From: Solwaraspora sp. WMMA2065
GTDB taxonomy: Bacteria > Actinomycetota > Actinomycetes > Mycobacteriales > Micromonosporaceae
Direction of reading: 5' to 3'
DNA: 64,000 bases
Assembly: GCF_030345075.1 (NCBI RefSeq)
Contig: NZ_CP128361.1
Coordinates: 1-64,000, forward strand
The notes beneath the pieces were generated by a model that was not told the DNA's origin, did no database searches, and saw nothing but the letters and a program-made list of their open reading frames with translations. Below, piece after piece: positions 1-64,000 of the stretch. Numbering within the stretch: the stretch's first letter is position 1; each line of letters begins with the position of its first letter. A program made the position numbers and the translations under genes.

Positions 1-243
1 GGGAACATCTGGGGCGAGGCCGGCATCATGCGCGAGATGGCGGCCCGGGGCGCGGCGCTGGTCGCCGAACCCGGCAATCTCGTGGCCCAGCTCGCCAGAG
101 TGCTCGACGAGCCGTCGTTCACCGACGCCGCCACGCAGTTGCGCAAGGAGATGCTCGCCACGCCCAGCCCGCGCGACATCGTGCCCGACGTCGAGGAGAT
201 CGCCGGGGCACGGGCGAAGGGAGACGGCGATGGCCGCCGATGA
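1..243 (+). CDS. Glycosyltransferase, C-terminal fragment (partial at window edge)
   Basis: The reading frame is open from base 1, so only about the last 80 residues of the protein are present. The ending [19 protein letters not shown] resembles the C-terminal helix of macrolide-type glycosyltransferases (EryCIII/DesVII family), which carry nucleotide-activated deoxysugars to polyketide aglycones in the cytoplasm. The catalytic and nucleotide-sugar-binding parts lie outside the window. Its TGA overlaps the start of the first PKS gene by 14 bases, so the two are probably translationally coupled and the PKS product is likely glycosylated. The family call rests on a short tail and on context. 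Confidence 0.72.
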
Positions 244-3200
244 TTCGCGGTTGCTCGACTATCTGCGTCGCGCCACCGCCGAGCTCAAGGAGACGCGTCG
301 GCGGCTGGACGCGGCCGAGCAGCGGGACCGGGAACCGATCGCGATCGTGGGGATGGCGTGCCGGTTCCCCGGTGGGGTGGTCTCGCCGGAGGGGTTGTGG
401 GATCTGGTGGTGGGTGAGGGGGATGCGACTGGTGAGTTTCCGGTGGACCGGGGGTGGGACACGGAGGCGTTGTTCGATCCTCGGCCGGGTCGGGTGGGGC
501 GGTCGTATGTGCGTCGTGGTGGGTTCCTGTATGACGCGGCGGGGTTCGATGCGGGGTTCTTCGGGGTGGGTCCGCGTGAGGCGCGGGAGATGGATCCGCA
601 GCAGCGGTTGTTTCTTGAGGTGTCGTGGGAGGCGTTGCGGCGGGCGGGGGTGGAGCCGGCGTCGTTGGCGGGTAGTCGTACCGGTGTCTACGCCGGGGTG
701 ATGCACCACGACTACCCCGAAAGCAGCGGGCTGGGCAGCGCGGTCTCCGGTCGGGTGGCGTACCACCTGGGTCTGGAGGGGCCGGCGGTCGCGGTGGACA
801 CGGCGTGTTCGTCGTCGTTGGTGGCGTTGCATCTGGCGGTCAACGCGTTGCGTTCGGGTGAGTGCGAGCTGGCCCTGGCCGGCGGGGTGACGGTGATGTC
901 CACCCCGGAGGTCTTCGTCGACTTCAGTCGGCAGCGTGGGTTGGCGCCGGACGGGCGGTGCAAACCGTTCTCCGACGACGCCGACGGCACCGGCTGGGCC
1001 GAGGGGGTCGGCGTCCTCGCCGTCGAACGGCTCTGCGACGCCCAGCGCAACGGTCGACGGATCCTCGCGGTGGTGCGCGGCAGCGCGACCGGTTCGGACG
1101 GTGCCAGCAGCGGGATGTCCGCGCCCAACGGTCCGGCGCAGCAGCGGGTGATCCGGCAGGCGTTGACGGCGGCGGGGTTGTCGACGGTGGACGTCGATGT
1201 GGTGGAGGCGCACGGTACGGGCACCCGGTTGGGGGATCCGATCGAGGCGCAGGCGTTGTTGGCGACGTACGGGCGGGGTCGGGACGCGGATCGTCCGTTG
1301 TGGTTGGGGTCGTTGAAGTCGAACATCGGTCATGCGCAGGCGGCGGCGGGTGTGGGCGGTGTGATCAAGATGGTGATGGCGTTGCGGGCGGGGGTGCTGC
1401 CGCGGTCGTTGCATGTGTCGGAGCCGTCATCGCATGTGGACTGGTCGTCGGGTGGGGTGCGGCTGTTGACCATGGCGCGGCCGTGGCCGGACAGGGGTGG
1501 GCCGCGTCGGGCCGGGGTGTCGTCGTTCGGCTTCAGCGGCACCAACGCCCACGTGATCCTGGAACAGGCGCCCGACAGCCCCGCCGACACCGCTGCGGTG
1601 GCCACCCGCGAGTTCCAGCATGAACGCTTCTGGCGGCTCCCGCTGACCGACACCCTCGCCGCGGCCGGCCTCACCGGCGCCGGACATCCCATGATCGGGG
1701 CACTCGTCGAATCCCCCGACTCCGGCGAGATCCATCTCACCGGCCGCCTCAGCGTCGACGCGCAACCCTGGCTGGCCGACCACGTGGTGCACGGTCGGGT
1801 CCTGGTGCCCGGCACCGCCTTCGTCGAGCTCGCCATCCGGGCCGGTGACCAGGCGGGAACCAGCGGAATCGACGAGCTGATCTGCGAACGTCCGCTGGTG
1901 CTGCCTGAGCACGGCACGGTCGCCGTCCACGTCGTCGTCCGGGCCCTCGACGAGTCCGGCCGGCGCCCCGTCGCGGTGTACTCCCGTACCGACGCGGCCG
2001 ACCAGCCATGGCAGCGCCACGCCAGCGGCCTGCTCGGCGCTGCCAACCTGGCCGCAACCGGGCCGCGGGCTCCGTGGCCGCCGGCCGGCGCCAGCACCGT
2101 GCCCGTCGACGAGCTGTACGACGAACTCGCCGACCTCGGCTACGAGTACGGGCCGGCGTTCCGCGCGACACGTGCCGCGTGGCGTCGTGACGACGAGGTG
2201 TTCGCCGAGGTCGCCGTGCCCGAACACGAGCACACCGACGCGACCCGGTTCGGGATCCACCCCGCCCTGCTCGACAGCGCCCTGCACGCGGCGATAGCCG
2301 GTGAGCGGGGTGCGCCCGGCGACGGCCACGCCTGGCTGCCGTTCGCCTGGACCAACGTCGCGTTGCACACGGCGGGGGCGGCCGCAGCGCAGGCCCGGGT
2401 ACGGCACCTGGCCGACGGTTCCCTGTCCGTCACCCTCACCGCCGCCGACGGCGAACCGGTGCTCACCGTCGGCTCGCTGCTCGCCCGGCCCACGTCGGTC
2501 GACACCGCCGAAGTGGACTCCACGACCGGGGCCCTGTACCGCATCGGCTGGGACCGTCTCACGCTCGACGCCGCGACCGCACCGCCCGCGGTGACCGTCG
2601 GAGGGCCCGCGACCGGACCGGTCGACGCGTCCGGGACGGCGGTGCACGTCACCGACCTGGCGGCGCTGTCGGCCGCACTGGACGACGGTCGACCGGTACC
2701 ACAGGTCGTGCTGCGCTACGCCGATGCGCCGGCGGTGCCCGACGTGCCAGCCGCTGTCCGCGAGCTGATCCACCAGGTGCTCACCGACCTGCGCACCTGG
2801 CTCGCCGACGAGCGGTTCGCCGCCTCCCGGCTCGCGGTCGTGACCCGCGAAGCGGCCATGGTCGAACCGGCAACGGCAACGGCTGCTGCTGCGGCCGCCG
2901 ACACGGACCTGGACATGGTGGCCGCTCCACTCTGGGGCCTGGTCCGGGCCGCCGCCGCCGAACATCCCGGACGGTTCTGCCTGGTCGACGTCGACGACAC
3001 CACGACCATGGCGGAGGTCGCCGCCGCAGCGAGCGCCGGCGAACCCGAGGTGGCGCTGCGCTCCGGTGCGGCGTGGGTACCTCGCCTGCGCCGGGTGGAA
3101 GTGCCCACCGGGCACGGGCGCCAGCCGGCGTTCGGCGCCGGCACCGTCCTGGTCACCGGAGGTACCGGAGGGCTCGGCGCCCTGCTGGCCCGGCACCTGG

Positions 3201-4456
3201 TCACCGAACATGGCGTACGCCGGTTGCTGCTGGCCAGTCGACGCGGACCTGCGGCCGCGGGTGCCCAGCAGCTGCGGGCCGACCTCACCGCGCTCGGCGC
3301 GCAGGTACGGCTGGTCGCCTGTGACACCGCCGATCGGGATGAGCTCGCCACCCTGCTCGCCAGTGTTCCCGACGCGCACCCGCTGAGCGCGGTGGTGCAC
3401 GCCGCCGGAGTCGCCGACGGCGGGCTGATCGTCACCCAACGACCCGACCAGGTCGACGTGGTCCTACGCCCCAAAGTAGATGCCGCGTGGCACCTGCACG
3501 AACTGACCCGTGACCGCGAGCTGGCCGCGTTCGTCCTGTTCTCCTCCGCCGGCGGCCTGGTCCTGCCGGCGGGGCAGAGCGGCTATGCCGCCGCCAACGT
3601 CTTCCTCGACGCCCTCGCCGCCCACCGGCGGGCCACCGGCCTTTCCGCGTTGGCGTTGGCCTGGGGAGCCTGGGCGGGTCCGGCCGGCATGGCGGGCGGC
3701 CTCGACGAGCCGGCCCGCCAACGGCTGGACCGACTCGGGGTGCCCGCGTTGCCAGTGGACCGGGCGCTCGCCCTGTTCGACGCCGCGCTGCGCGGTGCCG
3801 AGCCGTGCCTGGCGCCGCTGCGGATCGATCCGGTCGCGCTGCGCGAGCGGGCAGCCGACGACCTGCCCGCCCTGCTGCGCGGCGTCGCCGGCCCGACCCG
3901 GCGGGTCAGTCGCAGCACGACTCCCGCAGCCGGATCCGGGCCGACGCTACGGCTGCACCACCTGCCGCCCGCGCAACGCGACGAGCAATTGCTCGCTCTG
4001 GTCACCCGGCACGTCGCCACCGCACTCGGGCACGATCGGCCGGACGCGGTGGACCCGCACCGCGCCTTCCAGGACATGGGCTTCGACTCGCTCGCCGCGG
4101 TCGAACTGCGCAACGCCCTGGCGGCGGCGACCGGGCTGTCACTGGCGGCGTCACTGGTCTTCGACCAGCCGACCGCCGTCGCCGTCGCCCGGCACCTGGC
4201 CCAGCAGTTGGAGACGTCCACGGACCCGGTGAAACCACTGCTGGACGAGGTCGACCGGCTGGCGACCACGCTGACGGCGGCCAGCGGGACCGTCAGCGAC
4301 CGGGAGGCGGTCACCGACCGGTTGGAGGCGCTGCTGCGCAGTTGGCGTGCCAGCGGGGCGGCCGGCCAGCCGGCGGCACCGGACCTGGGTACCGCCAGCG
4401 ACGAGGAGCTGTTCGCCGCGCTCGACACCGAGTTCGGCGTGACTGGACGGGGGTGA
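230..4456 (+). CDS. Modular type I PKS, one module: KS-DH-KR-ACP, no AT
   Basis: 1408-residue assembly-line protein. An N-terminal coiled docking segment (about 1-32) leads into KS (about 34-446, Cys193, VEAHGTGT His near 328, NIGH His near 368). The post-AT signature FQHERFW follows the KS by only about 15 residues, so the roughly 300-residue acyltransferase expected here is missing. DH is intact: His518 in [10 protein letters not shown] and the [10 protein letters not shown] motif. KR has TGGTGGLG and Tyr1119, but the LDD motif reads ADG, so its stereotype is unclear. ACP has Ser1287 in GFDSL, and the C-terminus is helical docking sequence. KS and docking types are those of cis-AT systems, so the missing AT is a departure rather than the normal trans-AT layout. 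Expected chemistry, if an AT is supplied from elsewhere: one malonyl extension giving an alkene. Stretches of the KS use TTG/GTG-rich codons unlike the rest of the gene. Confidence 0.93.
1135..1471 (+). repeat. KS segment nearly identical to 10176-10512 (AT-less module copy 1)
   Basis: This stretch of the module 1 KS aligns without gaps to 10176-10512 with about six base differences in 337, counted by eye. Its 3' two thirds are also very similar to 19849-20085. It encodes the region from the catalytic VEAHGTGT motif to near the KS end. The equivalent regions of the AT-bearing modules differ at many third positions. Codon use is shifted towards TTG, TCG and GTG. Confidence 0.85.
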
Positions 4457-4462
4457 GTGACC

Positions 4463-7400
4463 ATGGCGACCGCCGACGAGCTGCGTGACTACCTGCGGCG
4501 CGCCACCAGCGAGCTACAGCAGACCCGACAGCAGTTGCGCGCGGCCGAGGCACGTGACCAGGAACCGATCGCCATCGTGGCGATGGGCTGCCGCTATCCC
4601 GGTGGGGTGCGTTCACCTGAGGGCCTGTGGCGGCTGGTCGCCGACGAGGTGGACGCGATCGGGGAGTTCCCCACGGACCGGGGCTGGGACGTCGAGCAGC
4701 TGTACCACCCGCAGCCGGGTCAGCCGGGTCGCAGCTACGTACGCCACGGCGGGTTCCTCTACGACGCGGCCGAGTTCGACGCGGCGTTCTTCGGCATCAG
4801 CCCTCGGGAAGCGATGCGAGCCGACCCTCAGCGGCGGCTGCTGCTGGAGGTGGCCTGGGAGACGGCGGAGCGGGCCGGCGTCGACCCGACCTCGCTCGCC
4901 GGCACGTCCACCGGCGTCTTCGTCGGAGTGATGTACCACGACTACGCCGGTGGCGGCCCCACCGGCAGCCTCGTGTCCGGTCAGATCGCCTACAACCTGG
5001 GGTTGGAGGGACCGGCGGTCACCGTGGACACCGCCTGCTCGTCCTCGCTGGTCGCGGTGCACCAGGCGATGGGGTCGCTACGCCGGGGCGAGTGCACCCT
5101 CGCGTACGCCGGCGGTGTCACGGTGATGGGCACCCCGGAGCTGTTCGTCGACTTCAGCCGGCAGCGGGCACTCGCGCCGGACGGGCGGTGCAAGTCCTTC
5201 GCCGCCGCGGCCGACGGCGCGGCGTGGTCCGAAGGGGCCGGGTTGCTGCTGCTGGAGCGGTTGTCCGACGCCCGGCGCAACCGGCACCCGGTGCTGGCGG
5301 TGCTGCGTGGCAGCGCGGTCAACTCCGACGGGGCCTCCAACGGCATGTCCGCGCCGAACGGTCCCGCGCAGCAGCGGGTGATCCGCCGGGCGCTGCGTGA
5401 CGCCGGGCTGCGGGAGTCCGACGTCGCCGTGGTCGAAGCCCACGGCACCGGCACCACGCTCGGTGACCCGATCGAGGCGCAGGCCCTGCTCGCCACCTAC
5501 GGCCAGCACCGCGAACAACCGTTGTGGCTCGGCTCCATCAAGTCCAACCTCGGGCATCCTCAGGCGGCCGCCGGGGTGGCCGGGATCATCAAGATGGTAC
5601 AGGCGATGCGGCACTCGATGCTGCCGCGGACCCTGCACGTCGACCGCCCGACCCCGCAGGTGGACTGGTCGGCCGGCAACGTCGAACTGCTCACCGAGGC
5701 CCGCAAGTGGCCGGTGAACGGCCAACCGCGTCGGGCAGGCGTGTCGTCGTTCGGCTTCGGCGGCACCAACGCCCACCTGATCATCGAGGAAGCACCGTCG
5801 GCGTCACCAGCGGCACCGCCGAGCACCGCCGGCCCGCTGCTGCCCCTGGTCCTGTCCGCCCGGACCGCCGCCGCGCTGCGCAGCCAGGCCCGGCGGCTGC
5901 TGCCGGTGGTCGCTGGCGACGAAGCGCTGTCCGACATCTGCGGCACGCTCGCCACCGGTCGCGCCGCCCTGCCACACCGGGCGGTGGTGCTCGCCGCCGA
6001 CCGGGCGGCGGCGGTCGACGGGCTGACCGCTGTGGCCCGCGCGTCAACGGCGGCCTCGGTGGCCACCGGGTCCGCCGCGCCGGGCAAGCTCGCGTTCGTC
6101 TGTACCGGCCAGGGCGCGCAGCGGCTGGCGATGGGGCGCGAGTTGGCCGCCGCCTACCCGCCCTTCGCGCAGGCATGGGACGACGTCTGCGACCGGCTGG
6201 ACACCCAGCTGCCCCGGCCGCTGCGTCAGGTCGTCGACGGCGGCGACGAGCAGGCGCTCAACCAGACGGTGTACGCCCAGGCCGGGCTCTTCGCCGTCGA
6301 GGTGGCGCTGATCCGGCTGCTCGCCGCCTGGGGGATCCGGCCCCAACTGCTGGCCGGCCACTCCGTCGGCGAGATCAGCGCGGCGTACACCGCCGGGGTC
6401 CTCTCCCTCGACGACGCGTGCCGGCTGGTGGTCACCCGGGGAACGCTGATGCAGAAGCTGCCTGCCGGTGGCGCGATGGCGGTGGTCCAGGCGCCGGAAT
6501 CCGAGGTGACCCCGCTGCTCACCGGCGGGGCGGCGATCGCCGCGGTGAACACCCCCGACTCGGCGGTCGTGTCCGGCCCACGCGAGGCGGTGACCGCCGT
6601 GACCGAGCGGCTCGCCGCCGACGGCCGGCAGGTCATCTGGCTGCGGGTGTCGCACGCGTTCCATTCGCCGTTGATGGACCCGGTGCTCGACGAGTTCCAG
6701 GCCGCCGTGGCCACTCTCGACCTCCGTCCGCCCCAACTGCCGGTCGTGTCCACCGCCACCGGTCGGCCGGCGTCGGCACAGCTGGCGACCGCGCAGTACT
6801 GGGCGAGTCAGATCCGTCAGCCGGTGCGGTTCGCCGACGCCGTGACCGCGCTGCGTGAGCTGGGCGCGACCACCTTCGTCGAGATCGGGCCGGACGCGGC
6901 GCTGACCGGTCCGATGCGCGGCTGCCTGGGCGCCAGTCCTGACGTCCGGGTGGTGCCGCTGCTGCGCCGGGGCCGGCCCGAGCCGGAAACCCTGCAGCGG
7001 GCCGTGGCCGAACTGCACGTGCGGGGCATCACCCCGGACTGGTCGGCGGTGCTGGGGGGTACGCCGGAGCCGGTCGAACTGCCGACGTATCCGTTCGAAC
7101 GGCAACGTTTCTGGTGGGTGCCGGCCCCGTACACGCCGCAGACGGAGCCACCGGCAGGGCCGGCGGCCGGGAAACAGTCGACGGACACCGCACCGACGGC
7201 CGGCACCGCACAGCCGGCCGACGCCGCACAGCCGGGCGGCAGCGGGGATCAGCCGACCCCGGTCGACTCCTGGCGCTACCGGGTGCGCTGGCAGCCGGTG
7301 GCGGACCCGCCGGGCCGGCTCGACCCGCCCGGACCGGGTCAGGAGAACTGGCTGGTCGCCGTACCGGCCGGGTATCCCTGGTCCGACGCGCTCGTCGCCG

Positions 7401-9220
7401 AACTCGCCACCGACGGCGTCAGAGTCCGTACCGTCGAGGTCGGTGACGGTGACCGGGAGAGCCTGGCCGCACGGCTCACCACACTCGCCGCCGCCGCCCC
7501 GCCGCACGGCGTGCTCAGCCTGCTCGCGTCGCACAACGACCCCGATCCGGCACACCCCACCCTGACCGGTGGCAGCCGGGGAACCGTCCTGCTCTGCCAG
7601 GCACTGGCCGACGCCGGGATCGAGGCACGCCTGTGGTGTGTCACCCGTCAGGCGGTAGCGGTGGACCGGTTCGACCTCCCGGCCGACCCGCACCAGGCGG
7701 CGATCTGGGGTCTGGGTGTCGGACTGGCGATCGACCAGCCGGACACCTGGGGCGGTCTGATCGACCTGCCCGCCCAGCCCGACCGGGAAGCGGTCGCCCG
7801 GTGCGTGGCGGTGCTGCGGGCCGGCGGCCCGGAGGATCAGCTCGCGATCCGGCCGGCGGCCACCTTCGCCCGTCGGATGGTGCGTGCCGGGCGTGACCCC
7901 GGCACCGCCGAATGGCGACCACGCGGCACGGTCCTGGTCACCGGCGGCACCGGGGGCGTCGGCCGGCACGTGGCACGGTGGCTCGCCGAGCACGGCGCCG
8001 AGCACCTGGTGTTGACCAGTCGGCGTGGACCGGAGGCGGCCGGCGCTGCGGACCTGGCCGCCGAGATCCGCGCACTCGGCGTCGAGGTGAGCATCGTGGC
8101 CTGCGACGTCACCGACCGGGCGGCACTGCGGCGGCTGCTCGACGGGCTGCCGGCCGTACCGCCGCTGACCGCGGTGGTCCACGCGGCCGGCACGCTGCAC
8201 GGGCAGCGGCCGCTCACCCAGCTCACCGTCGCCGATTTCGCCGCCGCCGGAGCGGCGAAGATCTCCGGCGCGGTGCATCTGGACGAGCTGACCGCACACC
8301 TGCCGCTGGACGCCTTCGTGCTGTTCACCTCCGGCGCGGCGATCTGGGGCAGCGCCCAACAGCCCGGGTACGCCGCCGCGAACGCCTTCCTCGACGCGTT
8401 CGCGGTACGCCGCAGGGCTGCCGGTAGACCGGCCACTGCCATCGCCTGGGGGCCCTGGGCCGGTGGCGGCATGGTGGACGAGACGGCCAGCGCCCATCTG
8501 CGGCAACTCGGCATCCGTGAGCTCGACCCACGGTTGGCCGCCGGTCGGCTCGTCGAAGCCGGCGGGGAGGAGGCCGCACTGGTGGTGGCCGACGTCGACT
8601 GGGCGAGGTTCGGACCGATCCACACGCTTGCCCGGCCCCGACCGCTGGTCGCCGGACTGCTGCCGCCGACCGCCGGATTGGGGCAGCCGGTCGACCCGGC
8701 CGAGGCCGGCACGCTCGTGGTCCAGCTCGCCGGACTCGACGACGGCGACCAGTTGCAGGTCCTGTCGAATCTGGTACGGGCACAGGCAGCCGCGGTCCTC
8801 GGCCACGGCGACGCCACCGACGTCGCCCCTGGCACCAACTTCAAGGACCTCGGCTTCGACTCGGTCAGCGCCGTCGACTTCCGCGACCGGCTCGGCGTGG
8901 CCGCCGGCCTGCGGCTGCCGGCGACCGTCGTGTTCGACCACGCGACCCCGGCGGCGCTGGCCAGCTACCTGCGTGACGAACTGTGCGGACCGGGTTCCGA
9001 GGCGGAGCCGGTGCTGGCCACGCTGGACCGGCTGGAAGCCCTGGCCGGACCCCTCACACCGGACGAGATCGCGCGCACCCGCATCACCGGCAGGCTGCAG
9101 TCGCTGGTGAGCAGATTGACCGAAGTCGTCGACGGACCCGCCGTCACCACGGTCGTTGATCGGCTCGCGGAAGCGAGTGCCGATGACGTCTTCGACTTCA
9201 TCGACAAGGAGCTGGGCTGA
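4463..9220 (+). CDS. Modular type I PKS, one module: KS-AT-KR-ACP (malonyl, A-type KR)
   Basis: About 1585 residues with a docking coil, then KS with Cys194 (in numbering from a GTG at 4457). AT has Ser636 in GHSVGE and HAFH at 733-736; HAFH is the established signature for malonyl-CoA selection. The post-AT linker ends [10 protein letters not shown]. There is no DH. KR has TGGTGGVG, Tyr1305 and Trp eight residues before it ([10 protein letters not shown]), with no LDD motif; this pattern is typical of A-type reductases giving an L-configured hydroxyl. ACP has Ser1469 in GFDSV. The C-terminal docking tail ends [15 protein letters not shown] 4463 has a GGGGGTGAG Shine-Dalgarno sequence; GTG 4457 is the alternative. 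It follows the previous stop at once. Expected product step: addition of an acetate unit left as a secondary alcohol. Confidence 0.95.
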
Positions 9221-12200
9221 TGGCCACTATGGACGACGACGGTAAGCTGCTGCAGTACCTCAAGCGGGTGACCGCGGAGCTCCATCAGACCCGCCGGCGA
9301 CTGCACGAGGTGGAGTCGGCGGACCGGGACCCGATCGCGATCGTGGCGATGTCCTGCCGCTACCCGGGTGGCGTCACCAGTCCGGAGGAGCTGTGGCGGC
9401 TCGTCGTCGACGAGGTCGACGCGATCGGCCCGTTCCCCACCGACCGTGGCTGGACCACCGGTCCGCTGCCGACCGGTGACGAGGACGGTCCGGCCGACGG
9501 CCACGTCCGCGAGGGTGGCTTCCTCGCCGACCCGGCCGGCTTCGACGCCGAACTGTTTGAAATGTCGCCCCGGGAGGCCCTGGCCACCGATCCGCAGCAA
9601 CGGATCATGCTGGAGCTGGCGTGGGAGACCTTCGAACGGGCCGGGCTCGCCCCGGATTCGCTCGACGGGGCGCAGGTCGGCGTGTTCGTCGGCAGCGGTG
9701 CCCAGGACTACTACGACGACTTGTCGGCGGCCGCGACGGAGGCCGTCTCCGCGTACTTCAGCACCGGCAACGCGGCCTCGGTCATCTCGAGCCGGATCTC
9801 GTACGCCTTCGGCCTGGCCGGCCCGGCGTTGACCATCGACACCGCCTGTTCGTCGTCGCTGGTGGCGCTGCACGTCGCCGCGCAGGCCCTGCGGCAGCGG
9901 GAATGCTCGATGGCGCTCGCCGGGGGCGTGATGGTCATGGCGACTCCGGGCCCGTTCGTCGCCTTCAGCAAGCAACGTGGTCTGGCATCGGACGGGCGGT
10001 GCAAACCGTTCTCCGACGACGCCGACGGCACCGGCTGGGCCGAGGGCGCCGGTGTCCTGCTGCTGGAACGGCTCTCCGACGCCCAGCGCAACGGGCATCC
10101 CGTTCTGGCCGTCATCCGGGGATCGGCGGTCAACCAGGACGGCGCCTCCAACGGCCTGACCGCGCCGAACGGGCTGGCGCAGCAGCGGGTGATCCGGCAG
10201 GCGTTGACGGCGGCGGGGTTGTCGACGGTGGACGTCGATGTGGTGGAGGCGCACGGTACCGGTACCCGGTTGGGGGATCCGATCGAGGCGCAGGCGTTGC
10301 TGGCGACGTACGGGCGGGGTCGGGACGCGGATCGTCCGTTGTGGTTGGGGTCGTTGAAGTCGAACATCGGTCATGCGCAGGCGGCGGCGGGTGTGGGTGG
10401 TGTGATCAAGATGGTGATGGCGTTGCGGGCGGGGGTGTTGCCGCGGTCGTTGCATGTGTCGGAGCCGTCGTCGCATGTGGACTGGTCGTCGGGTGGGGTG
10501 CGGCTGTTGACCCGGGCGCGGCCGTGGCCGGGTACCGACGAACCACGTCGGGCCGGGGTGTCGTCGTTCGGCGTCAGCGGCACCAACGCCCACCTGATCC
10601 TGGAACAGGCCGAGCCGGCCGGGGAAAGCGGCACCGGCGACACCGACCTGCCGCAGCCGACCCGCCGGTTCCACCGCAAACGCTACTGGTTGGACGATCG
10701 GGCACCGGCCGGAGATCTGGCGACCGTCGGGCTGGACCCCGCCGACCATCCCCTCCTCGCCGCCGTCACCGTCGTGGCCGACACCCAGGGCGCGGTGCTC
10801 ACCGGGCGCTTGTCCACCGCCACCCACCCGTGGCTGGCCGAACACCGGGTCCACGGCGAGGTGATCCTGCCGGGCACCGCCTTCGTCGAGCTCGCCGTCC
10901 GGGCCGCCGACCAGCTCGGTTGCGCCCACATCGCCGAACTCACCCTGCACGCTCCGATGCGGCTGCCGGCCCACGGCGGCGTACGGATCCAGGTCGTCGT
11001 CGGTGAACCCGACCAGGCCGGTGCCCGGCGGATCAGCATCCACTCCCGGGCCGAGCAGGCCGTCGCGGCGCGGTCGTGGACCAGCCACGCCACCGGTCAC
11101 CTCACCACCGCCCCGATCCCGTCCGGGGCCGATCAGCCGGAGGCCGAGCCCAGCTGGCCACCGGCCGGCGCGGAGCCGGTCCCGATCGACACCCTCGACG
11201 ACACGCTGGCCGGTGCCGGTCTCGACTACGGGCCAGCCTTCCGCGGGTTGCGCGCCGTGTGGCGTCAGGGTGTCCGGCTCTGGGCCGACGTACGGCTGCC
11301 CGACCCCGGCGACGCCGACCGCTTCGGCCTGCACCCTGCCGTACTCGACGCCGCCACCCAGGCACTCGCCGTCGACCTGGGCGACGGGCAGGGCCACGCC
11401 CGGTTGCCGTTTTCCTGGTCCGGCGTCACCCTGCACGCCACCGGCGCCGCCGAACTGCGGGTCAGGTTCACCCCGACCTCACCGGACACGTACGCCGTGG
11501 CGGCCTTCGACCATGCCGGCCACCTCGTCGCCACCGCGACAGCGGTCACCTTCCGGCCGCTCGCCGCCGTCGCGGCGGCACCGGCGCGGACCGCCGACCT
11601 GCACCGGCTCGACTGGGTCCCGATCGCGGACCCGGGCCGTGACCGCCCGGCCGAGGGTGTGCACCTGCTCCGCCTCGACGAGGTCTGCGGCGACGACCCG
11701 GACACGATCCGTGAGCACTGCCGGCAGTTGCTGGCGACGTTGCAGCACTGGCTCGGTGACGCCACCAACAACGGCACCCGGCTGGCCGTCGTGACCCGGG
11801 GCGCCGTACCGGTCGCCGGCACCGGCGGTGATCTCGCCGGCGCGGCCGTCTGGGGGCTGGTACGGTCCGCCCAGGCCGAACATCCGGACCGGTTCCTGCT
11901 GGTCGACGCGGACCCGGTGGACCGCACCGACCCGTCCGGCGTCAGCGGCGTGGCCGCCACCGGCGACACGCCGGCCGACGCCGACACCCCCGCCGACGCC
12001 GACACCGTCGCTGCGGCGGTCGCGGCGGCGCTCGCCGCAGGGGAACCACAGGTGGCCGTACGCGGTGGCACGGCACACGCGGCCCGGCTGGCCCACCTTC
12101 CGGCGGCGGGCAACGCTCGACCGGTGCTCGACCCGGCCGGCACCGTACTGATCACCGGCGGGCCGGGATCGCTGGGTGCCATCGTGGCCCGACACCTGGT

Positions 12201-15200
12201 CGACCGGTACGCGGTCCGGCACCTGGTGCTGCTGAGCCGCCAGGGTGACCAGACCCCCGGAGCCGCCGCGCTCGTCGCCGAACTCGCCGAACTCGGCGCC
12301 CGGGCCCGGGTGGTCGCCTGCGACGTGGCCGACCGCGCCGCACTGGCCCGCGTGCTGACAGAGACCACCGCCCGGCGGCCGCTGACCGCCGTCGTGCACG
12401 CCGCCGGGGTGGTCGCCGACGGCGTCGTCACCGCGATGACCCCGCACCGGCTCGACGCCGTACTCGCGCCCAAGGTCGCCGGGGCGCTGCACCTGCACGA
12501 GCTGACCGCCGGGATGGACCTGGCCGCGTTCGTGATGTTCTCCTCCCTGTCCGGGGTGCTCGGCGCGCCGGGGCAGGCCAACTACGCCGCCGCCAACTCG
12601 GTTCTGGACGCGCTGGCGGCCCGGCGGCACCGGGCGGGGCTGCCCGCCGTCTCCGTGGCCTGGGGCCAGTGGGACACCGACGGCGGTATGACCGGAACGC
12701 TCGCTGAGGCCGACCGTGCCCGAATGGCCCGCGGCGGGGTACTGCCGCTGTCCGTGCCCGCCGGGCTGGCGCTGTTCGACGCCGCCGTCGCCGCCACCGC
12801 GCCCGCCGTCGTCGCCGCGGCGCTGCAACCGGCCCGGCTGCGTGCCGGCGACGGCGTACCGCCGGTCTTCAGCTCGCTGGTGGGTCCGCTCACCCGGCCG
12901 GCAGCGGGCGGCGGCACCGGGGCACTCGCCGCGCGCCTCGCAGAGCTCGCCGAGCGGGAACGGGCGGACCTGCTCCTCGACCTGGTCCGTACCCACGTCG
13001 CGACCGTGCTGGGACACGAATCACCGGAGGCGGTCGCCGCCGACCGTGAATTCCATCAGCTCGGCTTCGATTCGCTCACCGCCGTCGAGTTGCGCAACGC
13101 GTTGACCGCGGCGACCGGGCTACGGCTGCCGGCCACCCTGGTGTTCGACCATCCCACGGCGAACGCGGTGGCCGAGTACCTGCGCGCCGAACTCGTCGTC
13201 GGCGAGAGCCGGCCGGGAGGCGCCCTTGCCGTCGCGTCTTCGGCAGGCACCGACGAGCCGATCGCGATCGTCGCGATGGCCTGCCGCTACCCGGGCGGCG
13301 TCAGCTCGCCGGAGCAGTTGTGGACCCTCGTCGCCGACGGGGTCGACGCCATCGGCGAGTTCCCCGCCGACCGTGGCTGGCAGATCGACCAGCTCTACGA
13401 CGCCAGCGGGGAACGGCCTGGCAGCACGTACGTGCGTACCGGGGGATTCCTCTACGACGCCGCCGATTTCGACGCCGGCTTCTTCGGCATCTCACCTCGC
13501 GAGGCGCCGACCGTCGACCCGCAGCAGCGGCTGCTGCTGGAGACCTCGTGGGAGGCCGTCGAACGGGCCGGCATCGACCCGTTGTCCCTGCGGGGCAGCG
13601 CTACCGGCGTCTTCGTCGGTGTCCAGTACCACGACTACGTGGCCAGCAGCTCCACCGGCGCGGTGGTGTCCGGTCGGGTGGCCCACCACTTCGGATTCGA
13701 AGGCCCGGCGGTCAGTGTCGACACCGCCTGCTCCTCGTCGCTGGTCTCGATGCACTGGGCGGCGCAGTCGCTGCGTACCGGGGAGTGCACGCTGGCGCTG
13801 GCCGGCGGGGTCACGGTGATGGCGACCCCGGAGACGTTCGTCGAGTTCAGCCGCCAACGCGGGCTGGCCCGCGACGGTCGCTGCAAGGCCTTCTCCACCG
13901 ACGCCGACGGCACCGCCTGGGCGGAGGGCGCCGGGGTCCTCGTCCTGGAACGACTCTCCGACGCCCGCCGGCACGGTCACCCGGTGCTCGCCGTGATCCG
14001 GGGCTCGGCGGTCAACTCCGACGGCCGGTCCAACGGGCTCACCGCTCCGAACGGACCCGCCCAGCAGCGGGTGATCCGCCAGGCGTTGGCCAACGCCGGT
14101 CTGCGGCCGGGCGACGTCGACGTGGTGGAGGCGCACGGCACCGGCACGGCGTTGGGCGACCCGATCGAGGCGCAGGCCCTGCTCGCCACCTACGGGCAGG
14201 ACCGGGACGAACCGCTCTGGCTGGGCTCGCTCAAGTCGAACATCGGGCACACCCAGGCCGCCGCCGGGGTCGCCGGAGTGATCAAGATGGTGCAGGCGAT
14301 GCGGTACGCGACGATGCCGCGGACGCTGCACGTGACCGAGCCGTCGACGCATGTCGACTGGGCTGCGGGGAAGGTTCGGCTGCTGACCACGGACCGGCCG
14401 TGGCGGCGGACCGGCCAGCCCCGCCGGGCCGCGGTCTCGTCCTTCGGCGTCAGCGGTACCAACGCCCATCTGGTGATCGAGGAGGCAGACCCGCAGGATG
14501 CCGCCGTCACCGCCGGTGGTGACGGCGGTAGTGCGGCCGGCAGTGAGTCCGGCGGTGGGGCCGATGGTGGGGCCGATGGTGGGGCCGGCGAGCCGCCGGT
14601 GGTGCCGTGGCTGCTGTCCGGCCGTACCCGCCAGGCACTGCAGGCACAGGCGGAGCGGCTGCTGAACCATGTCGACGACACCGACGACGAAGCGGCCGAC
14701 ATCGGCTACTCCACCGTGTTCCGGCCACAGTTGGAGCACCGGGCCGTGCTGCTCGGCGCGGAGCGGGGCGACTTCCTGCTCGGGCTCGTCGCACTCGTCG
14801 ACGGCGTCGAGGAGGCCGAGTCGGTGACCGGCACGGTCAGCAGCGGCGGCCTCGCCTTCGTCTTCTCCGGCCAGGGCGCGCAGCACCCCCGGATGGGACG
14901 GCAGCTCGCGGCCCGGTTCCCGGTGTTCGCGGCGGCGCTGCACGAGGTGACCAGCGAGTTCGACACGCGTCTGGACCCGCCGCTGGGTACGGTGCTCGCC
15001 GCCGAGCCGGGCAGCGCCGAGGCCGCGCTGCTCGACCAGACCGCCTACACCCAGGCCGGGGTGTTCGCCGTCGAGGTCGCCATGCTGCGGTTGCTGGAGT
15101 CGGTCGGGGTCCGTCCGGACCGGCTCGCCGGACACTCGATCGGCGAGCTGGCCGCCGCGTACGCCGCCGGCATGCTCTCGCTGTCCGACGCGTGCGCCCT

Positions 15201-18200
15201 GGTCGCCGCCCGGGGCACCCTGATGCAGGCGCTGCCGGCCGGCGGTGCGATGCTCGCCGTGCAGGCCAGCGAGGACGAGGTACGCCCGCTGCTGACCGGC
15301 CGGCTGGACCTCGCCGCCGTCAACGCGGCGCAGTCGGTGGTGCTCTCCGGTGCCGAGCAGGAGATCCGGGCCGTCGCCGAAAGGTTCGCCGGGCAGGGCA
15401 GGGCGGTGACCCGGCTGCGCGTGTCGCACGCGTTCCACTCGGCGGCGATGGAGCCGATGCTGGCCGCGTACCGCGAGGTGGTCGAGTCGGTCACCTTCCG
15501 GCCGCCCAGGGTGCCGCTGGTCTCCACGCTCACCGGCGCGGCGGCGGACCCGGAGCAGTTGTGCTCGGCGGAGTACTGGGTACGGCAGGTGCGCGAGCCG
15601 GTGCGGTTCCACGACGCGGTCCGCTGCCTCGAACGCGCCGGCGTCACCCGGTTCGTCGAGGTCGGGCCGGACGCCGTGCTCGTCCCGCTGGTGTCGCGCG
15701 GCGTCGCCGCGACGGCCACGCCGCCGACGGTCGCGCCGACGATGCGTCGGGGCCGCGACGAGCCGCGCACGTTGCTGGACACGCTCGCCCGGCTGCACGT
15801 GTGCGGCGTCGCGGTGGACTGGTCGGCGGTCCTCGCCGACCTTCCGGTGCGCCGGGTACCCCTGCCCACCTACGCCTTCCAACGCCAGAGGTACTGGCTG
15901 GACAGTGTCGCGGGTGCCCTCGCTGACCCGTCTGCCGGTGCTCATCCGCTCGTCGACCGGACGGTAGAACTGCCCGGCTCGGGTGGGTTGATGCTGACCG
16001 GCCGGTTGTCCGCCGCGACCCACCCCTGGCTGGCCGACCACGTGGTACACGGACTGACCGTGCTGCCCGGCGCCGGCCTCGTCGAACTCGCCACCCGGGC
16101 CGGCGACCAGCTCGGCTGCGGGCGGATCGAACAGCTCGACTTCGAACGTCCGCTGGTCCTGCCGGCCGGCGACAGCGTCGCCGTGCAGGTGGAGGTCGGT
16201 GCCGCCGACGAACGTGGGGCACGGCGTGTCCTGGTGCACTCCCGGGCCGGATCCGCCGGAACCGACCCGCCCTGGCAGCGGCACGCCAGTGGGGTGCTGG
16301 TGCCGGACACCCCGGCCGCCGACCGGCTGGCACCAGACCCGGAGTTCACCCAGTGGCCGCCGCCGGGAGCCACCCCGGTGTCGCTGGACGGCTGGTACGA
16401 CGAGCTCGCCGCGACCGCCGGAATCGCCTACGGCCCGGTCTTCCGCGGGGTGCGCGCGGTGTGGCGGCGGGCCGACGAGGTGTACGCCGACGTCGCCCTG
16501 CCGGCCGTGGCCGGCACTGACGCCGCCGACTTCAACCTGCACCCGGCGTTGCTGGACGCGGCCTGGCAGTTGGTGGCGCACAGCCCGGTGGCGGCGGCCG
16601 GCCCGCTGCTGCCGTTCGCGGTGACCGGGGTGAGCCTGTTCGCCACCGGCGCCGTCGAGGCGCGGGTGCGCGTACGGGTCGCCGCGCCGGCGACGGTGTC
16701 GGTCGAGATCGTCGACGGCGCCGGTGAACCGGTCGCCACCGTCGACGCGCTCGCGCTGCGCCCCGCCGGTGACCTGGCGCAGGACCTCGACGACGTGGAG
16801 GTGTCCGCCGGTGACGGGTCAGCGGCCAGCCGCGACGGCGGAGGTCCGGGCGACGGGCCAGCGGCGGCGCTGCTGCGGGTCCAGTGGCAGCCGATCGCCG
16901 CACCCGACGTGTCGCCGAGCGTCGCCTGGCAGCTGGTCGGCCCGGACCGCTGGACGCTGGCGGCGCCGCTCACCGCGACCGCCGTACCGGACTTCGACGC
17001 CGTCGTCGCGTCGGCGGCCGACGGCGACGGCGAGGACCGGCCGGTGTTCCTGCTCAGCTGTGGCGGCGGCCCGGACCCGGACGTCGTGCACGGCGAGACC
17101 CGGCGGGCGGTCGACGCGTTGCGTACCTGGCTGGCCGACAGCCGGTTCGACGGGTCGAGGCTGGTGGTGGTGACCGGCGGCGGCGTCCCGGCCGGTGCCG
17201 TCGCCGACGTGGACCCGGCCGGTGCCGCCGTCTGGGGCCTGGTACGCAGCGCGCAGGCCGAGCACCCCGATCGGATCGTGCTGGTCGACGTCGAGCCGGA
17301 CCGGGTCTCGCCCGCGCTGCTGGCCTCGGCGGTGTCCACGGGGGAGCCCCAGGTGGCGGTCCGCGACGAAGCCCTGTACGTGCCCCGCCTGGTGCCGAGC
17401 GGTCCGCCGCCGCAGGACGCGCCCCCCACGCCCCCGGACTTCGGCTCGGGCACGGTCCTGGTGACCGGGGCGACCGGCGCCCTCGGCCGGGTGATCGCCC
17501 GGCACCTGGTGACCGGTCACGGCGTACGGCATCTGCTGCTGACCAGCCGGCGGGGCATGGCCGCGCCCGACATGACGCGGCTGCGTACCGACCTGCTCGA
17601 CCTCGGCGCCCAGGTGACGGTCACGGCCTGCGACGTCACCGACCGCGACGAGGTGGCACGGTTGCTCGCCACGGTGCCGTCGGAGCATCCGCTCACCGGC
17701 GTCGTGCACGCGGCCGGCGTTCTCGACGACGCGGTGATCGGCTCGCTGACCGCCGACCGGATGTCGAACGTGCTGCGGCCCAAGGTGGACGCCGCGTGGC
17801 ACCTGCACGAGCTGACCAGGGACACGCCGCTCGCCGCGTTCGTGACGTTCTCCTCCGCCGCCGGGGTCCTCGGCCCACCCGGTCAGGCCAACTACGCCGC
17901 GGCCAACGCCTACCTGGACGGGTTGGCCGCCCACCGGCGGGCGCACGACCTGCCGGCCAAGTCACTGGCCTGGGGCCTGTGGTCCACTGCCGACGAGGGG
18001 ATGGGTGGCGCACTGACCGAAGCCGACCTGCGGCGGCTCGCCGAGACCGGTGTCCACCCGCTCGACGCCGAGACCGGTCTCGCCCTGTACGACCGGGCGG
18101 TGGCCCTGCCCGACGCCGTGCTGGTGCCGATCCGGCTCGATCCGGCGAAGCTGGGGCCGGACCGGCCGGCGTTGCTCGACGGCCTGGCCGCGCCCCCGCC

Positions 18201-18795
18201 GACGGACGATGGCGCGACCGGGACGCGTCGGCGCTCCGCGCGGGACGCGAACGGCGGCGCGCCGACCGGTGGTGGCGGCGGCCGGCTCCGCGAGCAGCTC
18301 GCCGGCAAGTCCCGCCCGCAGGCGCAGGAACTGCTGCTGGAGATGATCCGCAGTGAGGCGGCGAAGCTGCTCGGGCACCCGGGGCCGGAGGCGATCGAGC
18401 CGGAGCGGGCCTTCAGCGAGCTGGGCTTCGATTCGTTGGCCGCGATCGGGTTCCGTAACCGGTTGACCCTGCTCACCGGCCGGCAGCAGCCGGCGACGTT
18501 GATCTTCGACTATCCCAACGCCGCCGCGCTGGCCCGGCAGTTCGCCGCCGACCTCGTGCCGGACACCGTCGACGGCGGCGCTGCGCTGCCCGACGACGAG
18601 ATCCGGGCGGTGCTGAGCAGCATCCCGCTGGGCCGGCTGCGTGCCGCCGGACTGCTGGAGAGCCTGCTCGCGCTGGCCGGCGCGCCGACGCACCCGGCCG
18701 GCACGCCCCACCCGGCGGGCGGCTCCGCGATTGACGAAATGGACACCGAGAACCTCATCAGCATGGCCCTGCAGACGGCCGACTTCGGCGAGTGA
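9220..18795 (+). CDS. Modular type I PKS, two modules: KS-DH-KR-ACP (no AT), then KS-AT-DH-KR-ACP
   Basis: 3191 residues; the ATG shares its A with the previous TGA. Module 3: docking coil, KS (Cys210, ending near 459), about 20 linker residues, post-AT signature FHRKRYWL (about 484), DH (His542 in HRVHGEVILP; HPAVLDAATQ), KR (TGGPGSLG, Tyr1122, VAD in place of LDD) and ACP (Ser1285). The AT is absent. Module 4: KS (Cys1504), malonyl-type AT (Ser1973 in GHSIGE, HAFH at 2070), DH (His2274 in [20 protein letters not shown]), B1-type KR (LDD present, Tyr2892) and ACP (Ser3072). The end, IDEMDTENLISMALQ, is a C-terminal docking helix that should dock on the next gene's [13 protein letters not shown] start. 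Each module should add an acetate unit processed to an alkene, provided module 3 receives malonyl from another AT. Confidence 0.95.
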   Translation: MATMDDDGKLLQYLKRVTAELHQTRRRLHEVESADRDPIAIVAMSCRYPGGVTSPEELWRLVVDEVDAIGPFPTDRGWTTGPLPTGDEDGPADGHVREGGFLADPAGFDAELFEMSPREALATDPQQRIMLELAWETFERAGLAPDSLDGAQVGVFVGSGAQDYYDDLSAAATEAVSAYFSTGNAASVISSRISYAFGLAGPALTIDTACSSSLVALHVAAQALRQRECSMALAGGVMVMATPGPFVAFSKQRGLASDGRCKPFSDDADGTGWAEGAGVLLLERLSDAQRNGHPVLAVIRGSAVNQDGASNGLTAPNGLAQQRVIRQALTAAGLSTVDVDVVEAHGTGTRLGDPIEAQALLATYGRGRDADRPLWLGSLKSNIGHAQAAAGVGGVIKMVMALRAGVLPRSLHVSEPSSHVDWSSGGVRLLTRARPWPGTDEPRRAGVSSFGVSGTNAHLILEQAEPAGESGTGDTDLPQPTRRFHRKRYWLDDRAPAGDLATVGLDPADHPLLAAVTVVADTQGAVLTGRLSTATHPWLAEHRVHGEVILPGTAFVELAVRAADQLGCAHIAELTLHAPMRLPAHGGVRIQVVVGEPDQAGARRISIHSRAEQAVAARSWTSHATGHLTTAPIPSGADQPEAEPSWPPAGAEPVPIDTLDDTLAGAGLDYGPAFRGLRAVWRQGVRLWADVRLPDPGDADRFGLHPAVLDAATQALAVDLGDGQGHARLPFSWSGVTLHATGAAELRVRFTPTSPDTYAVAAFDHAGHLVATATAVTFRPLAAVAAAPARTADLHRLDWVPIADPGRDRPAEGVHLLRLDEVCGDDPDTIREHCRQLLATLQHWLGDATNNGTRLAVVTRGAVPVAGTGGDLAGAAVWGLVRSAQAEHPDRFLLVDADPVDRTDPSGVSGVAATGDTPADADTPADADTVAAAVAAALAAGEPQVAVRGGTAHAARLAHLPAAGNARPVLDPAGTVLITGGPGSLGAIVARHLVDRYAVRHLVLLSRQGDQTPGAAALVAELAELGARARVVACDVADRAALARVLTETTARRPLTAVVHAAGVVADGVVTAMTPHRLDAVLAPKVAGALHLHELTAGMDLAAFVMFSSLSGVLGAPGQANYAAANSVLDALAARRHRAGLPAVSVAWGQWDTDGGMTGTLAEADRARMARGGVLPLSVPAGLALFDAAVAATAPAVVAAALQPARLRAGDGVPPVFSSLVGPLTRPAAGGGTGALAARLAELAERERADLLLDLVRTHVATVLGHESPEAVAADREFHQLGFDSLTAVELRNALTAATGLRLPATLVFDHPTANAVAEYLRAELVVGESRPGGALAVASSAGTDEPIAIVAMACRYPGGVSSPEQLWTLVADGVDAIGEFPADRGWQIDQLYDASGERPGSTYVRTGGFLYDAADFDAGFFGISPREAPTVDPQQRLLLETSWEAVERAGIDPLSLRGSATGVFVGVQYHDYVASSSTGAVVSGRVAHHFGFEGPAVSVDTACSSSLVSMHWAAQSLRTGECTLALAGGVTVMATPETFVEFSRQRGLARDGRCKAFSTDADGTAWAEGAGVLVLERLSDARRHGHPVLAVIRGSAVNSDGRSNGLTAPNGPAQQRVIRQALANAGLRPGDVDVVEAHGTGTALGDPIEAQALLATYGQDRDEPLWLGSLKSNIGHTQAAAGVAGVIKMVQAMRYATMPRTLHVTEPSTHVDWAAGKVRLLTTDRPWRRTGQPRRAAVSSFGVSGTNAHLVIEEADPQDAAVTAGGDGGSAAGSESGGGADGGADGGAGEPPVVPWLLSGRTRQALQAQAERLLNHVDDTDDEAADIGYSTVFRPQLEHRAVLLGAERGDFLLGLVALVDGVEEAESVTGTVSSGGLAFVFSGQGAQHPRMGRQLAARFPVFAAALHEVTSEFDTRLDPPLGTVLAAEPGSAEAALLDQTAYTQAGVFAVEVAMLRLLESVGVRPDRLAGHSIGELAAAYAAGMLSLSDACALVAARGTLMQALPAGGAMLAVQASEDEVRPLLTGRLDLAAVNAAQSVVLSGAEQEIRAVAERFAGQGRAVTRLRVSHAFHSAAMEPMLAAYREVVESVTFRPPRVPLVSTLTGAAADPEQLCSAEYWVRQVREPVRFHDAVRCLERAGVTRFVEVGPDAVLVPLVSRGVAATATPPTVAPTMRRGRDEPRTLLDTLARLHVCGVAVDWSAVLADLPVRRVPLPTYAFQRQRYWLDSVAGALADPSAGAHPLVDRTVELPGSGGLMLTGRLSAATHPWLADHVVHGLTVLPGAGLVELATRAGDQLGCGRIEQLDFERPLVLPAGDSVAVQVEVGAADERGARRVLVHSRAGSAGTDPPWQRHASGVLVPDTPAADRLAPDPEFTQWPPPGATPVSLDGWYDELAATAGIAYGPVFRGVRAVWRRADEVYADVALPAVAGTDAADFNLHPALLDAAWQLVAHSPVAAAGPLLPFAVTGVSLFATGAVEARVRVRVAAPATVSVEIVDGAGEPVATVDALALRPAGDLAQDLDDVEVSAGDGSAASRDGGGPGDGPAAALLRVQWQPIAAPDVSPSVAWQLVGPDRWTLAAPLTATAVPDFDAVVASAADGDGEDRPVFLLSCGGGPDPDVVHGETRRAVDALRTWLADSRFDGSRLVVVTGGGVPAGAVADVDPAGAAVWGLVRSAQAEHPDRIVLVDVEPDRVSPALLASAVSTGEPQVAVRDEALYVPRLVPSGPPPQDAPPTPPDFGSGTVLVTGATGALGRVIARHLVTGHGVRHLLLTSRRGMAAPDMTRLRTDLLDLGAQVTVTACDVTDRDEVARLLATVPSEHPLTGVVHAAGVLDDAVIGSLTADRMSNVLRPKVDAAWHLHELTRDTPLAAFVTFSSAAGVLGPPGQANYAAANAYLDGLAAHRRAHDLPAKSLAWGLWSTADEGMGGALTEADLRRLAETGVHPLDAETGLALYDRAVALPDAVLVPIRLDPAKLGPDRPALLDGLAAPPPTDDGATGTRRRSARDANGGAPTGGGGGRLREQLAGKSRPQAQELLLEMIRSEAAKLLGHPGPEAIEPERAFSELGFDSLAAIGFRNRLTLLTGRQQPATLIFDYPNAAALARQFAADLVPDTVDGGAALPDDEIRAVLSSIPLGRLRAAGLLESLLALAGAPTHPAGTPHPAGGSAIDEMDTENLISMALQTADFGE
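10176..10512 (+). repeat. KS segment nearly identical to 1135-1471 (AT-less module copy 2)
   Basis: This is the module 3 copy of the KS segment at offset 9041 from the module 1 copy, with about six substitutions and no gaps. It lies just upstream of the point where the AT is missing. A tract this similar between modules whose other KS parts diverge points to recent gene conversion or duplication. Confidence 0.85.
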
Positions 18796-18816
18796 CGCGA
18801 GAGGTGTGAGATAGAC

Positions 18817-21800
18817 ATGACGCAGGCGGACCAGAGGATCGTCGACGCTCTCCGCGCGTCGCTGAAGGAGAACGAGCGACTCCGCGAGCACAGCCGCCAG
18901 CTCACCGAGGCAGCACACGAGCCGATCGCCATCATCGGCATGGCGTGCCGGTTCCCCGGTGGGGTGACCAGTCCGGAAGGGCTGTGGCGGCTGCTGGTCG
19001 ACGAGGTCGATCCGATGGGTGGGTTCCCCACCGACCGGGGCTGGGACCTGGACCGGCTCTACGACCCCGACGGCACCCGGCCCAACACGACCTACGTACG
19101 GCAGGCCGGGTTCCTCTACGACGCGGGCGACTTCGACGCCGACTGGTTCGGCATCGCCCCCCGCGACGCCCTGCTGATCGACCCCCAGCAGCGGTTGCTG
19201 CTGGAAAGCACCTGGGAGGCGTTCGAACGCGCCGGTATCGCCCCGGCGTCGGTACGCGGCAGCCAGACCGGCGTCTTCGCCGGGGTCATGTACCACAACT
19301 ATCCCGGCAGTTACGGGTCGTCGGGGGTGGTGTCCGGGCGGGTCTCGTACCACTTCGGTTTCGAAGGACCGGCGATCACGCTCGACACCGCCTGCTCGTC
19401 GTCCCTGGTGGCGCTCGACCTCGCTGTACAGTCGCTGCGTCGGGGGGAGTGCTCCCTCGCTGTCGCCGGCGGGTCGTCGGTGATGGCCTCCCCGCAGACC
19501 TTCGTCGAGTTCAACCTCGAGGACACCCAGTCGCGTGACGGCCGGTGCCGTTCCTTCTCCGACGACGCCGACGGGCCGGCCTGGGCCGAGGGCGTCGGGG
19601 TGCTGCTCGTCGAGCGGCTGTCCGATGCGCGCCGCAACGGCCACCGCGTTCTCGCCGTGGTACGCGGCTCCGCGGCCAACTCCGACGGCGCGTCGAACGG
19701 GCTGACCGCGCCGAACGGTCCGGCTCAGCAGCGGCTGATCCGGCAGGCGTTGGCCAACGCCCGCATGTCCGCCGACCAGGTCGACGCGGTCGACGGCCAC
19801 GGTACGGCCACCGAACTGGGCGACCCGATCGAGGTGCAGGCGCTGCTGGCGACGTACGGGCAGGGTCGGGACGCGGATCGTCCGTTGTGGTTGGGGTCGT
19901 TGAAGTCGAACATCGGTCACGCGCAGGCGGCGGCGGGTGTGGGTGGTGTGATCAAGATGGTGATGGCGTTGCGGGCGGGGTTGCTGCCCCGGTCGTTGCA
20001 CGTGTCGGAGCCCTCGTCGCATGTGGACTGGTCGGCGGGTGGGGTGCGGCTGTTGACCATGGCGCGGCCGTGGCCGGGTACCGACGGACCGCGTCGGGCC
20101 GGGGTGTCGTCGTTCGGGTTGAGCGGGACGAACGCGCACGTGATCCTGGAGGAGGCGCCGGCGGATCTGGCGGCCGGCCCGGTGCCGGCCGACGGCTCGG
20201 TCGAGGATCCACCGGCTGTGCCGTTCCAGCGCAAGCGCTACTGGCTGACCGCCTCCCCGCTGACCGGTGACCCGGTCTCGATGGGGCTCGCCCCCGCCAA
20301 CCACCCGCTGCTCGGCGCCGCCGTCATGCTCGCGGCCAACGACGGCATGGTGCTCACCGGGCGGCTGTCGGTGGCGAACCAGCCCTGGCTGGCCGACCAC
20401 CGGGTGGGCGAGACCGTCCTGTTCCCCGGCGCGGGCTTCGTCGAACTCGCCACACACGCCGGGGAACGGGTCGGCTGCGGCCGGATCGCCGACCTCGTCC
20501 TGCAGGCCCCGCTGGTGCTGCCGGCCCGGGACGCGCAGCAGATCCAGATCACGCTCGGCGGGCCCGACGACTCCGGAGCCCGGTCGCTGGTCGTGCACAG
20601 CAGGACCGACGACGGTACGGACGACAGCCGTTGGACGCCGCACGCGACCGGCACCCTGGTGCCGCGTCGGCCGCCCACCGGTGCCGAGCTGACCTCCTGG
20701 CCGCCGGACGGCGCCGAGCCGGTCGACCTGGCCGGCGTCTACGACGAGTTCGCCGAACGTGGACTGGTCTACGGACCGACCTTCCAGGGGCTGCGGAACG
20801 CCTGGCGCCGCGACGACGACCTGTACGCCGAGATCAGCGTGCCGGATCAGGCACGGGGCAAGGTGAACCGGTTCGGGCTGCACCCGGCACTACTGGACGC
20901 GGCCCTGCAGGCGGTCGGCCGCAGCGGGTTGGCCGGGCAGGAGGCGGCCCTGCCGTTCCAGTGGCGCGACGTCGAGGTGTACGCCGCCGGCGCGGCCAGC
21001 GCCCGGATCCGGGTCAGCCGCTCGGCCGACGGCGGCGTGTCGATCCTGCTGGCCGACGGCACGGGTACGCCGGTCGCCTCGGTCGGTTCGCTGGTGCTGC
21101 GCCCGGTCGTGGCGGCGGAACTGGCCGCCGCCGACAGTGGGCCGTACCGCGACGCGCTGTTCACCGTCGACTGGACGCCGGTGGCGCTGCCGGCCGGTGC
21201 CCCGGTCACCGTCGCCGACCTGGCCGGCGTGACCGCCGGCGCCGAGGTCCCGGCGGTGGTGCTGCACCGTCACGCCGCCGTGTCCGGCGCCGGCGCCGGT
21301 ACGCCCGAAGCGGTCCGCGCCGGCACCGTGGAGGCGTTCACCGCGCTGCGTACCTGGCTGGCCGAGCCCCGGTTCGCCGGCACCCGGCTGGTGGTGCTGA
21401 CCCGGCGGGCCGTGGCGCTGCCCGGCGAGGACGTCACCGACCTGGCCGGCTCAGCCGTGTGGGGGCTGATCCGGTCCGCGCAGACCGAGCATCCGGGTCG
21501 GATCGTGCTGGTGGACACCGACGCCGAACAGGACGCGGTGACGCTGCTGCCGAAGGTGCTGGCGGCCGGGGAGTCCCAGGTCGTGGTCCGGGACGGGGCG
21601 GTACGGGTGGCCCGGCTGCGCAGAGCGGACGCGGCTGCGGCCGACGCGGTACCGGCCGACGTCGCCGCCGGCACGGTGCTGGTCACCGGGGCCACCGGTG
21701 GCCTCGGCCGGCTGATCGCCCGGCACCTGGTCACCACGCACGGCGTACGGGACCTGCTGCTGGTCAGCCGGCGCGGTGCGGCCGCCGAAGGCGCCGACGA

Positions 21801-24249
21801 ACTCGTCGAGGAGCTGACCGGGCTGGGCGCCCAGGTCGAGCTGGTCGCCGGCGACGTCGCCGACCGGGACGCGGCAGCGGCGCTTGTCGCCGGACGCCGG
21901 CTCACTGCGGTCGTGCACGCCGCCGGGGTGCTGGACAACGGCACGATCGACACGCTGACGCCGCAGCGGATCGACGCCGTGCTGCGGCCGAAGGTCGACG
22001 CCGCGTGGCACCTGCACGAGCTGACCGCCGGGATGGACCTGGCCGCGTTCGTGCTGTTCTCCTCCGCCTCCGGCGTGCTCGGCGGGATGGGGCAGGGCAA
22101 CTACGCCGCCGCGAACACCTTCCTGGACGGGCTGGCCGCCCATCGGCGGGCCAGCGGCCTGGCCGGGGTCTCCCTCGCCTGGGGCATGTGGGGCACCGGC
22201 ACCGGGATGGCCGGTCACGTCACCGCCGCCGAACTGCCGCAGGTGGCCCGTACCGGGTTCGTCCCGATCAGCGGCGCGGAAGGGCTGGCGCTGTTCGACG
22301 CCACCTGGATGTCGCCGGAACCGTTCCTCGCCCCCATCCGGCTCGACCTCACGGTCCTTCGCCGGCAGGGGGACGCGCTGCCGGATCTGTTCCGGGCCCT
22401 CGTCCCAGCGCCGCGCCGCGCCGTCGCCGCCCCCGGCGACGCCACCGGCACGTTCAGTCAACGGTTGGCCGCGATGTCGGTCCAGGACCGGGGGAACACC
22501 CTGCGGGAGCTGGTTCGCGCGCAGGTGGCGCAGGCGCTCGGGCACAGTGCCCCGGAGAGCATCGAGCTGGACCGGGCGTTCCAGGACCTGGGATTCGACT
22601 CCCTCACCGCGGTCGAGCTGCGCAACGGGCTCAGTGTCGCCACCGGGGTCCAGCTGTCGGCGACCCTGGTGTTCGACAACCCGACCCCGATGGCGTTGGT
22701 CGACCACCTCGCCGAGGAACTCGTCGGTGACGCGGAGGAACCGTCCGTGGCAGAGCCCGACCAGGCCCCGGTGTCGGCGGACGAACCGATCGCCATCGTC
22801 GGCATGAGCTGCCGACTGCCCGGCGCGGTCAGCTCGCCCGAGGACCTGTGGCGGCTGCTGACCGCCGGCGACGACGGGATCTCGTCGTTCCCCACCGATC
22901 GGGGCTGGGACATCGAAGGATGGTTCAGCCACGACTCCGGCGCGGGTTCCCGCCAGGGCGGGTTCGTCGCCGACGCCACCCACTTCGACGCCGGCTTCTT
23001 CGGCATCAGTGACGACGAGGCGACCGTCATGGACCCGCAGCAGCGGCTGCTGCTGGAGGCTTCGTGGGAGGCGATCGAGCGGGCCGGCATCGATCCGCGT
23101 TCGCTGCGCGGCAGCACCACCGGTGTGTTCGCCGGAGTGATGCAGCCCGACTACGACCCCGGCATGTTCGGATCGGTGGAACACGCCGCCGCGTTCCGTG
23201 GGGTCGGCCTGTCGCAGAGCATCGTCTCCGGCCGGGTGGCCTACCTGCTGGGCCTGGAGGGCCCGGCGGTGTCGGTGGACACCGCCTGCTCGTCCTCCCT
23301 GGTCGCGCTGCACTGGGCTATCCAGGCGCTGCGCCAGGGTGACTGTTCGCTGGCGCTCGCCGGCGGGGTGACGGTGATCTCGACCCCGGCCACCTTCGTC
23401 GACTTCGACCAGCAGGGCGGGCTGGCCACCGACGGGCGCTGCAAGTCGTTCTCGGCGGCGGCCGACGGGATCGGCTGGGCCGAGGGCGTCGGTGTGCTCG
23501 TGGTGGAGCGGCTCTCCGACGCCCGACGCAACGGCCACCAGGTGCTGGCCGTGGTACGGGGCTCCGCCGTCAACTCCGACGGTGCCTCCAACGGGATGAC
23601 CGCGCCCAACGGGCCGGCCCAGGAGAAGGTGATCCGGCGGGCGCTGGCGACCGCCGGGCTACGCGCGGACGAGGTCGACGCGGTCGAGGGCTTCGGCGCC
23701 GGCACCCGGCTCGGCGATCCGATCGAGGTGCGGGCCCTGCAGGGCACGTACGGGCAGGACCGCGACCGGCCGCTGTGGCTGGGATCGGTCAAGTCGAACA
23801 TCGGCCACACCCAGTCGGCCTCCGGCGTCGCCGGGGTCGTCAAGATGGTGCTCGCCCTGCGGCACGGCGTGCTGCCGCGGACGCTGCACGCCGACGACCG
23901 GTCCCCACACGTGAACTGGGCCGACAGCCAGGTGCGGCTGCTCACCGAGTCGGTGCCCTGGCCGGCGGGCGAGCGTCCGCGCCGGGCCGCGGTGTCGTCC
24001 TTCGGGCGCAGCGGCACCAACGCGCACCTGATCCTGGAGGAGGCGGACCCCGCCGTGGCCGGGGCGCAGGCGCACGGTCAGCCGCCCCAACAGGCGCAGC
24101 GGCCGGCCGGGCCGATGCTGCCGCTGCTGGTGTCGGCGCGAACCCGGGAGGCGTTGCCGGACCAGGCTGCCGCGCTGGTCGCAGCGCTGCGTGCCGACCC
24201 CGACCTCGACCCGGTCGACGTCGGGTACTCCTACGGCGTGGATCGGTAG
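18817..24249 (+). CDS. Modular type I PKS: KS-DH-KR-ACP (no AT), then a truncated KS module
   Basis: 1810 residues with an ATG behind GAGAGG. The docking coil leads to module 5: KS (Cys193), about 23 linker residues, post-AT signature FQRKRYWL (about 470), DH, KR (TGATGGLG, Tyr1096, LDN) and ACP (Ser1262). The AT is absent. The DH reads [10 protein letters not shown] from His528: the His-to-Pro spacing is kept, but the conserved Gly is one residue early and its place is taken by Glu, so activity is doubtful. Module 6 begins at about 1323. Its KS keeps Cys1491 and NIGH, but the VEAHGTGT motif reads VEGFGAGT with Phe1626 in place of the catalytic His. The protein ends in the KS-AT linker (VGYSYGVDR) because the frame enters sequence of an opposing MFS gene and meets TAG. 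No AT, ACP or thioesterase follows, so the gene is 3'-truncated. Confidence 0.93.
19849..20085 (+). repeat. KS segment shared with modules 1 and 3 (AT-less module copy 3)
   Basis: The module 5 KS from GACGTACGGG to the GTACCGAC motif matches 1262-1498 and the corresponding part of module 3 with only a handful of differences by eye. It has the same TTG-rich codon style, whereas the KS sequence before it is diverged. Modules 2, 4 and 6 lack this version. Confidence 0.75.
24232..24249. other. Junction between truncated PKS gene and truncated MFS gene
   Basis: PKS-like protein sequence on the + strand is recognisable up to VGYSY (base 24234). MFS-like protein sequence on the - strand is recognisable from base 25038 down to QVALPIH (base 24238). 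Both proteins therefore lose their C-terminal parts at the same place, within a few bases. This is what a deletion, an inversion endpoint or an assembly join between two unrelated loci would leave. No transposon end or direct repeat was recognised at the joint. Confidence 0.8.
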
Positions 24250-25038
24250 CGCCACCTGCACCGGTCCGTAGAGGAAGAAGAAGCCGAAGGTCAGGGCGGC
24301 CAGGCCCAACAGGGTGCGGTCGCGCCAGATCGCGGTGAAGCCGGCCAGGCTGGACGCCTGCCGCTGCTCGATCGGGGCTCGGGCGGTCCTCGGCACGGCG
24401 AGCAGGTAGGTGATCGCGAGGACCGCGAAGGTCGCGGCGGTGACGGCGATGACGAGGACCGGACCGCCGACACCGATGAGGATCGCCGCCAATGCCGGAC
24501 CGACCAGCATCGACGCCTCGGCGAACAGGCCAATGAGCGCATTGCCTGCCAGCCGGTGTTCCTGTGGCAGCAGTTCGGCAATGAGGGTGAACCGGCCCGC
24601 CGATCCCCAGGACCGCAACAGCGAGGAAAGCCCCAACAGCACGGTGTACAGCGCGATGTCGAGTGCTCCGGCGAGGTACACCACCGGGATCATCGCCAGT
24701 ACCACCGCCCGCAGGACAGCGTCCCACGCCGCCAGTTGGGCACCACTGCGACCGTTCAGCAGTCGGCCGAACAACACGCTGCCGAGCGCACCCGGCAGTG
24801 TGTATGCGGCGACCGCCACCGCCACCCAGACACCGGCGCTGCGCTCAGGCGCCAACTGGATCGCGAGCCAACTGACCGCGAGCAGGCTCATGCCCTCGCC
24901 CACATACGACAAACCGAACCCGGGAAGCAGCCGGCGCAGGATCCGATGCCTGACCACCGGCCAGTAGGGCGACGACCGGACGAACGACGGCAGGGCTTCC
25001 CGAACGGCCATCCCGATAGCATTCCAACCGTCGGTCAC
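24238..25038 (-). pseudogene. MFS transporter, C-terminally truncated
   Basis: About 267 residues of a major facilitator protein with around seven hydrophobic segments. An Arg-rich N-terminus (RHRILRRLLPGFGLSYVG) is followed by membrane helices typical of drug or siderophore exporters. The family is normally about 400 residues with 12 helices, so nearly half is gone. After [15 protein letters not shown] the frame continues into the antisense of the PKS gene and stops only at 23659, giving a non-homologous tail. The start is GTG at 25038 or ATG at 25011; neither has a strong ribosome site. It may once have exported a metabolite, but it is unlikely to fold now. Confidence 0.75.
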
Positions 25039-25159
25039 ACCGCCAGTAGGTTCGCGCCCAGCGGAAAACAGACGCGAGTCGCGTCGCCGGACATATCAAT
25101 GCCGAAATCCGGTCGCAACGGACGTGTCAACTCGCCGCCGGCCTCGACGACCTTGCGGG

Positions 25160-25812
25160 TCAAGACGTTGGGTGCTGCCCGTCGAGTAGCTTGCGGCGCC
25201 ATGCGGCGAACTGATCGCGGAGGTCGTCCAGCGCCTGGTCGGTGACGCCGTACGGAGCGAATTCGTCGGGATCGAGCCGACTGGCTTGTCCCAGCGCGTC
25301 GGCGAAGATGCGTCGGTCGAAGCCGCGGTCGGCGTGCTGTGCGAGATCGAGGAGGGCTTCCTGGGTGTAGCGGCCGGATCGGAGCGTGGCGTCGATGTCG
25401 ATGAAGTCGCGGGCGTATGCTCGCCCGTAGAGAGCGCTCATCTTGTTCGTGACCGCGTCGTCAGGGTGGAGCACCGGTCCAATCGCCATGAGGATGGGTT
25501 CGTTGGCGCGCCAGTCCACACCCAGCTCCACCTTCGAGACACGGGTGCTGTCGGAGACCGTCAGCCGGGCGAACGTGTCGTACGTCGCTCAATGTCGACG
25601 GTCAGTCCGTCGTCGCGGTAGCCATCCACGACGGCCGTGACTGCGGTGCTGAATTCGTCGCGGCGGTCCCAGGCCGTGAACAGGTCGACGTCCTCACTGG
25701 GGCGTTCGAGCAGGCCGGCGGCTTGGACGGCGTAGCCGCCGGCGAGTGCGAAACCGTACCGGCGGGCGGCGGCAAGCCCGGTGCGGGCGAGTCGTTCGTG
25801 GAAGGCGTCCAC
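25160..25812 (-). pseudogene. AbiEii-like nucleotidyltransferase (toxin family), frameshifted
   Basis: Two overlapping pieces of one protein lie in different frames. The first, from GTG 25812, has GFALAGGYAVQAAG and the metal-binding SEDVDLFT motif of nucleotidyltransferase-fold proteins of the AbiEii/DUF1814 type; it runs out at TGA 25561. The second, in the next frame, reads TFARLTVSDSTRVSKVELGV and continues to 25160 with the helical C-terminal region. One base missing near 25575 would account for the break. Intact relatives are single proteins that transfer nucleotides and act as toxins in abortive-infection or toxin-antitoxin pairs. The start lies two bases after the stop of the upstream HTH gene, so the pair is an operon. 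A sequencing error cannot be excluded. Confidence 0.7.
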
Positions 25813-25814
25813 TG

Positions 25815-26381
25815 CTATGCGGCGTTCGTGTCGATGGCGACAAGTTCGGGGAAGGTCTCCTCCCAGAGTCGCCGCAGTTGGGGCGGCAGCCATAGCGTGG
25901 GCCACAGCCGCCGGAGCAGGTCGGCGTTGATCCAGGTGTTCAGGTCGTCGACCGTGGCGGCCTCGGCGAGCACTACCTTGTACATACTGGCGAGGCGAGC
26001 GGGCCGGCTCAGGTCGTACTCCGCGTTGCCGGACCAGTCCATATGCCGGGGAAGGGTGACCACGCCTGCGGTCGGGCCGGTCAGCGCGGTGAGGTTGTCG
26101 GCCACGATGTAGGGCTTGCGGTCCCCGTAGGGGCGGTAGTCCGCTGGCGGCTGCGGTGCGGTCTTGCGTCGGCTGCGGTTGGCCGCCTGCCGGACCTCCG
26201 GTCGCAGGGCCTGGCGGATCGTCTCCCGGCTGTATCCGGTTACCCGCTGCAGGTCCACCGGCCGCCAGCCGGCCGCGTGGAACGCCCGCAACTGCTCGTC
26301 TCGTGAGGTCAGAGCGGCCGACCTGGTCGCCTCGTAGGTCGCGACCAACGCACGCAGATCGTCCTCGGAGTGCTGACCCAC
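25815..26381 (-). CDS. HTH protein paired with AbiEii-like gene (putative antitoxin or regulator)
   Basis: About 188 residues. A helix-turn-helix-like segment (AGWRPVDLQRVTGYSRETIR) lies near the N-terminus, followed by a basic stretch (RSRRKT) and an unassigned C-terminal domain. It sits two bases upstream of the AbiEii-like gene, the order expected of an antitoxin or autoregulator cotranscribed with its toxin. GTG 26381 is chosen because the protein then starts just before the acidic first helix; TTG 26408 is an in-frame alternative. With the partner frameshifted, this gene may be an orphan. The role is inferred from context only. Confidence 0.6.
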   Translation of the reverse strand: MGQHSEDDLRALVATYEATRSAALTSRDEQLRAFHAAGWRPVDLQRVTGYSRETIRQALRPEVRQAANRSRRKTAPQPPADYRPYGDRKPYIVADNLTALTGPTAGVVTLPRHMDWSGNAEYDLSRPARLASMYKVVLAEAATVDDLNTWINADLLRRLWPTLWLPPQLRRLWEETFPELVAIDTNAA

Positions 26382-26482
26382 GCAGAGAAGCCTATCAGGC
26401 TGGGCCAAGCGTGCTGGACATTCTGCTCTGCTGACGGTGGCCCGCGCACCGATCGACGGCGCGCTGACTCATACTCATCGGC

Positions 26483-27886
26483 ATGTCGCTGACCGGCGGG
26501 CGGGTGCACCGCGTCTACAGCGTCGTCGTGTTCATCGTGCTCGCCTCGCTGGACAACGTGGCGATCGGCCTGGTCCCGCCGCTGTACGGCAGCATCGCCG
26601 ACACGTACGCCGTACCGGAGGGGGCGATCGGCGCGGTCACCGCCGCGACGTTCCTGGTCAGCGCGATCGCCGCGGTCGGCTGGGCGTACGTCGGCGACCA
26701 CGGCGACCGTAAACCGCTGCTGATGGCCGGTACGGTGATCTGGGGGCTCGGCGCGGCCGGTACCGCCCTCGCCGGCAGCTACCCGGTGTTCTTCGCCGCG
26801 CAGCTCGTCGCCGCCGTCGGCCTCGGCGCGGTCGCCTCGGTCGGCTTCTCCGTGGTCAGCGACCTGATCACCCCCGGCCGGCGGGGCCTGGTGATGAGTT
26901 TCTGGGGGCTGTCGCAGGGCGTCGGCACGCTGGCCGGCACCCTGCTCGGCGGGCTGCTCGGGCACGCCGACTGGCGGCGGCCGTTCCTGGTGCTCGCCGC
27001 CGCCGGGCTGGTCGCCACGGTCGCGTACCTGTTCACCGTCGACGTGCGGCGCGGGCAGAGCCAGCCGGAGCTGGCCGGCCGGTTCGCCGCCGGTGGTGAG
27101 TACGAGCACCGGATCAGCCGGGCCGACCTGCCGACGATCGCCCGGCGGCGGACCAACGTCTGGCTGGTGGCGCAAGGGCTCACCGCCCAGGTGGCGTTCG
27201 GCTCGCTGGTCTGGCTGCCGGCGCTGTTCCGGGCCCGCGCCGAGGAGCAGGGCTACACCGCCGGTACGGCGATCATCGTCGGCAGCGTCTTCGCCACGTT
27301 GTTCCAACTCGGCGGCGCGCTGTCGATCGTCGGTGGGCTGGTCGGCGACCGGCTGCAACGGCGTACCCCCCGGGGTCGGGCCCTGGTCGCGGCGGTCGGC
27401 ATCCTCGCCGCGGTGCCGTTCTACCTGGTGTTGTTCTTCGTCCCGATGCGCATCGACGTGCCGGACGGCGCGGGTGCCGGTGCGGTGACCGCCGCCGTGC
27501 TGGGCGGGGTGTTCACCGAGCCGACGATCGGGCTGAGCTTCCTCACCGCGCTGCTCGCCCTGGCGTTGACGTCGGCGAACTCGCCGAACTGGTTCGCGTT
27601 GATCGCCGACGTCAACCCGCCGGAGCACCGGGGCACCGTCTACAGCCTCGGCAACCTGGTCAACGGGGTGGGGCGGGCGACCGGCAACGCGTTGCTGCCG
27701 GTCGCCCTGCGGGCCGTCGGCGGTGTCGTCCCGCCGCCGTTGAACTACGCCGTCGGCCTGGCCGTGTTCCAGCTGTTCTTCATCCCGACCGGGATCATGT
27801 ACTGGCTGGCGTCCCGGTCGGCGCCGGGCGACATCGCCGACGTGCACACCCTGCTCAGCGAACGCGCTGCCGGGCCCAGACGGTGA
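26483..27886 (+). CDS. MFS transporter
   Basis: 467-residue membrane protein with about 12 hydrophobic segments and the loop motif GDHGDRKPLL between helices 2 and 3, as in major facilitator exporters. A central hydrophilic loop (about 190-225) separates two six-helix halves. The substrate cannot be told from sequence. The gene is monocistronic and its 3' end overlaps the convergent alpha-glucosidase gene by 32 bases, so no terminator fits between them. Start ATG 26483; no strong Shine-Dalgarno sequence precedes it. Confidence 0.88.
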   Translation: MSLTGGRVHRVYSVVVFIVLASLDNVAIGLVPPLYGSIADTYAVPEGAIGAVTAATFLVSAIAAVGWAYVGDHGDRKPLLMAGTVIWGLGAAGTALAGSYPVFFAAQLVAAVGLGAVASVGFSVVSDLITPGRRGLVMSFWGLSQGVGTLAGTLLGGLLGHADWRRPFLVLAAAGLVATVAYLFTVDVRRGQSQPELAGRFAAGGEYEHRISRADLPTIARRRTNVWLVAQGLTAQVAFGSLVWLPALFRARAEEQGYTAGTAIIVGSVFATLFQLGGALSIVGGLVGDRLQRRTPRGRALVAAVGILAAVPFYLVLFFVPMRIDVPDGAGAGAVTAAVLGGVFTEPTIGLSFLTALLALALTSANSPNWFALIADVNPPEHRGTVYSLGNLVNGVGRATGNALLPVALRAVGGVVPPPLNYAVGLAVFQLFFIPTGIMYWLASRSAPGDIADVHTLLSERAAGPRR

Positions 27887-29531
27887 CGTCGGTCGGCACC
27901 CGGCCGCTGCCGGTCAGCGGACCGCTGGCGATCAGCGGCTCGGTGCCCGGCGGCAGCGACACCGGCTCGACACCGAAGTTCGTCACCACGGTCACCTCGT
28001 CGACGCAGCAGGCGAGCACGTCCTCCGGCGACTCCAGCCACCGCAGCCGGCCGGCGCCGAGCCCCAGCTCGCGGCGCAGCCGCAGCGCCGTCCGGTACAG
28101 CTCGTAGGTCGACCCCGGCACGTCGTGCTGCCGGTCGAGGGCGTACTCGGCCCACACCGGTGGCTGCGGCAGCCAGCTGGCGTCGGTCGGCCCGAACCCG
28201 TACGACGGGCTGTCGGCCTCCCACGGGATCGGCACCCGGCAGCCGTCCCGACCCCGCTCGGTGTGGTCGGTGCGCCGCCAGGTCGGGTCCTGCCGGACCT
28301 CGTCCGGCAGCGTGGTGTGCTCCGGCAGACCCAGCTCCTCACCCTGGTAGAGGTAGGCCGAGCCGGGCAGCGCCAGCATCATCAGGGTGGCGGCGCGGGC
28401 CCGGCGCAGCCCCAGCGCGGTGTCCGGCTGCGGGTCGTTCGCGCCGATGCCGCGCGGCCGGGCCGCGCCGATCGGCAGCGCCAGCCGGGTGGCGTGGCGC
28501 AGCACGTCATGGTTGGACAACACCCAGGTGGTGGGCGCGCCGACGGCCTCGGTGGCGGCCAACGACCGTTCGATCACCGTACGCTGCGCCTCGGAGGTCC
28601 ACGCCGCCTCCAGGTACTCGAAGTTGAACGCCTGGTGCATCTCGTCCGGCCGGACGTACGCGGCGAGCCGCTCCGCCGGCTGCACCCACGCCTCGGCGAC
28701 CAGGATCTGCTGACCGGGGTGCGCGTCCAGCACCGACCGCCACTGCCGGTAGATCTCGTGTACGCCGTCCTGGTCCCACATCGGCGGCCGGGGCTGGTCG
28801 ACGTGATTGCCGGAGGTGGTTTCCTCCGGGTAGTGCCAGTCGGCCAGGTCGGCCTGTTTGACCAGGCCGTGCGCCACGTCGACCCGGAAGCCGTCGACGC
28901 CCCGGTCCAGCCAGAACCGCAGGATGGCCACGAACTCGTCGCGGACCTGCGTCGAGTCCCAGTTGAGGTCGGGCTGGCCGGCGTCGAACAGGTGCAGATA
29001 CCACTGGCCCGGCGTACCGTCCGGGTTGTCGGTCCTGGTCCAGGCCGGGCCGCCGAAGACGGACCGCCAGCTGTTCGGCGGCTGGTCCCCATGTGGGCCG
29101 CGGCCGTCGCGGAAGATGTACCGGTCCCGGGCCGGGCTGCCCGGCTCGGCGCCGAGCGCCTCGACGAACCAGGGGTGCGCCGACGACGTGTGATTCGGCA
29201 CCAGGTCGACGATCACCCGCAGCCCCCGGTCGTGGGCCTCGGCGATCAGGCGGTCGGCGTCGGCCAGCCGGCCGAAGATCGGGTCGACGTCGCGGTAGTC
29301 GGCCACGTCGTAGCCGGCGTCGGCCTGCGGCGACGGGTAGAACGGTGACAGCCAGATCGCGTCGACGCCGAGGGCGACGAGGTCGTCCAGTCGGGCGACG
29401 ACGCCGGGCAGGTCACCGATGCCGTCGCCGTCGGAGTCGGCGAACGACCGCGGGTAGATCTGGTAGATGACCGCCTCCCGCCACCATTCGGTGCCGGCAC
29501 CGTCACGGGTACGGGTCGATGGCGTGTTCAC
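27855..29531 (-). CDS. Alpha-glucosidase, glycoside hydrolase family 13
   Basis: 558-residue cytoplasmic retaining glucosidase that would split imported alpha-glucosides (maltose, trehalose-like or isomaltose-type sugars) to glucose. GH13 motifs are clear: DLVPNH (His114), GFRVDVA with nucleophile Asp218, ILVAEAW with acid/base Glu280 and SNHD with Asp342. The N-terminus WWREAVIYQIYPRSFADSDG is typical of the oligo-1,6-glucosidase/alpha-glucosidase subfamily. No signal peptide. GTG start behind GAGGAG. It is the last gene of the - strand sugar operon, about 135 bases after the LacI gene, and its product would act on what the ABC importer delivers. The exact linkage preference cannot be read from sequence. 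Confidence 0.93.
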   Translation of the reverse strand: MNTPSTRTRDGAGTEWWREAVIYQIYPRSFADSDGDGIGDLPGVVARLDDLVALGVDAIWLSPFYPSPQADAGYDVADYRDVDPIFGRLADADRLIAEAHDRGLRVIVDLVPNHTSSAHPWFVEALGAEPGSPARDRYIFRDGRGPHGDQPPNSWRSVFGGPAWTRTDNPDGTPGQWYLHLFDAGQPDLNWDSTQVRDEFVAILRFWLDRGVDGFRVDVAHGLVKQADLADWHYPEETTSGNHVDQPRPPMWDQDGVHEIYRQWRSVLDAHPGQQILVAEAWVQPAERLAAYVRPDEMHQAFNFEYLEAAWTSEAQRTVIERSLAATEAVGAPTTWVLSNHDVLRHATRLALPIGAARPRGIGANDPQPDTALGLRRARAATLMMLALPGSAYLYQGEELGLPEHTTLPDEVRQDPTWRRTDHTERGRDGCRVPIPWEADSPSYGFGPTDASWLPQPPVWAEYALDRQHDVPGSTYELYRTALRLRRELGLGAGRLRWLESPEDVLACCVDEVTVVTNFGVEPVSLPPGTEPLIASGPLTGSGRVPTDVTVWARQRVR

Positions 29532-29667
29532 CAGTGTGCTCCTCAGCTCAGCTCGGTTGGCGGGCTTCCCCGCTGCCAGGAACGCTCCTGTCAGCGGGTC
29601 GACCGGTGCCTCGTACGTGGGTCTACCAGGTCCGCCGGTGTGGTCACCCGGTTTCCCGGGGTGGCGG

Positions 29668-30735
29668 TCACCCCGTTTCCCTGGGTGGCGCGGTCGACTC
29701 GCGGACCACCAGCCGGGTGGGCAGGATCACCGCGTCGGTCGGCGCGGCGGCGGTGCCGGCAAGTGGGCCGGCTGCGAGCGGGCCGGGCAGCGTTCCGGCG
29801 GCCAGTGGGCCGAGCAGCGTGCCGGCGGCCAGTCGGCCCTGCTCGGCGGCGGGTTGGGCGACGGTGGTCAGCCCGACCACCCGGGCCACGTCGTGGTCGT
29901 CGATGCCGATCACGCTGACGTCGGCCGGCACCCGCAGTCCGGCCTGCCGCAGTACGGCGATGGCGCCGAGCGCCATCTCGTCGCAGGCGGCGAAGATCGC
30001 GGTCGGCACCGGGCCGCGGCGCAGCAGTTCGGTAGTGGCCAGCCCGCCGCCGGCGATGGTGAAGTCGCCCTCCACGTCCAGCGCCGGGTCCGGGGTGAGG
30101 CCGGCCGCGACCAGCGCCTCCCGGTAGCCGCGGCGACGGTCCAGGTGGGCGGTGAAGGCCAGTTCTTCGCCGGAGTTGCCGGAGATGTGGGCGATCCGCC
30201 GGTGCCCGAGCCCGATCAGGTGGCCGGTGGCGGTCCGGGCGGCGGCCACGTCGTCGATCCGGATGCTGGGCCAGCCGGGTACGCCGGTGCCGGAGCTGAC
30301 CGTCACCCCCGGCATGCCCAACGCGGAGATGGCGGCGAAGTCGGACCGGTGCAGCGGGGTGGCGACCAGCATCAACGCGTCCACCCGGTGGCGCAGGCTG
30401 GCGGTGTGCAGCATCATCCGCTGCCGGGCGTTCTCCCGCCCGCCGAGGTTGTACAGCAGCAGGTCGTAGCCGGCTTCCTGCAGCGTGTTCTCGGCGGCTT
30501 CGACGACGGTGCTGAAGAACCAGCGGGTGATCCGGGGCACCACGACGGCGACGGCGCGGGTCTTGCCGCCGGCCAGCCGCGATGCGCTGGGCGAGGCGAT
30601 GTACCCGAGTTGCGCGGCGGCGTCGAGGACCCGCAGCCGGGTCGCCTCGGTGACCGTCGGCAGGCCCCGCAGGGCCCGCGAGACGGTCGCGGTGGAGACC
30701 CCGGCCAGCCGGGCGACGTCGTCGATTCTGGTCAT
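29668..30735 (-). CDS. LacI family transcriptional regulator
   Basis: 355 residues. The N-terminal HTH (TRIDDVARLAGVSTATVSRA) with hinge helix (SASRLAGGKT) is followed by a periplasmic-binding-protein-like sensor domain (about 60-330). A Gly/Ala/Pro-rich low-complexity insert (about 300-335, repeats of the type LGPLAAGTLPGPLAAG) is unusual for the family. Start ATG behind GAGGTGAT. It lies between the permease genes and the alpha-glucosidase gene, so it probably represses this operon through the palindrome near 34350 and is released by an alpha-glucoside. Ligand identity is inferred. Confidence 0.92.
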   Translation of the reverse strand: MTRIDDVARLAGVSTATVSRALRGLPTVTEATRLRVLDAAAQLGYIASPSASRLAGGKTRAVAVVVPRITRWFFSTVVEAAENTLQEAGYDLLLYNLGGRENARQRMMLHTASLRHRVDALMLVATPLHRSDFAAISALGMPGVTVSSGTGVPGWPSIRIDDVAAARTATGHLIGLGHRRIAHISGNSGEELAFTAHLDRRRGYREALVAAGLTPDPALDVEGDFTIAGGGLATTELLRRGPVPTAIFAACDEMALGAIAVLRQAGLRVPADVSVIGIDDHDVARVVGLTTVAQPAAEQGRLAAGTLLGPLAAGTLPGPLAAGPLAGTAAAPTDAVILPTRLVVRESTAPPRETG

Positions 30736-30784
30736 GGATCATCACCTCGCCATCCGCGCGGTCGCGGGCGGCGTCAGCCCTTGG

Positions 30785-31762
30785 TCAGCCCTTGACGCTG
30801 CCGGCCAGCAGCCCTCGGACGAAATACCGCTGCAGGGAGAGGAAGACGATCAACGGCACGATGATCGAGACGAAGGCACCGGACGTCAGGCGTTGCCACT
30901 GGTCACCTCGGGTGCCGGCGAGTTCGGCCAGCCGTACCGTCAGTGGCGCCACCCGACTCTCACCACCCGCGAAGATCAACGCGACGAGCAGGTCGTTCCA
31001 GACCCAGAGGAACTGGAAGATGCCGAACGCGGCCAGCGCCGGGGCGATCAGCGGCAGCACGATGGTCCGGAATATCTTCGGGTGGCTGGCCCCGTCGACC
31101 CGGGCCGCCTCCATCAGGTCCTTGGGCAGCTGCGACACGAAGTTGTGCAGCAGGAACACCCCCAGCGGCAGGGCGAAGCAGGTGTGCGCGAACCAGACCT
31201 GGACATAGCGTTCGTAGCTGTCCAGCCCCCAGGGTGGGGTGATGGTGACGCCGCCGATGGTGGTGCCCTGCGAGAAGAACCGCAGCAACGGCACCAGCGC
31301 CATCTGCAGCGGCACGATCTGAAGCGCGAAGATGCAGATGTAGATCAGGTCCCGGCCGCGGAAGTTGATCCAGGCCAGCGCATACGCGGCCAGTGCCGCG
31401 AAGGCCAGCGGGAACAGCACCGACGGGATGGTGATCACCAGTGAGTTGATGAAGTAGCTGGACAACTGCCCGGACGACGAGGACCGGCCGAACAGTACGT
31501 CCTGGTAGTTCTGCAGGGTGACCTGCGGGTTGGTGAAGAAGGTCCACCAACCGGTGGTCCGGATCTCCTCAGCCGGTCGGAACGAGGAGACGAACAGACC
31601 GAAGGTCGGAATGGTCCAGATCACCGCGATGACGATCGCGACGATCGTCGCCGTCGGGGTGTTGAGCCGCTTGCGGACCCGGCCGACCCGGGTACGGGGC
31701 CGTTCCTCCCCGCTGCTGGCCGGAGCGGCCACGGGGGGCGTGGTGGTGGTCACGGGTGTCAC
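30785..31762 (-). CDS. Carbohydrate ABC transporter permease (MalG type)
   Basis: 325-residue inner-membrane permease with six hydrophobic segments and the cytoplasmic EAA loop (EAARVDGASHPKIFRTIVLP) that contacts the ATPase. The N-terminal tail (about 1-30) is hydrophilic and basic. The GTG start overlaps the stop of the upstream permease in a GTGA arrangement, giving translational coupling. With the other permease it forms the channel for the sugar captured by the lipoprotein. The operon has no ATPase, so a shared one such as MsiK is expected elsewhere, as is known for streptomycete sugar importers. Confidence 0.94.
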   Translation of the reverse strand: MTPVTTTTPPVAAPASSGEERPRTRVGRVRKRLNTPTATIVAIVIAVIWTIPTFGLFVSSFRPAEEIRTTGWWTFFTNPQVTLQNYQDVLFGRSSSSGQLSSYFINSLVITIPSVLFPLAFAALAAYALAWINFRGRDLIYICIFALQIVPLQMALVPLLRFFSQGTTIGGVTITPPWGLDSYERYVQVWFAHTCFALPLGVFLLHNFVSQLPKDLMEAARVDGASHPKIFRTIVLPLIAPALAAFGIFQFLWVWNDLLVALIFAGGESRVAPLTVRLAELAGTRGDQWQRLTSGAFVSIIVPLIVFLSLQRYFVRGLLAGSVKG

Positions 31763-32823
31763 ACCTCCCGCTGCTTGCGCAGGTTACGGATCTGGTAGAT
31801 GACGATCGGGATGACCAGCACGAACAGGAACACCGCCAGGGCCGAGCCGTAGCCGTTCTGGCCGTAACGGAACGCCTGGTTGTACATCTCGTTGGCGATC
31901 ACACCGGTGTCGTAGTTGCCGTTGGTCATCGTCCGGACGATGTCGAAGACCTTCAGGGTGGCGATCGAGATGGTCACCACCACGACGATCAGCGCCGGGC
32001 GGATGCTCGGCATGGTGACCCGCCAGAACATCTGCCAGGCGTTCACCCCGTCTAGGCGGGCGGCTTCGATGATGTCGGCCGGGATCGCCTTGATCGCGGC
32101 GGAGAGCACCACCATCGCGAACCCGGCCTGGATCCAGATCATCACCACGATCAGCAGCAGCGTGTTCAGCGGGGCGTTGAGCTGCAGCCAGCGCTGCGGC
32201 TCGAAGCCGAACAGGGTGACCAGGTAGTTGAGCAGGCCGTACTGCTCCTGTTCGCCGCCCCGGTACGCGTAGACGAACCGCCAGATGATGCTGGCGCCGA
32301 CGAAGGAGATCGCCATCGGCATGAAGACCAGCGACTTGGCCAGCGCCTCGAACCGGGCCTTGTCCACCATGATCGCGTAGAGCAGGCCGATCGCGGTCGC
32401 CACCGTCGGCACCAGGATCACCCAGATCAGGGTGTTGGTCAGCACCTGGATGATCTCGTCCTGGGAGAACATCCAGCGGTAGTTCTCCAGGCCGACCCAG
32501 TTCTCGCTGCGTCCGTCCATGAACGACAGGACGGTGGTGCGCAGGGCCGGAATGACCAGCCCGATGCCGAGTAGCAGCAGGGCCGGCAGCAGAAAGAACA
32601 GGCCGAACAGGCCTTCGCCGCCGCGCCGGGGTCGGCCGATCGGCATCGATCCGCCACCACCGCCGGCGCTGGCCGCGATCAGCCGCTGCTCCCGTCGGCG
32701 GGCGAACCAGCTCGGCACCGCGTCGAGCAACAGCAGCATGCCGCCGACGATCACCACAAACGCGATCAGGCCGTACAGCAGCATCAACAGCTTCGGGTAC
32801 TGCTCAGCGAAGTCGAAGTACAT
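31759..32823 (-). CDS. Carbohydrate ABC transporter permease (MalF type)
   Basis: About 354 residues. Membrane segments include an N-terminal helix (about 11-34), a cytoplasmic Arg-rich stretch (FARRREQR) and the family core. The EAA loop reads EAARLDGVNAWQMFWRVTMP. The ATG at 32823 is preferred because GGGAGG stands six bases before it. It pairs with the MalG-type permease through a 4-base stop/start overlap and lies about 90 bases after the binding-protein gene. Role: membrane channel half for alpha-glucoside import. Confidence 0.94.
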   Translation of the reverse strand: MYFDFAEQYPKLLMLLYGLIAFVVIVGGMLLLLDAVPSWFARRREQRLIAASAGGGGGSMPIGRPRRGGEGLFGLFFLLPALLLLGIGLVIPALRTTVLSFMDGRSENWVGLENYRWMFSQDEIIQVLTNTLIWVILVPTVATAIGLLYAIMVDKARFEALAKSLVFMPMAISFVGASIIWRFVYAYRGGEQEQYGLLNYLVTLFGFEPQRWLQLNAPLNTLLLIVVMIWIQAGFAMVVLSAAIKAIPADIIEAARLDGVNAWQMFWRVTMPSIRPALIVVVVTISIATLKVFDIVRTMTNGNYDTGVIANEMYNQAFRYGQNGYGSALAVFLFVLVIPIVIYQIRNLRKQREV

Positions 32824-32912
32824 CCGCCCTCCCAACGGATCGTCGACCGGAGCCAGCTATGGCGCGGCCGGCCCACCCCCGGTGTGCTCGTGGGTGGGCC
32901 GGCCGCGTGGTG

Positions 32913-34259
32913 TCAGCTGGTCGGCCAGGAGCCTTCGATGTAGTCGAGGGTCTCGGCGGTGCTCTGGCCGCTGAGCCAGTCCACCATGCCGCGCCAGAAG
33001 GTGCCCGCGCCGACCGCGGCCGGCATCAGGTCCGAACCGTCGAAGCGGAACGTGGTGTTCTCGTCCTGCAGGATCTCCACGGAGAGCCGGTCGATCGGGT
33101 TCTCCACGTTGGCGATGTCCAGCCCGCTGTTGGCCGACACCCAGTTGCCGAGCGAGGCCCGGCTGTTGGCGTACTCCGGCGAGGCCAGGTAGGTCTGCAC
33201 CGCCTGGACCTCGGGCCGGTCGGCGAAGGCCACGGTGAACTCGCCACCGCCGAGGACCGGCTGGCCGGCGCTCGGGTCGTTGGTCGGGAAGTAGAACGCG
33301 AAGACTTCGCCGTCCTCGGCCACCTCGGTGCCCTCCGGCCACTGGTTGGCGTAGAAGCTGGCCTGCCGGTGCAGCGCGCAGTCACCGTCGAGGATCGGGG
33401 TGCCGGCATCCTGGAACGAGGTCGCGGTGATGCTGTCCACGCCACCGAAGCCGCCGTTGACGTACTCCTCGTTCTTGAGGATCGAGCCGGCCTGGTCGAC
33501 GGCCTCGGCGACCCGCGGGTCGTTGAACGGGATGTCGTGGGTGGTCCACTGGTCGTAGACCTCCGGCGTCTGGGTCCGGAGCATGATGTCCTCGATCCAG
33601 TCGGTGGCCGGCCAGCCGGTGGCGTCACCGGACTCGACCCCGACGCACCACGGCTTGGTGCCGGTGGTGGCGACCTCGTCGCTGAGCGCGATCAGCTCGT
33701 CCCAGGTCTCCGGCACGGTCCAGCCGTTGTCGGCGAACATGCTGGGCGAGTACCAGACGAAGGACTTGACGTTGGAGCCGAGCGGGGCGCCGTAGAAGGT
33801 GCCGTCGACCGTGCCGTACGCCAGCCAGTCCTCGCTGTAGTTGGCCTCGGCCATCGCCTTGGTCTCGTCGGAGGCGGCCTGCAGCTGGCCGGCCTCGGCG
33901 AACCGCCCGAGCAGGCCGGGCTGCGGGATGAAGGCGATGTCCGGCGGGTTGCCGCCGTCCACCCGCACCTGCAGCTGGGCTTCGAACTCGCCACTGCCCT
34001 CGTAGCGGATGTCGATGCCGGTGCAGTCGACGAACTCGCTCCAGGACTGCTCGAGCAGGTCCGCCTCGGCGTCACGGATCGAGGCGTAGATCGTCACCTC
34101 GGTGCCGTCGTTGCCCTGGTAGTCACTGTATGGGGCGCATTCCTCGGAATCCGGGTCCGCGCTGGTGCCGCTGTCGGAAACACACGCCGTCGAGGCGAGG
34201 GCCAGCCCGAGCACGCTGGCGAGCGCGAAGGCCTGGCGTGGTCTGGTGAAGACCGCCAT
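32913..34259 (-). CDS. Sugar-binding lipoprotein of ABC importer
   Basis: About 448 residues. Signal peptide ASVLGLALASTAC ends in a lipobox Cys near residue 26, so the protein is tethered outside the membrane. The mature part is an extracellular solute-binding protein family 1 fold (for example IAFIPQPGLLGRFAEAGQLQ, then DNGWTVPETWDELIALS). ATG 34259 is chosen because AGGAAGGGAG precedes it; upstream in-frame codons would spoil the signal peptide. It is the first gene of the sugar operon. It should deliver alpha-glucosides to the two permeases; the substrate is inferred from the alpha-glucosidase in the same operon. Confidence 0.93.
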   Translation of the reverse strand: MAVFTRPRQAFALASVLGLALASTACVSDSGTSADPDSEECAPYSDYQGNDGTEVTIYASIRDAEADLLEQSWSEFVDCTGIDIRYEGSGEFEAQLQVRVDGGNPPDIAFIPQPGLLGRFAEAGQLQAASDETKAMAEANYSEDWLAYGTVDGTFYGAPLGSNVKSFVWYSPSMFADNGWTVPETWDELIALSDEVATTGTKPWCVGVESGDATGWPATDWIEDIMLRTQTPEVYDQWTTHDIPFNDPRVAEAVDQAGSILKNEEYVNGGFGGVDSITATSFQDAGTPILDGDCALHRQASFYANQWPEGTEVAEDGEVFAFYFPTNDPSAGQPVLGGGEFTVAFADRPEVQAVQTYLASPEYANSRASLGNWVSANSGLDIANVENPIDRLSVEILQDENTTFRFDGSDLMPAAVGAGTFWRGMVDWLSGQSTAETLDYIEGSWPTS

Positions 34260-34343
34260 GGAGCGTTCTCCCTTCCTAGCCGGCGGGCCCCGCGTCCCTG
34301 CGGTCTGGCTGCGCCGGTCGGTTGCTGTCTGGGCGTCTTCATA

Positions 34344-34357
34344 TGTAAGCGCTTGCA
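34344..34357. promoter_or_regulatory. Predicted LacI-family operator of the alpha-glucoside operon
   Basis: TGTAAGCGCTTGCA is a near-perfect palindrome with the central AAGCGCTT typical of LacI-family sites for maltose and alpha-glucoside genes in actinobacteria. It lies about 85 bases upstream of the binding-protein ATG, where a repressor would cover the promoter. The LacI protein encoded in the operon is the obvious candidate to bind it. Confidence 0.75.
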
Positions 34358-34422
34358 ATGGAAGCGCGTCCAGTCCTGACCAGCTACGAGCCAGTAACGA
34401 TTCGGAAACCTTGACCCGCTAC

Positions 34423-34881
34423 TCAGCTGTTGAGCTGCCAGATGGACAGGTTCAGCGCGGCGGCGAAGGTGACCCAGCCCCAGTACGGGACCATCAGCAG
34501 GGCGGCTGGTCGCCACACCCGCCAGAACAGCACCACGGTGCCACCGACGAGCAGCCAGAGGAGCACGATCTCAGCGAACGCCAGACCGTACCGGCCGGCG
34601 GCGAAGAACAGCGGTGTCCAGGCGGCGTTGAGCACCAGTTGGGCCAGCCAACTGGCGATCGCCAGGCCGACGCCGGCGCGCCGCCAGACGGTGAATCCGG
34701 CGACGGCGATCAGCACGTACAGGATGGTCCAAACCGGGCTGAACAGCCAGGACGGCGGTGCCCAGGACGGCTGGACCAGTTCGGCGTAACGGGAACCGGC
34801 GTCGCGGGCGGCGAACGCCCCGACCGCTGCGGCCGCCGCCACCAGGCCGAGGAACACCGGGAAACCCCACCACGAGCGCAT
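34423..34881 (-). CDS. tspO: TspO/MBR family membrane protein
   Basis: 152 residues with five hydrophobic segments, matching TspO length and topology. The signature PSWAPPSWLFSPVWTILY (about 38-55) and Trp-rich loops (NAAWTPLFF) are characteristic. TspO proteins bind porphyrins and related ligands in the membrane and are linked to oxidative stress. The gene appears monocistronic, running away from the sugar operon promoter. Start ATG at 34881. Confidence 0.92.
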   Translation of the reverse strand: MRSWWGFPVFLGLVAAAAAVGAFAARDAGSRYAELVQPSWAPPSWLFSPVWTILYVLIAVAGFTVWRRAGVGLAIASWLAQLVLNAAWTPLFFAAGRYGLAFAEIVLLWLLVGGTVVLFWRVWRPAALLMVPYWGWVTFAAALNLSIWQLNS

Positions 34882-34904
34882 CGCGACTCCAGGAACAGAT
34901 CAGG

Positions 34905-34964
34905 CCGGGGCCGCCGGCGCCGGTCCACGGTGGGGAGGACCGGGCCGGTTCCGGCGGCCCCGGC
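34905..34964 (-). terminator. Strong GC-rich hairpin after the 47-residue membrane peptide gene
   Basis: Two arms rich in GGCCGCCGG and CCGGCGGCC flank a short loop near 34930, pairing over about 20 bases with small bulges. It lies between the stop at 35029 and the tspO start, so it fits a terminator for the upstream peptide gene. No U-tract is evident, as is common in high-GC actinobacteria. Confidence 0.5.
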
Positions 34965-35028
34965 AGGCTCGGGGTCGATGTGGTCAGGTCGATGTCGGTC
35001 GAAGGAGCCGGGGGTTCGCCCGGCACCG

Positions 35029-35172
35029 TCAAGCGAACAGGCTCACGCCGCCGGGACCGACGAGCAGCCCGACGACGATCAGTACGATGCCCCAGAGCAG
35101 TTGCCGACGGAACAGCGCGAGAACGCCGGCGACGACCAGGACGACTGCGAGAATCCAGAGAAGTAGCTCCAT
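35029..35172 (-). CDS. Small membrane peptide with GPGGVS ending (47 aa)
   Basis: Short frame MELLLWILAVVLVVAGVLAL continuing through a second hydrophobic stretch and ending VGPGGVSLFA. Two membrane-spanning helices are separated by the basic turn FRRQLLW. Tiny proteins of this pattern, with a GPGGxS motif near the C-terminus, occur widely in actinobacteria; the function is not known to me. No convincing Shine-Dalgarno sequence precedes the ATG, but codon composition is GC-rich at third positions as in genes. Confidence 0.65.
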   Translation of the reverse strand: MELLLWILAVVLVVAGVLALFRRQLLWGIVLIVVGLLVGPGGVSLFA

Positions 35173-35221
35173 GGCCGCTGAATACCCTTGCGACCGGCGA
35201 CGGAAACCTTCACCGGTCTGG

Positions 35222-35944
35222 TCAAGGGACCGACCCGGCGAGCGAATACACGCTGTACGCCTGTTTGATCACCGGATGGGCGACGTTACGGACCTGTACC
35301 CCTCCGGGTGTAGTGCCCCGCTCCGTGCCGAAATGGGCGTGACCGTGCACCGCCAGGTCGGTCGGTGCCGCGTCAATCGCCTCGGCCAGCAGGTAGGAGC
35401 CGAGGAACGGGTAGATCTCGGGCGGCTCGCCGGTGAGCGTCTCCGGCACCGGCGAATAGTGGGTCAACGCCACCCGTACATCGCAGTCCAGGTCGACCAG
35501 CGCCGCCCCTAGCCGGTCGGCGGCGTCCGCCGTGGTGGCGACGAACGCCTTCATCTCCGGCTCACCGAACCGGCTGGCGCACCGCCCGGCGAACCCGCCG
35601 CCGAACCCCTTGACCCCGGCCACCCCGAGCCGGCCGCCGGGGCAGTCCACCACCACGCCGTCGCCGTCAAGCACCGTGACCCCCGCGTCGTTGAGTATCC
35701 CGACCAGCTGCGGCACCTGGTCACAGTGGTGGTCGTGATTGCCCAGCACCGCCACCACCGGGACCGGCAGATCCCCGAACTCGTCGGCCACGCACCGCGC
35801 CTGCGACTCCGTTCCGTGGCGGGTCAGGTCGCCGGCCAGCAGTAGGACGTCGGCCCGGTCGCCGAGCTGCGCCAACGCCGGCCGGAACCGGCCCAGCACG
35901 TCGCTGTCCATGTGCACGTCTCCGACAGCCGCGACGCGGATCAC
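35222..35944 (-). CDS. Metallophosphoesterase
   Basis: 240 residues of the calcineurin-like phosphoesterase fold. Metal-site motifs are in order: GDVHMD (near 8-13), LAGDLTRHG, GNHDHH (near 67-72), THYSP and GHAHFG near the C-terminus. Two metal ions at this site hydrolyse phosphodiesters or phosphomonoesters; the natural substrate is unknown. GTG start overlaps the stop of the BON-domain gene (GTGA), so the two are one transcription and translation unit. No signal peptide, so cytoplasmic. Confidence 0.9.
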   Translation of the reverse strand: MIRVAAVGDVHMDSDVLGRFRPALAQLGDRADVLLLAGDLTRHGTESQARCVADEFGDLPVPVVAVLGNHDHHCDQVPQLVGILNDAGVTVLDGDGVVVDCPGGRLGVAGVKGFGGGFAGRCASRFGEPEMKAFVATTADAADRLGAALVDLDCDVRVALTHYSPVPETLTGEPPEIYPFLGSYLLAEAIDAAPTDLAVHGHAHFGTERGTTPGGVQVRNVAHPVIKQAYSVYSLAGSVP

Positions 35945-36231
35945 GACAACTCCTCCGCCTCGGTGGGCGCGGTGGTCCGACTGACGACGATGTCGACGAT
36001 CAGGCGTACGCCGGGAAAGCGCTCGGCCACCAGCCGGACGATCTCCGCCCGCCGGTGGGCGCTCTCGACCTCGCCGCACAGCGCCAGGCTGTGGTCCCGG
36101 CGGGAGACACCCACCCCCTGCTCGGCGATGTCGGCGTGCTCGCTGAGCATCCGCTGCACCGCCGCCTCGGTGTAGCCGTCCAGCCGGTCCGGCCCGGTCT
36201 GTCGCATCGACTGCCCCGATGTCCGGGTCAT
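35941..36231 (-). CDS. BON domain protein
   Basis: 96 residues with one BON-type domain (about 15-85, ending GVRLIVDIVVS after a Gly-containing turn). BON domains are small lipid- or ligand-binding modules, often in stress proteins. The chosen ATG 36231 has an almost ideal AGGAGGTGGGG site six bases ahead. It is cotranscribed with the metallophosphoesterase and divergent from the kinase gene. No signal peptide is seen, so it is probably cytoplasmic rather than the periplasmic OsmY type. Confidence 0.8.
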   Translation of the reverse strand: MTRTSGQSMRQTGPDRLDGYTEAAVQRMLSEHADIAEQGVGVSRRDHSLALCGEVESAHRRAEIVRLVAERFPGVRLIVDIVVSRTTAPTEAEELS

Positions 36232-36505
36232 TGCCCCACCTCCTGGCTGTCGTCGGGTGCACGTCGGTGGCATACCCGTTCCCGGCCGGTTCGTGCGTGC
36301 GGGCGCGGCGCGGCGCGTGGCAGTGGGCGAGCGGGGTGACGACGTGCACGTGCTCGCTACCGTTGGGAAGGTGCTCGTCACAGTGACCCATGCGCCACCG
36401 TCACCACCATCACCGTCCCGGCCCGCGTCTCGCCCGCTGTCGCCCGTACAGTCCACGTCGTCAGCCGTGCCGCCATGCCCGCCACCGGACCCCGCAGGGA
36501 GCACA

Positions 36506-37189
36506 GTGGACGCCGATCCGGCCTGGTCGCCGCCGGACGGGCTGCGACGGATCGCGTTGGTGGGCATCGACGGGGTCGGCAAGACCACTCAGGCGCACCT
36601 GCTGGCCGAGGCGCTGACCGCCGCCGGCCGGCCCGCCCGGTACTGGCGCAACGCCGGCGGTCGACGCTGGCTCGACCGGTTCGCGGTCCGGATCGGCCGC
36701 CCGGATGCCCGGCGGATGGTCGGCCGTGGCGGGCTGATGTTCCTGGAGGCGTTGCTGCGCTGGCTCGCGATCGCCCGGTCGGTGCTCGGCTCGCGTCGAG
36801 TGATCGCGGTGATGGACCGGTACGCGGTATGCCAGTACGCCAGCATCCGCACCCACGGCGCCGGCCGCTGGGAACGGCTCGCCCGGCTGGCGTACCGGGT
36901 GTTTCCCCGACCGGACGTGACGTTCCTGCTCTGGCTGCCGCCCGCCGAAGCGGCCCGTCGGATCGACGCTCGGGGCACCGACCACGAGTCGCTGGAGTTC
37001 CTGGCGACCAGCGCGGCGGCCTACGGGTCGCTGCCGGAGGCCGCCGGGTTCGTGGTGATCGACGCCCGGGGCCCGGCCGCCCAGGTCGCTGCAAAGATCC
37101 GGCAGCGGCTGACCGACGGGCGGCTGACCGACGGGCGGCCGGCCGGCGCGTCGTGGTGGCCGGATCAGGACGATTCGCGCGCGTCGTGA
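36506..37189 (+). CDS. Thymidylate kinase-like P-loop protein
   Basis: About 227 residues. The P-loop GIDGVGKTT (about 20-28) and MDRYAV in the middle resemble the DRY/DRF phosphate-site motif of dTMP kinases. The lid region is Arg-rich. The protein probably phosphorylates a nucleoside monophosphate, but conservation is loose, so a relative with another substrate is possible. GTG 36506 is chosen because GCAGGGAG lies just before it; the frame is open much further upstream with low-complexity Pro/Ser codons that look non-coding. The C-terminal tail contains a repeated RLTDGRLTDGR from a short tandem duplication. Confidence 0.8.
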   Translation: MDADPAWSPPDGLRRIALVGIDGVGKTTQAHLLAEALTAAGRPARYWRNAGGRRWLDRFAVRIGRPDARRMVGRGGLMFLEALLRWLAIARSVLGSRRVIAVMDRYAVCQYASIRTHGAGRWERLARLAYRVFPRPDVTFLLWLPPAEAARRIDARGTDHESLEFLATSAAAYGSLPEAAGFVVIDARGPAAQVAAKIRQRLTDGRLTDGRPAGASWWPDQDDSRAS

Positions 37190-37577
37190 CCCGATCGTCG
37201 GTGCCTGCCCGGGCGGTGATGAACCGTGCAACCCGCTCGGGCCGTACTCCTGGCCAGGACCAACCGGCCGGCGGGCAGTGACGAGGATCGCAGGAGGGGT
37301 AGTGACGGGAATCGCTGCGCCTTGCCAGGTGTCGTGGTGTGCTGGAAGCCTGCCACACCCCGCCGACCTCAATGAATCGGGCCGTCGGCCGGCCCGACGC
37401 GGCGCGGCGATCGAGGAGCCTGGCAGGAAACGCCAATCCCGTTCACAGCAATTATTCAGGCAATCGTGTCAGCTTCGACTCACGAGACGGAATCCCTGAC
37501 GCGTCTCATCTGTTGTGTAGGTGTCGGCGCCATACGGCGGGGCCTGCCACATCAGGTTCGCCGGATCGGAGGCAGAC
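37190..37577. other. Intergenic region upstream of sigma factor gene
   Basis: About 390 bases without a convincing gene. It is less GC-rich than its flanks near 37440-37520. A weak promoter-like pair, CTGACG (37496) and TAGGTG (37518) spaced 16 bases, could drive the sigma factor gene. Nothing else was recognised. Confidence 0.35.
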
Positions 37578-38600
37578 GTGACGGGGGAGAGGCTGATGGA
37601 GATGCGCATCGCAGGTGACAGGGCACGACGTGGGGTTAACGAGGGGACCGTGAGCAACGTGGAGAAGACGATGGCTTTGCGGACCGACGAGGTCGCCGAG
37701 GAGCGGGACCTCGTTGGCGTCTACCTGCATGAGATCTCCCGCACGCCGCTTCTCGACGCGGCCCGGGAAGTCGACCTCTCCAAGGCGATCGAGGCCGGCC
37801 TGTACGCGGAACACCTGCTGGAGCAGGGTGTGCCGCGGGCCGGGGTGAGCCGCGAGGAGTTGGAGCGGCTGGTCGTCGAGGGCGAGCGGGCGAAGGACCT
37901 GTTCATCCGGGCCAACCTGCGTCTGGTGGTGTCGATCGCCCGCCGCTACGTCCGGTCCGGGATGCCGATGCTGGACCTGATCCAGGAGGGCAACACCGGT
38001 CTGGTCCGCGCGGTGGAGAAGTTCGACTACGAGCGTGGTTTCAAGTTCTCCACCTACGCGACCTGGTGGATCCGGCAGGCCATCAGCCGGGCGATCGCCC
38101 AGCAGGAGCGGACCGTACGGCTTCCGGTGCACCTTGTCGAGGACGTCAACCGGATGCGCAACGTCGCCCGCCAGTTGACCCGCGAGCTCGGTTCGGACCC
38201 CGAGCCGGAGCAGATCGCCGCCTCGCTCGGCGTGCCGGTCGAACGGGTGCACGAGCTGGTGCGGTGGTCGCAGGACACGGTGTCGTTGGACACCCCGGTC
38301 GGCGACGACGGCGACACCAACCTGGGCGACCTGGTGGCCGACAGCGACGCCCCGTCGCCGGAGGACATCGTGCTGACCGGGCTGGAGCGGCAGCGGATCG
38401 AGGGTCTGCTCAACCACCTGGACGACCGGTCCGCCGGCATCATGCGGGCCCGGTACGGCCTGGAGGACGGGCGGGAGCACTCGCTGACCGAGGTCGCGTC
38501 GCGCTTCTCGCTGTCCCGGGAGCGCATCCGTCAGCTGGAGATCCAGGCACTGGGCCGGCTGCGGGAGCTGGCCCGGGCAGAAGGGCTGCAGGCCGCCTGA
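37578..38600 (+). CDS. RNA polymerase sigma factor, RpoD/SigA-like (group 1/2)
   Basis: About 340 residues. Region 1.2 (DLVGVYLHEISRTPLLDA), region 2 (ANLRLVVSIARRYVRSGMP, FKFSTYATWWIRQAI), region 3 and region 4 HTH (LTEVASRFSLSRERIRQLE) are complete. The long acidic region 1.1 of a main housekeeping sigma is missing, so it is more likely a group 2, SigB/HrdD-like alternative that still reads vegetative-type promoters. GTG 37578 has GGAGG five bases ahead; ATG 37596, behind GGGGGAGAGG, is a close alternative. It converges on the NlpC/P60 gene and ends before a long hairpin. Confidence 0.93.
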   Translation: MTGERLMEMRIAGDRARRGVNEGTVSNVEKTMALRTDEVAEERDLVGVYLHEISRTPLLDAAREVDLSKAIEAGLYAEHLLEQGVPRAGVSREELERLVVEGERAKDLFIRANLRLVVSIARRYVRSGMPMLDLIQEGNTGLVRAVEKFDYERGFKFSTYATWWIRQAISRAIAQQERTVRLPVHLVEDVNRMRNVARQLTRELGSDPEPEQIAASLGVPVERVHELVRWSQDTVSLDTPVGDDGDTNLGDLVADSDAPSPEDIVLTGLERQRIEGLLNHLDDRSAGIMRARYGLEDGREHSLTEVASRFSLSRERIRQLEIQALGRLRELARAEGLQAA

Positions 38601-38646
38601 CGAACTGACCGCAGGCGACCTGACCCGCCGACGAACCGACAGACTA

Positions 38647-38710
38647 CCGACGAACTGCCGACGGCCCGGCATCCGCGCTAGCGGATGCCGGGCCGTCGGC
38701 AGTTCGTCGG
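38647..38710. terminator. Perfect 30-bp stem, bidirectional terminator
   Basis: Arms 38647-38676 and 38681-38710 are exact reverse complements with a 4-base loop (GCTA). The structure sits between the converging sigma factor gene and NlpC/P60 gene, ending 15 bases before the latter's stop. It is unusually long and has no mismatch. Confidence 0.85.
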
Positions 38711-38724
38711 GGCGAGCGACCGGG

Positions 38725-39684
38725 TCAGCGGACCCGGCCGTAGCCGTACGGTGGCATCATGTCCACGCTGGCCAGCTCGACGGTGCGGCCGAAGGTGGGA
38801 GCGTGGATCACCTGTCCACCGCCGACGTACAGGCCGACGTGGGCGAGACCGTTGTAGAACACCAGGTCACCGGGCTGCAGTGCGCCACGGTTGATCTTCG
38901 CGACCACGTCCCACTGCATCGCCGCGTTGTGCGGCAGGCTCTTGCCGGCGGTACGCCAGGCGGCGAGCGTCAGGCCTGAGCAGTCGTAGCCGTTCGGGCC
39001 GCTGGCGGCCCAGACGTACGGCTTGCCGATGGCTCCGTAGGCGAACTCGACGACCGAGCCGGCGGCACCGGACACCGACGGTACGGTCCCGGTGTACGAC
39101 GAGCCGGTCTCGCTCGCGGCACCGTACGCCCGTTCCCGCTTGTCCATCAGCTCGTCGATGTCCGCTTCGATGCTCTTCTTGCGGTCGGCGAGCTCCTTGA
39201 CCTGGGCGTCCTGCTTCTTCAGGGCTGCCTGCAGCTTCTCCTGCTCGGCCAGGTAGGTCAGTTGGGTGCTGGTGAACTCGCTGAGCCGCTGCTGCCGGTC
39301 CCGGGCCAGGTGGTCCAGGGTGCCGAGCCGGTGGATGAAGCTGCCGGAGGTGCCGTCGAGCAGGGCGGTCGCGGTGCTCAACCCGCCGGTCTTGTACGCG
39401 TTGACCGCGATCTGACCGACCTCGGTCTGCGCTGCCGCGAGTTCGGCCTGCAGCGGGCCGAGCTTGGCGTCGATGTCCTCGGCCGCCGTCCGGGTGGCCT
39501 TGGCCTCCTCCCTGAGCCGGTTGTACGACTCGACGACCTTGGCCAGCTCTTCGGATTCCTTGTCGATCTGCTGCGTGAGTTCGCTGACCGTCGGCTGGGC
39601 GGTCGCGGCGGTCGCCGGTACCACCAGGCCGAGGCTTACGCCGGTCAGCATCAGGGTGCGCAGCAGAATCCGCGCTGTTGACAA
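38725..39684 (-). CDS. NlpC/P60 peptidoglycan endopeptidase, secreted
   Basis: 319 residues. A signal peptide (about 1-29, cleavage near ATAQP) directs export. An Ala/Glu/Lys-rich coiled coil (about 32-185) resembles RipA/PcsB-type regulatory segments. The NlpC/P60 domain (about 205-319) has the catalytic set Cys235 in YDCSG, His282 in AHVGLY and His294 in VIHAPT, and would cut peptide stems of peptidoglycan during growth or division. TTG start with AGAAGGG ten bases ahead; ATG 12 residues later would remove the basic signal-peptide end. A c-di-AMP riboswitch lies in the leader, linking expression to cell-wall and osmotic signalling. Confidence 0.92.
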   Translation of the reverse strand: MSTARILLRTLMLTGVSLGLVVPATAATAQPTVSELTQQIDKESEELAKVVESYNRLREEAKATRTAAEDIDAKLGPLQAELAAAQTEVGQIAVNAYKTGGLSTATALLDGTSGSFIHRLGTLDHLARDRQQRLSEFTSTQLTYLAEQEKLQAALKKQDAQVKELADRKKSIEADIDELMDKRERAYGAASETGSSYTGTVPSVSGAAGSVVEFAYGAIGKPYVWAASGPNGYDCSGLTLAAWRTAGKSLPHNAAMQWDVVAKINRGALQPGDLVFYNGLAHVGLYVGGGQVIHAPTFGRTVELASVDMMPPYGYGRVR

Positions 39685-39703
39685 GAACGCAGAACCCTTC
39701 TTC

Positions 39704-39845
39704 CTGGCCGCCTACCGGGTTAGCTGACGGATTCGGGCGGGAAGTTCGCCCTACCGCGGTGGACCGCGGATTCACCCCAGGTGCCGGTGGGTCCCCGGAT
39801 CGCGACCGTGGAATCACTGGCTGTAACGCCAGGTAATCTCGCTAC
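39704..39845 (-). promoter_or_regulatory. c-di-AMP riboswitch (ydaO/yuaA class)
   Basis: Read on the - strand, the leader contains the conserved aptamer blocks in order: GGGGACCC, GGGGTGAATCC, GTAGGGCGAA, CGAATCCGTCAGCTAACCC and GTAGGCGG, just upstream of the NlpC/P60 start. This is the known ydaO-type arrangement found before cell-wall hydrolase and resuscitation-factor genes in actinobacteria, where c-di-AMP binding lowers expression. The 3' edge is clear; the 5' edge is approximate. Confidence 0.9.
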
Positions 39846-40299
39846 GGCGATTCGGCGGCACTGGACCGGCATCACCGCTTCCCGGTGACTGGCGACCGGA
39901 CCAGCCGGTCCAACTTAGCCGCAAGGGTTGCGACCCGGAAAGTGCTGCGATCGTGATCCGCGGCATGGAACTGACTGGGGCCCGGTGACAGTTACTGGAT
40001 GTGACGGCTGGCTGCTCTGGGCAACATCTCCCTGCCTTCGTGTAATCGGTCGACTGCGGTGCGTCGTCATTGGCGGGCGGTTGATCAACTGCGAATAATG
40101 CGTCATTAGTCGGTCTACGCGGTTGTTGTCATTGTGCTATACGGATAAATGGGGATGGAAGGTCTGATTCGTCATCCAGGAAGCGGCCTGCCGTACGTCA
40201 TTCTGCTAGGTGGCAGAATGACTACCTTCCATCGAGTAGCTTGCTGTTTGCACAATGGACCCGCAAGGTCAGCGCCGCACGAGCCCTTCGGAGGCAGCT
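39846..40299. other. Intergenic region between riboswitch and DUF6232-like gene
   Basis: About 450 bases with no convincing gene. It must hold the promoter for the riboswitch transcript (- strand) and one for the membrane protein gene (+ strand). The part 40060-40260 is relatively AT-rich, with a short palindrome GTTGATCAAC near 40080 and TATACG near 40140. No operator could be assigned. Confidence 0.4.
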
Positions 40300-40836
40300 A
40301 TGCGTGCTACTCGCCAGACCCCACCCCGACGCGGTTCCCCGGTACCCGCCCCGTCCGGCCCCAGTGTCGGACGGGCCTTCTACCGGCAGCCCGGTATCTG
40401 CGTGACCGGTGAATGGTTCGTCGTGGCCGGCCGGCGGTTCGCCGTCCGCGACCTCACCGAACTCCGGACCGCACGAGGTGCCCGCGACCGTCTCACCGGC
40501 CGGGTGATCGTGGTGACCGCCGTGACCCTGACGGCGGTCGCGGTGACCGTCGGCTACACCCGCGGGTTGGATGAGGTCAGCGCGGGTGCCTACCTCGCCA
40601 TGCTGGCGGCTGCGTTCGTGCCGGTGGCGGTCGCCTGGCTCGGCGACCGGTTGCGGCCGCGGGCGTACGAACTATGGGGCCGCCACCAGGGACTGCTGGT
40701 GCTGCTGTTCAGCACCGACGACGAACGCCAGTACGGCCAGGTGAGCCGGGCGTTGATGCGGGCCCGGGAGATGTCCCGGCTGGCCGGTCTGTCCGAGCCG
40801 GTCACCATCGAGCCGTGGATGCCCGACCAGCGGTGA
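40300..40836 (+). CDS. DUF6232-like membrane protein
   Basis: 178 residues. A short N-terminal domain (GICVTGEWFVVAGRRFAVRDLTEL) precedes two hydrophobic helices (about 78-98 and 105-123) and a cytoplasmic tail of about 55 residues. The combination resembles the actinobacterial DUF6232 family of unknown function. ATG 40300 has GGAGG at ideal spacing, so the longer upstream frame is not used. It stands alone and converges with the XRE regulator gene. Confidence 0.75.
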   Translation: MRATRQTPPRRGSPVPAPSGPSVGRAFYRQPGICVTGEWFVVAGRRFAVRDLTELRTARGARDRLTGRVIVVTAVTLTAVAVTVGYTRGLDEVSAGAYLAMLAAAFVPVAVAWLGDRLRPRAYELWGRHQGLLVLLFSTDDERQYGQVSRALMRAREMSRLAGLSEPVTIEPWMPDQR

Positions 40837-40883
40837 GCGGGCCCGGCCGCCGTGGCGGTCGTCGGCGGGCTGGTCAACGTCGG

Positions 40884-41765
40884 TCAGCCCGCATCCGGCC
40901 CGTCCAGTCGACGGGCGAGGTCGTGCAGCATCGCCACCGAGTCGGCCGGCGACAGGGATTCCGCCCGTAGCCGGTCGAACACATGCTGGTACGGCCGGAC
41001 CTCGTCGGCCCGGTCGATGACCTCCTCGACCAGAGCGCTCTCCACGTACACCACATCGGCGTCGGCCTGGTCGGCGAAGTGCAGGATGACGAACGGACCG
41101 AGCACCGTGTTGCTCCCGGCGGTGAACGGCAGCACCCGGACCGTGATGTGGGGCGCCGCGGACATCTTCGCCACGTGCTGGAGCTGCTCGCGCAGCACCC
41201 GCGGGCCGCCGGTCATCCGGCGCAGCGCCGCCTCGTCGATGATCACCTCGATCTGCGGCGGGTCCGCGCCGAACAGCACCTCGTGCTGGCGGGCCAGTCG
41301 GATCTGCACCCGTCCTTCGATCTCGGCTGCCGGTACGTGGTGCGGGCCGTCGGCCGGGATCACCGCGCGGGCGTACTCCTCGGTCTGCAGCAGGCCGGGG
41401 AAGCTGATCGGCTGGAAGTAGCGCAGTGCCGACGCCTCCGCCTCCAGACCGATGTAGGCCGCGTAGGCGGCCGGCACCCGGTCCTTGTATCCGCTCCACC
41501 AGGCGCGCCGTCGTGCCGCCCGGGCCAACTCGACGAGATCCTGCACCTGCTGCTGGTCGCGTACGCCGTACAGGTCCAGCAGGGCCTTGACGTCGTTGGT
41601 CGAGATGCTGACCGACCCCGACTCGATCCGGATCAGCTTCGACAGCGACCAGTCCATTTGAGCGGCGACGTAGTCCTGGGTCAGCGCGGCGGCCTCGCGT
41701 GCCCGGCGTAGCGCCGCACGCAGCCGGCGACGCCCGATGGTCGGGCCCTGGTGTCGGGCAGACAT
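40884..41765 (-). CDS. XRE-family regulator with DUF5753 domain
   Basis: 293 residues. An N-terminal Cro/C1-type HTH (about 12-70; LTQDYVAAQMDWSLSKLIRIE) is followed by a DUF5753 effector domain (about 90-285, including QTEEYARAVI and RQHEVLF). This protein class is paired with DUF397 proteins across actinobacteria and controls development or antibiotic production in cases such as the WhiJ group. Here the DUF397 gene lies 248 bases away, divergently oriented. Start ATG 41765. Ligand and targets are unknown. Confidence 0.93.
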   Translation of the reverse strand: MSARHQGPTIGRRRLRAALRRAREAAALTQDYVAAQMDWSLSKLIRIESGSVSISTNDVKALLDLYGVRDQQQVQDLVELARAARRRAWWSGYKDRVPAAYAAYIGLEAEASALRYFQPISFPGLLQTEEYARAVIPADGPHHVPAAEIEGRVQIRLARQHEVLFGADPPQIEVIIDEAALRRMTGGPRVLREQLQHVAKMSAAPHITVRVLPFTAGSNTVLGPFVILHFADQADADVVYVESALVEEVIDRADEVRPYQHVFDRLRAESLSPADSVAMLHDLARRLDGPDAG

Positions 41766-42012
41766 GGGAAACGCTCCGGGGGAGTGCCTAGCAGTGTGCT
41801 ACCTGGCTGGTTGCCACCCTGTTGCACGCTACACCGCCGCCGTCAGGTCTGCTAAGGACGGCCGGCCCCTCCGCATGGTCCGGACGGCGGTTCCGCCGGC
41901 TTTCCCGGTGTCGCCCAGTCGCGTCAGCAAGATCGAGAACTGGTACAGTCCGCCCGATTGCCTGCGTGCTCTGATGGCAAATTTACTGATTTATCCTTAT
42001 TAAGGAGTCTGG

Positions 42013-42228
42013 GTGACTGTGACCAGCACTGCCGGTCCGGCGTGGCGTAAGAGTCGCCGCTGCGAGGCGACGACCTGCGTTGAGGTAGCCGAGATCGGCC
42101 CGGCGGTCGGGGTGCGCAACTCCACCGACCCCGGAGTGCACCTGGAATTCTCGGCCGCTGCCTGGTCGGCATTCGTCGCCGGGCTGTCCGGTGCACCGAC
42201 CAGCTCCGGCGGCCACACCACGGGTTGA
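42013..42228 (+). CDS. DUF397 protein, partner of XRE regulator
   Basis: 71 residues with the family motifs WRKSRRCE, CVEVAEIG, VGVRNSTDPG and FSAAAWSAF. DUF397 proteins are small partners of XRE/DUF5753 regulators and are thought to modulate them, in a relationship that resembles toxin-antitoxin pairs. GTG start has AAGGAG five bases ahead. A TACAGT box at 41944 may be its -10 element. The last 12 residues are low-complexity. Confidence 0.92.
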   Translation: MTVTSTAGPAWRKSRRCEATTCVEVAEIGPAVGVRNSTDPGVHLEFSAAAWSAFVAGLSGAPTSSGGHTTG

Positions 42229-42280
42229 TCCGACGCCGCACATGGCTCGGTACCACGGCCGCCGGCAACGTCGGCCGTAC

Positions 42281-42324
42281 GCCCCGGCCGGGTCGGCCCG
42301 ACCGGTGCCGGCCCGGCCCGGGGC
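42281..42324. terminator. GC-rich hairpin between converging genes
   Basis: GCCCCGGCCGGGTCGGC and GCCGGCCCGGCCCGGGGC pair over most of their length around a short loop near 42302. It lies between the DUF397 stop and the stop of the DUF3817 gene on the opposite strand, as expected of a shared terminator. Confidence 0.5.
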
Positions 42325-42353
42325 GCTGTCAGCCGGCCACCGCCCGCCCGGTG

Positions 42354-42683
42354 TCAGCCGGAGAACACCTTGTCCGGCTCGGTACGCGGTTGCCCGCCCG
42401 CCCAACGGACGACCACCCGCTCGGCGTAGAACGACACGAACGGCACCGTCCCGGCCAGCATGATCGCCAGGATCCGGCCGAGTGACCAGTTGGCCCGTCG
42501 GGCCAGGTCGAACGCGGCGACCAGATAGACCATGTAGAGGAACCCGTGCGCCGGCCCGACCGTCTCGACCACGATGGCCTGGTCGAACAGGTACTTCAAC
42601 GGCATGCCGACCACCATCAGCAGGATCAGCACCACGCCGACCACGTACGCGATCAGTCGGTACCGGGTGAGTGCGCCTGACAC
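42354..42683 (-). CDS. DUF3817 membrane protein
   Basis: 109 residues with three hydrophobic helices. The features LIAYVVGVVLILLMVVGMPLKY, GPAHGFLYMVYL and SFYAERVV match the DUF3817 family of integral membrane proteins, whose function is unknown. It follows a second small membrane protein gene by 25 bases on the same strand and is probably cotranscribed with it. Start GTG 42683. Confidence 0.85.
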   Translation of the reverse strand: MSGALTRYRLIAYVVGVVLILLMVVGMPLKYLFDQAIVVETVGPAHGFLYMVYLVAAFDLARRANWSLGRILAIMLAGTVPFVSFYAERVVVRWAGGQPRTEPDKVFSG

Positions 42684-42708
42684 TGTCGTCCGTCCTTCTC
42701 TCTTCCGG

Positions 42709-43179
42709 TCAGCCCGGGTAGTCGCCAGCCCTGGCGTGCGGGTTCGCGTTCAGCCAGGCCAGGTAGTCGTTGTAGGCGGCCAGGTCCGGATCCTCCAGGC
42801 CGGGAGCAACGGTCGCGCCGGCGGTGGACCGGACCCGTACCGGTCGGCCGAACGCCTCGTCCCGGTGCCCGCTCCGCCGCGGTGCCCGGCTGTGCGGTGC
42901 CCGGCTGTGCGGTGCCCGGCTGTGCGGTGCCCGGCTGTGCGGCGACGGCGACCCGTCGTTCGAGCCGGGTGCGGCCCGGCGGGCCTGGCGCACCTCGCGG
43001 ACCCAGATGAACACCACGAACGCCGCGAAAACCGGCCATTCCACCGCGTACGCCCAGCTCAGCGTGTTACCGGCGGCGGCCCGGCTGATCTGCCACCAGC
43101 CGAGCGCGAGGAAGCCCGTCACCAGCGCCACCGCCACCAGGTGCCGCAGGATCCACGCCGGGGTCCACAGCTGCCGCAT
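42709..43179 (-). CDS. Two-helix membrane protein with PHSRA tandem repeats
   Basis: About 156 residues. Two membrane helices (about 12-32 and 45-62) precede a basic cytoplasmic tail with four tandem PHSRA units and a conserved C-terminal motif [16 protein letters not shown]. The C-terminal motif occurs in a family of actinobacterial membrane proteins encoded next to DUF3817 proteins; its function is unknown to me. Start ATG 43179 without a strong Shine-Dalgarno sequence. The repeat tract suggests variable tail length between strains. Confidence 0.75.
42881..42940. repeat. Four perfect 15-bp tandem repeats
   Basis: The unit GGTGCCCGGCTGTGC occurs four times head to tail without a mismatch. 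A multiple of three, it lies inside a coding sequence and encodes the PHSRA pentapeptides on the - strand. Slippage could change copy number without breaking the frame. Confidence 0.95.
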
Positions 43180-43331
43180 GCAGGGAAGCGTACCGGCCGG
43201 CCGTCGGCTTCTCCGACGAGCCGTCGTAGTCAGGTGCGTGACCGCCGGCAAGCCGGGTGCCCGGTGTTTGCCGCCGGCCAGCAGGGGAACCCTACGACGG
43301 TAATGCCTCGTCGACTCCCCGGAGGCCGGAG

Positions 43332-43688
43332 ATGACGGATTCAGCGCGGTACGGCAGTTACTCCCCGGCAGCGGCCGGTCGGCCATTCGAACCCCGGCCG
43401 GACCATCCGCCCGGTGCCGACCGGCCCTGGTCGGCACCGGGCGGACCGGGTGCCCAGACCTGGGTCGACACGATCGACGAAACCGGGATCGACCCGGTGG
43501 AGCTGGCCGACGACGAACTGCTCCGTGAGATCGGCAGCCTGCACCGGACCCGGCTGGACACGCTGCGGCACGGTACCGACGCGGCGCTGGCCAACCACCT
43601 GCACCGCACCGCCGACCTGGAGACCGAGTACCTCACCCGGCACCCGGGCCGCGAGGTCGAGGCCGCACGGTTGCGGCACGGGAGGTGA
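43332..43688 (+). CDS. DUF6158-like protein
   Basis: 118 residues. A Pro/Gly-rich N-terminal third is followed by a helical region [20 protein letters not shown] and [18 protein letters not shown], a pattern seen in actinobacterial DUF6158 proteins of unknown function. ATG 43332 has GGAGG seven bases ahead. It lies three bases before the next gene, forming a two-gene unit. No membrane segment or signal peptide. Confidence 0.8.
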
Positions 43689-43691
43689 GTC

Positions 43692-44021
43692 GTGCCCGCG
43701 TACGCCGAACGCGGTGTCTCCGCGCCCCCTGAGGTGGCGTTCGGCACCGCGACCGACCCCGACCGCCGGGCCGCCTGGCTTCCGGGGCCGCTGCGTCAGG
43801 CGTCGGCGGAACCCGCCCACGGCGACCACCTGCAGGCCCGGTGGTCTACGGCGGGCGGCCCGTGGGCTGCCGTGGTGCAGGTGTACCCGGTGCAGGCGGG
43901 TGGTGCCATGCTCCACCTGGAGCTGGATTGCGACCTGCCGCACGAGCAGCTGACCCGGCTCGCCGACGAGACGTTGACCAGCCTGGTCCGGGCGGTCACC
44001 GACAACCTGAACGCCGGTTGA
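43692..44021 (+). CDS. Small SRPBCC-like protein of unknown function
   Basis: 109 residues. The beginning (PAYAERGVSAPPEVAFGTATDP) and strand-rich middle with a C-terminal helix (LTRLADETLTSLVRAVTDNL) recall a shortened SRPBCC/START-like ligand-binding fold, although the similarity is weak. GTG start lies four bases after the previous stop, so it is cotranscribed with the DUF6158-like gene. The stop codon lies inside an inverted repeat that may terminate transcription. Confidence 0.7.
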   Translation: MPAYAERGVSAPPEVAFGTATDPDRRAAWLPGPLRQASAEPAHGDHLQARWSTAGGPWAAVVQVYPVQAGGAMLHLELDCDLPHEQLTRLADETLTSLVRAVTDNLNAG

Positions 44022-44055
44022 CGACCGGTCGTCAACGACCGGTCGTCAACGCCGG
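44011..44055. terminator. Inverted-repeat cluster at convergent 3' ends
   Basis: GTTGACGACCGGTCGTCAAC (44017-44036) is a perfect 20-bp palindrome and its right half is repeated directly after it. Alternative stems are therefore possible. The site overlaps the stop of the upstream gene and faces a gene on the other strand, so a bidirectional terminator is likely. Confidence 0.5.
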
Positions 44056-44075
44056 ATGGCCGCCGGGGTGGATTT

Positions 44076-44279
44076 TCAGTCGGCGGTGAACCCGGGCTTC
44101 TCCATCCCGGACCAGCCGCGAGGCGTCTCCGGCTCCCGGTCCCGGTCGGTGCCTTCGATGATGTCGTGGGAGACCGCCGTGTCGTCGTGCTCGCCGGCGA
44201 AGTCCGGGTCGTCCTCGGGCGGCTGGCCGTCCGGGGTCTGGCCGAGGGCGGCGGCTGGTCGGTTCTGGTGTTCGTCCAT
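44076..44279 (-). CDS. Small acidic hypothetical protein
   Basis: 67 residues, highly acidic and hydrophilic, probably disordered, ending DREPETPRGWSGMEKPGF. The Trp-containing C-terminus looks conserved rather than random. No domain is recognised. It follows another small acidic gene by six bases on the same strand, so the two probably form an operon. Confidence 0.6.
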   Translation of the reverse strand: MDEHQNRPAAALGQTPDGQPPEDDPDFAGEHDDTAVSHDIIEGTDRDREPETPRGWSGMEKPGFTAD

Positions 44280-44285
44280 CAGTGA

Positions 44286-44498
44286 TCAGGCGCCTTCCGT
44301 GGAGGAATGCAGGACCTCTTCCGCCTCGTCCTGGGCGTATTCGCCTTCTGGCAGGGCGTTGATCCTGGTCAGCAGGTGAGCGGGTAGCTCAGCGGCGACC
44401 GCCCGACGGGCGATCTCGGCGCGGCTCACCCGTTCCTTGCCGAGGTAGATGTCGTCGAGCAGCGCGTACAGCTCGGCACGGGACGTCTCATCGGTCAC
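44286..44498 (-). CDS. Small hypothetical protein, helical
   Basis: 70 residues, acidic, with predicted helices (RAELYALLDDIYLGKERVS and RRAVAAELPAHLLTRIN) and an acidic C-terminus. The layout LPEGEYAQDEAEEVL is reminiscent of small DUF2795-like proteins, but the match is not strong. GTG start. Probably cotranscribed with the next small gene. No function can be assigned. Confidence 0.65.
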   Translation of the reverse strand: MTDETSRAELYALLDDIYLGKERVSRAEIARRAVAAELPAHLLTRINALPEGEYAQDEAEEVLHSSTEGA

Positions 44499-44639
44499 CC
44501 TCGCCTGCTACCCCGCACGCGGCACGGCAAACAACGGTCCACGCACCGAGCCGGATCGCCGGTTTCATCCTGGCGACCGTCGGCGTTCCGCCCTCCCGGT
44601 CCGATCCGGGCACCTACGCTCGGGCCAGGAGGTGGACTC

Positions 44640-44930
44640 ATGATCGGCACCATCTTGTGGGCGCTCGTCGCCGGCGCGATCATCGGCGCTCTGGGACGTC
44701 TGCTGCTACCCGGGCGGCAGAACATCTCGGTCTGGCTGACCATCGGCGTCGGAATCGCCGCCGCCCTGCTCGGCGGTGTGATCGCCGCCTGGCTGGGTAT
44801 CGGCGAGACCGCCGGGATCGACTGGCTGCGGCACGCGATCCAGGTCGCGCTGGCGGTGTTCTTCGTCTGGATCGCCGCCCGGGTGACCGGCCACCGGCCG
44901 ACCGACGCCCCACGTCGAGCCACCCGCTGA
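44640..44930 (+). CDS. GlsB/YeaQ/YmgE family stress-response membrane protein
   Basis: 96 residues with three hydrophobic helices and the family's Gly-rich opening (LWALVAGAIIGALGRLLLPG). These small inner-membrane proteins were formerly called transglycosylase-associated and are linked to envelope stress. The ATG is preceded by AGGAGG at good spacing. A divergent promoter region separates it from the small acidic genes, and a hairpin follows its stop. Confidence 0.9.
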   Translation: MIGTILWALVAGAIIGALGRLLLPGRQNISVWLTIGVGIAAALLGGVIAAWLGIGETAGIDWLRHAIQVALAVFFVWIAARVTGHRPTDAPRRATR

Positions 44931-44948
44931 CCTTCGCCCCCTGCCGAT

Positions 44949-44978
44949 CCCGGAGCCGGCCGTCGCGCCGGCTCCGGG
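44949..44978. terminator. Perfect 12-bp stem between converging genes
   Basis: CCCGGAGCCGGC and GCCGGCTCCGGG pair exactly around the loop CGTCGC. It lies between the GlsB-like gene and the DAHP synthase gene, which converge here, so it can stop transcription from both sides. Confidence 0.8.
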
Positions 44979-45003
44979 CATGGTCACCAGCGAGCGCTGT
45001 CGG

Positions 45004-46089
45004 CTACCGCTGCGCGGCGGCCAGCGCCGCCCGGCGGTCCCCGACCGCCGTCGCCAGCCGCCCCAGGACCTGGGCGGTCTGGTCCCAACCCAGGCAGGCG
45101 TCGGTGATCGACTGTCCGTGCACCAGTTCCCTGGTCGGGTCAAGATCCTGCCGGCCGGCCACCAGGAACGACTCCAGCATCACCCCGACGACGCCCCGTT
45201 GCCCGGCGCCGAGTTGCCCGGCGACGTCCTCGACGACCAACGGCTGCCGGCGGTGGTCCTTGCCGCTGTTGCCGTGGCTGGCGTCGATGATCAGCCGCTG
45301 CGGCAGTCCGGCGGCCCGCAGCAGGTCCAGCGCGGCAGTCACCGACGCGGCGTCGTAGTTGGGCTCACCGGCACCGCCGCGTAACACCAGGTGACAGTCG
45401 GCGTTGCCGCGGGTGTGCAGGATCGCCGGCGTCCCGGACATGTCGATGCCGGGGAAGACGTGCGGCACGGCGGCGGCCCGGATGGCGTCCACTGCGGTGG
45501 CGACGCTGCCGTCCGGGCGGTTCTTCATGCCGATCGGCATGGACAGCCCGGAGGAGAGCTGCCGGTGCACCTGGCTCTCCACGGTGCGGGCGCCGATCGC
45601 TCCCCAGGCCACTGCGTCGGCGATGTACTGCGGGGTGATCGGATCGAGGAACTCGCAGCCCACCGGCAGCCCGGCCCGCAGCACCTCGAGCAGCAGCGAA
45701 CGGGCGATCCGCAGCCCGGAGTTGACGTCCCCGGATCCGTCCAGGCCCGGGTCGTTGATCAGACCCTTCCAGCCGACCGTGGAACGGGGCTTCTCGAAGT
45801 ACACCCGCATCACGATCAACAGGTCGTCGGCGTGCCGTTGCGCGGCGTCGGCAAGTAGGTGCGCGTACTCCAGGGCGGCGGCCGGGTCGTGCACCGAACA
45901 CGGGCCGACCACGACCAGCAGCCGGTCGTCGTGTCCGTCGAGCACGCCGGCGACGGCTCGTCGGCCGTCCAGCACCCGCGCGCTGAGCTGGTCGTCGAGG
46001 GGCAGCTCGTGGTGCAGCAGGGCCGGAGTGGTGAGCGGGACGACCCGGTCGATGCGCTGATCGGCGACGCGGCCGATGGAGGTGCTCAT
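45004..46089 (-). CDS. aroG: 3-deoxy-7-phosphoheptulonate (DAHP) synthase, class I
   Basis: 361 residues, the usual length of AroF/G/H enzymes. It joins phosphoenolpyruvate and erythrose 4-phosphate in the first step of the shikimate pathway. Motifs: LVVVGPCSVHDP, RVYFEKPRSTVGWKG, GARTVESQ, GMKNRPDG, DASHGNSGKDH and GVMLESFL. Class I enzymes of this kind coexist in actinobacteria with the class II enzyme. Start ATG 46089 behind GGAAAGG. An aromatic-residue leader peptide and several hairpins upstream suggest attenuation by aromatic amino acids. Confidence 0.95.
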   Translation of the reverse strand: MSTSIGRVADQRIDRVVPLTTPALLHHELPLDDQLSARVLDGRRAVAGVLDGHDDRLLVVVGPCSVHDPAAALEYAHLLADAAQRHADDLLIVMRVYFEKPRSTVGWKGLINDPGLDGSGDVNSGLRIARSLLLEVLRAGLPVGCEFLDPITPQYIADAVAWGAIGARTVESQVHRQLSSGLSMPIGMKNRPDGSVATAVDAIRAAAVPHVFPGIDMSGTPAILHTRGNADCHLVLRGGAGEPNYDAASVTAALDLLRAAGLPQRLIIDASHGNSGKDHRRQPLVVEDVAGQLGAGQRGVVGVMLESFLVAGRQDLDPTRELVHGQSITDACLGWDQTAQVLGRLATAVGDRRAALAAAQR

Positions 46090-46122
46090 GTGGTGCCTTT
46101 CCTTCCGCCAGCCTCCCTGGGG

Positions 46123-46252
46123 AGCCGGCGCCCCCAGCCGAGCCGGCTGCTCGTTGGCATACGAAAGGGCAGGGGCTCGATGCCCGCTGCCCTTGGCCGG
46201 CTCTGGTGGGGTGACGTCAGGTCAAGGCTGAGCCACCGGCACCAGGGCCGGC
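46123..46252 (-). promoter_or_regulatory. Attenuator-like hairpins ahead of DAHP synthase gene
   Basis: In the leader RNA, GCCGGCCCTGGTG (46240-46252, inside the leader peptide) pairs with CACCAGAGCCGGC (46196-46208) in 12 of 13 positions. A second hairpin spans 46165-46194 (AAGGGCAG with CTGCCCTT). A third spans 46123-46148 (AGCCGGC with GCCGGCT). Alternative pairings among the GCCGGC blocks are possible, as in classical attenuation. Which hairpin terminates is not determined. Confidence 0.55.
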
Positions 46253-46281
46253 TGCCTAAACCATCGATACGTGCGCGTCAC
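46222..46281 (-). CDS. Candidate aromatic leader peptide (19 aa)
   Basis: The short frame reads VTRTYRWFRQPALVPVAQP with Tyr, Trp and Phe almost adjacent. It lies 130 bases upstream of the DAHP synthase start and its end overlaps the first arm of a hairpin. Ribosome stalling at Tyr-Arg-Trp-Phe would change RNA folding, as in known trp and phe attenuators. Translation may be leaderless: TACAGT ends about seven bases before the GTG. GTG 46290 is an in-frame alternative. Confidence 0.55.
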   Translation of the reverse strand: MTRTYRWFRQPALVPVAQP

Positions 46282-46439
46282 GACCCACACTGTACCGGAT
46301 CGGCCGCTGAGCGGCACCCCTGCCGGACGGCACCACCGGACTTCGGCCGGTCCTCGCCACCCGTTAACCCCGGTCGACATCCGTGGCCACCAGCGCCATC
46401 TAGCTTCATCGATTGCCACAAGTATCGATGGAGGTCGAG

Positions 46440-47594
46440 ATGGATCGTCGTAGCGTACTGCGTGCCACGGTGGTCGGCGCTGGTGCCGCCGCCTTCTCCG
46501 GCAGTCTCTGGACCGGCGCCTTCGCCGCACCGGCGCAACCCGGCGCCAGCCCGTACGGGCCACTCGGCAGTCCCGACGCCAACGGCATCGCGCTACCCGC
46601 CGGCTTCACCAGCCGGGTCGTGGCCAGGTCGCGCCAGCGGGTCGGCGACACCTCGTACGTCTGGCACGACGCACCGGACGGTGGTGCCTGCTTCACCGCC
46701 GGGACCGGCTGGGTGTACGTCTCCAACTCGGAGATCTCCCGTACCGGCGGTGCCTCGGCGATCCGGTTCGACTCCACCGGCGACGTGGTCTCGGCGTACC
46801 GGATCCTGGCGAACACCAACCGCAACTGCGCCGGTGGCGCCATGCCCTGGGGCACCTGGCTCTCCTGCGAGGAGGTGGCCCGCGGGTACGTCTACGAGAC
46901 GTACCCGCTCGGCGGCACCGGCGCGGTGCGGCGCCCGGCGATGGGCCGGTTCTGTCACGAGGCCGCCGCCGCCGATCCGGTCCGCGGCGTGATCTACCTG
47001 ACCGAGGACGAGAGCAACGGCTGCTTCTACCGGTTCCGGCCGGACACCTGGGGCGACCTGTCCACCGGCACCCTCGAGGTGCTGGTGGCCGGCAGCGGTA
47101 CCAGCGGGCCGGTCAGTTGGGCCCGGGTGCCGGACCCGGACGGCGGCCCGATCGCCACCCGCTTCCAGGTATCCGGCGCGAAACGGTTCAACGGCGGGGA
47201 AGGATGCCACTACGCCGACGGCGTCTGCTGGTTCACCACCAAGGGCGACAACCGGGTCTGGGCGTACGACGCGGTCGCCCAGCGGATCGACCTGGCCTAC
47301 GACGACTCGCTGATCTCCGGCACCCCGCCGCTGACCGGCGTCGACAACATCGTCGGTACGCCGGGCGGTGACCTGTACGTCGCCGAGGACGGCGGCAACA
47401 TGGAGATCTGCCTGATCACCCCGGACGAGCGGATCGCGCCGTTTCTGCGGATCAGCGGCCAGTCGTCGTCGGAAATCTGCGGTCCGGCGTTCTCCCCTGA
47501 CGGCGGCCGGCTGTACTTCTCGTCGCAGCGCGGCACCTCGGGTGCGTCCTCCGGCGGCATCACCTACGAGGTACGCGGCCCGTTCCGCTCCTGA
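46440..47594 (+). CDS. PhoX/DUF839 family protein, Tat-exported
   Basis: 384 residues. A twin-arginine signal (MDRRSVLRATVVGAGAAAFS) directs folded export. The mature part (about 35-384) has the repeat-rich beta-propeller-like sequence of DUF839/PhoX proteins, for example HEAAAADPVRGVIYLTEDES, GCHYADGVCWFTTKGDN and YVAEDGGN. PhoX enzymes are calcium- and iron-dependent alkaline phosphatases, but short actinobacterial DUF839 proteins are not all proven phosphatases. ATG 46440 has GGAGG five bases ahead. Divergent from the DAHP synthase leader. Confidence 0.85.
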   Translation: MDRRSVLRATVVGAGAAAFSGSLWTGAFAAPAQPGASPYGPLGSPDANGIALPAGFTSRVVARSRQRVGDTSYVWHDAPDGGACFTAGTGWVYVSNSEISRTGGASAIRFDSTGDVVSAYRILANTNRNCAGGAMPWGTWLSCEEVARGYVYETYPLGGTGAVRRPAMGRFCHEAAAADPVRGVIYLTEDESNGCFYRFRPDTWGDLSTGTLEVLVAGSGTSGPVSWARVPDPDGGPIATRFQVSGAKRFNGGEGCHYADGVCWFTTKGDNRVWAYDAVAQRIDLAYDDSLISGTPPLTGVDNIVGTPGGDLYVAEDGGNMEICLITPDERIAPFLRISGQSSSEICGPAFSPDGGRLYFSSQRGTSGASSGGITYEVRGPFRS

Positions 47595-47649
47595 CCTACG
47601 CGGCGGCGGAATGCATGACTCGGCCGTCGCCCGGGTAGTCACTCGGTCC

Positions 47650-47883
47650 ATGAACACTGACACCGACGACGACCCGTTCACCGGCTCACCACCACCGGGC
47701 GCCGCCACCACGGGTCAGGCGGAAGCCGAAGCGGAGCGGATCGAATCGCGCGCCGGCCACCTGCTGCCGGAGGAGGAGGCGGCCGGCAGCGACGACCCGG
47801 TGCGTCAGGCCGCCGCCATCCTGGACGACTCCGACCGGCGCGAGCAGCCGCGTCCGCAGCCGGGCAGCGAGCCGCCCGGCTGA
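47650..47883 (+). CDS. Small acidic hypothetical protein
   Basis: 77 residues, very acidic, without membrane segments or a known domain. The middle, RIESRAGHLLPEEEAAGSDDPVRQAAAILDDSDRR, looks like a conserved helical core between disordered ends. ATG 47650 lacks a clear Shine-Dalgarno sequence. It lies between PhoX and the peptidase genes and is followed by a hairpin. Confidence 0.6.
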   Translation: MNTDTDDDPFTGSPPPGAATTGQAEAEAERIESRAGHLLPEEEAAGSDDPVRQAAAILDDSDRREQPRPQPGSEPPG

Positions 47884-47894
47884 CCCCGACGGCA

Positions 47895-47922
47895 CCCGGC
47901 CGGCCCGGTGCGTCCGGCCGGG
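47895..47922 (+). terminator. Short GC stem after small acidic gene
   Basis: CCCGGCCGG and CCGGCCGGG are exact complements around a 10-base loop, 12 bases after the stop. It could separate this gene from the following peptidase operon, though it ends less than 30 bases before the next ATG. Confidence 0.4.
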
Positions 47923-47947
47923 CCCCCGATCGGATAACGTCGGGCGC

Positions 47948-49240
47948 ATGTCGCCCAACGGGTACCCCTGGCCGATCGAGACCACCCGGCTGGACAACGG
48001 CCTACGGGTCGTCGTCAGCCCTGACCCCAGCGCACCGGTGGTCGCGGTCAATCTCTGGTACGACGTGGGTTCGCGTCACGAGCCCGCCGGCCGGACCGGA
48101 TTCGCCCACCTCTTCGAACACCTGATGTTCGAGGGATCGGTCAACGTCGCCAAGACCGAGCACATGAAGCTGGTGCAGGGCGCGGGTGGCTCGCTCAACG
48201 CCACCACCAACCCGGACCGGACCAACTACTTCGAGACCGTCCCCGCCGAGCACCTGGCCCTCGCACTCTGGCTGGAAGCCGACCGGATGGGCGGCCTGGT
48301 GCCGGCGCTGACCCAGGAGACGTTGGACAACCAGCGCGAGGTGGTCAAGAACGAGCGGCGGCAGCGCTACGACAACGTGCCGTACGGCGACGCCTGGCTG
48401 CGGCTGCTGCCCCTGCTCTACCCGCCGGGGCACCCGTACCACCACGCCACGATCGGCTCGATGGACGACCTGAACGCCGCCGACCTGGCCACCTTCCAGG
48501 CGTTCCACGAGATGTACTACGCGCCGAACAACGCGGTGCTGACCGTGGTCGGCGACACCGACGCCGACGAGGTGTTCAGCCTGGCCGACAAGTACTTCGG
48601 CGGGATCGCCGCGCGGCCCGACATCCCACCGGCGCCGGACGGGCGTACGCCGGCACCGCTGGCCGGCCCGGTCACCGAGACGGTCACCACCGACGTGCCG
48701 GCAGCCCGGCACTACTTCACCTACCGCACCCATCCGTTCGGGACCTCGGCCTACGACGCGGCGACCGTGCTCGGCACAGTGCTGGGCAGTGGCCGGGGCA
48801 GCCGGCTCTACCAACGGCTGGCCGACGGTGCCCGGATCGCGCAGCCCGACTACCTGGGCGCGTACGGCGTCGACCTGGCGCACGCGCCGGCGCCGCTGAT
48901 CATCACCGCGACCGCCCAGCCGACGGTGACCGCCGAGCGGCTCGCCGACGGCCTGTCCGAGGTGCTCGACGAGGTGGCCCGCGACGGCGTCACCGAGGCT
49001 GAGGTCGACCGGGCCAAGGCGCTGCTCACCACCGGTTGGTGGCGTCAGGTCGCCAGCTTCGAGGGCCGGGCCGACACCCTCGGCCGCTACGCCACCCAGT
49101 TCGGCGACCCGGCCCGCGCCGGGGAGCGGCTGCCGGGCTGGCTGGCGGTCACCGCCGAGGCGGTCAACGACGAGGCCGCACACCTGTTGCGGCCGGACAA
49201 CCGGGTCCAGCTCAGCTACCTGCCGGAGGGCGACCAGTGA
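47948..49240 (+). CDS. M16 family zinc peptidase (catalytic subunit)
   Basis: 430 residues. The inverted zinc motif HLFEH at 54-58, with the distal Glu in the NQREVVKNERRQ helix, marks an active pitrilysin-type peptidase. N- and C-terminal M16 halves are both present. No signal peptide, so cytoplasmic. Its TGA overlaps the GTG of a second M16 gene that lacks the zinc motif, so the products probably form the usual heterodimer of one active and one inactive subunit. Substrate unknown. Confidence 0.93.
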   Translation: MSPNGYPWPIETTRLDNGLRVVVSPDPSAPVVAVNLWYDVGSRHEPAGRTGFAHLFEHLMFEGSVNVAKTEHMKLVQGAGGSLNATTNPDRTNYFETVPAEHLALALWLEADRMGGLVPALTQETLDNQREVVKNERRQRYDNVPYGDAWLRLLPLLYPPGHPYHHATIGSMDDLNAADLATFQAFHEMYYAPNNAVLTVVGDTDADEVFSLADKYFGGIAARPDIPPAPDGRTPAPLAGPVTETVTTDVPAARHYFTYRTHPFGTSAYDAATVLGTVLGSGRGSRLYQRLADGARIAQPDYLGAYGVDLAHAPAPLIITATAQPTVTAERLADGLSEVLDEVARDGVTEAEVDRAKALLTTGWWRQVASFEGRADTLGRYATQFGDPARAGERLPGWLAVTAEAVNDEAAHLLRPDNRVQLSYLPEGDQ

Positions 49241-50580
49241 CGATCATCGCGCAGCGTCCCGGACCGGGCGCCGCCCGGCCGTACCGTTTCCCGGACGTGG
49301 TCCGGCGCAGCGTGGCCGGTGGCGAGATCGTCGCCGCCCACCTGCCCGGCCACCGACTGGCGGTGGCGACCCTGCTGCTGGACGCCGGTGCCAGCCGGGA
49401 ACCGGTCGGCCGGGAAGGGCTGGCCGGAGTTCTCGCCAAGGCACTCGAAGAGGGCACCGAGACCCGGGACTCGGCCGCGTACGCCCTGGTCCTGGAAAGT
49501 CTCGGCACCGAGTTGTCGATCTCCGTCGACTGGGACTCGTTCCGGGTGGGCGTGCAGGTCAGCACCGACCGGCTCGGCGCGGCCGTCGAGCTGCTCACCG
49601 AGGCGGTCCGGACCCCCCGGCTGGATCCGTCCGATGTCGAGCGGGTCCGCGACGACGAGGCGACCGCGCTGCGGATGTACTGGGCCAACCCGGGGCCGCG
49701 GGCGGAAGCCGCGCTGCGCGCCGACCTGTTCGGTGCCGACCAGCGGCACGGCCGGCCGATGAGCGGCGACCCCGAATCGGTGGCGGCGGTGACCGTGGCG
49801 GACGTCGTCGACTTCCACAGTGCGTGGTTCACCCGGCCCGGCACCCTGCTGGTCGCCGGCGATCTGGACCTGATCGACCTGGACGCGCTCGGCGTGGCCG
49901 CCTTCGCCGGGGCGACCGGCTCGCCGTCACAGCCCGGACCACCGTTGCCGGTCACCTTGCGGGACCATCGGCGGATCATCCTGGTCGACCGGCCGGGCGC
50001 GGTGCAGTCCACGTTGCGGCTCGGCCACCCGGCACCGCACCGGGCCCACCCCGACTACGTGCCGATGACCCTGGCCAGCACCGTCCTCGGTGGAGCCTTC
50101 ACGTCGCGGCTCAACCACCTGATCCGTGAGGTACGCGGCTACACGTACGGCATCAGGTCGGACTTCGGGATGTCCCGCCGGTTCGGGCGCTTCGCGGTCA
50201 GCTCCAGTGTGCAGACCGGGGTCACCGCGCCCGCCCTGATCGACTCGGTCGGTGAGGTGTCCCGTACCCAGGCCGACGGGGTGACCGAGGGGGAGCTGGC
50301 GGTGGCCCGGTCGTGGCGGGCCGGTCAGCTCTCGGTCGAGCTGCAGACCCCGCCGGCCATCGCCAGCGCACTGGGGACCCTGGTCGTGCACGGGCTGCCC
50401 GACGACTACCACGCCCGGCTGCGCGACGAGCTGCTGTCGGCGACGGTCGAGCAGGTCTCCGCCGCCGCCGCCACCCACCTGCAGGCCGAAGGGCTGACCC
50501 TGGTGGTCGAGGGTGACGCGGCGAAGATCCGCGACGAACTGACCGCCTCCGGCCTGGGGGAGCTGCACGACGCCGACTGA
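49237..50580 (+). CDS. M16 family peptidase homologue, non-catalytic subunit
   Basis: 447 residues. The fold matches the first M16 protein (for example LLDAGASREPVGREGLAGVLAKALEEGT and LGGAFTSRLNHLIREVRGYTYG), but HxxEH is absent: the place of the zinc ligands reads GLAGVLAKALEEGT. The RGYTYG motif of the substrate-holding half is kept. It should act as the structural and substrate-binding partner of the upstream peptidase. GTG start overlaps the previous stop (GTGA). Confidence 0.92.
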   Translation: MTIIAQRPGPGAARPYRFPDVVRRSVAGGEIVAAHLPGHRLAVATLLLDAGASREPVGREGLAGVLAKALEEGTETRDSAAYALVLESLGTELSISVDWDSFRVGVQVSTDRLGAAVELLTEAVRTPRLDPSDVERVRDDEATALRMYWANPGPRAEAALRADLFGADQRHGRPMSGDPESVAAVTVADVVDFHSAWFTRPGTLLVAGDLDLIDLDALGVAAFAGATGSPSQPGPPLPVTLRDHRRIILVDRPGAVQSTLRLGHPAPHRAHPDYVPMTLASTVLGGAFTSRLNHLIREVRGYTYGIRSDFGMSRRFGRFAVSSSVQTGVTAPALIDSVGEVSRTQADGVTEGELAVARSWRAGQLSVELQTPPAIASALGTLVVHGLPDDYHARLRDELLSATVEQVSAAAATHLQAEGLTLVVEGDAAKIRDELTASGLGELHDAD

Positions 50581-51037
50581 TCCGCACCGGGCCAGGGGTG
50601 TCGTCGCCGGGCCCGGGGTGTCGGGCTCAGCGGCGTTGCAGCAGGCGCAGGGTGCGGAGCGGGTGCGGTCCGCTGGAACCCTACGCGCCGCTGCGGTTCG
50701 ATCCGCCCCGTCAGGGCCGCCAGGTCCGCGTCGCCTGTCTGGTATGTCCGGTTAGGCGGTTAACGTGTTGGCTTCCCTGCGGTAGTGTCCTACGGTTGCC
50801 GGATGATCACTCCTGCGCAGCGCGACGGAGCCGTGACTGTCACGGCTCCGATCGTCGTGCGCACCTTCGCGCCGAGTGCCGTCGCGCCGGGCGTCCTCGT
50901 GTCCGGCGTCGCTGGTCGGCCGGGCCTGCCGCGCCCTACCGGCCGGGCGCCTCCGGAGCGCCGTCGCACCATCACGACGACGGCCACCAGGGGCGAAGCG
51001 GATCAGCTTCGGCCCTTTTCTGTTGTGAGGAGACCCG
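50581..51037. other. Leader and promoter region of the DksA-type gene
   Basis: About 460 bases without a gene I can support. TTAACG at 50760 and TAGTGT at 50783, spaced 17 bases, form a plausible promoter reading right. A 23-bp inverted repeat lies 40 bases further on. An open frame from ATG 50803 (MITPAQRDGAVTVTAP) overlaps the next gene and looks non-coding after its first 30 codons. Confidence 0.4.
50827..50849. repeat. 23-bp inverted repeat
   Basis: GGAGCCGTGAC and GTCACGGCTCC are exact complements with one central T. The symmetry fits either a dimeric operator or, in RNA, a hairpin with a small loop. It lies downstream of the predicted promoter at 50760-50788. Confidence 0.8.
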
Positions 51038-51349
51038 ATGAGCACCGAACTGCACGGCACCCGCGGCACCGAATGGATCGAACAGGTACGGGTGCAACTG
51101 GCCGACCAGTTGGACACGCACCGGGCCCAGCTGACCGAGCTCACCGCCGACACCGGCGACCCGGGTGAAGCGCACACCCGGGCCGCGCTGGTCGTCGCCG
51201 CCCGGCGCGGCTACGACCAGACCGTCGAGGCGTTGAACCGGATCGCCGAGGGTCGTTACGGCCGCTGCGACCGGTGCGGCGGCGAAATTCTCCGGGAACG
51301 GCTGGAGATTCTGCCGCACGCCCGGTACTGCGTGCCCTGCACGCGCTGA
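51038..51349 (+). CDS. TraR/DksA-type zinc-finger protein
   Basis: 103 residues. The C-terminal C4 zinc finger uses Cys77, Cys80, Cys98 and Cys101 (CDRCGGEI and CVPC). It is preceded by a coiled region. Proteins of this family bind RNA polymerase through the secondary channel; the actinobacterial members are short and their targets are less well known. ATG follows GTGAGGAG. A strong hairpin ends the transcript. Confidence 0.9.
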   Translation: MSTELHGTRGTEWIEQVRVQLADQLDTHRAQLTELTADTGDPGEAHTRAALVVAARRGYDQTVEALNRIAEGRYGRCDRCGGEILRERLEILPHARYCVPCTR

Positions 51350-51357
51350 CCGCCGCC

Positions 51358-51394
51358 TTGCCCGCCTACCGCCTCGCGGTCGGTAGGCGGGCAA
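51358..51394 (+). terminator. Perfect 13-bp stem after the DksA-type gene
   Basis: TTGCCCGCCTACC and GGTAGGCGGGCAA pair exactly around an 11-base loop, starting nine bases after the stop codon and followed by the AT-richer ATACATT. It is a good intrinsic terminator by position and shape. Confidence 0.85.
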
Positions 51395-51470
51395 ATACAT
51401 TCGAACCCACGGCGGTGTGTCGTCCGTTGTACCCGGGTGTCCGCAATGTGCCGCAGAGAGGCGAGCGCTG

Positions 51471-52097
51471 ATGCCCCAGCTCCACACGTCGGTGATGATC
51501 CGCTACGCGACCTACACCGACACCCCGCAAGTGGCCAAGACACTGGTGGAGGCATTTCTGGACACCCCCGAGTCGTCCTGGCTGATCCCGGACCCGGTCG
51601 CCCGTCGGCAGGTGTACCAGCGGTTCTGTCCGGCGTTGATCGACTACGGGCTGCGCCAGGGCAGCATCTACCGGACCGAGGACTACAGTGCGGTGGCGGT
51701 TTGGCGCCCGTGCAGCCTGATCCTGCCGAACCCGGTGGAGTACGAGCAGCTGCTCGACGACACCTGCGGTGAATACGCGTACCGGTTCCGGTTGCTGGAC
51801 AACGCACTCGCCGAACGACACCCGGTGGGCGAGCACCACTACCTGGCGTACCTCGGGGTCACCCCGGACCGGCAGGGCTACGGCCTCGGTACGGCGTTGC
51901 TGAACCACCGGCACGCCATCTTCGACACCGCCGGCAGCGCCGCCTACGTGGTGGCCAGCAGCCCCGGCGCCCGAGATCTGTACGCCCGGCTCGGCTACCG
52001 GCTCACCGCCACGGCTCCGTTCCACCTGCCCGACGGCGGCCCGCTGCTCTGGCCGATGTGGCGCCAGCCGCAGCTGGCCCGCCGGTACCTGAACTGA
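51471..52097 (+). CDS. GNAT family N-acetyltransferase
   Basis: 208 residues. The acetyl-CoA loop appears as LGVTPDRQGYGLGTALLNH (about 124-142), followed by the conserved ending ARDLYARLGYRLT. The N-terminal half is a typical GNAT strand-helix region. The acceptor substrate cannot be inferred. ATG follows AGAGAGGCGAG. It is monocistronic between a terminator and asd. Confidence 0.88.
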   Translation: MPQLHTSVMIRYATYTDTPQVAKTLVEAFLDTPESSWLIPDPVARRQVYQRFCPALIDYGLRQGSIYRTEDYSAVAVWRPCSLILPNPVEYEQLLDDTCGEYAYRFRLLDNALAERHPVGEHHYLAYLGVTPDRQGYGLGTALLNHRHAIFDTAGSAAYVVASSPGARDLYARLGYRLTATAPFHLPDGGPLLWPMWRQPQLARRYLN

Positions 52098-52192
52098 TCG
52101 CGTGTACCTGAACTGACTGCGCGGGGGTACGCCGACGGGTCGGAAGGTGACGCCGGACAACTCGGTTCCGTCCCGGCCCGGCCCGTCGGTAA

Positions 52193-53248
<1,056 letters not shown>

Positions 53249-53309
53249 GCCCGGCACCGCAACAGTCAGCACCGCAACAGTTACCGCCGCAACGCCGGGC
53301 GGGTCGTCG

Positions 53310-54446
53310 TCAGTCGGCGGCGACCCGTTCGGCGAGCAGCATCGCGGCGTCGTCGCTGATCTGACCGCCGGCGTGCCGCTGCAGCTCGGCGACGACGCGG
53401 TCCAGCACCTCCTGCCGGTCCGGCAGCTCCAGGCACGCGGTCACCCGGTCCGAGGCGAGGAACTCGCCGCGTCCGTTGCGGGCCTCCACCAACCCGTCGG
53501 TGTAGAGCAGCAGCCGGTCCCCGACCTGCCAGGGTCGGGTCACCCGGAGCGGCTCCGGCGCGTGGCGGCGCAGCCCCAACGGCGGGTGCCGGTCACCGGG
53601 CTCCAGGATCTCCAGCGTCCCGGTGGCGGGACGCAGTGCCGGTGCCGGATGGCCACAGTTGATCACGGTCAGCGTGTCGTCGGTGAGCTGCACCAGGGCG
53701 GCGGTGACGAACTGCGCCGGCTGGCCGGTACCCACTCCGTCGCGGTACACCGCCTGGTCCAGGTCGGCGGCGACGGCGGACAGTTCCGGCTGTACGAAGG
53801 CGGACTGTCGGAAGGCACCCATCACGGTGGCCGACATCTGGACCGCCTGCAGGCCCTTGCCGCACGCGTCCCCGATGATGATCCTGGTCCCGTACGGGCT
53901 GTCCACGACGGCGAACAGGTCACCGCCGACGTTGGCTGCCTCGGACGCGGACAGGTACCGGGCGACCAGGGCGACATCGCCCAGCTGCGGCGGCGGTGCG
54001 CGTAGCACCGCCCGCTGCGCAACCTCGGCGATCTCGGTCATCCGGCGCAGCCGGGCCTCCCGCAGGTTCCGGGACCGGGCCACGTAGATCGACACGATGC
54101 CGACCGCGAAGACGACACTGCTGCGCAGCAGATGGTCCAGGCTGCCGAACATGCCGCTGGGCAGCCCGGCGACCAACGCGACGAAGCAGGCGACTGCGGT
54201 GACCAGTGCGGTCCGTCGGGTCTTCTCGACGGCGGCGGCGAGCAGCGGGGCCAGCGACAGGAATCCGAGCACGACCGCGCTGGTCTGGGTCAGCACGTCG
54301 ATGACGGTGATGACCGCGATCAGCGCCAACGCCAGCGGCATTCCACGCCAGCGTTCCGTGCGGTGCAGCAACGACCGGTCGGCCGGGTGCGGCACCCGCG
54401 AATCCGGCGAAAGAGGCTTACGCCAGCTGACCCGGCGTGCCCACAC
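53310..54446 (-). CDS. Membrane PP2C/SpoIIE-type serine phosphatase
   Basis: 378 residues. Four hydrophobic segments (about 35-120) anchor the protein. A linker helix (RSRNLREARLRRMTEIAEVAQ) leads to a SpoIIE-type PP2C domain (about 145-378) with GGDLFAV, GDACGKGLQA, NCGHPAP, LLLYTDGLVEARN and SDDAAMLL motifs that hold the metal ions. Such phosphatases usually dephosphorylate anti-sigma-factor antagonists in partner-switching systems. No partner gene is next to it. GTG start behind GGGAG. Confidence 0.92.
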   Translation of the reverse strand: MWARRVSWRKPLSPDSRVPHPADRSLLHRTERWRGMPLALALIAVITVIDVLTQTSAVVLGFLSLAPLLAAAVEKTRRTALVTAVACFVALVAGLPSGMFGSLDHLLRSSVVFAVGIVSIYVARSRNLREARLRRMTEIAEVAQRAVLRAPPPQLGDVALVARYLSASEAANVGGDLFAVVDSPYGTRIIIGDACGKGLQAVQMSATVMGAFRQSAFVQPELSAVAADLDQAVYRDGVGTGQPAQFVTAALVQLTDDTLTVINCGHPAPALRPATGTLEILEPGDRHPPLGLRRHAPEPLRVTRPWQVGDRLLLYTDGLVEARNGRGEFLASDRVTACLELPDRQEVLDRVVAELQRHAGGQISDDAAMLLAERVAAD

Positions 54447-54607
54447 GGCGTGCTCCCTACCCGGCCTGCCCGCCCGTGCACCTCGTGCCGGCGCAGCCGT
54501 TTCGACCTGCGAGCGTAGCCGATTCCACCGACCGGGGGAGGGCGCTGGTTTTTCGTTCCCGACCCCGGGTACCCCGAAGACGGCGCCGACACCGAGAGGA
54601 GTGCGTG

Positions 54608-55024
54608 ATGACGACCGTCGGAGAGTTCATGACGGCCCGCCCGTTCACCATGGACGCCAGCGACATGTTGACGGCGGCGGCGCGGCAGATGCGGGACGCC
54701 GACATCGGCGACATCATCGTCACCAACGGGAGCGATATCCGAGGAATCGTGACCGACCGGGACATCACGGTCCGGGCGGTGGCATCCGAGATGGATCCGT
54801 CGATGACCCAGCTCAGCCAGATCATCACCGAGGACGTCGTGGTGGTGTCGCCGTACGACGACGCCGTCGCGGCCGCCGAGCTGATGCGGACCTACTCGGT
54901 ACGGCGACTGCCGGTGGTCGACGACGGCCGCCTGGTCGGCGTGGTCTCCATGGGTGACCTCGCCGTCGAGTGGGAACCGGATTCGGTGCTGGCCGACATC
55001 AGCACCGACGACCCGAACAACTGA
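54608..55024 (+). CDS. Two-CBS-domain protein
   Basis: 138 residues consisting of a tandem pair of CBS motifs (about 8-60 and 72-128), with DRDITVRAVA and YSVRRLPVVDDGRLVGVVS repeats. CBS pairs bind adenine nucleotides. Stand-alone proteins of this type resemble the hypoxic response protein Hrp1 of mycobacteria; the actual ligand is unknown. ATG 54608 follows GAGAGGAGTGCG. Divergent from the phosphatase gene. Confidence 0.88.
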   Translation: MTTVGEFMTARPFTMDASDMLTAAARQMRDADIGDIIVTNGSDIRGIVTDRDITVRAVASEMDPSMTQLSQIITEDVVVVSPYDDAVAAAELMRTYSVRRLPVVDDGRLVGVVSMGDLAVEWEPDSVLADISTDDPNN

Positions 55025-55178
55025 CCACCGGACCGCTGCCGCGCCCACCGGGCCGGCTGGCGGCGCCGGAAACCCTCTGGTGGGTGTCCCCGACAGGTCT
55101 GCCCGGTCTCCCCGGCGCCCGGGTCCGGCAGACACGGGGACACCCGTCTGCGCCCACCCACCCAGATCGGAGTGCAGC

Positions 55179-56486
55179 ATGAAGCGACCACGGATCGTCA
55201 TCGCGGGTGCCGGCTTCGCCGGCTACCAGGCTGCCCGTACCCTGTCCCGGCTGGCCCGGGGGTCCGCCGAGATCGTCCTGATCAACCCGACCGACTACTT
55301 CCTGTACGTGCCGCTGCTGCCCGAGGTCGCCTCGGGTGTGCTGGAGCCCCGCCGGGTCACCGTCTCGCTGCCGGACACCCTGCCCGGCGTACGGGTGGTG
55401 CTCGGCGAGATCGACCAGATCGACCTGCCGGGCCGGCGGATCTGTTATGTCGACGGTGAGGGCGACCGGGCCGAGCTGAGTTACGACCGGCTGATCGTCT
55501 CCATCGGCAGTGTCAACAAGCTGCTGCCGATCCCCGGCGCCAACGAGCACGCGCACGGCTTCCGGACCCTGCCGGAGGCGCTCTACCTGCGCGACCACCT
55601 CACCCGGCAGATCGAACTCGCCGACTTCAGTGACGATTCGGCCGAGCGGGCCGCCCGATGCACCTTCGTCGTGGTCGGGGCCGGATACACCGGAACCGAG
55701 GTCGCGGCGCACTGTGTGACCGCCACCGACCTGCTGGTCCGCCGGCATCCCCGGCTGGCCGGCCAGCAGGTGCGCTGGCTGCTGCTCGACCTGGCCGACC
55801 GGGTGCTGCCCGAGCTGGACCAGCGGATGTCGGTCACCGCGCAGAAGGTCCTCGACGCGCGGGGCGTCGAGACCCGGTTCGGCACCTCGGTCCGCGAGGC
55901 GACCAGCGACGGGGTGCACCTGTCCGACGGGGAGTTCATCCCGACCCGGTCGCTGATCTGGTGTGTCGGGGTGCGCCCCGATCCGGTGGTGGACGATCTG
56001 GGACTGACCACTCTGAAGGGCCGGCTGGTGGTCGACGAGTTCCTCGCCGTACCGCAACATCCGGAGGTGTACGCGTGCGGTGACGCCGCCGCGGTGCCCG
56101 ACCCGAACCGGCCGGGCGAGGTCACCCCGATGACCGCTCAGCATGCCGTCCGGCAGGGCAAGCTGGCCGCGCAGAACGTCGCCGCGTCGTACGGGCACGG
56201 TTCGTTCCGCCCGTACCGGCACAAGGATCTGGGGTTCGTGGTGGACCTCGGCGGCGCGCAGGCGGCGGCGAATCCGCTGCACGTGCCGATCTCCGGCCCG
56301 CTGGCCAAGGCGGTGACCCGGGGCTACCACCTGGCGTCGATCCCGGGCAACCGGATCCGGGTGGCGGCCGACTGGACGTTGGAGTCGTTGCTGTCGCGCC
56401 AGGGTGTGCAGCTCGGTCTGGTGCCGCCGTCGGCGGTGCCGCTGGACACCGCGTCGCCGGAGCTGGTGCACCCGGTCGGCCGCTGA
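55179..56486 (+). CDS. NDH-2-like FAD/NAD(P) oxidoreductase
   Basis: 435 residues. The FAD site GAGFAG (about 10-15), a second dinucleotide site GAGYTGTEVAAH (about 165-176) and the FAD ribityl motif ACGDAAAVPD near 305 are in order. The length and C-terminal part fit type II NADH dehydrogenases, single-protein enzymes that pass electrons from NADH to quinone at the membrane. Related ferredoxin or carotenoid-linked oxidoreductases remain possible. The gene stands alone after the CBS-domain gene. Confidence 0.88.
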   Translation: MKRPRIVIAGAGFAGYQAARTLSRLARGSAEIVLINPTDYFLYVPLLPEVASGVLEPRRVTVSLPDTLPGVRVVLGEIDQIDLPGRRICYVDGEGDRAELSYDRLIVSIGSVNKLLPIPGANEHAHGFRTLPEALYLRDHLTRQIELADFSDDSAERAARCTFVVVGAGYTGTEVAAHCVTATDLLVRRHPRLAGQQVRWLLLDLADRVLPELDQRMSVTAQKVLDARGVETRFGTSVREATSDGVHLSDGEFIPTRSLIWCVGVRPDPVVDDLGLTTLKGRLVVDEFLAVPQHPEVYACGDAAAVPDPNRPGEVTPMTAQHAVRQGKLAAQNVAASYGHGSFRPYRHKDLGFVVDLGGAQAAANPLHVPISGPLAKAVTRGYHLASIPGNRIRVAADWTLESLLSRQGVQLGLVPPSAVPLDTASPELVHPVGR

Positions 56487-56501
56487 TCCGGTACGGGGCT
56501 G

Positions 56502-56630
56502 TCAGCCGAACCGTAGGTGGGGTCGGGGGTGGGCCGCGGCCTCCGCGACGACGTGTCCGGCCAACTCGCGGTCGATGCCGTGCCGGTGCAGTTCGCCGGT
56601 CAGTGCGGCCAGCCAGGTCTGCTGGTTCAC
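56502..56630 (-). CDS. 42-aa peptide coupled to PadR (HAAS-like fragment)
   Basis: Its GTG overlaps the PadR stop in a GTGA arrangement, so it should be translated. The sequence MNQQTWLAALTGELHRHGI followed by DRELAGHVVAEAAAHPRPHL matches the first helices of the HAAS/DUF1700-like proteins usually encoded after PadR genes. Those are membrane proteins of about 150-300 residues, so this is either a remnant or a minimal soluble version. No frame continues the missing part downstream. Confidence 0.5.
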   Translation of the reverse strand: MNQQTWLAALTGELHRHGIDRELAGHVVAEAAAHPRPHLRFG

Positions 56631-56965
56631 GAGGTGGTCACCTCCTGCAGGATCGTGTCGACACCGGTGGCGAAGGACCGCCAGTCGGCGGTGGTCTGGC
56701 GCAGCCGCTGCGCACCGGACTCGGTCAGCCGGTAGTACTTGCGGGCCGGGCCGCTGCTGCCGGCGCGCCACCGGGCGTCGACCAGGCCGGTCCGTTGCAG
56801 CCGGAGCAGTACGGGGTAGAGCGTGCCGCCCTTGATCGGCCCGAGCCCGGCCGCCTGCAGCGACTGGGCCAGCTCGTAGCCGTACGACTCGTGCCGGTGC
56901 AGCGCCGCGAGCACGCAGAGGTCGAGCACCCCGCGCAGCCACTGGCCCCGCCGTTCCTGATCCAC
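56627..56965 (-). CDS. PadR family transcriptional regulator
   Basis: 112 residues. A winged HTH with the family motifs RRGQWLRGVLDLCVLAALHR, YGYELAQSLQ, GTLYPVLLRLQRTGLV and SGPARKYYRLTESG, followed by a short C-terminal dimerisation helix. The GTG start lies five bases from a perfect 40-bp palindrome, so autorepression is likely, and control of the divergent F420-reductase gene is possible. No Shine-Dalgarno sequence is seen, so translation may be leaderless. Confidence 0.9.
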   Translation of the reverse strand: MDQERRGQWLRGVLDLCVLAALHRHESYGYELAQSLQAAGLGPIKGGTLYPVLLRLQRTGLVDARWRAGSSGPARKYYRLTESGAQRLRQTTADWRSFATGVDTILQEVTTS

Positions 56966-56970
56966 GGCCA

Positions 56971-57010
56971 GATAGATAGCAGCGCTATCTAGATAGCGCT
57001 GCTATCTATC
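56971..57010. promoter_or_regulatory. Perfect 40-bp palindrome, probable PadR operator
   Basis: All 40 bases are self-complementary about the centre between 56990 and 56991 (GCTATCT | AGATAGC core). It contains a nested pair of AGCGCTATCT-type half-sites and is clearly less GC-rich than its flanks. Placed just upstream of padR, it is the natural binding site for its product. Confidence 0.8.
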
Positions 57011-57114
57011 CCCGGTCCGCTGTTTCGTACAGTGCCGTTTCCGGTGCGCCGCTGTTTCCGTGCCGGGCCGGCGGGTACCCGATCGACAGTGGCGACCCGT
57101 CGGAGAGGGAGACA

Positions 57115-57747
57115 ATGATGGACATCGGCATCATCGGCGCCGGCAACGTCGGCTCGGCCCTGGCCCGGCGGCTGACCGAGGTCGGTCACCAGGTGACGAT
57201 CTCTGCGTCCAGCCCGGATTCGCCGCGGCTGGCCGAGGCCACCGCCGGCACCGGGGTGACCGCCGGTGACGCGGCCCAGGCCGCCGACGCCGAGCTGGTC
57301 GTACTGGCGGTGCCGTTCACCGATATCGGTGACACGCTCACCGGGCCGGTCGCCGACGCGCTGGCCGGCAGCACTGTGATCGACGTGACCAACCCGCTCG
57401 GTCCGGACCACATGTCGCTGCGGATCGGGCACGACACATCCGCCGCCGAGCAGGTCGCCGCGATGGTTCCGGCGGCCAACGTGGTGAAGGCGTTCAACAC
57501 CGTGCTCGCCCCGAACCACGCCCGGCCGGTGCTCGGCGGCGTACGGCAGTCGGTGCCGGTCGCCGGCGACGACCTGGCCGCCAAGAAGACCGTCCAGGAA
57601 CTCGGCACCCAGCTGGGCTTCGACACGGTCGACGCCGGCCCGCTGTCCAGCGCCCGCTACCTGGAGCCGGTCGCCGCGCTGCTCATCCAGGTCGCCTACG
57701 GCGGCGGTGCCGGTCCGACGGTCGGTTTCGCGCTCGCCCGCGACTGA
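57115..57747 (+). CDS. F420-dependent NADP oxidoreductase-like protein
   Basis: 210 residues. The Rossmann start GIIGAGNVGSALARRL and the motifs VLAVPF, VIDVTNPLG and VVKAFNTV match NADPH:F420 oxidoreductases (NpdG/Fno) and their actinobacterial relatives. Such enzymes move hydride between NADPH and coenzyme F420. The C-terminal region departs from the archaeal enzymes, so a different acceptor is possible. Two ATG codons stand together at 57115 and 57118. Divergent from padR across the palindrome. Confidence 0.85.
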   Translation: MMDIGIIGAGNVGSALARRLTEVGHQVTISASSPDSPRLAEATAGTGVTAGDAAQAADAELVVLAVPFTDIGDTLTGPVADALAGSTVIDVTNPLGPDHMSLRIGHDTSAAEQVAAMVPAANVVKAFNTVLAPNHARPVLGGVRQSVPVAGDDLAAKKTVQELGTQLGFDTVDAGPLSSARYLEPVAALLIQVAYGGGAGPTVGFALARD

Positions 57748-57861
57748 CTGCGGCTTCGCCCTCGGGTCGGGAAACGCGCCACCCTGGCCGTATGGTGGAC
57801 GGGTGTCGTGCGTGCCGTGTCCGGCAGGACGGACGCATCCGTTTAAACCCGAGGAGTTCTA

Positions 57862-59331
<1,470 letters not shown>

Positions 59332-59337
59332 CCCACG

Positions 59338-59376
59338 GCCGTCGGAGCGCACCGCGAAACGGTGTGCTCCGACGGC
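59338..59376. terminator. 16-bp stem between converging genes
   Basis: GCCGTCGGAGCGCACC and GGTGTGCTCCGACGGC pair throughout with one G-U wobble around the loop GCGAAAC. It lies between the ahcY stop and the stop of the GH3 gene, serving both directions. Confidence 0.85.
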
Positions 59377-59380
59377 GTAC

Positions 59381-60832
59381 TCAGGCGGCCAGGCCGAGGG
59401 CCTCGGCGGCGGCCCGGCCATTGGCGTGACTCGCACCGTAGGTGGTGACGAAGGCACGCACCCCGGCCGGGCGCCAGGCCGATGGCCAGCCCATCTCCAC
59501 CACCGCGACCGGGTGCCGGGCGGCCAGCCGTTCGATCAGGTCACCGGCACCGGGCACCCGGTGCAGGTGCCGGCCGACCAGCACCAACGGCCGGCCGTCG
59601 GCGGCCGTCGCGACCTGCTCGGCGGTCACCTCGGCCGGTGCCACCCGCAGCTGCCGGGCGTGGCCGAGGTGCGGTCCGAGGCCCCACGGCACCCGACCCT
59701 CGGCGATCGTCGAGCCGGCGGTCAGCTGCACCACCAGTGCGTCGGCCAGCCCGTCGAGGGTGCCTTCCACCCGGACGGCGCGGCGGGCGGCGGCGTACCC
59801 CAGGTCGGCCGGGCCGGCGGTTCCATCCGCCGCCGGCCGGACCACGGCGGCCAGCGCGGTCACCCGGTCGGCCGCCTGCTCGACCCGGCCGACCGGCAGT
59901 GTCCCGTCGCCGATCGCGGCGACGATGCCCGCCGCGACCCGTTCGACCAGTGCGTGGTCGACGCGGGCGCCGATGCAGAGCAGGTCGGCACCGGCGGCCA
60001 GGGCGGCGACCGCCGCCGGCACGATCCCACCGGCGGCCAGCGTGGCGCCGCGCATCTCCAGCGCGTCGGTGACGATCACCCCGGCGAAGCCGTACTCGTC
60101 GCGGAGCAGGCCGGTCAGCGCGGCCCGGCTGAAGGTGGCCGGCGCGTCGCCGGTCAACGCCGGGACCCGGATGTGCGCGGTCATGATCGCCGGGGTGCCG
60201 GCTTCGACCACGGCGGCGAACGGCGGCAGGTCCCGCCGGCGCAGCACCGCCATCGGTACGTCGACAGTGGGCAGTTCGAGGTGCGAGTCGGTGACCGTGG
60301 CGCCGTGGCCGGGGAAGTGCTTGGCGCAGCCGGCGACCCCGGCGTCGGCCAGCCCGGCGACGGCCGCCGCCGCATGCGTGGCGACCAGCGCCGGATCGGC
60401 CCCGAACGACCGGGTGCCGATGATCGGGTTGTCGTCGGCGGTGTTCACGTCGACGGTCGGTGCCAGATCGAGGTTCGCCCCGCAGGTGGCGAGCTCGTCG
60501 CCGATCGCCCGGTAGACCTGCCGGGTCAGCGCCGGGTCGTCGACCGCGCCGAGCGCCGCGTTGCCGGGGTACGGGCTGCCGGTGGCGTGCGCCAGCCGGG
60601 TCACGTCGCCGCCCTCCTCGTCGATGGCGACCAGCACGTCGGCCCGGGCGGCCCGCAGCGCGTCGGTGGCGGCCCGCAACTGCCCGGGTCGGTCCACGTT
60701 GCCGCCGAACAGGGTGTGTCCGGCGAGCCCGTCGCCGACCAGGTCCACCGCCCACTGCGGGACGGTGGTGCCGGGGTAGGCGGCGAGCAGGGTGCGCAGC
60801 GCCAGTCGCCGCAGAGCCTGGTCGTTCGGCAT
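59381..60832 (-). CDS. nagZ: Glycoside hydrolase family 3, NagZ-type beta-N-acetylglucosaminidase
   Basis: 483 residues. The hallmark KHFPGHG (171-177), the catalytic His184 in DSHLELP and nucleophile Asp256 in VTDALEM are those of NagZ enzymes, which release N-acetylglucosamine from muropeptides or chitin fragments. The C-terminal domain (about 340-483), as in actinobacterial members, has an extra alpha/beta part. No signal peptide, so cytoplasmic. ATG 60832 has GGAGGGGGAG ahead. Divergent from a ROK regulator with a shared operator-like region, implying amino-sugar control. Confidence 0.92.
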   Translation of the reverse strand: MPNDQALRRLALRTLLAAYPGTTVPQWAVDLVGDGLAGHTLFGGNVDRPGQLRAATDALRAARADVLVAIDEEGGDVTRLAHATGSPYPGNAALGAVDDPALTRQVYRAIGDELATCGANLDLAPTVDVNTADDNPIIGTRSFGADPALVATHAAAAVAGLADAGVAGCAKHFPGHGATVTDSHLELPTVDVPMAVLRRRDLPPFAAVVEAGTPAIMTAHIRVPALTGDAPATFSRAALTGLLRDEYGFAGVIVTDALEMRGATLAAGGIVPAAVAALAAGADLLCIGARVDHALVERVAAGIVAAIGDGTLPVGRVEQAADRVTALAAVVRPAADGTAGPADLGYAAARRAVRVEGTLDGLADALVVQLTAGSTIAEGRVPWGLGPHLGHARQLRVAPAEVTAEQVATAADGRPLVLVGRHLHRVPGAGDLIERLAARHPVAVVEMGWPSAWRPAGVRAFVTTYGASHANGRAAAEALGLAA

Positions 60833-60973
60833 GTTCTCCCCCTCCGTGGCGTCTCCGCGGTCCGAGTGACGCACCGGGGAGGCACTGTTCGTTGCCGGTG
60901 AGTGCCGGGTCGTCCGACCGCCGAGGGTGTCACCGGCGACTACGCTACGGCTACTTCCGTTGCGGATGCCAAG

Positions 60974-60993
60974 ATAATAGTTAACTTTCCTAA
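60974..60993. promoter_or_regulatory. AT-rich ROK operator-like site
   Basis: ATAATAGTTAACTTTCCTAA is the only AT-rich patch nearby and contains an intact half-site ACTTTCCTAA facing a degenerate partner. ROK regulators of amino-sugar genes such as CsnR bind AGGAAANTTTCCT-type boxes, so this is a plausible target. It lies between the GH3 gene and the ROK gene. Confidence 0.55.
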
Positions 60994-61011
60994 ATGCTAG
61001 AGGACGACCAC

Positions 61012-62187
61012 ATGGGTTCCCCGCGCCTGCCCGGCACACCCCGGCTGCTGCGAGCGCTCAACGACCGGGCGGCGCTGGAGCTGCTCATCGCCCGCGGACC
61101 ACTCACCCGGGCGCAACTCGGCGAGCTGACCGGACTGTCCAAAGTGACGGCGTCGCAGCTGGTCGAGCGACTGGAAGGGCGCGGGCTGGTCACCCGGGTC
61201 GGCGAGCAGGCCGGAGGCCGGGGCCCCAACGCCCAGCTGTACGCCGTACAGCCGGCCAGCGCGCACGTCGTCGGAGTCGACGTCGGACCGGACCGGGTGG
61301 TGGCCGCCTGCGCCGACATCACCGGATCGGTGATCGGCCGGGTCGAACAGTCCACCAGGGACACCGACGACCCGGTCGGTGTGGTGCACAACGCGGTCGT
61401 GCAGGCCGCCAGCAGCGCCGAGACCCAGCTGGCCAGCGTACGGCGGGTGGTGCTGGGCACCCCCGGCCTGGTCGACCCGGCCAACGGCGACATCACCTTC
61501 GCGTACAACCTGCCGCGCTGGCACCGCGGCCTGCTCGCCGCCCTGCGCGAGGACCTGGACACCACCGTCGTGTTCGAAAACGACGTCAACCTCGCCGCAG
61601 TCGCCGAGGCACACGCCGGCGCCGCCCGCGACGTGCCCGACTTCGTGCTGGTCTGGGCCGGCGTCGGGGTCGGCCTGGCGATCATGCTCGGCGGCCGGCT
61701 GCACCACGGCAGCACCGGCGCGGCCGGTGAGATCGGCTACCTGCCGGTGCCCGGCGCACCGATCACGCGCGACGTCTCCCGCCGCGCCAAGCCGGCCTTC
61801 CAGCAGCTCGCCGGTGCCGACGCGGTCCGGGCGGTGGCCCGCGAACACGGGTTCCGGGCGGCCAGCGCGGGCGACACGGTGCGGGCCGCGATCGCCGCCG
61901 GCACCCGGGGCGGGCCGTTGCTCGACGAGCTGGCCCGCCGGCTCGCGCTCGGCGTCGCCAGCAGCTGCGTGGTGCTCGACCCGCCGCTGGTCGTGCTGAC
62001 CGGCGAGGTCGGCCAGGCCGGTGGCAGCGCCCTGGCCGAACGGGTGCAGCACGAAGTCGCCGCGATCACCCTGGTCGCCCCCCGGGTCGTGGTCACCGAG
62101 CTGACCGAGGAGCCGGTGCTGCAGGGTGCCCTGCGGACCGCCCTCGACGCCGCCCGCGACGAGGTCTTCGGATCCACCGTGGCCTGA
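61012..62187 (+). CDS. ROK family transcriptional regulator
   Basis: About 391 residues. An N-terminal winged HTH (GPLTRAQLGELTGLSKVTASQLV) is fused to a ROK sugar-binding domain with GVDVGPDRVVAACADITG and ENDVNLAAVAEAH motifs. The zinc-binding CxCG cluster typical of ROK proteins is not seen; the region after GEIGYLPVPG lacks cysteines. It is therefore a regulator rather than a kinase and probably responds to N-acetylglucosamine-type ligands. ATG 61012 behind AGAGGA is preferred over ATG 60994, which would overlap the operator-like site. Confidence 0.88.
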   Translation: MGSPRLPGTPRLLRALNDRAALELLIARGPLTRAQLGELTGLSKVTASQLVERLEGRGLVTRVGEQAGGRGPNAQLYAVQPASAHVVGVDVGPDRVVAACADITGSVIGRVEQSTRDTDDPVGVVHNAVVQAASSAETQLASVRRVVLGTPGLVDPANGDITFAYNLPRWHRGLLAALREDLDTTVVFENDVNLAAVAEAHAGAARDVPDFVLVWAGVGVGLAIMLGGRLHHGSTGAAGEIGYLPVPGAPITRDVSRRAKPAFQQLAGADAVRAVAREHGFRAASAGDTVRAAIAAGTRGGPLLDELARRLALGVASSCVVLDPPLVVLTGEVGQAGGSALAERVQHEVAAITLVAPRVVVTELTEEPVLQGALRTALDAARDEVFGSTVA

Positions 62188-62204
62188 CCCCGGGGACACC
62201 CGTC

Positions 62205-62251
62205 GGGTGGTGCCGGCCACCCCGGCACGGCCAGGTGGGGCGGCACCACCC
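62205..62251 (+). terminator. Hairpin after the ROK gene
   Basis: GGGTGGTGCCG and CGGCACCACCC are exact complements. The intervening bases contain a further CCACC/GGTGG pairing, so a long stem is possible. It starts 18 bases after the stop and ends 22 bases before the next gene. Confidence 0.6.
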
Positions 62252-62272
62252 ACGGCGTGATTGGATGGTCCG

Positions 62273-63070
62273 GTGCCTACCGTTGCTGACGACCTGGTGA
62301 TCGAGCTCGACTCAGTGGGCGTGACCCGCTCCGGCACGGCCCTGCTGCAGGACATCACCCTGCGGGTGCAGCCCGACCAGCGGTGGGTGGTGCTCGGCCC
62401 GAACGGTGCCGGCAAGACCACCCTGCTCAGCCTCGCCGCCGGCCGGCTGCACCCGACGACCGGCACCGTCCGGGTCCTCGACGAGCAGTTGGGGCGCACC
62501 GACCTGGCGGAGCTGCGGACCCGGATCGGGCTGACCACCGCCGCGCTCGCCGAGCGGATCCCCGGCACCGAGCGGGTGCTCGACGTGGTGCTGACCGCCG
62601 CCTGGTCGGTGGTCGGCCGGTGGCGGGAGCGCTACGACGAGCTCGACGTGGGCCGGGCGCAGGAGCTGCTCGGCCAGTTCGGCGTGGCCGGGCTGGCGCA
62701 GCGCGAGTACGGGACCCTCTCCGAAGGCGAACGCAAGCGGGTGCAGATCGCCCGGGCGCTGATGACCGATCCGGAGCTGCTGCTGCTCGACGAGCCGGCG
62801 GCCGGGCTCGACCTCGGTGCCCGCGAGGAGCTGGTCGGCCGGCTCGGGGTCCTCGCCCAGGACCCGGATTCCCCGGCGTTGATGCTCGTCACCCACCACG
62901 TGGAGGAGATCCCGCCGGGCTTCACCCACGCCCTGCTGCTGCGCGGCGGCACCGTCGTCGCGGCCGGCGAGTTGGCGGCCACGATCACCGGCGAACACCT
63001 GTCGGAGACGTTCGGTGTGCAGCTGGTCGTCGAGCGGGCGGGCCAGCGGTTCACCGCCCGGGCCGGCTGA
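62273..63070 (+). CDS. ABC transporter ATP-binding protein, orphan
   Basis: 265 residues. Walker A GPNGAGKTT (about 44-52), signature LSEGERKRVQIARAL, Walker B LLLLDEP and the H-loop LVTHHVEE are intact, so it should hydrolyse ATP. The relaxed order and the LITHHxEEIPPG-like ending resemble YlmA/ModF-type ATPases. No permease gene is adjacent, so the partner is unknown. GTG start; only 12 bases separate it from the ribokinase gene, with which it is probably cotranscribed. Confidence 0.9.
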   Translation: MPTVADDLVIELDSVGVTRSGTALLQDITLRVQPDQRWVVLGPNGAGKTTLLSLAAGRLHPTTGTVRVLDEQLGRTDLAELRTRIGLTTAALAERIPGTERVLDVVLTAAWSVVGRWRERYDELDVGRAQELLGQFGVAGLAQREYGTLSEGERKRVQIARALMTDPELLLLDEPAAGLDLGAREELVGRLGVLAQDPDSPALMLVTHHVEEIPPGFTHALLLRGGTVVAAGELAATITGEHLSETFGVQLVVERAGQRFTARAG

Positions 63071-63082
63071 GCGGAGGACGTG

Positions 63083-63973
63083 GTGACAGCGCCGCGGATC
63101 GCGGTGGTGGGCAGCGCGAACATGGACCTGGTCGCGACCGCGCCGAGACTGCCGTCGCCGGGGGAGACTCTGCTCGGCACCGACTTCGTCACGGTGCCCG
63201 GCGGCAAGGGCGCCAACCAGGCGATCGCGGCGGCCCGCGCCGGTGGCGACTGCGTGTTCCTCGGCGCGGTCGGCTCGGACGCGTTCGGCGTCACCCTGAC
63301 CGGCCGGATCGCCCGGTCCGGGGTGGACACGAGCCAGCTGCGGGTGGTGTACGGGCCGTCCGGCGTCGCGGTCGTGATGGTCAACGCGGCCGGCGAGAAC
63401 GCGATCGTCGTCACCCCGGGCGCCAACGCGGCGTTCCGTGGGCTCACCGAGCCGGAGCTGGCGGCGGTGCGCGACGCCGACGTGCTGGTGGCGCAGTTGG
63501 AGATCCCGCTGGAGACGGTGCTGGCCGCCGCGGCGGCGGCTCGCGGTGCGGGCACCAGGGTGATCCTCAACGCCGCCCCGGCGCGCGAGCTGCCGGCCGA
63601 ACTGCTCGACGCGGTGGATCTGCTGGTGGTCAACGATGCCGAGGCGCGGGCGGTCGTCGGCGCCGGGCGGGAGGACCCGGCGGCGCTGCTGACGGTGGTC
63701 CGTCGGGCGGTGCTCACCCTGGGTGCCGAGGGTGCCTGGTTCGCCGACCGCGACGGTACGGTGCACCACGTGCCGGCCTTCCCGGTCGAGACGGTGGACT
63801 CCACCGCCGCCGGTGACGCGTTCACCGGCGCGCTCGCGGTCGCCTGGGGCGAGGGGCGGGACCTGGTGTCCGCGGTCCGGTGGGCGTCGGCGGCCGGTGC
63901 GGCCTGCGTACGCCGGTTGGGGGCCTCGGTGTCGTTGCCGCAGCGCGCCGAGATCGACGCCCTGGCCGGCTGA
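63083..63973 (+). CDS. rbsK: Ribokinase, PfkB family
   Basis: 296 residues, typical for ribokinases. The opening VVGSANMDLV, the GGKGANQA substrate motif (about 38-45), ILNAAPA, VVNDAEA and the catalytic DSTAAGDAFTGAL near 238 match RbsK, which phosphorylates ribose in the cytoplasm. Related PfkB sugar kinases cannot be fully excluded. Two GTG codons stand in tandem; 63083 has the better spacing from GGAGG. It is complete, 27 bases before the window end. Confidence 0.92.
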   Translation: MTAPRIAVVGSANMDLVATAPRLPSPGETLLGTDFVTVPGGKGANQAIAAARAGGDCVFLGAVGSDAFGVTLTGRIARSGVDTSQLRVVYGPSGVAVVMVNAAGENAIVVTPGANAAFRGLTEPELAAVRDADVLVAQLEIPLETVLAAAAAARGAGTRVILNAAPARELPAELLDAVDLLVVNDAEARAVVGAGREDPAALLTVVRRAVLTLGAEGAWFADRDGTVHHVPAFPVETVDSTAAGDAFTGALAVAWGEGRDLVSAVRWASAAGAACVRRLGASVSLPQRAEIDALAG

Positions 63974-64000
63974 CCGCCCGCCCGCCCGGCCACGCCTGGT

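Follow-up and report, generated by a model that had tools for sequence, protein, structure and literature searches.

Five of eleven modules lack an acyltransferase in a probable vicenistatin-type macrolactam polyketide synthase of Solwaraspora sp. WMMA2065

Polyketide synthases (PKSs) with modules that lack an acyltransferase (AT) are known in several forms. In trans-AT PKSs (e.g. leinamycin, bacillaene and phthoxazolin), the AT-less modules need loading in trans, and passages of PMC11907408 describe trans-AT modules as keeping a KS-AT linker subdomain with LINKS helices. Haliamide is made by a line that has both AT-bearing and AT-less modules, for which a section of PMC6274090 proposes as donor a standalone malonate-type acyltransferase found in the genome, and a catalogue of 8799 lines, as excerpted from PMC10394414, holds 122 PKSs and 351 PKS-NRPS hybrids with both kinds of module. 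A cis-AT module without a working AT has also been obtained by engineering, in AT-null DEBS, where the malonyl-CoA:ACP transacylase of S. coelicolor restores module 6, a case of FabD-type loading in trans (passages of PMC6164871). For algal PKSs, displacement of ATs from cis-AT ancestors has been proposed, and the same account reports independent evolution of bacterial cis-AT and trans-AT synthases as the reading; these PKSs differ from the one described here in being eukaryotic and in that nearly all of their noniterative lines are AT-less (PMC4661987, in part). Macrolactam PKSs of the vicenistatin, ciromicin and sceliphrolactam type share with the present locus a starter cassette, a loading ACP, EryCIII-like glycosyltransferases and a terminal TE, and the macrolactam type with a beta-amino-acid starter, as found here, is described in sections of PMC10662134. 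Eleven extension modules, as many as here, are reported for weddellamycin, and the accounts of sceliphrolactam and weddellamycin, as excerpted, mention ATs across the modules and none as missing, whereas in the present line five of eleven modules have no AT.

The stretch of DNA that was analysed, hereafter the window, comprises the first 64,000 bases of a single contig of 6,743,220 bases and begins with four PKS genes on the plus strand. According to Pfam and a domain map, gene A (230..4456, 1408 aa) encodes one module with the order docking-KS-(no AT)-DH-KR-ACP, and gene C (9220..18795) encodes two, C1 being KS-(no AT)-DH-KR-ACP and C2 KS-AT-DH-KR-ACP. Gene B (4457..9220) is KS-AT-KR-ACP by Pfam, and gene D in its window form (18817..24249) comprises D1, again KS-(no AT)-DH-KR-ACP, and the KS of D2, being cut at 24231/24232. 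Acyl_transf_1 (Pfam) was found in B (6095..7033) and once in C, in C2 (14857..15813), both domains lying on the plus strand and carrying a malonyl-type HAFH motif, and was absent from A, C1 and the window form of D. The distance from NAHxxxE to the post-AT motif is 16 residues in A, 21 in C1 and 24 in D1, compared with 435-472 in the six AT-bearing modules of the cluster. The corresponding linkers, of which that of A replaces the KS-AT linker domain as well as the AT, occupy 1565..1612, 10606..10668 and 20152..20223 on the plus strand, their frames are open, and the three differ in sequence. A preliminary description of the window, in which A, B, C1, C2 and D1 were modules 1 to 5, had reported the loss of the AT from modules 1, 3 and 5 with linkers of 15-23 residues, the retention of a malonyl-type AT in modules 2 and 4, open frames and differing linkers, all of which the present analysis bears out apart from the slightly different linker lengths.

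The window gives only part of the cluster. Its positions 1-24231 correspond to contig positions 6618753-6642983, and positions 24232-51531 to the contig end (6715921-6743220), both at 100% identity, and since both stretches are identical to the contig end, the contig start (1..51531) can be read as a redundant overlap from which 72,937 bases are missing internally. At 24231..24232 PKS sequence (contig position 6642983) is fused to position 6715921, with 72,937 bases skipped and no sequence common to the two sides discernible by eye. An untrimmed circular overlap with a chimeric join is the plainest reading of this contig start, a true deletion in part of the culture being conceivable instead. 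The ORF at 18817-24249 stops 18 bases beyond the join, its end at 24249 being a product of that join, and the intact copy of gene D, at contig positions 6637569-6646388, continues into AT, DH, ACP and TE; the window is a partial and redundant view of the full PKS cluster. Once the overlap is removed, the circular chromosome would be ~6,691,689 bases long. Gene counts from the assembly are inflated at the redundant 51.5 kb contig start. Among 10 ORFs scanned between window positions 26483 and 62187, nine gave a match, all to ordinary genes (MFS transporter, alpha-amylase, LacI regulator, parts of a sugar ABC transporter, sigma-70 factor, DAHP synthase, M16 peptidase and ROK regulator), and no tRNA was found within the window.

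At the contig end the full cluster has 11 PKS modules, six with an AT and five (A, C1, D1, E3 and F2, all KS-DH-KR-ACP) without. A loading ACP stands at the start of E and a TE at the end of D, and from biosynthetic logic we infer the gene order E (loading ACP, modules 1-3), F (4, 5), A (6), B (7), C (8, 9) and D (10, 11, TE), along which the AT status gene by gene is + + -, + -, -, +, - + and - +. The alternation of AT-bearing and AT-less modules, which had seemed a feature of the line, holds inside the window; strict alternation is rejected for the full line (+ + - + - - + - + - +), which opens with two consecutive AT-bearing modules and has two consecutive AT-less ones mid-line. All five AT-less modules have lost both the AT and the KS-AT linker domain, and their linkers of 16-24 residues are of four kinds, E3 and F2 having the same one. 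The AT-less modules keep KS Cys/His, KR Tyr and ACP Ser, and the DH HxxxGxxxxP motif is intact in four of the five and altered in D1, whose KS also has HGTAT in place of HGTGT. DH motifs are altered in D2 and in the AT-bearing E2 as well, and the final module, D2, is in addition without a KR, so the line may in part have degenerated.

The interval between D and E holds genes for a VinJ-like hydrolase, a VinK-family acyltransferase, two AMP-ligases, a decarboxylase, a B12-binding mutase subunit and a P450, and upstream there are three EryCIII-like glycosyltransferases and deoxysugar-type genes. Judged by Pfam family and gene order, on which the assignments of Vin proteins rest, the starter cassette is matched throughout (VinK, VinN/VinM-type ligases, VinO-type decarboxylase and VinJ-type hydrolase), and, of the glutamate mutase expected for the 3-amino-2-methylpropionate route, a B12-binding subunit is matched in Pfam. 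The cluster is probably a vicenistatin-type beta-amino-acid macrolactam PKS, with a macrolactam as its predicted product. By the chemistry of such lines, the ring would be 26-membered if all 11 modules are active, and smaller if the degenerate last module does not extend the chain. The preliminary description could name no described system with this pattern, a statement that gives way before the kinship to vicenistatin and before the mixed AT-bearing and AT-less lines catalogued in the excerpt of PMC10394414. In six other species of the same genus a search gave no VinK match, which is why the cluster may have been acquired horizontally.

Against PDB entries, the KS of module A, the sole KS so compared, scored 538 bits with DEBS and at most 270 bits with any single trans-AT-type KS (7zm9 270, 6mhk 268, 4na1 266, 4zdn 266); the 514.5 bits of the second-ranked entry, 7zma, are a total summed over two KS (267 + 246). 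We take 7zma and 6mhk to be trans-AT entries. By these scores the module A KS is of cis-AT type, as had been judged earlier from the style of the KS sequences, and not nearer to trans-AT than to cis-AT KS. Like a trans-AT PKS, the line has AT-less modules (five of 11) in need of trans loading; unlike one, it has a cis-AT-type KS, keeps an AT in six modules, and retains no KS-AT linker subdomain, with only 16-24 residues between KS and post-AT motif. It also differs in that no dedicated discrete malonyl AT, which trans-AT PKSs usually have in the cluster, was found, either among the cluster genes, where a VinK-type protein is the only discrete one recognised, or among Acyl_transf_1 hits of the genome besides FabD.

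A search of 354 genomes of the family, with the best nine candidates scored per genome and AT-less modules with other linkers liable to be missed, found the AT-less junction at E <= 1e-50 in two, the present genome and G316, which belongs to another genus. In G316 the six PKS genes recur in an identical order; 10 of the 11 modules carry an AT, and the only one without stands in place of A. For seven of the 11 modules of our line (D2 being a tie) the best G316 ACP match is the same-place module, which is not so for A. In a tree of 90 KS, built without a trans-AT reference (the PDB bit scores served for the cis/trans comparison) and weakly supported at several nodes, including those around C1 (0.14 and 0.68), our E1, D1 and D2 are sisters of the same-place G316 KS (support 0.50, 1.0 and 1.0); the other eight of 11 are not, in part because six G316 KS are homogenised. 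Gene F of G316 is split over two overlapping frames (L107-L108, G316:C1:1497649-1508702), by a frameshift or a sequencing error. Several AT regions in the PKS genes of G316 (L107-L112) have identical or near-identical scores and a Gly/Val-rich coding (GGVGGLG runs) that recalls the GRINS repeats described in part of PMC10394414.

VinK occurs at 42 places in 40 of the 354 family genomes, and eight of these places were read: our own, that of G316 and six, of 115-120 kb each, picked by hand from single-contig genomes. Around the six other VinK genes, which do not count as independent because G039, G013 and G050 lie close to one another, as do G290 and G158, 64 of 64 KS are followed by an AT and none is AT-less, which argues that AT loss is derived in our line and that of G316. 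In 78 named loci, picked by similarity to the query, 202 KS had a domain after them, and a single one of these was AT-less, in Nocardiopsis sinuspersici (L083). In a class-wide sample, 14 of 394 genomes matched at E <= 1e-50 (our own, 11 of genus g85 and two of another family), where the best seven candidates per genome were scored and AT-less modules with other linkers can be missed. Genus g85 is taken as Nocardiopsis because one of its genomes, G742, matches L083 at 100%. The junction of this separate AT-less module was present in 34 of 40 g85 genomes at E <= 1e-60, and the three loci mapped (L083, G574 and G618; stretches L083:1486-9771, L171-L174 and L178-L181) place it behind a loading module within one protein, KS-AT-ACP-KS-(no AT)-DH-KR-ACP; its retention in so many genomes indicates that AT-less modules inside cis-AT lines can be stable. 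The G574 line starts with a KSQ-type KS, has an ER ahead of the KR (by eye), and bears YASH (methylmalonyl-type) motifs in its three ATs. A further family has an AT-less module at G549:C68:221062-228447 (L176), where the loading module is also without an AT recognised by the script and the sequence stretches read contain 18 N. Among open-licence PMC papers we found no description of such a pattern, whether for macrolactam lines or for Nocardiopsis.

How the ATs were lost can be approached from the sequence beside the gaps. Over the last 95-107 KS residues the five AT-less modules are 92-100% identical in pairwise DNA comparison (mean 95.6), whereas AT-less and AT-bearing modules share 64-75% and AT-bearing ones 70-78% among themselves; in module A this tract covers 107 residues (1244..1564, plus strand, left edge approximate). 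The mean identity of the five ranks first among the 462 possible groupings of five modules, compared with rank 184 of 462 for the first 200 KS residues, and suggests conversion among the AT-less modules. When D1 is compared with the other modules of the line and with the AT-bearing D1 of G316, most of its earlier KS windows and two DH windows are closest to the latter, so D1 is a mosaic with a converted KS end beside the missing AT. Since the linkers are of four kinds, the breaks on the right-hand side could have arisen independently, or from a single event followed by divergence. Because G316 homogenises its KS domains too, AT-bearing ones included, conversion is ordinary and a common KS end is in itself no mark of AT loss. 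Our A and that of G316 are taken as equivalent from gene order; a clear alignment of their linkers was not obtained, and for none of the KS, DH, KR and ACP of our A is G316 A the closest match, so A may have lost its AT either once, before the two lines split, or twice. AT-lessness may have arisen first at module A and later been gained at four more positions, with KS-end gene conversion between modules helping its spread.

Our main reading, held tentatively and with a little less than even confidence, is that the AT-less modules are maintained and active, that their ACPs would be charged with malonyl units in trans, with the housekeeping malonyl-CoA:ACP transacylase FabD as the leading candidate for the loader, and that AT-lessness spread from module A. 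The genome has 13 distinct AT domains (15 Acyl_transf_1 hits, two of them duplicated by the contig overlap), and the only hit in a frame of <600 aa is FabD, which by eye stands beside fabH-, acpP- and fabF-like frames, i.e. in the fab operon. The free-standing AT elsewhere, one of two loaders suggested earlier, has its candidate in this enzyme, the only discrete Acyl_transf_1 protein in the genome search. Six further genomes with AT-less modules likewise gave one such hit each, in a frame of 343-405 aa, G574 having in addition a frame of 661 aa, the first part of a PKS gene split between frames; diverged discrete ATs could be missed, as the VinK homologue itself escapes the PF00698 search. The six ATs retained in the cluster carry HAFH (five) or RAFH (D2), motifs that we read as malonyl-type, in which case a single malonyl donor would suffice. 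The Nocardiopsis-type line, by virtue of its three YASH-bearing ATs in G574, offers a clean test of the loader.

The main rival to loading by FabD, in our judgement somewhat unlikely, is that retained ATs in the same protein or a docked neighbour load the AT-less ACPs. Every protein but A keeps at least one AT, and in L083, G574 and G618 a KS-AT-ACP loading module precedes the AT-less one within a single protein, both of which speak for such sharing. Yet A is a separate protein without an AT, the KS-AT linker domain that would seat one is gone, and the placement does not stand out from chance, since 92 of the 462 possible placements have no more than one AT-less module in any protein and 206 have an AT in every multi-module protein. 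Sharing inferred from placement was rejected, there being no signal across all 462, and the regular line with 'one AT per two modules' proposed earlier does not survive six ATs for 11 modules in so unremarkable an arrangement (92/462).

That the AT-less modules are decaying and no longer extend the chain, being skipped or part of a dead line with a shorter or absent product, we consider improbable. Five modules without an AT, and a last module without a KR and with an altered DH motif, would fit such decay, and non-functional modules have been proposed in the related macrotermycin line (sections of PMC10662134). Against it are the open frames and active-site residues, the occurrence of an AT-less module at a position common to two genera, and the separate one that 34 of 40 genomes in another genus retain. 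Moreover, dN is below dS in all 43 computable domain comparisons between our line and G316 (two of 45 were saturated), with no obvious difference, by eye, in dN/dS between AT-less and AT-bearing modules; as dS is high and the method simple, this argues only against free decay. The line is real and unusual, and its modules are apparently maintained, in agreement with what was first proposed for them.

An assembly artefact, in which ATs collapsed out of repetitive PKS sequence, is brought to mind by the chimeric join within the same gene set at the contig start, and is very improbable given five in-frame junctions with four kinds of linker, all in the contig-end copy without that join, and an independent genome with one AT-less module at the same place. 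It is scarcely credible that the VinK homologue of the cluster also serves to load malonyl units. Among those cluster genes that were scanned it alone was recognised as a discrete AT-like protein, and it has a GPSFG motif, but it matches a VinK-specific family rather than Acyl_transf_1, and its presence is explained by the starter unit, as VinK homologues also stand beside lines without an AT-less module.

With six AT-bearing and five AT-less modules, the line is a previously unreported variant within a known class that mixes both kinds. In contrast to haliamide and the catalogued mixed lines, the search for a discrete loader yielded only FabD, which lies in the fab operon, and two matching clusters allow a line with one AT-less module to be set beside a line with five. 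These two clusters provide possible intermediate steps, and may together be a snapshot of a line moving from built-in to shared loading. The natural junctions show where an AT can be absent, and they adjoin the EEAP site used in the laboratory to decouple KS and AT (passages of PMC11907408). We regard as rather unlikely the further reading that a change from built-in to shared loading is under way at present with no trans-AT gene acquired, FabD taking over while conversion of a KS-end cassette spreads AT-lessness; if it is true, the trans-AT condition would arise with neither the KS lineage nor the linker domain of trans-AT systems.
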